Below, piece by piece: positions 1 to 64,000 of a DNA stretch of 64,000 nt. This DNA comes from Apus apus. Taxonomy: Eukaryota; Chordata; Aves; Apodiformes; Apodidae. A model generated the notes under the pieces. It made no database searches. It worked only from the letters and a program-made list of their open reading frames with translations, and was not told the origin of the DNA. The position numbers and the translations under genes were made by a program. The DNA lies in NCBI RefSeq assembly GCF_020740795.1, contig NC_067290.1, forward strand, positions 16,970,001 to 17,034,000, in the 5' to 3' direction. Each line of letters starts with the position of its first letter. Positions within the stretch are counted from its first letter, which is position 1.

Positions 1-1297
1 ATTATGGTTTTTGGGTTTAAAATTAGAGCGGAATAAACATACTTAATTTCTTCCTATTGCAGCCTTTAATCTCTTGTGGCTACTGTGATGTCTGCTGTGG
101 CACCTACTTGGTGAGTGAGATGTCAGGAAATAAAAGATGTCATGTTGCTTGGTGGGAGTGTTGGACTTCAGCACTCTGCTCCCTAGGGAGAGCCATAACT
201 GTGTGTGTGGAAACCCTAACACTGTTGGCTTTCAGTTTTGATGCTCTATGGCATCAGTTTACCCTCCTGGGTTAATTCTTCTCCAGGTTTGCCACCCTCT
301 ACAAGGAGCATATTCATCAAAGTCCAAAAAAATCCCAGTTCTGATATGTAGCAAAATGCTTCTGATAGTAGCAAGTTGAGTTTTCATGAAGGTGACTTGG
401 ATTATTTTACATTAGTGAACATGATGATCAAGCACTCTCAGGTACTGAAACTGTTTTATTACAACTGGGTAGGTTTTAATACAGTCATAAATAACATCGC
501 AGCTCATTGAGCAGAAGGATAAAAATGAAGGAGTTTGGTGGTAAGTCAGCTTGCATTTCCTTCACTTCAATGAAGTCAGCAATTTATTATTATTTTAAGT
601 TGTGTCTAATGATCATATTAGTAGTGTGAATAAAAGGGACAGATCTACACTGCTTTATTCATCTGCTTGTTCAGGCCTTCCATAGTGGGTCTGCCATGAG
701 ACATCACTGGCTGTAGACAAAGTGATGTAAAGCCCAGCTTAAATTTTTCTAGTTTTTTATTAACTGTGACATGGAGAAGCTCAGGGCAAAGTTAACATGC
801 GTAAAACTGTTCTGAATTAACAAAATCTTCATTCTCTTGCTAACTTCTCATGGTTCTTTGTATTTGTCATAAAGTGGGTAGTCTCAGAACAGGCGTGTTC
901 CAGAACAAGTGTCCTTTGTGCCGTGGCCAGTGTGTTGCCAAGTGCTTTGTTAACATGAATGGTTCTTTCGAAATTGTTTTCACTCTTATTATTAGATACT
1001 CTTTTAAAAGTTTTGCTAGGCAGGCTTTTCAGTAGATGCCCAGGCCCAGCTGTTCCAGCACACCCGGTGTGGCACTGGTTGGATTTGGTGTATATGTTTT
1101 CTTGTTTTGATGTTTGAGTCGTGATTAGTGGCATGTTCTTGATATGTGCTTTGTGAGTGACCTTGAGAGCAGGCTGCCAACCTCACAGTCCCCGTGTAAT
1201 TATGTGAACAATGAGCATAGCAGTCTTCACCTAGGTCATTTTTAGACTAAGTATGCAGCAAGTGTAGATGTCTTTAGACAAGTATGCAGCAAGAAGT

Positions 1298-1354
1298 AGA
1301 GGTTGGACTAGATGACCTTTAAAGGTCTCTTCCAACCCAAACTCTTCTATGATG
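1298..1354 (+). repeat. CR1 3' tail fragment
   Basis: Contains 'ggttggactagatgacc', then 'aaaggtctcttccaaccc' and a 'tctatgat' end, the typical 3' terminus of avian CR1 LINEs in forward orientation. Only the tail is preserved. Confidence 0.8.
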
Positions 1355-4300
1355 TCCTTCTGATGTGCAGTGTGCCTCCAAAACGAGAAGGCACATTTTT
1401 TTTTCCTTAGACTGTAATAATCTAAAAGTTTCATTTGAGTTTACAAAAACCTTGTATTTTAAAAAGAGAAGGACACAGCTGTTTGTTTGTGGCTTTTGGG
1501 CATTAGATATATTTTGATGTAGTGCCGTCTTTACATCTTTCTCCCTATTATGTGTTTCATTGCTGAATGTTGAAATTCTGTAAATAAATACTTCAGTAGC
1601 CCACAGGCAATATTCTGAGCTAGCATTGTGTATTTGAAAGACGTTTAAATCAAACTCACTTTTTTCTTAGCCCCAAAGTGCCAAAGATTACATTTCTCAA
1701 TGTTTGAAGTTATCTAGACTCAAAACTGTGTTACATACACTACAAAACTGAGTTATCTTTCACAAACCTCCTAGTGACAGATGAGACCAGTGTGGAGGGG
1801 TTGGTTTTTTGAAATTTATGAAAGTAGCAGATTGAAGTTTTTTCCCTTTCTGGTACTTTTTATCTACAGTTTGAGCAAAATCACCTATTTTAGCATAAAT
1901 TTTACCTGTGAAAAGTCAGTGTTGTGCGATGCACATTAAGACAAGTCCATGCAGTGGCAAAGTAGATTTACTACATGAAAATCTGCTTTTGGCATGGGAA
2001 CTTGAAGCTTCTGGAATTTTATTTATTGAAGTCTGGATAATAAACAGCCTGATCCATTCTGTGTGTGGGCAAATCCTTGTCTCTAGGAAGCTGGTAATAA
2101 GGATATGTATTTTAAAGTCAGCATGTGCTCTCTCTCCTTCTGTTTTAAGCTCAAATCTGGTTACTTTTTACTCAACACCTTGTATAAAACTGTTTTGTGC
2201 TTTGTTGATTTTCAACAAAGATGCCATTATTTTTACTCAGTCCTGTTTGCATTCTTAGCATTTGACAAATAAGCAACTTGAGCAAAACCAAGTATGGAGA
2301 AGGATGCCTCTTCTCACCTGTGGAAACTGTCTCCTCAGGGCATTGAAGAACTTGAGGAAAAACTCATGTTCCTCCTCTTGTGTAACAATCTGCATGCTCT
2401 CTCGGGTGTAGGCTCCAGAAATATAACCAGAATCTCCAAATCCTTTGAAGGATGATGTGATATAAGCAGTAGCCTGACCCATCAAGGCCCTGCTGGGAGA
2501 AGGTTCTATGTTCTGCACCTCCTCCAGGCCATGGGAAATGTGATGGACTGAAGTTGTGAAGACACCAGTTTTTCCAGCAAGCTTGCCGTGAACCAGAGAC
2601 CTGGAAGTAAAATACTCTGTGGTGCAGGTCTAGCAGGGGTTACTGAGGGCTGGAACGGTGGCTGGGTTAGTAACCCCTGTGAAATGCAACTGATAGTCTT
2701 GCTCAAGCTCTAAATATGTGACTGCAGGTCAAAGCTGTCTTACCCAGTCCTTGGCAACCTTAGGAGGAAGATAAGGTTGGACAAATACTTTTACTTCTCT
2801 ACAGTGACTTTTGACAGTCAATAGTGAGCTCTGTTAGAGTGGTCTGGTAAGTCTTGCGTTGGTGTTGCTTGGGCTGTAGGAAAGGTGGATGATTGTGCTT
2901 GGGCTACAAAAGTCTTTGCAAGGGAGAGCAGGGAGGAGAGATGTTTTCAGAACTTCTGTACTGACTTTGGACAGCTGAATGTCTGTAGTCCTATGACTGT
3001 GCTCCCTCTAGAGTTCACATCTCTACGCCAGGTCTTGCAGGAGAGCAACTTTATGTCTATCTTTAACAGTTCCTGTAAGGAGGAGTCATGTCCTACTGTG
3101 AGCTATCTCAAATCCTCTAGTGCTGATGGAAGTGCTGCTCAGCTTCCTTACGAGAGAGGAGGATGGCAGAAGTGGACATAAATATGAGGTGCTTGAATTA
3201 AACTTTTTACTGTGGGAGTACTATAATTCAGACTTGCCTCTTAGACTCAGTTGTGTGCCTGATATTCTTGCCTGGTAGTCATAAATTATTTATGCTCTGC
3301 AGCACCTGGGGCAGGTGAAATCACAGCAGGAGATTTGTGTCTGACATTTGATGGAGTCAATTACTTGTCTGTCCTAAAATGTTGCAGTGCTTTTTGGTGT
3401 CCTCTCAGGGAACTGTATGAAATAAAAATTTATGGCATGTGTGTTAGGGAGTAAACAGTTGAAATGCTGTTGTACTAACAAGAAACAATGCAGGAGTTCA
3501 AAGGACTGAATCCTGTCTGAAAGCCACACTTGAGGAATGGCAGCTCGCATGCCACTAACCTGCAAGTTACATCAATTCCTGTGGCCTTAGGCAAATTTGG
3601 CTAACATCTCTTTAATTTCCTTAGATACTGTTGTCATGTGCTTCTATAGCTAAAGCACAGTTTTTAAATACTAATCCACAAAAACTTTGTTCTTTTTGTC
3701 TGCTTCATGTCTTTCCCTTGGATAAAAAGTCACGTTACGCAGAGGAATTTTTGGTGATGAGCAAAACAACCCATAGTTGTATAAGTGGTCGTTCTGGACA
3801 ATGTGCCTTTTCTTTTTCATAACTATTTGTGCTTGAAGATGGCTGTGGATCCATGTAGACTGGAATCACGATGCCAGTTCTTAAATAACTTTTTCATACC
3901 TGCCTTGATTTTCAAGTTCAGAGGGTTATTTTGAGTGGGTTAGGTAACCAAGGAGTTTTGTTGTGCTGATGTTTTTCCCTTGCATTGGCTGTGCCTTAGG
4001 TAAAATCAGCTCACCCTGCCTGTCATTCCTTGGTCAATACAAGTAACTCCTCACCTCTTTCCTGCACTTGAGGCTTTCAGGTCAGTGTTCCTTCTGGCCA
4101 CTCTTCCTGGGTTATGGACAAAAAGCAAGGGCAACAAATATGATCTAGAAAAGATGGAGAGAAGGGGAGAATGGCAGCCAGAGAAGTTACTGAATAGGTG
4201 TATCTGTTACTGAATTCACAGTGGCCCTGTTTTGAATGATAAATCCCAACCCAATCAACTTCATTTTGATTGCATTTCTAATGAGGTAGCTGTTCCATCT

Positions 4301-5651
4301 TGGAGGACTAGAAAGGCTGCAGAAAGCAAGAGGGCAAAACTCCTCATGCAAAGCTCTTAAAGGGCATGGAGATCCTTAGGGGGAAAACTGTTGATGCTCT
4401 TCTCTTTGAATGGTGCATGTGAGAAAGTGTCTTTGAGAATGAGTTAAACTGGTGTCTTGCAGGTTGTTAGGATTGCTCTGAGGTAGTTTAGGAGAATTCT
4501 TCCTGACATTGCAATGAAGCCGATGATCAATATTTTAATGAAATAATTGAAGTTTTTTTATAGTCTTTATGATTTTTCATCTTAATGGGTCAAGCTGTGA
4601 TGAATGACTTGCAGAACTTTGAACCTGGATAAGAAAAATTCAGGAGAAGAAATCACTCTTAACGCAAGAGGCACTAATTGATTATCCTTCTTATATGTCA
4701 TCTTTTTATTCAAAGTCCTAGAAAACAATTTGTTGCTACTGCTGTTGTTTTTCTTTATCCTTGAAAGTGATAGGTGGAAGCAGCTTTGAAGCCCTGGACC
4801 AGCATGTTGAACAGGGTTATTGCTGTGACAGTGGAGCAAGCTGAAGCCTGTAACCCTTGCAAAACACTTTAGTGGATGTGGTTTTGTATCGTTTTTCTTT
4901 GGGTAGCATTAATTGTTCAATGACACAGAATTTTAACCTTTCTTAAAAATCCCATGACATTTAGCTCTCTACGCAACAAAAAGTTGTATTGAACTGAGAA
5001 AACTGACCAAAAAGTATTTTATTTGTAATCATAAACTGTAAGTCCTAAGGCAATTTACTTGAAACAAATGGTCTTTTTAATTAAAAAAAAAAAGTGGGGG
5101 TGAGGAGGCAAAGTTTTCTTCTCCCTTCGTTGGCTGTCCTCTGTAAATCTCTGCTGTGTCCCTCTGCCCAAGCCTCTCTCTGCTTAAATGAAGCATTAAG
5201 TGGTTTGTCTTCACTTTCGCAGGAAGATTCAGTGGTATTTTTGGTGAGAAGAATCTCCTTCTGTGTGGTTTGGGAATGGGAATCTGGTCCTTCCCAGCTC
5301 CTAGGGGCCAGAGGAGTGGGGCATCCCCAGAGCTGCTGGCATCGTGTTGGCCTTTTGTCACTTGTGGTGCGTCAACAGAGCATTTGGGGCATCTTCAGCT
5401 TTTACAGGCACAGGCATGAGGTCTCCACTGCTTAATTATACCTCCTGGTTCTTTTTTGTCTTCAAATTCTTTGTTCCTGGTGGTTTTTCTGCTTAGCTTG
5501 GTTGCCTTTTCTTTACTTCATGTGAATGGTGTAGCAACATGAGTAAACCAGGAGTAGTCTGGGTATCTGCAAAAGTTTTCACAATGAAATTGTATGTTAA
5601 ACTGTTCAGAAGTTGCAGGAAAGACCATGAGTAAAACAAGCATTCAGAGTT

Positions 5652-5742
5652 GCATAACTTTTTGTTTTGTGGGTTTGTGTTTTTGTTTGTTTGGTGTGGG
5701 TTTTTTTGTTTTGGTTTGGTTTTTTTAGGTTTTTTTGTCATG
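5652..5742. repeat. T/G-rich low-complexity tract
   Basis: Runs of T interrupted by G (units such as 'gtttgtttgg' and 'ggtttttttg'), roughly 90 bp. It reads as low-complexity DNA and has no coding or regulatory signal that I can support. Confidence 0.6.
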
Positions 5743-6129
5743 CTGTTCATGCAAAGCTCATACAAAATTATTCTGTGATCACACTGAAATAGACTTTTTA
5801 AATTTCTCCCTGGATGCTAAGAGAGGTTTGAAAGCAGTGGTACTTGGAGATATGAGAAATAATACACTGTGACTTTAAGTAGTGGCTGAGATAACCAATA
5901 AGCAGTGTTCCACCTTGAAGAAATACTCTTAACACAAAATAAGCTGGGCTTGGTGCTGGCTTCCTGCAGGTACCCATTTCAAAACAAATCATACCCATGC
6001 ATGGATAAATTCATAGATATATAAATAACACAGGCCAAATAACTTTGCCTAGTTACCTTTAACCAGAAGTACTGCTAGGTCAAACCTTGATCCTACAGCA
6101 ATTAATAAACTTCTAACTATGATTGGACT

Positions 6130-6280
6130 CGTAGAATCTTAGAATACCAGGTCAGAAGGGACCTCAGGATCAGCTGGTCCAACCTTTCTAAGCATGCTAT
6201 AGTTTATATGAGATGGTTCAGCACCCTGTCAATGATCTTAAGGGTCTTTTCCAACCAAAATTATTCTTAGACTCTCTGAA
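6130..6280. repeat. Degenerate CR1-like fragment
   Basis: Starts with 'agaataccaggtcagaaggg' followed by 'ctggtccaacctttct' and ends with 'cttaagggtcttttccaacc'. Both pieces resemble avian CR1 termini. The two ends face in opposite senses, so the orientation is unclear; it may be two nested or inverted fragments. Confidence 0.55.
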
Positions 6281-9200
6281 CTTGGAAGTTTTCCTAGAGG
6301 ATGATTGGTAGTAAAGCTACAGCTAATTACTAATTTTTATTCTGGTATAAATTCCCTGTTATTTTAATCTGTGCAAAACACTTGGCCAAGCCAGGAGACT
6401 TTGCTACCCTGTGCCTGCCCAAGAGTGAACTCTTCCATGCCCCTTTACCAAAGGGATTTGGTCAGTGGGAGTGGGGGTGCATTGCTTAGTTGCTGCGCAG
6501 CACTGTTCCAAGTTCTTGCCATCATTAGCAAGTTATTAATAAATTAAGTCTGTGTGATTCTCAGCAAGTCTTGACAGGAAGAGCAAGTATCAGAAGTATT
6601 GTTTCAGTTGTTTGTGTTGGCTTTGTACAGAGGAACCATTGAGTGCTTTGTGCTTAAGCAGGCAGCTATGCTTTGTGTGGAAATTCCTGAGCCCTGATCA
6701 CCTTAATGGGAGACATCTTTAGCTTTTTAAATTACAGGAAGTCTGTTGGTCTACTCAGGAACCCTGTCGCTGATGTGTAATTTACTACAAGTATTTTGAA
6801 GAGTGTAGTCTGAAGTACACCTAAAATTCCCACTGGTGTGATGTGTGCACTTAAAGCTAGTGAAAGCCATTGATTAACTATTTGATTGATTGACATTACA
6901 ACCAAGGGCTAGGAAAAATCTCCTCTACATATATGGGTTATTACTGTTGTTTTTGTGATGTGGAAGAAAACAGGCAGCTTCACTGGAACTGCTTTTCCCC
7001 CTCCTTGGAGACATGAACTGGACGTATGCACTGGAATTAGGAGTCACGTGTCGAGATTAGAAGGCATCAGAAAGCCTTTTCTCTGCTTGAGATAGCGTTG
7101 CTCTCCAGGATACTCCAAAGAGTGAGGGAGGGATGAGTGCTGAGTGGTAATCAGCATGGCTCCATCCAAAACTTTTCCAGCCCAGCTCAGCCTTGTTGAG
7201 CCTAAGATGGGTTACATATGGGTGCAGTCAAACTGGTTTCTTTATACTTCTTTTCTTGGTGCTTCAGCTCAAGAAAAGCAGCTCAGTGCCAGCATGGCAA
7301 GAATGGATGGAGCTGGAACTTCTGTCCTGCAAGACCTGTAGAGCAGGAGCAGCTGACAGTTGGCTCTGTGTGTGGAGCCAGCCATGGAGATTAGTGGAGA
7401 TGCTGCTGAGCTGGCACTGGAGGCTATTCTAGCATGAAACCAGACCAGCTTGGCTATCCTTGAGCTGTAGTTTCTTGTAGCCAATTTTTTCTGTTACTAG
7501 GTTGTGATAAATTTAGCTGCTTTTGCCATCTTGTCTTAAATAATTGTCGAAGTTCTTCAACTCATACTGCCATTACTTCTTGCTGCCAATACCAAAACAC
7601 CCCAAAAAAACATGTTCTACTCAGTTTAGTGACGTTACAGCAAAACTTGGGTTGAGATTCCTGGACATAGATGGTGGGAGATCCAGAGGATTCAGTTTTA
7701 AGTGGTTCTATTTTTCTTGCATGCCCCATTCAGACACATTTCTTAGGGAGCATATCCAAAGCAATAAATTGTTGTCTTGCACTTTGTGTCTCATGACTGT
7801 GGAAGAACAACAAGAGCTATTCTTCACCCCAAAGGCAAGAGGGGGCTGAGGACCAAAATTAGATCTTAATTAAGGCGAAGCTTTTATTCATGGTTTCAAA
7901 TTCAGAGTGGTGGAATTCTGTTTTAGGGTCTGTTTTGCAGCTGCCACTGACTTGAAGCCCAGACACCTGACAGCAAATAAGTTTCCTCAGAGTCACTTGT
8001 TGCCCATGTGTAGCAAGAGTTGACTCTACATGAAAATGTGGTATAGTGGGTAACTCTGCTCGGAATACTCCCAGAAGGATATACCCATTTCTGTGAGCCA
8101 GAATGACTGTGGTGTCAGCAATTAAACGGATCAGATTATAATTTGCCTTTGCAGTCATGCTGTGCACAAATAGGTGGTTGTGTTTATCTCACTGTTACAG
8201 TCACTGTAAGAGTGGGAAGAGGAAGAAAGATATACCTCCCCACTCCCCAAAAAAAGGAGAAGAGAAAAAATCAAGAGATCGGCTTCAGAACTGCAGCTGA
8301 AATCTGTTGCCCTGGACCAGAGAGAATACACTTCTCAGCAAGATTAAAATTCTCAGAGAATAGTTACACTGCTGTGTTAAGTAGAAATCTGCAACTGCTT
8401 GTCTTCCCTGGGCAGCACAGCCTATGAAAAAAAATAATTAAAAATATGGAATAGCAAAATAAGACAGTCTATTTAAATGCAGAATACTAAAATGTTGGGT
8501 AAAGTATGTTCTTGTTAAATAAATACGTGTTTTGCTGACAAAAGTCCTGTGTCAATTAGGCAGTGTGTATTTCAAACAGTGGAGTTGGTATTAGAATCTA
8601 GTGCAGATAATATTTGATGATTGAAAGTGAGGATGTGAATCTTGGGATTGTGCTCGTCCCTCTCCTGGGAGCATGGGGGTGGGTAGGAGATGGGTGGGAG
8701 AGGAGAGGTTTTGATCCATCCTATTGCCACGGCAGGGTTGAGGGAGAACAGCCGTGGGGTCTGATGCCTGGGGAGGAAGAGAAATGTGCAAATTATGGCA
8801 GACAGGAAGGGCTTGTTTTGAAAATAACATATTCAAAGATAAGTGTTATGAAAATAACTCATTTACTGATAACTTTATCTACTTAGAAGATGAAGATTTA
8901 AGTGAAAAATAGACTTATCTGGACAGTGTAAACCTTGCCAGGAACATTGATAACACAGTTTGGGATTGGGAAAGCAAGTGCCGTGCTTATCACAGCAGAG
9001 TTCTGTATTATGTTGCCCTGTGATTTAGTGCAACAGATCAGATTAAGCTTTCCAGAAATGCTGTCTCAAGTGTGCTTCCCTGCATAGCAGAAACCTTGGA
9101 AAATAATGCAAGCTGAGCAGCTTTTAATGCCTGTGCTTGAGGACAAACTTTTGTCATCATGTTGAATAGAAGGAGCAAGTAAGTTCTGGAAGGTGTAGAG

Positions 9201-9547
9201 ACACTGTGCAAGTGTGTTTGGGACATGCTTTAGCCCATTGTCAGCCATTCTTGAACTGGAAAGCCTCTTCCATTTGTAGGCTGGGGCAGAGTTAATGGGC
9301 TCTGAAGCACCAGGGAGGCTGAGGACATAGAACTTTTTCAAATCCTCCATGTTCAGCTGCAGGTCCTGGGTGGGTTGGTAACTGCATGGGCCGGGTGACG
9401 GAAGGTGAAGACAGGACTGTGTAGCCACATGGATTTATCCAGTGCACCCCACTGCCAGGGCATGTGCGTTAGGCTCCTAGGGAGTTTGTTCACTTATTTC
9501 TTATTCTGTACTTAAAAAATGTTAACCTTACTGCTTAAAGAAAAATA

Positions 9548-9573
9548 CCATTGTCTGTTAGTACGACTGGAAC
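9548..9573 (+). promoter_or_regulatory. MITF: SOX10 and PAX3 sites of the MITF-M promoter
   Basis: CCATTGT at 9548-9554 is the complement of a SOX core (ACAATGG). It is followed immediately by a 17-base block at 9557-9573 (GTTAGTACGACTGGAAC) that differs at only three positions from the published PAX3 site of the human melanocyte promoter. The SOX core lies 120 bases upstream of the CRE, the same spacing as in the mammalian promoter. Binding is inferred from sequence match and position. Confidence 0.75.
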
Positions 9574-9617
9574 GAAAGATGAATAGCAAATTAGCCTTGA
9601 GCGAACTGTCAATCTGA

Positions 9618-9624
9618 CTTTGAT
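9618..9624 (+). promoter_or_regulatory. MITF: LEF1/TCF site of the MITF-M promoter
   Basis: CTTTGAT is a consensus LEF1/TCF (Wnt) site. If the CRE is placed at its known -147 position, this site falls at about -197, where the functional LEF1 site of the mammalian MITF-M promoter lies. Confidence 0.65.
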
Positions 9625-9667
9625 AGCTCATCACTTAAAAAGGTCCTTTTATGTTGATGAAAAAGGA

Positions 9668-9675
9668 TGACGTCA
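9668..9675 (+). promoter_or_regulatory. MITF: cAMP response element (CRE) of the MITF-M promoter
   Basis: A perfect palindromic TGACGTCA, 265 bp before the M start codon. In mammals CREB acts through this element downstream of alpha-MSH/MC1R and cAMP to induce MITF-M in melanocytes. The perfect CRE, its spacing to the SOX and LEF1 sites and its distance to exon 1M together identify it. Confidence 0.85.
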
Positions 9676-9792
9676 AAGCCAGGGAAGAAAAAATAAAACC
9701 AATATTTAGGGCTAAACTTGCATAGCTCCCAAGAAGAGCCCCTGTGTGAACTGTTTGTTTCTCTACATGCGTGGCTAATAGGCGTAGGTTAC

Positions 9793-9798
9793 TATAAG
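9793..9798 (+). promoter_or_regulatory. MITF: TATA-like box of the MITF-M promoter
   Basis: TATAAG, 125 bases downstream of the CRE. Counting from the CRE, the transcription start is expected near 9815, which places this box about 20-25 bases upstream and gives a 5' leader of about 115 nt. Confidence 0.55.
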
Positions 9799-9932
9799 TC
9801 TGAGCAGTGGCATTCAAGTTCCTTCTGGTTTGGGGCAGCTTGTTTATGGTGCTTCCATATGTGAATCCCTCAAACTGGAGCAGCATAGAGCAAAGGACTT
9901 TGCAGTCACATCTCTCCCAACCTATAAGTAGT

Positions 9933-27692
<17,760 letters not shown>

Positions 27693-27812
27693 CATATACT
27701 TGGCACACCTTTCATAAACTGCTTTGTTTCTTGATCAGTAGATTAAACAGTTTACCTTTTGTAGAATTTTTTGATTTTTTTTTTCCCTTGTGCTTCATCA
27801 GTAGCCCAGTGT

Positions 27813-27842
27813 GTGTGCGTGTGTGTATATATTATATATATA
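27813..27842. repeat. TG/TA microsatellite in the MITF 3'UTR
   Basis: Alternating TG then TA units of about 30 bp, followed by T-rich sequence. Confidence 0.8.
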
Positions 27843-28850
27843 GGATTTTTTTTAGATTTTTTGGTGAAGAAACTTGTATATTCTATTTTAAAGCTACCAA
27901 TGCCTCCAAAATATTGTACAGCATATGTACAGTATCTGTGAACTGGATTCGCCAAGAACTTTGAACTGGTCAAATTACTCAAAGCAATAGAATGAATTAC
28001 ACATGAAGAGTCTGTTTCTACTGGGGGGGAGGGGGGAATCGTAGAGGTGTAAATGCAACCTATTTACTTGGAAACAAAATGTACAGTTAAAAGAATGTAC
28101 AGAAACAACAACAAAAAGTCCAAATTTGTAATTGTATTAATTGAATAGTGCTGCCTTAAAGATACAGTGTCCCTCAAATGTTGGTCTTTACATGACAAGT
28201 GTTTAGGGAAATATACCCACCCTACTCCACTCAGAATACAAACAAGCAAAAACAAGTGTTAAGACATCCTGATTGTGTTGATTGTGAGAGGGAGAGGGGA
28301 GTCTCTTTCTCGGAGTGCTCTTTAATTGTACTCTGAGCTGATTTGAGTTTTCCTTTTGATCATGGTTCCAGTTTTTCTCTTAGATTTTTATTTTGTTTTG
28401 TAACACGTGTTGATGGCTTGCTGAGAGGAAACCAAGCAGGAGCACTGTAAGTTGGTAGGTACACACTTTGGACAAAAAACCCCACAACAATTGAGACATT
28501 TTATCAGCTGGGCACATTACGTTGTACATATCTAATTGGCTTTATTTTTTTTTTAATTGCATTGTACAGTTTCTTTTGATTTGCATGGATTCCTTAGTTA
28601 TCCTCAACTTTTTGTTTTAAATATATTTGTATTTCATTTGTAAGATTTTTGCCTCTTAATATTGCAAGAATTTTTTGACATTTTTAAAACTCATTGGAAG
28701 TTTTCTGCGTTCTTTGTAAACACTTGAAAGGAAGCTTTTATGCAGGGTTCTGTGTTTTAAGAGAGATTTTGAGAATATTTTGTATATTACCGTCTCACTT
28801 TGAACATGTTTTTAAACACATTTAAGGTAGAGTATAAATTTAGATTAGGT

Positions 28851-28856
28851 AATAAA
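28851..28856 (+). terminator. MITF: Proximal poly(A) signal AATAAA of MITF
   Basis: A canonical hexamer about 1.16 kb after the stop. It could give a short 3'UTR lacking the distal miRNA sites. Use is not shown by the sequence alone. Confidence 0.4.
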
Positions 28857-30918
28857 ACAACTCTGTAGAGAAACTGAACTTACATATTTATTTTTAGTGA
28901 TACAGGAAAAAAAAAGTAGTAATATGCTTGGAAACATAACTATGTAGTTAATATACCAGTTATAGTAATTTGTGTTTTATTTCAGCACTGGGGCTGACAT
29001 AAGAAAAACAAAAAAGAAACAAAAAAAGAGTAAATTACTGTATCTGCAAATAACTGTTACTTGATAACAATGTTATTAATTTTTAACATGCAACAATGTT
29101 GTACAAGTAGTTGGGTGCATTATCTACTCAAGTGTAGTCCTATGCAATACTGGTAGTTATACTCGTATTATATCAAGCCTGGGTGTTTGAGAGGGGTGAC
29201 CTGTGGTGTTACGGGCTGGATGGAGTGGATGGATTTCTCCAGAGCAGCCTAGAGCTGACTCGCAAGCGGCAGGCGGGCGAATCCCGTTCGGAATGAAGTG
29301 CCTTAAACTCTAGTTATAGTCTTCCTGGACTAGCACTGACTGACGTGTGGCATAGGAGGGAGCTTTCGGGTGGTGTGTTCCAGGACGCTGGGGTGTTGCA
29401 TGGTGCCTACGTAGAGAAAACAAGAGCTTCCCATTCTCCTTTGTGCTACACGGGGAATTACAGAGGGTAAGTGAAACGGTTAGTGATGGGGGTGCCAGTG
29501 TGGGAGGTTCCTGAGGAAACCTTGATGGCAGCAGCTGGTGTTCAGAAATCAAATGTGAACTGGGCAGCGATGGGACAGCTGGGGACAGGGTCGGCAGTTC
29601 CCGGAGCTTGCGGCCTGGCTGGCTCAGCTTTCTCCTGAGGGTTTCCCTGTGGAGGGGTTCTTGGAGTGTCTCCTCCCAGTGCCAATGGCTGGGGGCTTGG
29701 GGGGGATGTGGCTTGCTGCTCTGGTGCTCCAGGGGCTTGCTGCTCCAGGGTCTGCGTTGCTGTTGCTCGTTCTGTGGCTGCTGCTGGCTGTCCTGCCATC
29801 TCCGTTCCCACGTGAGCAGCAAGCTGTGTGTTGGCATTGATGCAACCACCAGGTTGTGGCTTTTGGTTTGTTGAGTTTTAATTTTTTATTTTTTTTTTTT
29901 AAGGAGGAGCTGGAGTTAGGTTTTCATGATGACTCTTCCCCCTACGCTCCAGACAGCTTTTGGGAATGTGTCTTTCCTAGGGTAGTGAAGCTCTGGCCCA
30001 GGGCAGGACCTGGGACCCTGCAGGACATGCTGCAGCCATCGTGGTCCTTAGGCAGGGAAATCCCCTGCCAGGCAGCTCTGCTGTGATTAGCTCTGAGTAT
30101 GTGGGTACAGGCTTCTGGTGCTGCTGTTTGGTAATGGTGACAGGTAAAGAAAATCAGGGCTGTCAAATGCTTGTAGCTGTAACACAGGGTTGCATTACCC
30201 TTCCCCATTGAAATGGAACAGCTCTGCAGCAAAATCAGGGTGTGCACGCTTGAGTGTAGTAGCTGAAAACCACTGAATAGATTGAATAAGGCTTTGGTTT
30301 AGTGCCTGTGCTGGGCATTCAGAAATTCAAGTCTAGGCTGTGGTATATAAATATTTTTTCAAGCTGACTTGAAACACTGGTACCTGCTGGCAGCCATGAC
30401 TGATATTTGGCTTCATGCTGTGTGGGGATGAGTTAGGATTCAAGAAAACTGTCATATCAAGAGCTGGATTTCTTGATAAAAGTCACTGTGACCCCAGCAG
30501 CTGTGTTGTGTGGTCCCTGTATGTTGTGTCACTCGGAGGTAACATGACTCGGTTGTGCCCTGCTCACTCATCACCCCATGTTTCCTTAGGCTACAGCCCT
30601 CCTCTGAGTTTAACCAACCTTTGAGTGGCAACATGTTGGGGCTGTGGTGGTGACATCTCAAGGAGACACGGACCTCTAGGTGGGTGCAAACTGGAGATGG
30701 CTTTGCCTGTTTGCTCATGGAGGAACATGTGGCTGTGAGGTTTTGCAGCGGATTGATGGCAGAGGCCAGAGACAGTGTTTAGAGGCAGGGTTTGGCATGA
30801 ACTCGGTGGAGTGAGATGGACAGAAGTTATTGCCCAGTCTGATGGTGGTGTCTTGAGGGACACTGGGCTGGCGGTGGCTTCCCTGAGTGAGCGGACAGGA
30901 CACCTACCAGTTCTCACT

Positions 30919-30925
30919 TTGCCAA
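30919..30925 (+). promoter_or_regulatory. MITF: miR-182 seed match in the MITF 3'UTR
   Basis: TTGCCAA is complementary to miR-182 positions 2-8; mammalian MITF is an established miR-182 target. A single 7-mer, so chance is possible. Confidence 0.35.
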
Positions 30926-31095
30926 GGCCATGCAACAAGCAGGAACATGCAGAGTACCGTGGAGTTCTTCCTTTACTGCTTTTGGTCTACAAAGCAATAT
31001 TTAACTCTTACAACCTGTAAAAGTAAAAAGAAGGTACATGAGGAAAGCACAAAGCACAAAATAATGCACTTACATTTATGTTGTTTGACATAAAA

Positions 31096-31102
31096 TGCAC
31101 TG
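31096..31102 (+). promoter_or_regulatory. MITF: miR-148/152 seed match in the MITF 3'UTR
   Basis: TGCACTG within 'ataaaatgcactgg', near the distal end of the 3'UTR, where a functional miR-148 site of mammalian MITF is known. Confidence 0.5.
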
Positions 31103-31225
31103 GGGGGGGAAGCTGATGTTGATAATAGTATAAATACCTATATTTCTTGAAAAAGTGACATTAATTACTGCCTCTTGCTATGATGCTTGGTACTGTAATG
31201 TTGATATTCATCTGCTGTTGACTGC

Positions 31226-31233
31226 AGCAATAA
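31226..31233 (+). promoter_or_regulatory. MITF: miR-137 8-mer site in the MITF 3'UTR
   Basis: AGCAATAA is a full 8-mer match to the miR-137 seed plus A1. miR-137 is an established repressor of mammalian MITF. Confidence 0.5.
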
Positions 31234-31320
31234 TTTGTGTATGGTCCATAGCACTGTAAATTATGGATCAATATTAATGTATCCAATGAAATAATTTGAA
31301 CTGTTGTTCTTGATAGATGG

Positions 31321-31326
31321 ATTAAA
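31321..31326 (+). terminator. MITF: Distal poly(A) signal ATTAAA of MITF
   Basis: Lies in 'gatagatggattaaagcatt', about 90 bases after the miR-137 site and followed by a T-rich stretch. The expected major 3' end is about 20 bases downstream. Confidence 0.55.
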
Positions 31327-33414
31327 GCATTTGGTTTTTCACATATGTCTGTGTAAGCCACTCGTTTTCCATGTAAGTGGATCATGTTTGTCTGTGTGTT
31401 TGAAGTCCCAGCAGTGCTCCTGTGTTTGTGACCTGGCAGTGGATGTGTCCATGTCCCTGAGTTGGTGTCAGTCAGCAGCCCTGGTTGCCCCAGAGCTGTC
31501 TGGTTGTGTTGTGGTAGCACAGGGGGGATGGAGCTACTCACCAGGCTCCACTTGGGCTTTGCAAGTACCCACCAAAGCAGATAGAGCCAAAACTTGCTGT
31601 TCAGGCTAAGGGACAAAACAGGTGGACATAGAAAAATAGCATTGCCCCTTGCCCCCCACCACCTGCCCTGTGATGGACTGGGTGAGGTCTGGGGGTACCA
31701 ACACCTCTGCCCTGCTGTGTCTCCTGTGAGGTCACTCACCCCTACAGTTCTACACAGAAGCACCTCACCACCTTCTGCAGCTGACCTCTGCATAGAGACA
31801 TCCCAGTCCTCTCTGCTCTGAACCTTCTGCTCACCCAACATGCAAACAACTGCTGCTGGGTTGTGCTGCAGCTTATGCTGGATAGGAGCTAGCTGGGGTC
31901 TTGTTTGTCTTCCCATCTTCATGATTTTTCCCTGTCTCTGTTGCTTTCATCCCCTCTGTTGCTTGCTGTCCCCACAGCATGGAGTCCTCACTGTCTGTGA
32001 ATGTTGCTGCAGCAGCAGTGGTGCTTAATGTGAATTACCTCATGGGCTTTAAGCCCAGATTACAAGTAACAGAAATTTTAAATTTGGCCTGTGTCTAGAA
32101 AATCTGATACTTGATAGGAGTAGAAAATACTCAGTAGAAAATAATTCAGTTACAATTAAAAATTACCAGCTGTCCTGCATCACAAAATTTAAAAACCAAC
32201 CAACCAAAAAATGCTGGGCAAAGCTACCCAGCCCTGCTTGGAATGGAGTAGAAAAGTCCTGTGCCCTCTATGTTGAAGTTTTTTTAGTGTTTCCAGCAGG
32301 CTTTGTAGTGCTATTCCTTTAGAAGTTCAGCACAGTGTTGGAATGTGACATTGTAGTACTGCAATGGGAGATCTGTTTGTCTGCAGTCTAGGATATAATT
32401 TCTAATCTGAATTTTAACTGTGTTTTGGCTTTTCTTTTGGTGGTTGGTTGTGCCAGCACAGTGTTTTGGGAGTGAGTTTCTTGGTTTTGGTGGAAGCAGC
32501 TCCAGGTTTTGGCTGGGTTGCAGAACCCAGGAGGAGGAGGAGGAAGTAATGGGAGTAATGGCTGTAAGTTGCTGAATGTGTGTCAGCCCAGAGGTGGTAG
32601 CAGTTCTGCGTAGAAGCCTTTTGGTTCCTTTGGACAAGCCTGAAAAATTCTATGTCGGGTAAGAAAATGGATGTTAAAAATAAGGCTGCCAGTGCCTGGT
32701 GGAGTCTGGTTTGCTGGAAAGCCCCATGGCCAGGCTGTGGGACGCTGCAGGGCTTGGCTACACAGTGTGGTGGCACCTGCCACCGTGTCACCACACTGTG
32801 CTTTCCTTCTGGGGAGACACCTGAGAGCTCGGCAGCTCCCAATGCTGGTAAGAAGATGGTGATTGTGCTGCCTCGGCAAGTTCAGTTCCTTAAAATTGCA
32901 GAGGAATGGCTTGAAAAAGTGTCCCTGACTTATTAAAATTAATAAGGCTTAATGAGATGTTGGCTTGCGGGTTAAGTAGCTGTGCACTGACCATTGCCAT
33001 GGTCTTAACCTGTCATCCAAAGTGTGCCTTATTTGAATCTGCTCCATTTTTAACTAAGTTTTTGAGAGCAGCTCTCTTCAGTGTGTGTTGAAGCTCATGT
33101 CTCCACTGAGGCTGGAAGCTGCACTTTTTATTTTTTACAACTTTCTTACCTAGACTGTAAAGGGGTAATTCCATTCCTGCACTTCCCAGAGCTGAGACAC
33201 TGTTGTGCTCTATGGACAGAGTGGGAAATTATGGTTCCTGCAACACACCTCCATGTGAAATGCTGTCCAAGAGCTGGGTGAGGCAATGAGAAGGCTGCTA
33301 AGGTCAGTAGGGTGAGCCAGGGCATGCAAAGCATCTAAATGTTGATTGCCCTTTTATTGTCTTTCTAAAAATCACCATGGGGTTGATGTGCACATCTGCG
33401 TATTGTGGATATCT

Positions 33415-33692
33415 TCTCTCGAGTTACAAGTGATAGAACAAGGGGAAATGGCTTCAAGTTATGCCAGGGGAGGTTTAGATTGGGTATTAAGAAAAAAATT
33501 CTTCACCAGAAGGGTTGTGAGGTGCTGGAACAGCCTGGCCATGCAGTGTCACCATCCCTGGAGGGATTTAAAAGATAAGAAGTGGTGTTGAAGGACATGG
33601 TTTAGCGGTGGACTTGGCAGTGCTGAGTTAATGGTTGAACTTGATGATCGGAAAGGTCTTTTCCATGCAAAACAATTCTGTGATTCTATGCT
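33415..33692 (+). repeat. CR1 retrotransposon fragment
   Basis: Forward CR1 3' body and tail: 'agaacaaggggaaatggctt', 'attcttcaccagaagggttg', 'gatcggaaaggtcttttcca', ending 'ttctgtgattctatg'. Confidence 0.92.
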
Positions 33693-34227
33693 GTCTTGAA
33701 GGAGCTGTGGGAGAAATCCCTAATGCCCGAGGTGCCTGCTGTGGGCAGGGGAGGTGCACTGGGTGTCTGGGGCAGCTGTTGAACACGGTTAGAGGCTTTG
33801 GGAGCTGGGCACAGTGGTCACCTCATGCAGCCATGGGTGGGGAGGCCACAACTGTGTGGGAGGGAGGGCAAGTGCCTGGCTCCAGCTTGAGACCTGGCAT
33901 CCGAGTGTCATGCTGGTCCCACGTTGTAGGGCCAGGCTGTGCTGGGCTCTGGGGTGTGCTTCAGGGTTGGGTCAAGGGAACACACAGCTTGGGGGGCCTC
34001 TGCTCTTCCTCAGATACTTAGCCCTCTCTCTGGCCCTTCAGCAGAGCCTCTCCAGAGCTCCCTGCTCCCACTGGCTGCTCCTCCTTGCCTTCGAGGGCAG
34101 CAGGAGTTGGATATGAAATAAAAAATGCGGGAAACAGCACACTCTGGTGGGGCTGCATCGTTTCCCGCCGCCTGCGAGGCTTGACGGAGCGCAGGCCTCC
34201 CAGGGTGGCACCGACTCAGTGATCATC

Positions 34228-34480
34228 CCGGTGGAGAGTGCTCCTTCACCCTCACTGTAAAGAAGTTTTTCCTCATATTTAAATGGAGCTTCCCATATTC
34301 CAACTTGTACCCGTTCCCCTTCATTCTGACACTGGAAACTACTGAGAAGAGCCTGTCTCCATCTTCCTTGCACTCACCCTTTAGCTACTTACATGCATCG
34401 ATAAGCTCTTCCCTCAGCCTTCTCATCTCCCGGCTAAAGAGTCCCAGCTCTAGGAAATAATTTCTCTGACCTCTAAAGTA
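34228..34480 (-). repeat. CR1-family fragment, reverse
   Basis: On the + strand 'aagaagtttttcctcatatt', then 'acccgttccccttcattctg', 'agataagctcttccctcagc'-like sequence and 'cccagctctaggaaat'. This is the complement of the CR1 3' body. The minus-strand frame reads an old CR1-type peptide, not a host gene. Confidence 0.75.
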
Positions 34481-36260
34481 ATTTCTTTCAAACAAATCCA
34501 TGAAGAACTTGTGCTGTGGAGAACACAGCTGGGTCCTCCACAGTCCCCTTTTGTCCTTGGAGTAATGTGTCATCGAAGGTAATAAGAAAATAAGAAGAGA
34601 TTTTAGGTCTAATGATAATAGTTCTATTTGAAAAAGCAGGAATTTAATCCAAGCTGAATAAACAGAAAAATAATTAATTTCATGCTAGACATTTTAAAAA
34701 AAAACAAAAAACAAAAACCAAAAAAACCCGAACAAAACACTGCAAAAAATGAGGTGTATTTTAAAAAGCTGCTGTTCTATTAATATTTTCCACCTCTTTC
34801 TCTTGATCTTCCAGTGACAAGCCAGGCAGAGGCACTCTTTATCAGACTCTGAAGCAGTTGAGCTGCTGTCATATGCCTTTCTTGATACACACGTATTAGT
34901 CACACAGCCGTTTTGTGTTCTTTAGCATATTTTAGTATATAATTAAAAATGTGGCTGTCTGCTACTAAGCAACCAAGCATGCCAGGGATTGATTGTATTC
35001 TGTCACCCACGGCAGAAGGGAGGGTGAAAAATAATAATCATGTGTTCACTTTTCAGTCTTAATTGTGCTCCAGCTCCTCTGATATGTTGTTACACACGCG
35101 CCGGCTCTGGAAGACAGAGGCAAGGCCAACATGTGGGAGTGGTTGGCAGGTGACCCGTGGCCACGTTGCTGTCACCAAGAGCACATTGGTGTTAGGTACT
35201 GAGCTTTTAATGGGTACATGTAGTCTGGGGACTCTTCTGGGTTCGGGCCAGCTGAACGCTGCTAGGGTCCTGCTTGGCTTTCCAAGTGCCTGAGGAGCTA
35301 AATGCCTTTGGGCCCCTGAGAGTCAATCCCTGGATATTTAATGTAAGCAGTACAAGGTAATGTTTGTCTTGTAGCTCCTCCTTGTAGGTAGATGGGAGTA
35401 AAACCACTGCACTGATGGACACTGACCGAAGGGCAACTGATAGTCCTGCTCTTCATTGGTTTCTAGATTATCTGATGTGAAAAAAGGCCCAACCAGCTCC
35501 TGGAGAGGAGGTAAACCACTTGCAGGTGCACCTGGGTGAACACTGTAAGCTTTGGGAACACCAGAGCTACAGCTCTCTGGTCCCAGATCATCTCCTAGGG
35601 GTGGCCAGTACCAGATGGGACAGAGACAACACACATTTCCTCTCCTGGAGGCTCTCAGCACGTTGTCCCTTGCTGTCCTTGGGGCTCACTCAGGCTCCTG
35701 AAAAGTTCAGGTCCTCATCTAGTCTGGTGGTGAATCCCTTTCTGTTCTAGTGAGAGGCTGACAGTGCAGGTGGCTTCCCTGAGAGCAGGAGCAATGCTTG
35801 TCCCACTTGGTGGCTGCTGTCAGGAACCAGGTGAATGAACCAGTGTTTGATGGTCTGGAAACAGGAGAAAATTCCGTTGATATCCTCAGCCACAGGCTTA
35901 TTTAACTCAGGGTGTGAAGAGGTTATTTCTGTGGGAAGATGTGGCCCTGAGGATGTGCTCTTGTGCTGTTTGCTGCAAGGGCCCTATGAAAAGTCTTCTT
36001 AGTAAGGTGTTAGCATCTGTATGGAACCATGTCCTGAAGCTGGAGAAATGCACGGCTCTGAAGAAGGGCTCAGGAAGGTTTTTTGTGTACTTTTAGGCAT
36101 ACCTTCTCCAGGCTCAAGAGGAAAAGGGATTGATTATTTCAGCTTTATTCCTCACTCTTCCAGTGCCCTTCCATCTCTCCAGCATATGCAGGTGCACACA
36201 GGCATGCAGTACCTGCAGCAAGGGAATGGCTACTTTAAAAGTTTTCCAGATTTAATAGCT

Positions 36261-36266
36261 TTTATT
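36261..36266 (-). terminator. EEVS: Candidate poly(A) signal of EEVS
   Basis: TTTATT on the + strand is AATAAA on the coding strand. It lies about 600 bases after the EEVS stop, with ATTAAA (36251-36256) just downstream of it and another AATAAA at 36144-36149. Chosen as the nearest canonical hexamer. Confidence 0.35.
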
Positions 36267-36868
36267 AATTCAGCAAAACAGAAGCCAGTACATCAGCACA
36301 AACTGGTTCTTTTTTTTTTTTCCTTTTTTTTTTTCCTAGTTTGAATGAGCTGAGAAAACAGGAAGAACTCAGAATGCCAAAACCAATGAAGGAGAAGAGA
36401 GAACCCATTTCAAATATTTGATACAGCATGGAGATTTTGTCTGGTGCTTTATGTGGTCTGTGAGCCAGATGCACCTAGTGACTTCAGGGGTCCAACACCA
36501 AGCAGTGGTGGGACAGAGCTGTGCAAGGCCATGGCAGCCCCAGGGTGGATAAACTAAACGCATGAGTAGAAGCCACTCACTTCCCCTGAAGGACACAGTT
36601 TACTATGAACTACGCCATGGGCACTTGGTGGTTTTACTTCTGAGCCATCTCTTGAGCGCTAATGAATTCCCTTTCAAGCAGAGCAATGGGAAGAGCTAAA
36701 CCAAGTCAGATGCCAGCCTGTATCCTTCTTGTTCCACGCAGCTCTGGGTGTAGGTGGTTTCACAGGTGCTGCAGTACTTATCTTGCTTAATATTCAGTCA
36801 TGCCCACAAAGTTACAATGTTGAAAAGCTGCATCATGGGGCAGGACGATGGGGCCAGGCTGGCAGCTC

Positions 36869-36969
36869 TCAGAGGGTGGCTGGTTCCTCTTCCAGTGCCG
36901 TCTTGCAGTCCCTGACCCACAGCTTGTATGCTCTTGCCAGGGTCTCTTCAGTAGTGTCATTGAATATCT
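36869..36969 (-). CDS. EEVS: EEVS exon 5 (C-terminus)
   Basis: 101 bp. Acceptor tttttacag, then AG completes the split glutamate codon (E431), followed by IFNDTTEETLARAYKLWVRD and ...EEEPATL, with stop TGA at 36869-36871. Too short for simple ORF detection; found by following the phase-1 donor of exon 4 and by its fit to the cyclase C-terminal helix. Confidence 0.92.
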
Positions 36970-39900
36970 CTGTAAAAATAAGACTTGTAGTTAATCGAAC
37001 ACCCAGAGGAGCTTTTCCTGCTTGCATACTCTAACTCACTAGAGGGGAGAGTAGCTCCTCCAGTGTATGAGAGGCAGTTTTCTTGTGAGTGTGTGGAGAC
37101 TGAATTTCATGGAAATTGTCTGGATGGATAGTAATGCAGGAGACCACAACCTGGTCCCATGCATTGCATCTGTGTTAGGGTTTGGCTGGTTTGTTGTTGT
37201 TTCTTCCTTTTGTTTTGGTTTTTGGTTTGGGGGTTTTTTTTGTTTGTTTGGGTTTTTTTTATGAGTGTGTTTCACCCCAGATACTGAACAGATACTGTTT
37301 AGTTTTCAGGTATTGTCTCTAGGCACGGTAATGCATTAAATTCATTTTGCCAAGCATTATTTAACAAATATTTTCAAGTATAACAAAGGAGTAGTTTGTT
37401 TCCTTTTGACATTGTTGGTTTGTCTGCCAGAGCATTGTGTTTAGACTGTTGGTTTGCAAACACATTTGCAAAGTGAATTGGTCAGTCATAAGGCAATTAA
37501 ATGGGCCTCAGTCTAATCAGAAAGATCCCATGTCTCAACAGGTTTTACAGAATCACAGAATGGCAGAGCTTGGGAGAGACCTCTGGAGATCATCTAATCT
37601 AACCCACCTGCTAGAGCAGGATCCCCCAGAGCACACAGGAATGTGCCCAGATGGGTTTTGAGTGTCTCCAGGGATGGAGACTCCACAACCTCCCTGGGCC
37701 GCTTGTTCCAGTGCTGTTACCCTCAGAGCAGAGAAGTATTTTCTTATATTTAGGTCAAACCTCCTGTGTACCAGCTTGTGACCATGATTATTGAGATGTT
37801 AAGAAAAGCACGAGTAAAACCAGAAACTGCAGAACGTCAGGGCAAAATTTGCAGCATGTCACCATGCTGAGGTGCCTGCTGCTCACGGGTGTCCCTGGTG
37901 TCCCTCTCCCACCATACCTGCCACGCCGAGGCCGGTGGGCAGGGGCATGCGGGGCTGCCCCCCGCTGTGCTTCAGACGCTCCATCAGGGCTCTCTTGATG
38001 AGGGGCCAGCTGCAGCCACTGTGCCAGACCGGCAGCTCCAGGCCCCGCATGCACTGGATGATCTGCTCCTTCTCCTCGGCCGTGACCAGCCCCCTTGTGT
38101 AGGCCACATATGTCATGAAGGCCATGTCGATGTTCACTGCTTCTCCATGCATCAGCGACGGCAAAACCCTCTGAAACGGAGCAAGGCAGGTGGGGGGAAA
38201 AAAGGCTTGGGTTGGCAAATAGTAAATAAGTTGGGTTTTTTACTTGTGAAAATTGATATTTGAGACTTGCTGGATGTTAGCGCCTTGTGGTTCATGGGTT
38301 GTCTGGGTGATCTCTTTCACGGGTGATTAATTGCATGAAAAATCTCCCCTAGGCATCCAGGTTCTAATTCTCCTCCCATTCAAATCACTGATAAAGAGGA
38401 CCACGGGATGGAGAGAAGAGCTCTGAATTAAGGTCTAGTCCTCCCCATAATTCCTCAGTGGCCATTTCTCCCCAGTAATCCAGGCTATGGTCTCCATGCC
38501 TTTGCACTGTTGTAGCTCATGTTGGTGATTTCTAATGGCTTCATTGAAATCTGTTAATCTCTGTGCTTTGGTAAGGGACTGGTAAGAACCAATAACTGGC
38601 CTGTGATCTGAATAGGAGACATGAGGGAGGATGTGGGGTGGGTGGTGGGGGGTTGGAAATGGGGCAGGAAAAGGGTTCTTTTTACCCAACAGAACCAGGC
38701 TGGGTGTGTTGGGTGGTCTCAGGTAACGTGCAAATCTGGAGTTCCACTCAGCTCCCTTTGCACAAATTTTTCATGCTGCTGATTGAAAGCTTTTTTTTTT
38801 TTTTTTAAAAAAAAAAGCAGATGTTGAAATATTAGAGCTGTCACTCACCATTTCCAGCTCTGGGCTTATAAGGTGACCAAAATCAACCAGCCTGTCCAAG
38901 TCATCCTCCCAGAGATTGGGAGCCAGCTCTTCCAGCATGGTTTCAATGGCAATCCTGGTAGTCTGCAGTGCAGCATCCCCGTGGTCAGCAGAGCCACTGT
39001 AGGACTGGAACTTGGTGTCCAGTAGGTATTTCCCATGGTTCTTGAGCAGGTCAAACAGCCCTTTGTGTTTCATGAGTGCCATCTAGGGTAGAACAGAAGA
39101 GGTAATTAAAGATAGTTACGTGATTCTAGTATGTGCCTTTGAAAACTTGAGTGTTTCAATAGACTGGCCTGTAATTTCACATTATACACTAGCAAAGAAA
39201 TATCTACACACTTGGTATGTGGGAAGGTTCTACATCTGTAACATGCAAAAATATTTCTGTAGACACAGTTCCTGGCTAGCATGTATGTGGTAGGAGGGAG
39301 GATACACCAGTCTGGTGAACATTCAGGTCTCTAGGAAATGTGACCTGGTGGTTTTCCATGTGTTGCCAGCTATGATAAGTGAAGATGTAGGCAAAAGCAG
39401 GGTGGAAATGTCCAGTGGGGTTCTGGTAAAATGCCAGAGATGATGGGAGCACTGTTGGGCAAGTTCCCGTGCTACTGGACAGTGCTGACTGTACTGTGAG
39501 CTTGCTACTTGCTCAGCAGTTTGTGATGAGCTTTGGCTGTTTGTGTGCCTGGCAGGAAACTCCAAATGGTCTCAGCTGCATGGTGGCCACCCTCAGGACA
39601 GGGACTGGATGGTGGGCACCCACAGGAGAACTTTAATCCCTGAAATTGCTCTTTGGGCAAGGGTGGGTGGGAAAGCACTGCAATATGAGCAATGTTGAAT
39701 GCCAGAAACCTTCACACATCCAGGGAAGTTCCCACTATGCAAGCACTGAAAAATGCTACTGATTAGCTCATTGCTAATATACTTCGATAGTCTGAACTCT
39801 GCTTTATCAAAAGTTTTCAAAGCTCTCCAGGCACAAAACCTTTTACTGTGCACTTCCCAGGTAATTTTAGAAGCAGAATTTTCCTCACAGGCGATTGATT

Positions 39901-42900
39901 GACCACACTCAACATACCCCGTGAGGTAGGTGCAAATGATCTTGCAGATTATTAATCTCCAGGATAATGAACCACAAATTCACTGCCAGCAGTTCATTTG
40001 AGAGACCTATGGATCAACATAAATGGGAAGATGCTGAGTATGTCTGGCCTTGAGTTTTGGAGTTTACTCCTCAAGTCTAACTCTAAGCACTGTGTTTAAG
40101 AGGTATTCTAACAAGTTTAGCAGCTCTAAAATGTATGTAGGGTCAATGAGAGTTAGAAGTCTCCATTCAGCTTCAATGGTTCACCATAGTCTCTACAGGG
40201 CATTTTATACAATGCCATGGATGGTGGTGGACATCCTACCAGCATTGCAGCCTTTCCATACTTAATAGGGACTTACAAGAAAGATGGAACAGACTTTTTG
40301 GCAAGACCTATTGCAATAGGACAAGGGATAATGGATTTAAATTAAAGAGGGTAGATTTAGACTAGCTGTAAGGAAGACATTTTTTATGCTGAGGATGGTG
40401 AGACACTGGCACAGGTTGCCCAGAGAGGTGATAGAAGCCCCATCCCTTGAAACGTTCAAGATCAGGTTGGATGGGTCTCTGAGCACCCTAATCTAGTTTA
40501 AAGTGTCTCTGCTCACTGCTGGGGGGTTGGACTAGATAGCCTTTAAAGGTCCCTTCCAACCCAAGCCATTCTATGATTCTATGAATACTGCAGTTGCAAA
40601 AGTCCATACCTTTAAAATTTCACCGAGGCCATTGGAGATGTGTCGCCTAGGAATGCTCTGAATGAAGGATCTATCCAGGAAGCTGGCTACTGGGGGGGTG
40701 TAGCCCCCGAGCTTGTTCTTACACTGCAGGAAATTCACCCCATTCTTCGCCCCCACGCTGGCATCCACGTAGGAGAGGAGGGTTGTTGGGACCCGAATGT
40801 AGGGGGTGCGTCTCCTGTAGAGCGACGCGGCCAGTCCTACGATGTCCAGGCAGACGCCTCCTCCGATGGCGATGATGGGCTCAGTTCTCCTGTCAATGCT
40901 GAAGCTCTGGACTTCTTGCAAGATGTTCAAGACAAGGTCCATGGATTTCGTTTCTTCAGTGGTGGGCAGGGCGAGGATTTTGTGCTGCACGTTATTCTCT
41001 TCAAAGTATTGTCTGACTTTGGAGCCATAAAGTTCGTCAACAACTTCATCTATGACAATGAAGCGCCTCAGCTTCCTTTTGCTGCTCATGGCTAGCTCTA
41101 GCTGCTGGGGGTCAGTGATGTGACCCCAGAGCAGAGTAGTGTTAGAAGGATCCAGAATATTGTATGTTTCGACCACTTTGTAGCAAAAATAGATGGGAGC
41201 TTCAATTGTCCAGGAAATTCCATCTTCAGAGACACATTCTCCTCTGGCAAGGAACAGAAAACAATTATGAGATTCCTCTTGTACTCTGCATGTCTGAACT
41301 AGCTGGGGATGGGGAATGTGGAGTCTCCTGCCTATGCACTGCCAAGGCACAGGGCTGACAGGATGTGACATGTCTCCTGGACATCAGGGCCCAACTGCTT
41401 TGGCAGCAGAGAAACCCTCTTGTCTTAAAGAACGGTCAAATGTCTGAACTTCTACAAGATAATGGTAAAACAGAGAGCAGAAAGGGCTGGAAAAACAAAT
41501 AATTTTCCTTGCAATTCATTCATGTGTCAATAAACCAGCAGAAAACCCCAGTCCAATCACCCCAGCTCCCCAGAAGGGAGTGGGGAAGAGACTGCCAAAG
41601 TTTCCCAAAGTATTTATGAAGCAAACATCCTCTGCCCAGTATATCTGGGTGAAAGGAGTTGATCTGTTCCTGTCTGTCTGCACACAGCCACACACATATA
41701 CACACCTCCATACAAAATAGTCTCTCTACAATTCTCATCAGAGTGGATCTCTCTGTCTTGAAACAGAGATGATAGAAACAGGAAGTGCTCCCAGGTAGTT
41801 AAAATAAAAATATAATTATTTGAGAGGTGGCAAAAGTTTCCACAGTGGAGTTTGAAAGGGTAAATAGAAGCCCACAAATCTGGCATGTACTATCTATCTA
41901 AAACAGTGAAGAACACAGCCCTGCAACCCAGTTATTGCTTCTTCTGTTGCCAAGGGGCAGCCAAGTGGCTTCTTTAGTTTACTGGAAATCAGGAAAGGAT
42001 TTTGTTTTTGTTTTAAAAGAACAAAACTGCATATATTTTTTTTTTTATGAGATCACTTTGTGAGGGTTGTTTAAAAACCTTTGCTTTGTTTTTTTTTTTT
42101 TTGAAGGAGCGGATGGCTGATTGGATAATCAGATTTCTGTACATGCCCAATTTCTTTCCACATGCCTGAACTTTCTCTTTTAGGCCTAAATAGATGTTTC
42201 TCTATCTTCTTTACCAAATTGCTGTTAAATCTGGCCCTAAGCTTTTTAAGTGGTACAAAAAAACAATGAGGATTTTTACCTCCAAGAAGATTTCCTCTGG
42301 GCTTTTAAAATGCAAAAAATCACAAAACATGATGGTGTGTATTTTAATGTACCAAAATATACACCTTACAGCTGTACTTTATGTGCATATACCTCTGGCA
42401 TGTGAGCCTCCTAAGAGACAGGATGGTTTGGAATGTTGGAATCAGCTGTGGGTGCCAGGTGGCACAGCTAGCACCCATCACCACCCCTCTGCTGTATGAA
42501 GAGAGCAGTGAATTGGAGTCTGAACATACCCTTGTTAAAGCATGTGTCAGCTGAGGATTTTTCAGGGTCTGCTCTAGGTTCATCCTACCACTGACAGAGG
42601 TCCTGCAGACTGCCTCTGGGTCTGCCCAAGTCCTTTCTACCTGCTTCAGCTCTGCCTCAGCAATGCTCCTGCGTGGCAGCTGCCCAGGGCTGGCACTGGA
42701 TCCCCTTGACCTGGTCTTGGAAAGGCTTAACTTGTGACATTAAAGCCTGAGTATAACAAATGCTAGAAAACTCCTGATGTGCAGGAGATAACTGTGTTAA
42801 GGAGGAGCTGCATCACAAACAGGGCTCCATGCACTTGGGAAAAGGAGTATCCTGTAATTAAAGGATAATTAACTGGAGAGATGTAATATCAGCAAAGAGC

Positions 42901-43636
42901 TGTATGTATCCCTGGGAGAAAATTGTGTCCCTTGTCTGAAGCAGCATTGGGTGACTTCTACAGTTTCAGGGATGTGTTAATGGTTTTGCCCTGTGTCAGT
43001 GACCTAGTGTGATTGTTTTTCCAAGCCAGTCATTTCTTCTACCTGCCACTCTCTCTATAGATGCATTCTTCTCCCATGCCTGTGCATGAGCTTTTGTACA
43101 CAGACATCTCCTGTATATACAGGGGGAAAAACAGACCAACCCCAAGTGCAACATTCAGCAATCCCTGCAGGAACGTTTCAGGACTTTAAAGAAACTTCCC
43201 ATCTACAGAAATTCAGGCTGTTGATAAAATTCCCTATGTAACTTAGCCAGGTCATGCCAAGGAGAATAGCAAATACCTGTGCTGCAATATTGCACCTTTT
43301 GAAGCCCACTCATGTAGGGATGTACACTTAATGGTGGGTTTAAGCTTCAAGGGCATGCAAGAGGGTTTTTCCAGCTGAGATGCATCCCACCAGGAAGACT
43401 GCACAGTCTGCTAGCCAGAGCCCTCCGGTGCAGTCACCAGTGGACACAATGTGCTCCTATACTTACATTTTTGCTTCGGAGAGAGTTACCTTGTCCTCAC
43501 AGTTGGAAAGGGCTTCTCCTTTCTTGATCCTGCACCACGTGTTCCTGACTCTCACCAGCTGGAAGTCTGTCTGCCGGGGCTCCTGGGGCACAGGGGCCGG
43601 GGCCACTGGAGCAAAGGTCTCTTCTGACACTGGCAT
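36869..43636 (-). CDS. EEVS: 2-epi-5-epi-valiolone synthase (EEVS), five exons (gene span)
   Basis: A sugar-phosphate cyclase related to 3-dehydroquinate synthase (DHQS). The EEVS family uses NAD+ and a divalent metal to convert sedoheptulose 7-phosphate to 2-epi-5-epi-valiolone, the first step of gadusol synthesis in egg-laying vertebrates. Five exons join in phase to 1392 bp, 463 aa. Visible marks are GGGVCLDIVGLAAS at 184-197 (NAD site), VPTTLLSYVDASVGAKNGVN at 208-227 and metal ligands E265 (GLGEILK), H338 (DFGHLISPELE) and H354 (LMHGEAVNID). The spacings (73 and 16 residues) are close to those of DHQS (77 and 16). Where DHQS has a second GH pair, this protein has SP, and it reads GAKNG instead of GGKTG; both fit EEVS rather than DHQS. 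No stop or frameshift is seen. Position between MITF and MT-Ox is the known vertebrate synteny. Confidence 0.95.
36970..37917 (-). other. EEVS: EEVS intron 4
   Basis: 0.95 kb, with a T/G-rich tract at about 37.20-37.26 kb and a reverse CR1 fragment at about 37.55-37.79 kb. Confidence 0.85.
37550..37785 (-). repeat. CR1 retrotransposon fragment
   Basis: Reverse orientation: 'agaatcacagaatggcagag', 'gagatcatctaatctaaccc', then about 170 bp of 3' body ('ctccacaacctccctgggcc', 'tgttaccctcagagcagaga'). It lies in EEVS intron 4, close to exon 4. Confidence 0.9.
37918..38170 (-). CDS. EEVS: EEVS exon 4
   Basis: 253 bp, phase 0 in, phase 1 out. Starts RVLPSLMHGEAVNIDMAFMT with zinc ligand H354, and ends MPLPTGLGVA. 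Acceptor ccgtttcag, donor GCAG|gtatgg. Clearly more GC-rich than the flanking introns. Confidence 0.96.
38171..38848 (-). other. EEVS: EEVS intron 3
   Basis: 0.68 kb. Contains a T run followed by an A run at about 38.79-38.82 kb; nothing else recognised. Confidence 0.85.
38849..39082 (-). CDS. EEVS: EEVS exon 3
   Basis: 234 bp, 78 codons, phase 0 both sides. Begins MALMKHKGLFDLLKNHGKYL and ends DFGHLISPELEM with zinc ligand H338. Acceptor ctaccctag, donor ATG|gtgagt. Confidence 0.96.
39083..40609 (-). other. EEVS: EEVS intron 2
   Basis: 1.5 kb. Its splice-donor-proximal end is filled by a CR1 copy (about 40.24-40.59 kb). Confidence 0.85.
40235..40588 (+). repeat. CR1 retrotransposon, 3' end
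   Basis: Forward-oriented, about 350 bp: 'ttacaagaaagatggaacag', 'gagacactggcacaggttgc', 'ggttggactagatagccttt', 'aaaggtcccttccaacccaa', with tandem 'attctatg' at the end. The tail stops about 20 bases from the EEVS exon 2 donor, antisense to the gene. Confidence 0.95.
40610..41243 (-). CDS. EEVS: EEVS exon 2 (main NAD-binding exon)
   Basis: 634 bp: one base completing I57, then 211 codons. Contains SWTIEAPIYFCYKVVETYNI, LLWGHITD, the GGGVCLDIVGLAAS dinucleotide-binding loop, VPTTLLSYVDASVGAKNGVN, and GLGEILK with zinc ligand E265. Acceptor ttgccag, donor AAG|gtatgg. The 151-codon frame on the opposite strand is its shadow. Confidence 0.97.
41244..43466 (-). other. EEVS: EEVS intron 1
   Basis: 2.2 kb with short T runs (about 42.03-42.05 and 42.09-42.10 kb). 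No repeat family or exon recognised. Confidence 0.8.
43467..43636 (-). CDS. EEVS: EEVS exon 1 (coding part)
   Basis: 170 bp from the ATG at 43634-43636. Encodes MPVSEETFAPVAPAPVPQEP, then FQLVRVRNTWCRIKKGEALS and a short linker. Donor AAAT|gtaagt (phase 2) is the one that keeps the frame into exon 2; an earlier GT at AAG|gtaact is phase 0 and would break it. A TAG lies in frame upstream, so this is the first usable ATG unless a further 5' exon joins at the acceptor-like ttaccttccag just before it. Confidence 0.85.
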
Positions 43637-43862
43637 GATTCTGGAAGGTAAAATCTACCTGGTAAGAGATCTCCTGTAACTGGGTGTCTTTGAGGTGCTT
43701 TTTAAAGGCTTCAGGTGACCAGGTGTTGGAAGGGGAGGACTTGTCTCCACGGTGCAGCTCAGTTACAAAACCAAGATTATCTAATCTGGGATGCACGTTA
43801 GGGGTGGTAGGAGCATTCAAAGACATGTGCTGGTACCAGGATGGGGTTGTATAATCAGCTGG

Positions 43863-43869
43863 TTTTATA
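43863..43869 (-). promoter_or_regulatory. EEVS: TATA box candidate of EEVS
   Basis: TATAAAA on the minus strand, about 230 bases upstream of the EEVS ATG. It predicts transcription start near 43838 and a leader of about 200 nt. No splice is needed to reach the ATG. Confidence 0.45.
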
Positions 43870-44543
43870 ATGCTTGAGAGGTATGCTGGGAGCACATACG
43901 TTATCTTCCAACATGATGCCCTACAGCAAATTAAAGGTTATGAAAGGCAAGTTGTATGATTCTCCATTATCTTCAGGAGCCTCCTTTGCTGAGCGAAGCC
44001 TCTGGTCTGTCTGCAGCTCTAACCTGCTCTTATGGGGTGAGACAGGAGAAAGAGCATGGGGACAGGATCAATTCCAGCTGGTTAAATGTCTTTTGAGCTC
44101 ACATTCCTGTTTTCTTTTGTGTTGAGGAACAGTGTGACTTTTGTTGTTGCTGGTTTTAGCTTTTATGGTGTGTTAAAAGAAATAATCAGAGGGAGTCTTT
44201 CCCTCTAAGGGCTGTTTTTGGGGGGATTACCTGGGTTGTGATTTGTTTGCCAGGCTGCTGGTGAGACTCTGAGATGCTGGGGTTTCCCTGTGGTGGAGTC
44301 ATTTCAGGATCAGCCATGTGGTCCAGGTGATGACCCTGCCCTTAGTCCCCTGCTCTCCTGCAATTGCCACCTATTTGTTGTATTAAGACTATGCCGGATT
44401 CCCCCTAAGTACCCAAGAAGACCCTATCTCCCTAAGCCAAAAGCACGTTGCTTCTGTGGGTTGGCTCAGCCAGAGGGTAGAAGTCTCCTTCTCTAGGAAG
44501 TGCTGGCATGGTGGGGGGTGGCAGGGGGCCCATTCCTGCTTCC

Positions 44544-44550
44544 CACGTGA
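44544..44550 (+). promoter_or_regulatory. CACGTGA E-box between EEVS and MT-Ox
   Basis: CACGTGA is the preferred 7-mer core of the MiT/TFE family (MITF, TFEB, TFE3). It sits 0.9 kb from both gene starts. A CpG-containing 7-mer is uncommon in bird DNA, but a single copy could be chance. Confidence 0.35.
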
Positions 44551-44825
44551 TGGAGGGATCCCCAGTTCACCTTTCTGTCTGGTGTTCCAGCTGGAGCTGT
44601 CAGAACCAAACTCCTTTAGCATCCAGCTCTGTGCACTGATTTTGCCAGCAGTGCCTGAAGGTATGAATTCATCTTTGCCTTCTCCTTGGCCCTGTTTCTA
44701 AAAGCTGTCCTTGTTCACAAACAAAGATCAGGAAAACCGAAAACAGGCGTGAAAGCAGCGGCTGGAAGAAATGCTTCTTCAAGAGCCCATTGAACAACAG
44801 TGAGCTCTCATTGCATTGAAGGCTT

Positions 44826-44900
44826 ATGGATCACAGGATCACAGAATGGTTTGGGTTGGAAGGGACCTTAAAGATCATCCAGTTCCAACAAGCCCTAGAT
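44826..44900 (-). repeat. CR1 3' tail fragment
   Basis: 'ggatcacagaatggtttggg', then 'ttggaagggaccttaaagat' and 'catccagttccaac'; reverse-oriented CR1 terminus, truncated. Confidence 0.9.
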
Positions 44901-45459
44901 GTATCTCAAAGTTATATTTCCAAAAACGCTACAAGAATACGCTCTAAAGCCATGTAGCCCTGCTCCAGGAAGGGTGTTAACTCCTATCAGCTAGCTCTCA
45001 CTGCTGGCTTCATCTCCAGATGGTGAAGAGCTTTGCAGAGAGGACAGACTGTTATTCCCATTTTACAGAAGAGGAAAACAGAGTGACCAGAAAAGAAGCA
45101 ACTTGCCCGAAGTCACCTCCAAAGCTCGTGGTGGGTGGGTTAGATGACATACTAAAGCTCTTAGCCCATTTACCAAATATTTGTGTGAAATTTTAATTCC
45201 CAATCCAAACACAATTTGGATTGCTTTCCACAGGGACTGCAGGTCTAATGCAGTTTGTTGTTTACTAAATCATAAGATGGAATAATCTTAGCTATGTCCT
45301 TTTTGTCTTATTTGTTTTGATTAATAGCAATCCACTGATCATTGGGACTTACTGTGTTTACTTTTTGTTTAGGCTTTTGTCCTGTTCATTCATTTGTTTT
45401 CCATTTATACTTTCCTGTTCTATTCTGGGGGCACTGAAATATCTTCTGTTTCATTTTAG

Positions 45460-45563
45460 GAGCTGACAAATGGACTTTCCAGTGTCCATCCACTGGCCGT
45501 AGCCAATGACTGCCATGTCCTTTTACTGTCTGTCCTGCAGAGGGGCTGCCAAGAGCCCTGCAG
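45460..45563 (+). CDS. MT-Ox: MT-Ox exon 1 candidate (5'UTR plus first 19 codons)
   Basis: Bounded by an acceptor-like tttcattttag and donor GCAG|gtaaga. ATG at 45506-45508 follows an in-frame TAG and encodes MTAMSFYCLSCRGAAKSPA; the trailing G joins AA of the next exon to give glutamate (E20) and a continuous frame into ETPAGLIAENLL. Coding part is 45506-45563. Support is phase, splice signals and position only, so another first exon remains possible. The acceptor suggests a further non-coding exon upstream. Confidence 0.62.
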
Positions 45564-48500
45564 GTAAGACCTGCTCCCCCCAGCCTCTGCTCCTCCTGTG
45601 CCCAGCCCTGGGCTCTCTTCTCACTCTTTGCGGGTACATTGAGTCAGTCCTTGACTGGAGAAGCCCAGGCTGAATGCCCCAGAGGTGAAAGATTCCCTTC
45701 TGGTTATGGGTTTGTCCACATCTCCTCATTACCGTCAGTTTGTGTTTCATCTGCATGAGGAGCAGACGGCCAGCCGACCTCAGGTCCATCACATGCTCTT
45801 TAATTAGTTTTTTTTAATTCCTCACCAGCCTTTTCTTCTCCAACTCTGCTCCAGGCCAGCTTAAGCTTTTGGATACCCTGGATGATCCCAGTGGTTTTTC
45901 CTGACACCTCCTCCAGCCAGTGCTTTCCTGGGATCTTTTCTGGTGGTGCAGGAGCACTGTGTGACACAACCTTCTTCAGCCAATGCAGAAACCTGGCCTC
46001 TGAGCTGGACCCCAGAGCAGTGGGTGCTCTGAGGTCTAGCTGCATGAGGCAGTGAGTGACCTTGCAGCTATGGATCACTTGCAGATAATCTGGCGTTTAA
46101 AGTCCTGGGGCTCTTTTGGCCTCATACCTGATGGTTTAGTGGGGACATGTCTGTGCTATGTAACCAGAAGGTTATGAAATTGCTGATTCTCTCATTGAAA
46201 GTTATCCTTTTTTTTTTTTTTTTTTTTTTCCTCTTTTCATGCCAGATGCTGTTGGTTCTCACCCACTTCCTGTACTCTGGGTGGGGTCAGGAGTGGGTGC
46301 CCAGGGCCATCCTCCCTGCGCAGCCTCTCCCTAGGGCTGGGGCTCAGCCCAAGTGATTACTGATGGAGAAACCCATCCTCTTAACAGACACCTGAGCACC
46401 AACGTGCTGCTCTGCAGAGGCAGCAAACCCACAGCAGCATCCTCTGAGGCTGGGGGACAAGAAGCAACATGCATAATCCTGCAGGTAAACTCCCTGTGTG
46501 GGGTGGGGAGCTCCAGGAGAGGTGGTGTGACAGGAGGGGATGCTGTGTGACCTCCCAGTACTAAGTCACTTGCTGCCCAGCAGAGATGGGATCTACAGAC
46601 TGTGGCTTGGCAGAAAAGAGCAGAGGGTTTATTGGGGAGAGGAATTTGAGGCTGAGCAGGGGAGGTGGGTCTGAAAGAACCTGCAGTCAGAGGGGTGGAT
46701 GCTCCCAGCAGTAAGGGATGGGCAGGAAGGTGGACACTGGTGTCAAGAGAGTTTAGCTGTGACTAATTTCTGGTGGCTTGGGGTGCTTGTTTTTATAAAT
46801 ATTTTTCCTGCAGCTTTACCATTGCCTCGGTGCTTTCTGTGGTATCCACACGTGCCTGGGTAGCAACCACAGCCAGGTGCTTGCTGCCTTTTTTGCCTGT
46901 TTTCTGAAATCACCAGCTGAGCGTGGGAACGCCGGCTGCTCTGAATGGAGAGATTTTGTTCTCTCACAGCCCGATCTAAAGCCCATTGAAGCTGTCAAAG
47001 GACTCCTCTTGACTGCCCTGGGCTTTGGATCTGACTGTCAGTGGGTACTGCTCGTTCCTGCTGCATGCAGCATCATTTGTTACGTATGGAAATAAAAGTA
47101 TGCTTTGCATATGATCTGCCAGGGACTCCCGAGCCTCCCCGATGCAAGCACACGAGTGCAGGGAGTATCCAGCCCTCCTTTTCCAGCAGCAGAGCCTGTA
47201 GAAAACATGTCAGCTAGCATGTTTTCCTTACCTTCCCCTGAAGTTCAGTCAGAGTTTAGCACCCTGGTTCCTGCACAAGCTGCTGCTTCCTCCACCTCAG
47301 CTGCTTCCTCCAGCTCTTCCTCCTCATAGTCCCACTCCACTCCTAATCCATTATCTCTCCCCATGCCATCACTGCTGCCATCACGGGCTCTGGCGCTATT
47401 GATGCTGAGGTTAAACATCAGCTAAACTCTGCTCAGGACCCCCTGCAATATTTAATGGGCAGGCAGTTGGGTTTGGCCCATGCTGTCAGCCCACTCTTGG
47501 CCCCACATGGGCTATGACATGACACTGTAGTTCATGGTCCTGCCCAGGCTCGTGGGTGGTGGGTTTGGAACCACTGAGCAGCCTCAGAAGTGCCACAACT
47601 GCAATCCTCCTTCCCTCTGCTACAGGTCCATCCTTTCAGTGGGCGTACATCACAGCTGGGTTTAATGTAGTTGGGTCAAGCAGTAGAACAGGGTCTCCTG
47701 ATGTCCTGGTTGAAGTTTTGTGTGCAGGCTTCTGGTGGGCTAAGGAAACAGTTCAACTTAATCAGTCAGAAAAGCAGAAGGCCACAAAAATGTCAGAGGG
47801 CTGGAGCACCTCTCCTATTAAGTCTGTCTGAGAGAGTTGGGGTTGTTCAGCCTGGTGAAAAGAAGGCTCCAGGGAGACCTTATAGTGACCTTCCAGGACT
47901 TAAAGTTGGCATATAAGAAAGATGGAGACAAACTTTTTATTAGGGCCTGTAGTGATAGGGCAAGGGGTAATAAATTTAAACGAAAGAGAATAAATGTAGA
48001 CTAGATATAGGGGAGAAGTTTTTACAATGTGTATGGTGAGACACTGGCACAGGTTGCCTGGAGAGGTGGTAGAAGCTCCATCCCTGGAAATACTCAAGGT
48101 CAGGTTAGACAGGGCTCTGAACAACCTGATCTAATTGAAGGTGTCCCTGCTTACTGCAGGGAGGTTGGACTAGTTGACCTTTAAAGGCTTCTTCTAACCT
48201 GAACCACCCTGTGATTATACAAAATTATAGCTCAAGCATTGCCTTTCTGCATCCATGAAGAGGTTTGCCTGGTGAGATGTGGTGGCTGAGGTGTATTTAC
48301 ATGTTAGGATGAAGTGGTGAGTGTTGTGATAAGCTGTTGTCAGTGCCTGAGGTGCTGTGGTGAATATGATGAATATGATGGCTGGAACTGTTTGGGATGA
48401 TTTTATCAGGCTGGATTTCCAAGTGTTTAGCACCAAGTGGCTCCTGCCCAAGCACTTGGCACCCAAGCATTGAGCTGGCAGCATGGAGTTTGCGTGCATC

Positions 48501-51500
48501 AGGTTCAAGCTCTGCTCTATTTGGGAAGGGGAGCTCTTCTGGAAGTCATTGCTGGAGCTGCAAAATAGATTTTAGAGGCTGGAAGGTGAAATGAGGATAG
48601 CCCAAAAGTGAGATCCAAGGCTCTAGTCCCATATCTTTGGGTGTGGTATTTTCACTTTGCTTTTGCCAAAGGCAGACTGCCTTTTTGTGTGCTTGTCTCC
48701 ATGCCTTCTCCTGAGCAGCCCCCTGCAAACAGTACAGTGTCCTCCACTTTCCTGGCTGAGCTCCCCCCACCCAAAACATGCCATCTAAGTCCAAGCTACA
48801 GAGTTTAATTTCACTTCTGGAGCAGCACATCCCTCTGTGGTGCTGCCCAGCCTGCCTGCTCAGGGGACACTAATGTCTCCCACATATAACTTTGCCTCCA
48901 CCTACAATCCTGATTCCTGACTGGTGTGAACTAAAAGTGCCTGATTCCTGAAGAAGCTGGAGCTGCAGTCTGTTGCTCAGCCTAGTTGGAAAACAGGCTG
49001 ACTCTGCTCTCAGCATCTACTGAGGAAGATGCTGGGAACCATCCTGCTGGCAACTGTGGTCCGTTTTAAGAACTGCCACCTTCTCTTTTTTAGGAAGATA
49101 CTGGAGGCTTAAAGCAGCCCTTTCCTGCTTGAACTCCTCTGCTTTGCACCTGGAAGCATTTTCCTCCTCTGAACGAGCTCTTTTTAATTTTCTACACACA
49201 CACACACACACACACCCCATGCATGAAAAATCTGATGCACCATTAGATGGGAAGGGGGTAAGAGTTGCCTCTGCATAGAGTGAGCTATGAGGAGGGAACC
49301 AGGCAATCTAGTTTGGTGCTTACTATAGTACAGCAGCTTTACTAGGGTTGAGTATAAAACTATGCACTTTTCCTGGAGCAGCATTAAAGAAAAAAGTAGT
49401 TACATAAATTTTCTCTCACCTCAGTGCTCGGAGCCTGGAGCTCAGCCTGGCCAAGCCTGGCAGCCAGCCCTGAGCTCTGCTCTGACTTGCCGGGTGCTTG
49501 CATAAATGAAGGCAATCCTGACCTCTGCTGTTGGCCCGAAGCATCATCAGGCTGTAAAAAAAAATAACAAATATGCAGAACTTCCTGAAAAGATTGTATA
49601 ATCTTAGCTACTGAGTGATCTTGGCATGCCCCGCGTGCTCCCGCTCCCCGGCTGAGCTTTTGGCGCCTGCGGTTGGTGTTACAACACAGGTTACAAAACT
49701 GCTGGAGGGAAGTCTTGTGTTCCCTTCCTTCAGTGACAGGGGATCCTTGTCTGTTATGCATCCAGAAGCTTAACATGATGATTACTGAAATCCGACATGG
49801 ATAATATAGATGGTTTTCCCCCTCTAAATTAACAAAAAGCCTCCGAGTGCTTGTCAGGGAGCAGGAGCCTGGAGATGCTTGCTCATGGGGTGGGGAAAAT
49901 GCTGTGAAAAGGTGTCTTCATACAATGTATAGTTGGGCTGAGGTCAAGAAATTAACACATGGTGTGGGAATCGAGGTGGTTATTCCTGCACTTAAAATTA
50001 ATTATAAACTGCTGAAAGAGATAGAAGCTGCCCATGGTGGTGAGAGATCGGCAGGAGATGTAAAGCTGGGGCTGCTGAAGCTGCCTTCCTTGTACGTCAG
50101 GCTGAGCTACTGCTATGAGCAAGATGCTGTTTAGATGACCTCCAAGTCTTGCCCAGGATGGCAATTCCCATGGAAAATGCACATATATTTTATGTTCCTT
50201 GTCTACTTTTATATGTTTTTTGTAATTTTGAAAATGAAAATTGGTGAAGTTGTCTCAAGAAACAGCAGAATGGTCATCTTAGTAGCTACAGAAAGCTGAG
50301 ATGCTGTTCTGAGAAGCAGATATTTGGGGAGATTTAGACCTTCCCCTGTTCCCAAAGACAGGAGATTATTAATGTGGTGCCACTTGGTACCAGGAGGAGT
50401 GGTCCCCAGCAACTGGAAGCTGTGTTAGGGTCATCTGGTGTATCTCCCTTCCCCTTGGTGCATGGAGGAGTTGTAGAAAGAGACACTGAGAGTGGCCATG
50501 ACCATAGTGAGGAGACAGCTATTCTCCCTTCCTGTGTTGAGGACATGTAGTTGCTTAGTGTATCCTTCTCAGATTTATCCCTTGAAATGCTCAGGCAGAA
50601 AAGACACTTAAAAAACAAGCACCGTCCTGTCATGTGACCACTTAGCTAGAAGCTGACACCAGACCACCACCCAAGCTTGGATGGGACACCCATAAGACAC
50701 AGTGTTTGGGGAATAAATCCAAGGGGTGTTTTAAATAGATAGGAAATAAATGGAGAACAGAGAATCCAGAGGTACGTAAGTGTCTGCACTTCTCAGTCTG
50801 GTCCTTTAATGATCTTCTGATCAAAAACTATTCCTAAACTACAGCTTCATGTTTGCCTTCATAGTCTCTCAGCAGTGGGCTAGATGAGGTGATGCTCTGA
50901 TGTCCTCAGGGGCTTCATACCAAAGCTCTGCCAGAAGGCTGTGGCATGGCTGGATGCATTCTACAGCATCCCAGACCCCACCAGAAACCCATTTTGGGAT
51001 GGGGTCATGGTCCCTACAGCAACTGTATTTCCACATGGACAGGGCTTTGCCCCACAGCTGCTAGGCTTGTCCGGGCCAGTCTTCCAGAGGAAAAACATCC
51101 CTTTTCACTCGCTTCACTTAGTTGTCTGCAGCTTTTCTGTCATACAGAATAAATTCCTGCCAGGGGCAACCTACTCCACCCCAGTTATACTCCAGCCTGC
51201 TTGCCCTGGGTCTCTGAAATCTGGGCTCACTGGTGCTTTCATAACCCAGCACGTGCCCTTACACCTGAGGGGTGGGGGAGATTTCTGAACCATGTCTCTT
51301 TCTCTGTGGGGCCATCACTCACCAGGGCCCATCATTGTGTTGCTTCCACATGGTGATATGGGATTTTTGGGGTTTCAGGGCAAGTACAGTGCCATAGGCA
51401 ACATTGCTTTTGCCCCCAAGACAGCCTATTTCAATCCTGGAGATGTTTCTGCAGACTTTGACATGCTGACGTATTGTTGTGTGTGCATAACTGTTTCTCT

Positions 51501-54500
51501 CTCCACCTGAATCATCAGCTTTTGGCAGGGTCTGACTTGTGAAGAGCTGCAGGGAGATCTACCATGCTGTGCCAATGGGTTCAAGCATGGTTAGGTTTTT
51601 TTGACCTGAGAAACAGAGGGTTCAGGGTGGTGCATCACCACCAGAAGCTGTTGTGGGAAGTTAAAGGCAGAAGAAGGGTTAGGAGGTTGGATTCCTGCCA
51701 GGTTGGTTGCGACATCAACCTGCTTAAAAATTGTCAGTTGAAGAGCATCTTTGATTTTATGCCATCAGGGATTTGGCACAATGATTTTTTTACTTGAGTA
51801 TTTGTCAGCTGGGCTGCATTAGGGCAGGTGTACTTGTATTTTAGAAACGAGCACCATGGGCTGCTCTGCAGACTCTGCACAGCAGCCTCCGTGGCACAGA
51901 CACGTGTCGAGGCACTTGTGCACCTTGTTGGCACAGAGGTAGCCGAGTTCCTCCTTCTGACAGAGGTAGTGGTGCCTGCGTGTCCTGGCCTGGAGGATCT
52001 GCCTGGGTTTGCAAGAGTGGTTTGAGAAGCACCCTGCTTTCTCCAAGGAAAAAAACTACCGAGAGGAGTGGGGTTTATACACAGTTGTTTGGTGTTTGAT
52101 GTTTATTTCAGAGCTTCAAAAGTGAAAAAACATATTTTTGAATAAAATTGTTTGGGTTGGAAGGAACCTTAAAGATCCTCTTGTTCCAACCCCCTGCTTG
52201 AGCAGAGACACCTCCCACAAGAGCAGGTTGTTCCAAGCCCAACCTGGCCTTGAACACTTCCTCTCAGAAATGCATCAACTGTGAGGGGAAAAAAAACACA
52301 GAGAGAGCATGAAAGAAAAATGAATTAGAATGGTAATATTTTTCTAGTTTGAAGAGATTACCATGATTGTTTTTGTAGCCCTTCAAAAATGTGTATTTTA
52401 TATAGAAAAACAAATAAAGCACACTATTTTTTTTGTGTCTAAATTCCTCTTCTGCTGATTTGAGCAGTTACAGAATCATTGCTCTTCCTTTTGTTTTCCA
52501 TTTCAGAAACCCCAGCTGGACTCATTGCTGAGAACCTTCTCAAAGCCAAAGAAATAGCCCTCAATGACTCTTGTGTTCCTGAACAGCTCAAGAATTACTT
52601 ACAAAAAGCTCTCGATGTTGCTCTTGGACTAGACCCTTACCTGGATGCAATGGCAACTTCAAAGAGGTAGGGATAATCCTTTGCAGCCTTGTGCTTTTTT
52701 CCTGTGATTGTATGAATGTGTTCTTAGATTTTCTGTTCAGAACACCCCACAAACACAGAGGACAGTGGAAGGAAGGGGGATGAGAGGTAACTGCACCCAA
52801 ATATATCACGAAATGTGCATGAACACGTGCGTTTGTGTGCACCTTGAGGAGAGGAGGTGAGAACAGAGTCCTAACTTGAAATTTTGGAAGATATTCTGCC
52901 AGTCAGCTCTTGACTAAAGCAATGCTTGTGTTGGACCATATCCTGGGCAAAACTGTAAGGCAGCTGCCACACTGTGCCCTCTGAAAGGCTCTAAGAATGA
53001 GCCCCTGCATCAGATTGTGCTGGGATAAATAAAGAATGAAGAAAACCTGCACCTCTGGATCCACCCTCTAATAACAGCCTTTATATGCAGCTTTTATCTC
53101 CAAGAGCTCTACAAACATTAATTAATCTGCTAACTAAATTACTCTAGTAACTAAACTAATTAATTAAACTAATTTAAGGTATCATTAATTCAGAAGTCCA
53201 ACTGATACCCTCATTATTCTTTTTTGAGCTACAGTGTATTACCCAGCCATGTGGGGTCTGCTAAGCCCTTCCCATTTATCAGTGTGCATTTTGATGTGTG
53301 GAAAAAGCCAGTTCTGTCTTAAAGTGACAATGTGTAAACTGTTCCAGGCTGTGGATTACGGGAACACTCCTCGATGGTTCTGTTGCTGAAATAATAGCTG
53401 AGAGTTGTTTGACTTGCTCTTGCCGTACGATAATAGCTATACATTATCTTATTAAAGTTGTTAAAGCATTTGTGAGGGGCACAAAAGAGGTTATACAAAA
53501 TGTTCTACTCTTTAAGTCTTGGATTATCTGAGTGTGGCTGACACGGGTTATGAATTCTTTCTCATTTTACTGAGGAGTGTGTGTGTGTGGGGGGGGAGTT
53601 CTGGGGAAGGGAAAAAAAGAAGCTGAAAAGGCTCTAAATACTGGCCCACAGAAGTGTCACCAGCCATTTCTGGTGGTTGTTTACTTCAGATGGGGTCATC
53701 TAATTTGTCTAGAGGCTGTGGACTTCTTCCAGTCATCTGTTCCCTTCTCTTCATAATAGGTATCATCTCACTTCATCCAGGGTCCTTGTCACAGGCCTGG
53801 TTTCTGTGAACTAACACCTGGAGATATCCTGCTTTTCTCAGCAGGTTGGGAGGAAAACCATTTTTTCCTGTCTTGCAAAAAAAAAAAAAATCATAAAAAA
53901 TTAGCTTTTGCATCTTTTGCCCCATTCTGCAGTGAAACCTCTTCTGGCTGGAAAAGTGAAAAAAAAAAAACAAACCACCCAAAATCTGGCCAAGGTAATT
54001 GGAACCATTTATTCCAAACCAGCAGGTAGATAAGACACCCGTCTGGAGCCAGCTGGAAATGGGGAAGATTTGAGGTTGAACAGTAGGCAACACTTTCTTT
54101 CAGCACCACAACCCCTTCTTCCCTAACCCATATGGCTGCAGCAGCATCAAGACAGTCCTACTGCCAAGGTAGGTCCTCTTAGGCATGTAGTTTAGGAACA
54201 CTTTTCATGATTCTGGGCTGATTTCTCATGCTCATGAACAAACAGACATTTTCCAGGAGTTCCCTCTTGGCTGCTGTTTTTTAGGCAGGATACTCAGGAT
54301 TTTGATTGTTACCATCATGTTGAAATTTCTGTCTTTTCCCAGAAAACCTTCACCTGACCACAGCTCAAGAGATGCTGGAGGAACTGAAACCAGAGCTAGC
54401 CTGCAGGCACATCATACCTCTGGCTCTTTGAATGGTAAGTTGGTCAACCAAGCAGATAAAATTGCACCTGACTGGTTTGAAGTTTAGCACTGAAGTTCAT

Positions 54501-57500
54501 CCTCTGTTCCATCTTGTGGGGAGATAGTCTGACTGGTATGGAAGTGCTCAGAAAATGTGGAAAATTCCTTAAAAAGAAAGACAGGAACTTCCTGTAGGCT
54601 TGGATCTTTTTTTTGTGTGAGTTTTCTCTGTCTTTCATCTCCCATGCCCTTGTGCACATGCACATGCTCCTGAGTGCTTTAATTCAGAGTTCCAGTCCCC
54701 TCCCCTAGTGAGCAGCAAGGAGACCATCATCCTCTCTGGAAGGGGAAGGAAGGGAAAGGAAGGGAAAAATCATGTTGGTTTTGGTTTGGTGGTGTCTGAT
54801 AGAGGTTTTTGTTCTTTTGTGGTGCAGGTGGCCTGTGGCCAAGCACTGCACCTTTCCAAGCAGCAACACCCAGGCTTGTATCCCAGTATAAAGTCTATTA
54901 TCTAATCTATTCCCAGATTCATTCTTCCCAGATGTTCCCATCTTTTGAGTAATATATCACCACAGTGAAGTACTCTTATAATGTATTACACTAATACATT
55001 GTTCGAAGGACACCAGTGATGATAAATTTCTTAAATGATGGTGCTGTCTAGGGATAATGACTCTAAGAGCAAATGCAAGGTAATGTAGTGATTTTTTTTA
55101 ACCAGGTTCCAGAAAGAATATGGAGACCTCTTAAAGCCATTTTCATATAGGGGGAATGTTAAAATATGCAATATTTCAAGCACTATTTAACAAGCACTTG
55201 AACAATAGCAGCATTGATGCTAAAGGTTCTACATTTAAAATCAGTCCCTTTATTCTGTTGTCTTTTAGCTGCATTTTAGTTTATTTTTTTTTTGTCAGAT
55301 TCTGTTGTTAAGCCCTTATTTGAAGGTGTTTTAGGATTAGTTTTTTATTTTAATGATCACTTAAAAGGTACATCTAATTTTCATTGTGAACAGGGAACAG
55401 TCTTTCCTATGGTTTTTATTTTTAAATTTTAATTCTTTTCTTTCAACAGGCCAAATTTTTAAGATGTTTATGCATATGATCAGAGCCAGGAGGATTTTAT
55501 TAATTGGCAAGCTTAAAGGTTACAGTATCCTTGCTATTGCAGAAGAATTACCAGATGATGGCAGAATCTTTGCATGCGCAGAAGCGCCGTATCTCGGAGT
55601 GAACAGCCAAGAAGCATTTGATTATTCTTCAGATGGTAAAAAGATAAGCATGAGAGTGGGACCTACAGCAGACACTTTGGAGGTAATGTCAGTTGGAAGG
55701 GGAGTTTCAGGGTTTCAGGCAGGTCCTTGTTTCTGCCCACAAGATGCTGAATGGTGACCTTGCAAATACGTGACCATGCTCTTGCACTGGAGTTATTTCT
55801 TATTCATGATGATGTATGATGGGATGGCTCTGTCACACCAGATAATTTTTTGCTTCTCAACTAAAATACTGTACCTTTTGATCAGAGGGATTACAAGGTC
55901 TAAGTGCAGGTTGATAAGCTTCAGTGGCAGGACTTGACATAGGTGGGCTTTGTCTCAGGGGCTCTTAATTCCAAGCATAACAAGCTGAAAGGGTGTATCT
56001 CTCCCTGCTGGGCATGCCCTGGGAAGGACAGCTTGCACCCAGTGTTCACAAGAATTGGAAAAGTCCTGCAGAAGTTTGTGACCCCCAGGCTGTCACCGTT
56101 TTCCCCAACTGGCAACCCTGCAGGCCATTAGACCCCAAGTTTCTCACTTCCAGAGCAGTGTGATAAGCTTCAGATGTGCAAAACCATTAGTTGAGTTTGT
56201 TTCATTATGAATAGTGACTTTGTCCCAAGAAATAGAAAAGCTTATAACTGTCAACAGCTAGAGGAGTTTCACATTGAATTCCAGTTTATACAACTCCAGG
56301 ACATGGAGGGCCAGCACGCTAACAGGTGATGTCCATGCTAGGTTCATTAAACATGTAGCCTTTTTATTATTAATGATCAATTTGATCTGGTTCTGTTTTC
56401 AATCTGGATGTGTTAGTGTGAGCTGGATTGTAACTGTATTTGCATTAACAGGTCCCATATTTGTTTCTAAAATGAAATGGCCAGAAGATTTCTGACCTCT
56501 GACTGTTATGACCTCTAAGTTTGACAAGAAAGAAAAAAGAGCTTTACCAAGTATATGAATAAATGAAATGTTACAGATCACCTGCAATGTGCAGCATTTA
56601 AAATCCCAGCTCCCCACAGTGAGTGTGAAATTAATTGAATTGCTGTTGCTCTCTAGTGCCCATTCTGTGCAACTGACTTACTGTGACTGAATTAAAATAT
56701 CCAGAGGCAGGCAGAGTACATGCTGTGTAGAGATTAAAGAAGAGAGCAAAGACATGAAAATTAAATCCTTAAAACAGAACATTGAGGTTGATTTTATATC
56801 CTCCAATTGCAAAGCAAAGGCACATCCAGACCCCGGTTCTGCAGGTGCTCAGGGCTTCAAAGAAACTCTTGGATCCCAGAGAGATCCCAGTGCTGAGGAC
56901 ACCTCAAGGTGCAGGATTTCTGCACTGGGCTCTGAAATTTGGTTGCTCAACCTGGCAGGTATTTAGCAATTGGGATCAGGACGATCAGGATTGTCCTACA
57001 GGTCAGAATGACTGTAAAAGGTGAAGCAACGCATTTGGTGGCCTCTCTATTGCCTTTGCAGTTTGGGCTTATTAAGGTTTGCTCAGCTGGAGTGAGGCAG
57101 CCATGTGGGAACACACCTAGATAGATGGATGGAAGAGGCTCAGGCTGTGAGCAGCATGCTGCCTTTTCCCTCCCAGAGAAGACCAGCTTAGCCTGAATAC
57201 CTGTGGCTTCCTCCACTGCCATTTGGCCGTTGTTGGGAAGTGTGGTGAGATTTAGGAGAGCTAGAACAAGCTCTGGGAAGGATTATCTTTGTTGTCTGTG
57301 GTGTCTGCAGCCCTGGGTTTCATTCTTGTCCCTCTAGAGATATTAGAGGGCAGAGATGGTCACCCACCACATGATTTTTGGATATGTCTGCTGCAGCTTT
57401 CTTACCAAAGTGACAATGGCTGAATTTTCTTTCCAACCTGAGTGCAAAAGGGCAGGATTTCTGCCCATCTGCTGCTCCTCCCCTTTTTGCAGCTGTGCAA

Positions 57501-60500
57501 GCCCCTGGGAGCAAAAGATTTGCCTTGCTGCACTGGCTTTTTCAAAGCACAAAAATGTCATATGATATATAAATAACACTGCCTGGCAGGGAAGTCCTTT
57601 TCTGCTGCATGGAACTATGATGTGGAAAATCCAAACTGCCAGAAGGTATGAGATGGATTCTCACTTCTGGTGTAAAATTAGTCCACCGAAGAGTTCCTCT
57701 TGCCTTGAGCATGAGGCTACCATCCACATGCTGCAGGATTTGTCCAGTGCTGTGTCCACATGTGCTGCTGATGCCCTTTAGAAGGAAATCTGCCAGATGT
57801 TGCAAGAGATGCCACAAGGATGTGGCACATCTGTGCCTGTGCACCTCAGACAGCAGGAGCTTTGTGGCACCCATGTAGCTCTGGTTCTTCCACCTACACC
57901 CAAAGCCCACGAGGGCTGTGTGAGAGCAGAGAGCAGTGCAAAGGCAGCTCATCATTCCACAGCAACACCATGACCAGGCTTTCTGAAGCCTCTTGTGCTC
58001 CTTTGCATTATCGCACCTTCCCTGTCTCTTGTCCCAGCTCAGAGCCAGCTGCAAAACACCTGGGATTTTGAGCTGTCAAAGGATTCTAAATACCAGACAG
58101 GAACTGCAGAGCTCAGGTGTACAATGGGGTGCTTTTGGTACCTGAGGGCATGATATAAAAAATCCACCTTTCCCACATGTGAGGGATGGCAGGGCCAAGC
58201 TAGGTCAGATCCCCACCAAAGCATGCTCCATGCTCACATGCACCCTGGCACAAGCCTCTGTGTCCATTGACCGCAGGAATTTTAATCCAATATTTAGAAA
58301 TGTGGGCAGTGGGGAAGATTTTCCTTGGGCTCAGCCTCTGATACAGGTGCTTTCAGTGGGAATTAGCTACTTCTCCAACACATGCTGGATCAGTGTTTCA
58401 AAACCTTTCCCAACAAGGTCCTTCAGTCTAAACTCTTGTCATGCTGTTCCTGGGTAATTTCCCTTGCCAGGCCTGATCCTGCACAAAGAGCTTCCTTTAA
58501 CTCCCACTGGACTTTTGGTTGAACAATGGATGCAGGATTGAGTCCGGAGGGCATGCAAACTACCAGGAAATGAATTTCCCTTCCAGGAGTTTTTTGATCC
58601 TTCCATTTAAAAAATCGAAACAGCAACACACAAAATAACACCGTGTTTGCAGCAGATTCTGCTGATTGCAGGGCATTGTGCAAGCATGTCAGGGGTTTCT
58701 TTTTTCTTTTTTTCCCTCCTTTTACCAGACAGAATAGGTGAAGAGGTTGAGCTGCAGATCTCATTTCTCCTGTTTTGCTGCTTGTGAAGTCTGCCAACAG
58801 AATCCACCTTGACAAAGTCAAGGACTCTGCGTTTAATGTTGAACTGAGTGAATAAATTATGCATGAAATTGTGTCGGAGTCTCTAGTGTGCAGAATTGCT
58901 CCTTTTGATATGAAAGGTTAATTCAGAAAGGAGTCCAAAATAGCTGGAAATTGTGGGGATAAGTGGATAGTATTCACTGTTGTGAGCTGTTATTACTAGA
59001 AATTGCATTCCCTCTCTAGCTTCCCTAGAGATTTAGCTTTGCTGGTGAATATAAACTGTACTCAATAGACTAGCATTTAGGAGTAACAAGAGTGTATGTC
59101 CACATACAGTAAAATATTCTAATGGTGTTTTAAAAGGAAGCTGCACTTTTTCATGTATTCTGTGGACCCAAAGGATGGATTGCTATTACATTTAGGTCAA
59201 GAACAAGGCATAGGGAAGGTAATAAGTTTTGAGTACATCTTTATTACAAAGATGCTGACTGTATGATCTGTATCGAAGGAACTGGACAGTCATTTCTTTT
59301 CTGACTGAGTTTGTATGTGCCTTATGAGAGAGTGTCATCTCTGATCAGGACTCCAATCAGGTTTTCTCTGAGCTTTGACAGAAGATTCATTCATGTTTTC
59401 ATTTGGGATATCCTCTCCCTGATTTTTGCTGTATCCCTCAGCAGCTCTGCTGTGCCCTTTCTTGTGCTCGATTTCAGTGCATCTCCTCCATGTGATCCTG
59501 TGCTAAAAGTTTGTGTTGTTTTTTTTTTTTTTTTTGAATCCTAAAGGAAGTTAATGACTCACTGTAAGCAAAAGCATTAATTTTAGCCAAGTTTGCTCTG
59601 AATTAAGACACTTCTTGCTGCCATCTGTTACCATCTATGATGCCTCTGTAGCAAGGAGCAGGGATTGCACTGTAAACGTTCAGGAAATTAGTTTCAGCAG
59701 GATATTTTGCAGGCAGATTATTTCCTTCTGGATCTCAGCTTTCCTCACAGTTGGAGGCATTGGGGCTCTGCCTGTCTCCAGCAAAAGACAAAGGCATCTC
59801 CAACGTGGTGTGAGGTCCCAGGCCTGGCCTAGTCTGAGAATGAGTGTGGTCAATCCCTCCTCTTAAACCCTCTCCTCCATTTTGAGAGGGACAGCAGTGA
59901 GGGTCTCCTCTCCATCACTGCCCTGACAGTTCCAGTGCTTAGTTCTGCAGTCACAGCTGCTAGCGGAGAAGCTTTTCTTTTCTTTTTTTTTTTCCTGGCT
60001 CTCTTGGTTCAACAGTGGGTGCTGGCACTGAGGAAATGCTCTCCAGTGTGGTAGCCTGGCCACCATGACTGCCTGTCTGAGTGACCTGTGCTCTGCTAGC
60101 CAAGGAGTTCCAGGAAACAGAGCACTTTCCCATTCCTGAGACTCTTATCCTCTTGTGCAGAGGCTGCTCTAGAGGCAAAGCTGGTTCAAGGAATGTTGTG
60201 GATTCCTCTTGTAGGCCTAGAGTTATTTCCAGTGAACTGCTGTGGAAAGAAGAAGCTCAAATGGTGGCAGGGTTCCAGTACAAATTCCAAGGCAGTGATT
60301 CAGGCATTTCCATACAGGTGTCTAGCATCTAGAAGAAATGAAAGGTGGCCAAGTGACCTTCATGGCTGGACATTCAGGACTTGATGAACTGGTGGAAAAG
60401 AAGTGCCTTCTAAGCAGTGGCCTTGGACACCCTGGCAGTGCAAGGGCAAGACAAGCATGTGCTGGGTACAGCCAACACAGACACCCTCCTGGGATGAAAG

Positions 60501-62782
60501 CTGGGAAGTTAAAAGGTGGTTAATCTGTATCAGAAGACAGATAAGGAGATAAGCTGTCAGCAAGTACAGTACAATAAGCAACAGTACAATAAGAGGGCTG
60601 AAATGAGAAGTCCAGCTAATATCCAAAGATCTACACAACTCCATATGGACCTAATGAAGTCAATGCATTAAAGTGAGATTCTTTTTCATTAGGGAGCCAT
60701 ACTAGGGAGCAGTAGTAACATATGTTCAGAGATGGCCACATCTGCTTCTGAATGTCTGCCCCCCACCTCCTCCATCCGGGAAGGTTACAAGTCAGAAAGG
60801 AGTGATAAGTCATGATAATTGCTCAGATTTGGCTTTGGCTCTTCCCTCTGGGGAATGAGACCTCTAATCTCTCTCTCTGATGGACTCCTCCTCCTAGCTT
60901 TAATCCTCTGACCCTTCCTGAAGTATCTGCATAGGACAGACTGGCAGAGTGGCAACCTGATATCAGATATTCTTCCACAGTAGCAAAAATGTTCCAGCTG
61001 CTTTCCCCCACTATTGCTCAAGAGGGAACCAGGGCAAAACTTTCTAACTGGTCATGAAATGAAAAGATGAATCCCAGGAAACCAGATGTCCCCAGATTCT
61101 GCTAGGTTTATTATAAAACAGCATATATTTGGCCTTAAGATCTCCTTTTGTTGTAGTGCAGTATCAAAAGGTGTCCTAAAATGTGGACTCATTAATGCTT
61201 TTGGCAGAGCTTCTGTGCTATCAAGCATCTGCAATTAAGTGTGAGTATCCAGGCTTTCAGGCAGGCTTAATTTCTTAACCACTAACAAGCTCACAAGGAC
61301 ACTAGTTTGCACAATAAAGTAATTCAGAGTTTCAGTGATCCACTTCCTGCTAGTTCTTCATCTGAATGACACACTCCCTACTCTTGAAATCTCTGTTTGG
61401 GAGCCATCAACCTCCTTCCCAAAAACAAATTAGTTTTTTTCACATTCTGTTGCCATTTGTTATTGATGCTTCCTCTGGTACATCTCAGGGGATTGCTCAT
61501 CACTCATTGTGCACAATGTCTCCAAACACAAAAGGGAAATCTGGACGCAAGAAGTACTGTTAAAAGATGTGGTAGAAACAGTGAGTTCTGGAAAACATAA
61601 TTGTTTCTCTTTTCACTCAAAATGCCAAGACTTGAAAGCGTTTTCTTGCCGAGATAGGTGGATGAGCCGTTGTTTCATTGCAATGCACACAGATGCAGTT
61701 AAACAGTCCCAGATGGAATCTGAAATATTCCATCGCAGCCTCTTGGGCAGCGAGTGCATTAACTGCCACAGGAGAAGGCTGTAAAGGCTCCCATCTGGTC
61801 ATCCATCAACACTTTTATACATTATCATCAGCAGCCTGCTTGGAGGGAAGGTGTGCCACATTTCTGAAAATCCAATTAGATGATAGCAGCCAGTTCTCTT
61901 TTATCCTCTCTGTTGCTGAGCCCTCCAAAGCATTTTTTTAGATTAAAGAAACATCATTTTCCTTCACAGAAGCTGGGCTGCTTTATCTCTATCATGACCT
62001 GTTCTTTTATGTGCTTTATAATTCTATTATTAATTGGGATTTCAACCATTTTCCTGCTACAGAAGTGATATTCACTACTTTGCAATTCCCAGGATCAGCC
62101 TTATGCTTCTTTTTCCCAGACTGATATAATTGCCACTCTTCAAGTTGTTGATAGTTACTCTTGTGAGAAAAGACAACTTATTGCAACACCTCAGCTTCAG
62201 GGTTTGATGCCATTCCTCTCCCTGACCCTGAAGGATCAATTTACTTTAACTCTAGATAGGCAGAAGTTTCTGCTGTGGCTCTCAACACCAGAAGCAGGGA
62301 CAAACCATCCTCTTTTATACCCTGATTTCCTCTGAGAGGTCAGAGTTTTGGACACCAGTGTTGCTGAAGAATTGTTTGCAAAGCATGGAAAACTCCCAAG
62401 ACCTCCACAATTCTTGAAATGTTAATTTAGAAAAAAAACAGGGTTCCTTCGGATTTGGATTTTACAAAAAAAAGCATTTTAATGGCAAGACATTAAGTTT
62501 TCAGGTAAATAATTAGTGTTTTCTCCAACACATTTTTTTTTCCAGGCGTTACATGCTGAGGATGAGCACTTTGATATAGTCTTTATTGATGCTGATCAAA
62601 GGAATGCTTTTAACTACTACAGCTTTGTCATGGATAACCACTTGCTGAGAATGGATGGAGTGGTCTGTGTAGAGAATACACTCATGAAAGGACAAGTCTG
62701 CCTGGAGAACATATCGGATGAAAATGTACTAGCTGTCAGAAAATTAAATGCAGTGATTAATTCAGATCCTCGTGTTGAGCAG
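45506..62782 (+). CDS. MT-Ox: MT-Ox (gadusol synthase), 5' part: methyltransferase domain (partial gene)
   Basis: Second enzyme of vertebrate gadusol synthesis, a fusion of an N-terminal SAM-dependent O-methyltransferase and a C-terminal NAD-dependent oxidoreductase that converts 2-epi-5-epi-valiolone to gadusol. Five exons here (780 bp, 260 codons) join in phase and code for the methyltransferase half. An N-terminal helical part (TPAGLIAENLLKAKEIALND) is followed by motif I region GKLKGYSILAIAEELPDDGR (123-142), then FDIVFIDADQRNAFNYY (190-206), the class I caffeoyl-CoA-type OMT signature with its metal-site aspartates, and VVCVENTLMKGQV. The oxidoreductase half is absent and should lie beyond 64000. 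The order MITF-EEVS-MT-Ox and head-to-head orientation support the call. Odd: motif I reads GKLKG where relatives usually have GTFTG, and the acidic residue after strand 2 is shifted or lost. Confidence 0.88.
46208..46229. repeat. Poly-T run
   Basis: An uninterrupted run of about 22 T, in MT-Ox intron 1. Confidence 0.9.
47790..48225 (+). repeat. CR1 retrotransposon, 3' end
   Basis: About 430 bp, forward: 'tggggttgttcagcctggtg', 'aaaagaaggctccagggaga', 'gagacactggcacaggttgc', 'gaggttggactagttgacct'. The longest CR1 copy in the window; body and tail are similar to the copy at 40.2-40.6 kb. Confidence 0.95.
49193..49215. repeat. (CA)n microsatellite
   Basis: About eleven CA units, in MT-Ox intron 1. 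Confidence 0.95.
52145..52285 (-). repeat. CR1 3' tail fragment
   Basis: 'ttgtttgggttggaaggaac', 'cttaaagatcctcttgttcc', 'aaccccctgcttgagcagag', then 'aagcccaacctggccttgaa'. Reverse CR1 end, about 220 bp upstream of MT-Ox exon 2. Confidence 0.92.
52507..52666 (+). CDS. MT-Ox: MT-Ox exon 2
   Basis: 160 bp. Enters in phase 1, reads (E)TPAGLIAENLLKAKEIALND ... LQKALDVALGLDPYLDAMAT, and leaves with two bases. This is the N-terminal helical part that packs on class I OMT domains. Acceptor ccatttcag, donor AGAG|gtaggg. Confidence 0.9.
52667..54342 (+). other. MT-Ox: MT-Ox intron 2
   Basis: 1.7 kb, AT-rich with 'taattaat'-type sequence near 53.12-53.18 kb, a GT/G run near 53578-53598 and two A runs near 53.88 and 53.96 kb. 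No exon recognised. Confidence 0.75.
54343..54434 (+). CDS. MT-Ox: MT-Ox exon 3
   Basis: 92 bp, phase 2 in and phase 1 out: (R)KPSPDHSSRDAGGTETRASL then QAHHTSGSLN(G). Corresponds to the linker that leads to the first strand of the Rossmann fold. Acceptor ttttcccag, donor AATG|gtaagt. Low-complexity polar composition makes family identity weak on its own; phase fits both neighbours. Confidence 0.8.
54435..55449 (+). other. MT-Ox: MT-Ox intron 3
   Basis: 1.0 kb, with a G/A-rich simple repeat (ggaag/gggaa units) at about 54739-54767. No exon recognised. Confidence 0.75.
54739..54767. repeat. Purine-rich (GGAAG)n repeat
   Basis: Tandem ggaag/ggaaa units, about 29 bp. Confidence 0.75.
55450..55682 (+). 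CDS. MT-Ox: MT-Ox exon 4 (SAM-binding motif I)
   Basis: 233 bp: two bases complete G104, then 77 codons, phase 0 out. Reads QIFKMFMHMIRARRILLIGK, then LKGYSILAIAEELPDDGRIF and ...ISMRVGPTADTLE. The layout matches the first half of class I OMTs (strand 1, glycine loop, helix, strand 2). The glycine loop is GKLKG and the segment after strand 2 is ACAEAPYL. Acceptor ttcaacag, donor GAG|gtaatg. Confidence 0.93.
55683..62545 (+). other. MT-Ox: MT-Ox intron 4
   Basis: 6.9 kb. Contains a T run at about 59519-59535 and a few shorter ones. A 170-codon minus-strand frame at 57.5-58.05 kb shows no recognised family. No CR1 copy was recognised in this interval. Confidence 0.65.
62546..62782 (+). CDS. 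MT-Ox: MT-Ox exon 5 (metal-binding/catalytic OMT core)
   Basis: 237 bp, 79 codons, phase 0 both sides. Reads ALHAEDEHFDIVFIDADQRN (182-201), AFNYYSFVMDNHLLRMDGVV and ...NAVINSDPRVEQ. IDAD at 195-198 is the metal/catalytic signature of CCoAOMT/COMT-like enzymes. Acceptor tttttccag, donor CAG|gttagt. No later MT-Ox exon was recognised before 64000. Confidence 0.94.
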
Positions 62783-64000
62783 GTTAGTGCAATGCAATTG
62801 GTGAAGGTGTCCGTGGTACCATGTCTATGGATTTTGAAAAGCACTCTTCAAAATGTTTCTTTTGTTGGTGCCATTATCCAGAGGACCTAAAACGAACTCA
62901 AAATTTTATTATAATTCACCTCACTTGAGCTCTATGTATGAGTTTCTATATTCAGAAATGGTCCCTATTCTCTGTCTACATCATGCAGAGTGTTAAAGGC
63001 AAGATAAAAGTGGAGCACTTAAGAGTGAATAATCAGCTCTACACTACAGCCTCGGAACCAACACCCTGCTTTAAAGGCTCTGGAGGCTGGAGGGCATCTC
63101 CAGCACAACAGGAGTCAACCAAGTCCTACTCCAGCAGGAGATAAAAAAAAAGTAATAGGATGCATAAAAAATATGGTGTGGTTTTAGAGGCAATATTAGG
63201 TACATATCCTCCAGGGTTGGTGCCATGGTGGACCAGGCAAGGCCTGTCACCTCCCTCCAGGCACCTGCCCCCACACTAACCCCTGCCATAGCGCTGCATG
63301 GCACAGGGGTGTGAGGCACATGCCCACAGGGTTTTGGTGTGCACCTCACAGGCATGAGGTCTATCCATAGGCCAGACAGACTCTAGAGGTGCCTCCTGTG
63401 ATTCTGTATTTGTTCTGTCATCATCACAAGTATTAGCTAATGTATCAGGAGTAACAGCTTTTCTTCATAGAAGCAGGAACAATTAATGACAATTTTCCAT
63501 GCCTTAAGTCTCACTGTTAACCATGCACTGTGTGTCACTAGCATGTTGTTTCCATATCTAATGTTCTAACAGTTTATTATTGGCATTGAACCTCCAACAC
63601 TGAGTGCAGCTTTCACTGAAGTGTGATAATAGTATCAGAGAAGGTAGGTGGCAAAACCCCCTGACATTCTTCTATGCAAGACAGATGTTCCAACAAATGC
63701 TGAAGGACACCAAAGTGTTGCTATTGTGGTTTGCTAAGCTCCAGGAAGAAGCTTGAAATATCTTTGTGACAGCATTAGCCAGAGAGTGGAAACCCAGCAA
63801 CCCCAGCAGCTGGCACTGATTTAGAAGACTAAGAGACAAAATTGCATTTATTTTCCTGGCGTTTGTGTAAGCTGTGAGTTTGGAAGAGGAATGTGAGCAA
63901 ATACAAATGCCTGACATATTTGTGTTGGAAGGGATTTGAACTAAAGAATAGGAGTAGGAGAGAAGCCGCTATGACCTAAGGAAGGAAAGACTGTCCCTTG
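62783..64000 (+). other. MT-Ox: MT-Ox intron 5 (runs off the window)
   Basis: 1.2 kb of intron. The next exon, expected to finish the methyltransferase fold and begin the oxidoreductase domain, was searched for by eye and not seen. Confidence 0.6.

Follow-up and report, generated by a model that had tools for sequence, protein, structure and literature searches.

The closest described system to the locus presented here is the gadusol pathway of zebrafish (LOC100003999 and zgc:113054). According to Osborn 2015 (PMC4426668) EEVS converts sedoheptulose 7-phosphate into 2-epi-5-epi-valiolone (EEV), which MT-Ox turns into gadusol by oxidation and methylation. The published gene order around the pair is FRMD4B-MITF-EEVS-MT-Ox-MDFIC-FOXP1 (PMC4426668, PMC8294118, PMC6173838), and fish EEVS genes are described as having five exons (PMC8294118). 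Both genes are reported to be lost in mammals, the coelacanth and puffer fish (PMC4426668) and in catfish (PMC6173838).

The presence of the gene pair in birds is already known. Table 1 of Osborn 2015 (PMC4426668) gives 11 bird species as carriers, the chicken included, and the bird rows bear no mark of absence. It is on the presence of the genes that birds are listed as carrying the gadusol pathway; about the role of gadusol in birds nothing is known according to the same paper. A literature search at the level of titles and abstracts, mostly without subscription papers, returned no report of a defect in the methyltransferase of a bird.

The window analysed here is a stretch of 64,000 nucleotides from Apus apus (G000:C10:16970001-17034000), and the genome searched was the 1.10 Gb assembly of 110 contigs. 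The pair lies on two strands, with EEVS at 36869-41243 on the minus strand and MT-Ox starting at 52507 on the plus strand. As in zebrafish, the two genes are found beside MITF with a gene carrying an MDFI domain on the far side, the cyclase is of the EEVS type, and in MT-Ox a class I methyltransferase at the N terminus precedes an SDR oxidoreductase. The initial annotation had named the pair correctly. It had also called it an intact copy, but an intact gadusol pathway is not supported by what we find: in the methyltransferase (MT) half one exon could not be recognised and four signature residues are replaced, while the oxidoreductase (Ox) half is well conserved. The reading that we favour, on balance and from the sequence, is that this is an avian orthologue of the vertebrate gadusol pair which has been partly dismantled, EEVS and Ox being kept while MT would be dead or dying.

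The EEVS gene and the neighbours of the pair

The features of EEVS and of the flanking genes are the following.

36869-36969, minus strand: last coding exon of EEVS (EIFND...PATL, then stop); acceptor ACAG, phase fitting the preceding exon
37918-38170, minus strand: EEVS exon RVLPSLMHGEAV...GLGVA with the HGEAV motif; Pfam DHQS_C, E=2.7e-8; splice sites
38849-39082, minus strand: EEVS exon MALMKHKG...SPELEM with the FGH histidine; alignment to ValA, splice sites
40610-41243, minus strand: large EEVS exon (GGGV...PTTL...GEILK); Pfam DHQ_synthase, E=2.2e-30 with this exon and the next one joined as query
27267-27692, plus strand: last coding exon of the flanking gene MITF; open frame of 141 aa, Pfam DUF3371, E=1.8e-42
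C10:17099929-17100186, downstream of the window: MDFI-domain exon of an MDFIC-like gene, on the far side of MT-Ox

The four EEVS exons have AG and GT at all inner junctions, their phases match and the frame is open to the stop codon at 36871-36869 (minus strand). The large exon is the sole match to PF01761 (DHQ_synthase) in the genome search, and the matches of both genes are far from chance (EEVS exons to ValA, E=3e-93, and to PF01761, 2e-30; MT-Ox exons M2 and M3, listed below, to PF01596, 3e-13 and 1e-13). Scoring of donors and start codons for the first exon, the one with the ATG, gave four candidates above the score limit, none with support from similarity. The cyclase, which had been annotated as complete, is therefore better described as four exons open to the stop, completeness being unproven as long as the exon with the start codon is not established. 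It should be noted that the intron between two of the coding exons holds an open frame from stop to stop of 111 aa (38435-38770, minus strand).

The cyclase is EEVS-type judged by its sequence. Against solved structures the bit scores are 316 for ValA (4p53), a characterised EEVS, 201 for 5tpr and 122 for the best 3-dehydroquinate synthase (DHQS), and in a tree of 11 sequences the three DHQS stand apart with 100% support. A DHQS in place of an EEVS is rejected on these scores and on this split, and the proposed check of the cyclase by its best match thus came out well in favour of EEVS. In the same tree the bird protein groups with the Streptomyces clavuligerus cyclase at 62% and these two with ValA at 56%; since this support is weak, the choice between EEVS and DDGS is made on the scores. 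The structure 5tpr, which we take to be the Anabaena DDGS, is deposited as a 3-dehydroquinate synthase. ValA and the bird protein are 45.8% identical over 356 columns, with the glutamate and two histidines aligned: GEILK, FGH and HGEAV of the bird stand against AEILK, FGH and HGEAV of ValA, whereas 5tpr has HGHAV. We assume that these residues bind the metal. The cyclase matched six NCBIfam models, all six of them below their cut-offs.

Some residues of the bird EEVS are unusual. It differs at 3 of the 53 columns that are identical in seven cyclase references (two L to I and one P to S), and at 19 of the 107 columns that ValA shares unchanged with three plasmid-borne proteins carrying the annotation sedoheptulose 7-phosphate cyclase, KN for KT and HS for HP being among these changes. 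It also has GHLI where these proteins have GHSF or GHTF. The unusual residues fall in the exons at 40610-41243, 38849-39082 and 37918-38170 (minus strand). To judge from these changes EEVS may also be under relaxed constraint.

The pair was said to lie directly downstream of MITF, and the last coding exon of MITF confirms this. The further statement that it lies between MITF and FRMD4B has to be revised: with the MDFI exon located 3' of MT-Ox, the pair lies between MITF and the MDFIC-like gene, and the literature order puts FRMD4B beyond MITF. The two genes are divergent in this bird (EEVS 36869-41243, minus; MT-Ox 52507-62782 within the window, plus); a tail-to-tail arrangement is given for the pair in a paper on the catfish genome (PMC6173838). 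Three places in the window (33387-33578, 40150-40365 and 47822-48004) have frames with peptides resembling RTRGNGFKL. These peptides are presumably similar to the C-terminus of proteins encoded by CR1 LINEs.

The two halves of MT-Ox

An examination of 68 kb past the end of the window added six exons (X4-X9) to the three MT-Ox exons found inside it (M1-M3). The reference used for numbering and identities is an approximate zebrafish MT-Ox sequence, set down without a database record, in which single residues may be wrong. Its agreement with the bird genome along its length speaks for it, as does a bacterial protein that matches residues 45-269 with E=1e-40, although with gaps and weakly within residues 61-99. 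All exons are on the plus strand and positions are in window numbering.

52507-52666, plus strand: exon M1 (ETPAGL...ATSK); phase 1 at the start, phase 2 at the end
52667-55449, plus strand: interval expected to hold an MT exon (residues 61 to about 100 of the approximate zebrafish sequence, about 40 residues); 2783 bases without N
55450-55682, plus strand: exon M2 (QIFKM...TLE); Pfam Methyltransf_3, E=3e-13; starts in phase 1
62546-62782, plus strand: exon M3 (ALHAEDEHFDIVFIDADQ...RVEQ); Pfam Methyltransf_3, E=1e-13
64073-64150, plus strand: exon X4, end of MT and linker; 46% (12/26) identical to the approximate zebrafish sequence
65417-65633, plus strand: exon X5, SDR oxidoreductase
70257-70465, plus strand: exon X6, SDR oxidoreductase
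70993-71065, plus strand: exon X7, SDR oxidoreductase
75487-75604, plus strand: exon X8, SDR oxidoreductase
81764-81959, plus strand: exon X9, SDR oxidoreductase to the stop; last codons including the final W, then stop

M1 is 53% identical, without gaps, to residues 8-60 of the approximate zebrafish sequence; it was found in the search of the bird's own genome with E=5.6e-9 and has no significant Pfam match. The MT half was rightly placed in the window, with 62782 as the end of M3, and of the ten exons claimed there seven are supported (four of EEVS and three of MT) while the remaining three are not. M1-M3 have open frames, align without gaps and carry splice sites at their edges, and from M2 to X9 one open frame runs across eight exons. 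For the first exon of MT-Ox, scoring of donors and start codons gave four candidates, none of them convincing.

The Ox half is in good order. The protein of X4-X9 matches PF13561 with E=2.8e-61 and PF00106 with E=2.8e-54, the splice sites of X4-X9 are present and there is no internal stop; a C-terminal SDR is thus found open at 65417-81959 (X5-X9). It carries TGAGQGIG, NNAG and YNASK, which we take to be the usual SDR motifs. Relative to the approximate zebrafish sequence M1-M3 are identical at 107 of 209 positions (51%) and X5-X9 at 216 of 270 (80%), a difference with a Fisher p of 3e-11 in which the linker exon X4 falls outside both counts. The identity of the single exons X5-X9 (69-93%) together with the strong SDR scores suggests that Ox is still under selection. 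It may be that MT evolves faster than Ox in all vertebrates. In Osborn 2015 (PMC4426668) EEVS and MT-Ox of the stramenopile Aureococcus are given as more than 50% identical to the vertebrate proteins, so the MT half of the bird is about as far from fish as the whole protein of Aureococcus. A fused MT-Ox was also looked for in bacteria; among 64 plasmid records matching Ox the one examined, with 97% query coverage, was a stand-alone SDR.

The bird exons, none of which has a gap in the alignment, cover residues 8-60 and 101-551 of the approximate zebrafish sequence (X4 and X5 overlap by one residue where they meet), so that residues 61 to about 100 have no counterpart among them. The interval between M1 and M2 gave no match in a tblastn search. 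The best local score in it was 31, to be compared with 27 and 32 in control stretches, a mean of 29 and a maximum of 47 with 60 shuffled queries, and 148 and 125 for the neighbouring exons (the latter for part of M2). Seven candidate exons in the interval pass the filters for splice sites, phase and length, none scoring above 18 against either the approximate fish sequence or a Flavobacterium relative. A whole-genome search had no match over residues 60-98, at a sensitivity which also missed the short X4. An exon hidden in an assembly gap is excluded, the window being without N, and a second intact MT-Ox elsewhere was not seen among the 20 best candidates, the only ones scored by the whole-genome search: of its 18 matches 8 fall at this locus, and the other 10, which are weak, on other contigs.

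The break does not rest on the zebrafish reference. With M1 ending in phase 2 and M2 starting in phase 1, a direct join of the two is frameshifted and reads R-P-N-F and then a stop. From these data the MT half appears to have lost an internal exon leading into the SAM-binding core. The frame could be kept by a cryptic acceptor within M2 joined to M1 or by skipping of M1, the starting phase being 1 in both exons.

M2 and M3 were further compared with 35 class I O-methyltransferases, of which 30 are the best-scoring loci of one bacterial family (all 60 of the genomes searched had a match) and 5 are PDB chains out of 45 distinct sequences matched. The likeness to this class (PF01596; PDB 3cbg, 3r3h, 3tr6) extends over both exons, and GxxxGY and FIDAD are kept, the last aspartate of FIDAD included. 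The bird differs from the class by the absence of a recognisable segment before the SAM-binding core and by replacements at four positions. The acid of motif I (E in 34 relatives, D in one) is L in the bird (LLIG, M2) and that of motif II (D in 34, E in one) is A (ACAE, M2); in M3 the catalytic lysine, K in 35/35, is Q, and one metal-site aspartate, D in 35/35, is E. The roles of these positions, in holding SAM, binding the metal and acting as general base, are assumed from catechol O-methyltransferase. At these sites the approximate zebrafish sequence retains E, E, K and D; the result for the bird is independent of that sequence. Of the 43 columns conserved to at least 90%, 20 are changed in the bird and 12 in the approximate fish sequence, so that part of the bird's count can be put down to divergence from bacteria.

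What the pair may still do

If the partly dismantled pair is the right reading, EEVS would be expected to go on cyclising sedoheptulose 7-phosphate to EEV, and the Ox half to go on oxidising EEV with NAD+. The replaced residues of MT would be those holding SAM, binding the metal and acting as general base. With an exon and active-site residues of MT lost, the final step, O-methylation to gadusol, is probably gone, and with MT dead or dying the production of gadusol is doubtful. The likeliest outcome would be that the pathway halts before methylation or that another methyltransferase works in trans. One point against the reading is that M1-M3 are without stop or gap, although sequence which has been dead for long should show them. 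Further points against it are the 19 of 107 columns at which EEVS itself departs, a possibly faster evolution of MT than of Ox in vertebrates at large, the origin of 30 of the 35 reference methyltransferases in one bacterial family, of which they were the best-scoring matches, and the use of the approximate zebrafish sequence to place the exons and define the missing piece. Their place in frame upstream of the conserved Ox may be what keeps the remaining MT exons open. As a mark of a promoter for Ox alone we looked for a CpG island, and none was found from 34 to 84 kb in bins of 1 kb (one of them with 437 Ns).

A broken methyltransferase next to a conserved oxidoreductase separates the presence of the genes from the product. 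A vertebrate pathway acquired by horizontal transfer may thus have been retuned, or may be on its way to being lost, in birds. We tentatively suggest, while holding it to be somewhat doubtful, that some or all birds have a shortened pathway of EEVS and Ox without methylation, in which an unmethylated oxidised cyclitol replaces gadusol. If true, the product would be like desmethylgadusol and be a reductant more than a UV filter, and the published claim of a gadusol pathway in birds would be wrong about the product.

The alternative that the whole of MT-Ox is turning into a pseudogene in this species, beginning with the MT half and leaving EEVS without its partner, we find unlikely. The exon that was not found and the frameshifted join of M1 to M2 would fit with it, as would the losses of the pair in mammals, coelacanth and puffer fish (PMC4426668) and in catfish (PMC6173838). 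Against it speak the splice sites and uninterrupted frame of X4-X9 and the conservation and SDR score of X5-X9, X4 alone being down at 46%.

That the pathway is complete, the exon having diverged past recognition, the residue changes being tolerated and gadusol being made as in zebrafish, seems to us quite improbable. M1-M3 are open, ungapped and splice-flanked, and birds are among the pathway carriers of Osborn 2015 (PMC4426668). The missing segment scores only 24 between the approximate fish sequence and the Flavobacterium relative; with so little conservation at long range, an exon that has diverged could go unnoticed. The D to E change at the metal site is conservative and may still allow binding of the metal. 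However, the seven filtered candidate exons do not exceed a score of 18 even though the exons neighbouring the segment are 47-53% identical to the approximate zebrafish sequence, and all four of the signature positions, kept in 35/35 relatives, are changed. An ordinary avian orthologue, in which a fast-evolving MT half is common to all birds and this species is no exception, regardless of the product, is very improbable: with one bird analysed a species-specific change and a bird-wide one look alike, but methylation by an enzyme without the general base and the SAM-binding acids would be left unexplained.

Returning to the partly dismantled pair and the possibility of methylation in trans, the genome search gave two weak matches to the MT half on another contig (G000:C5:22690926-22692917, minus strand), one of 49% identity with E=0.004 and one of 47% with E=0.48. 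This locus is perhaps another class I O-methyltransferase gene and hence a candidate for methylation in trans.
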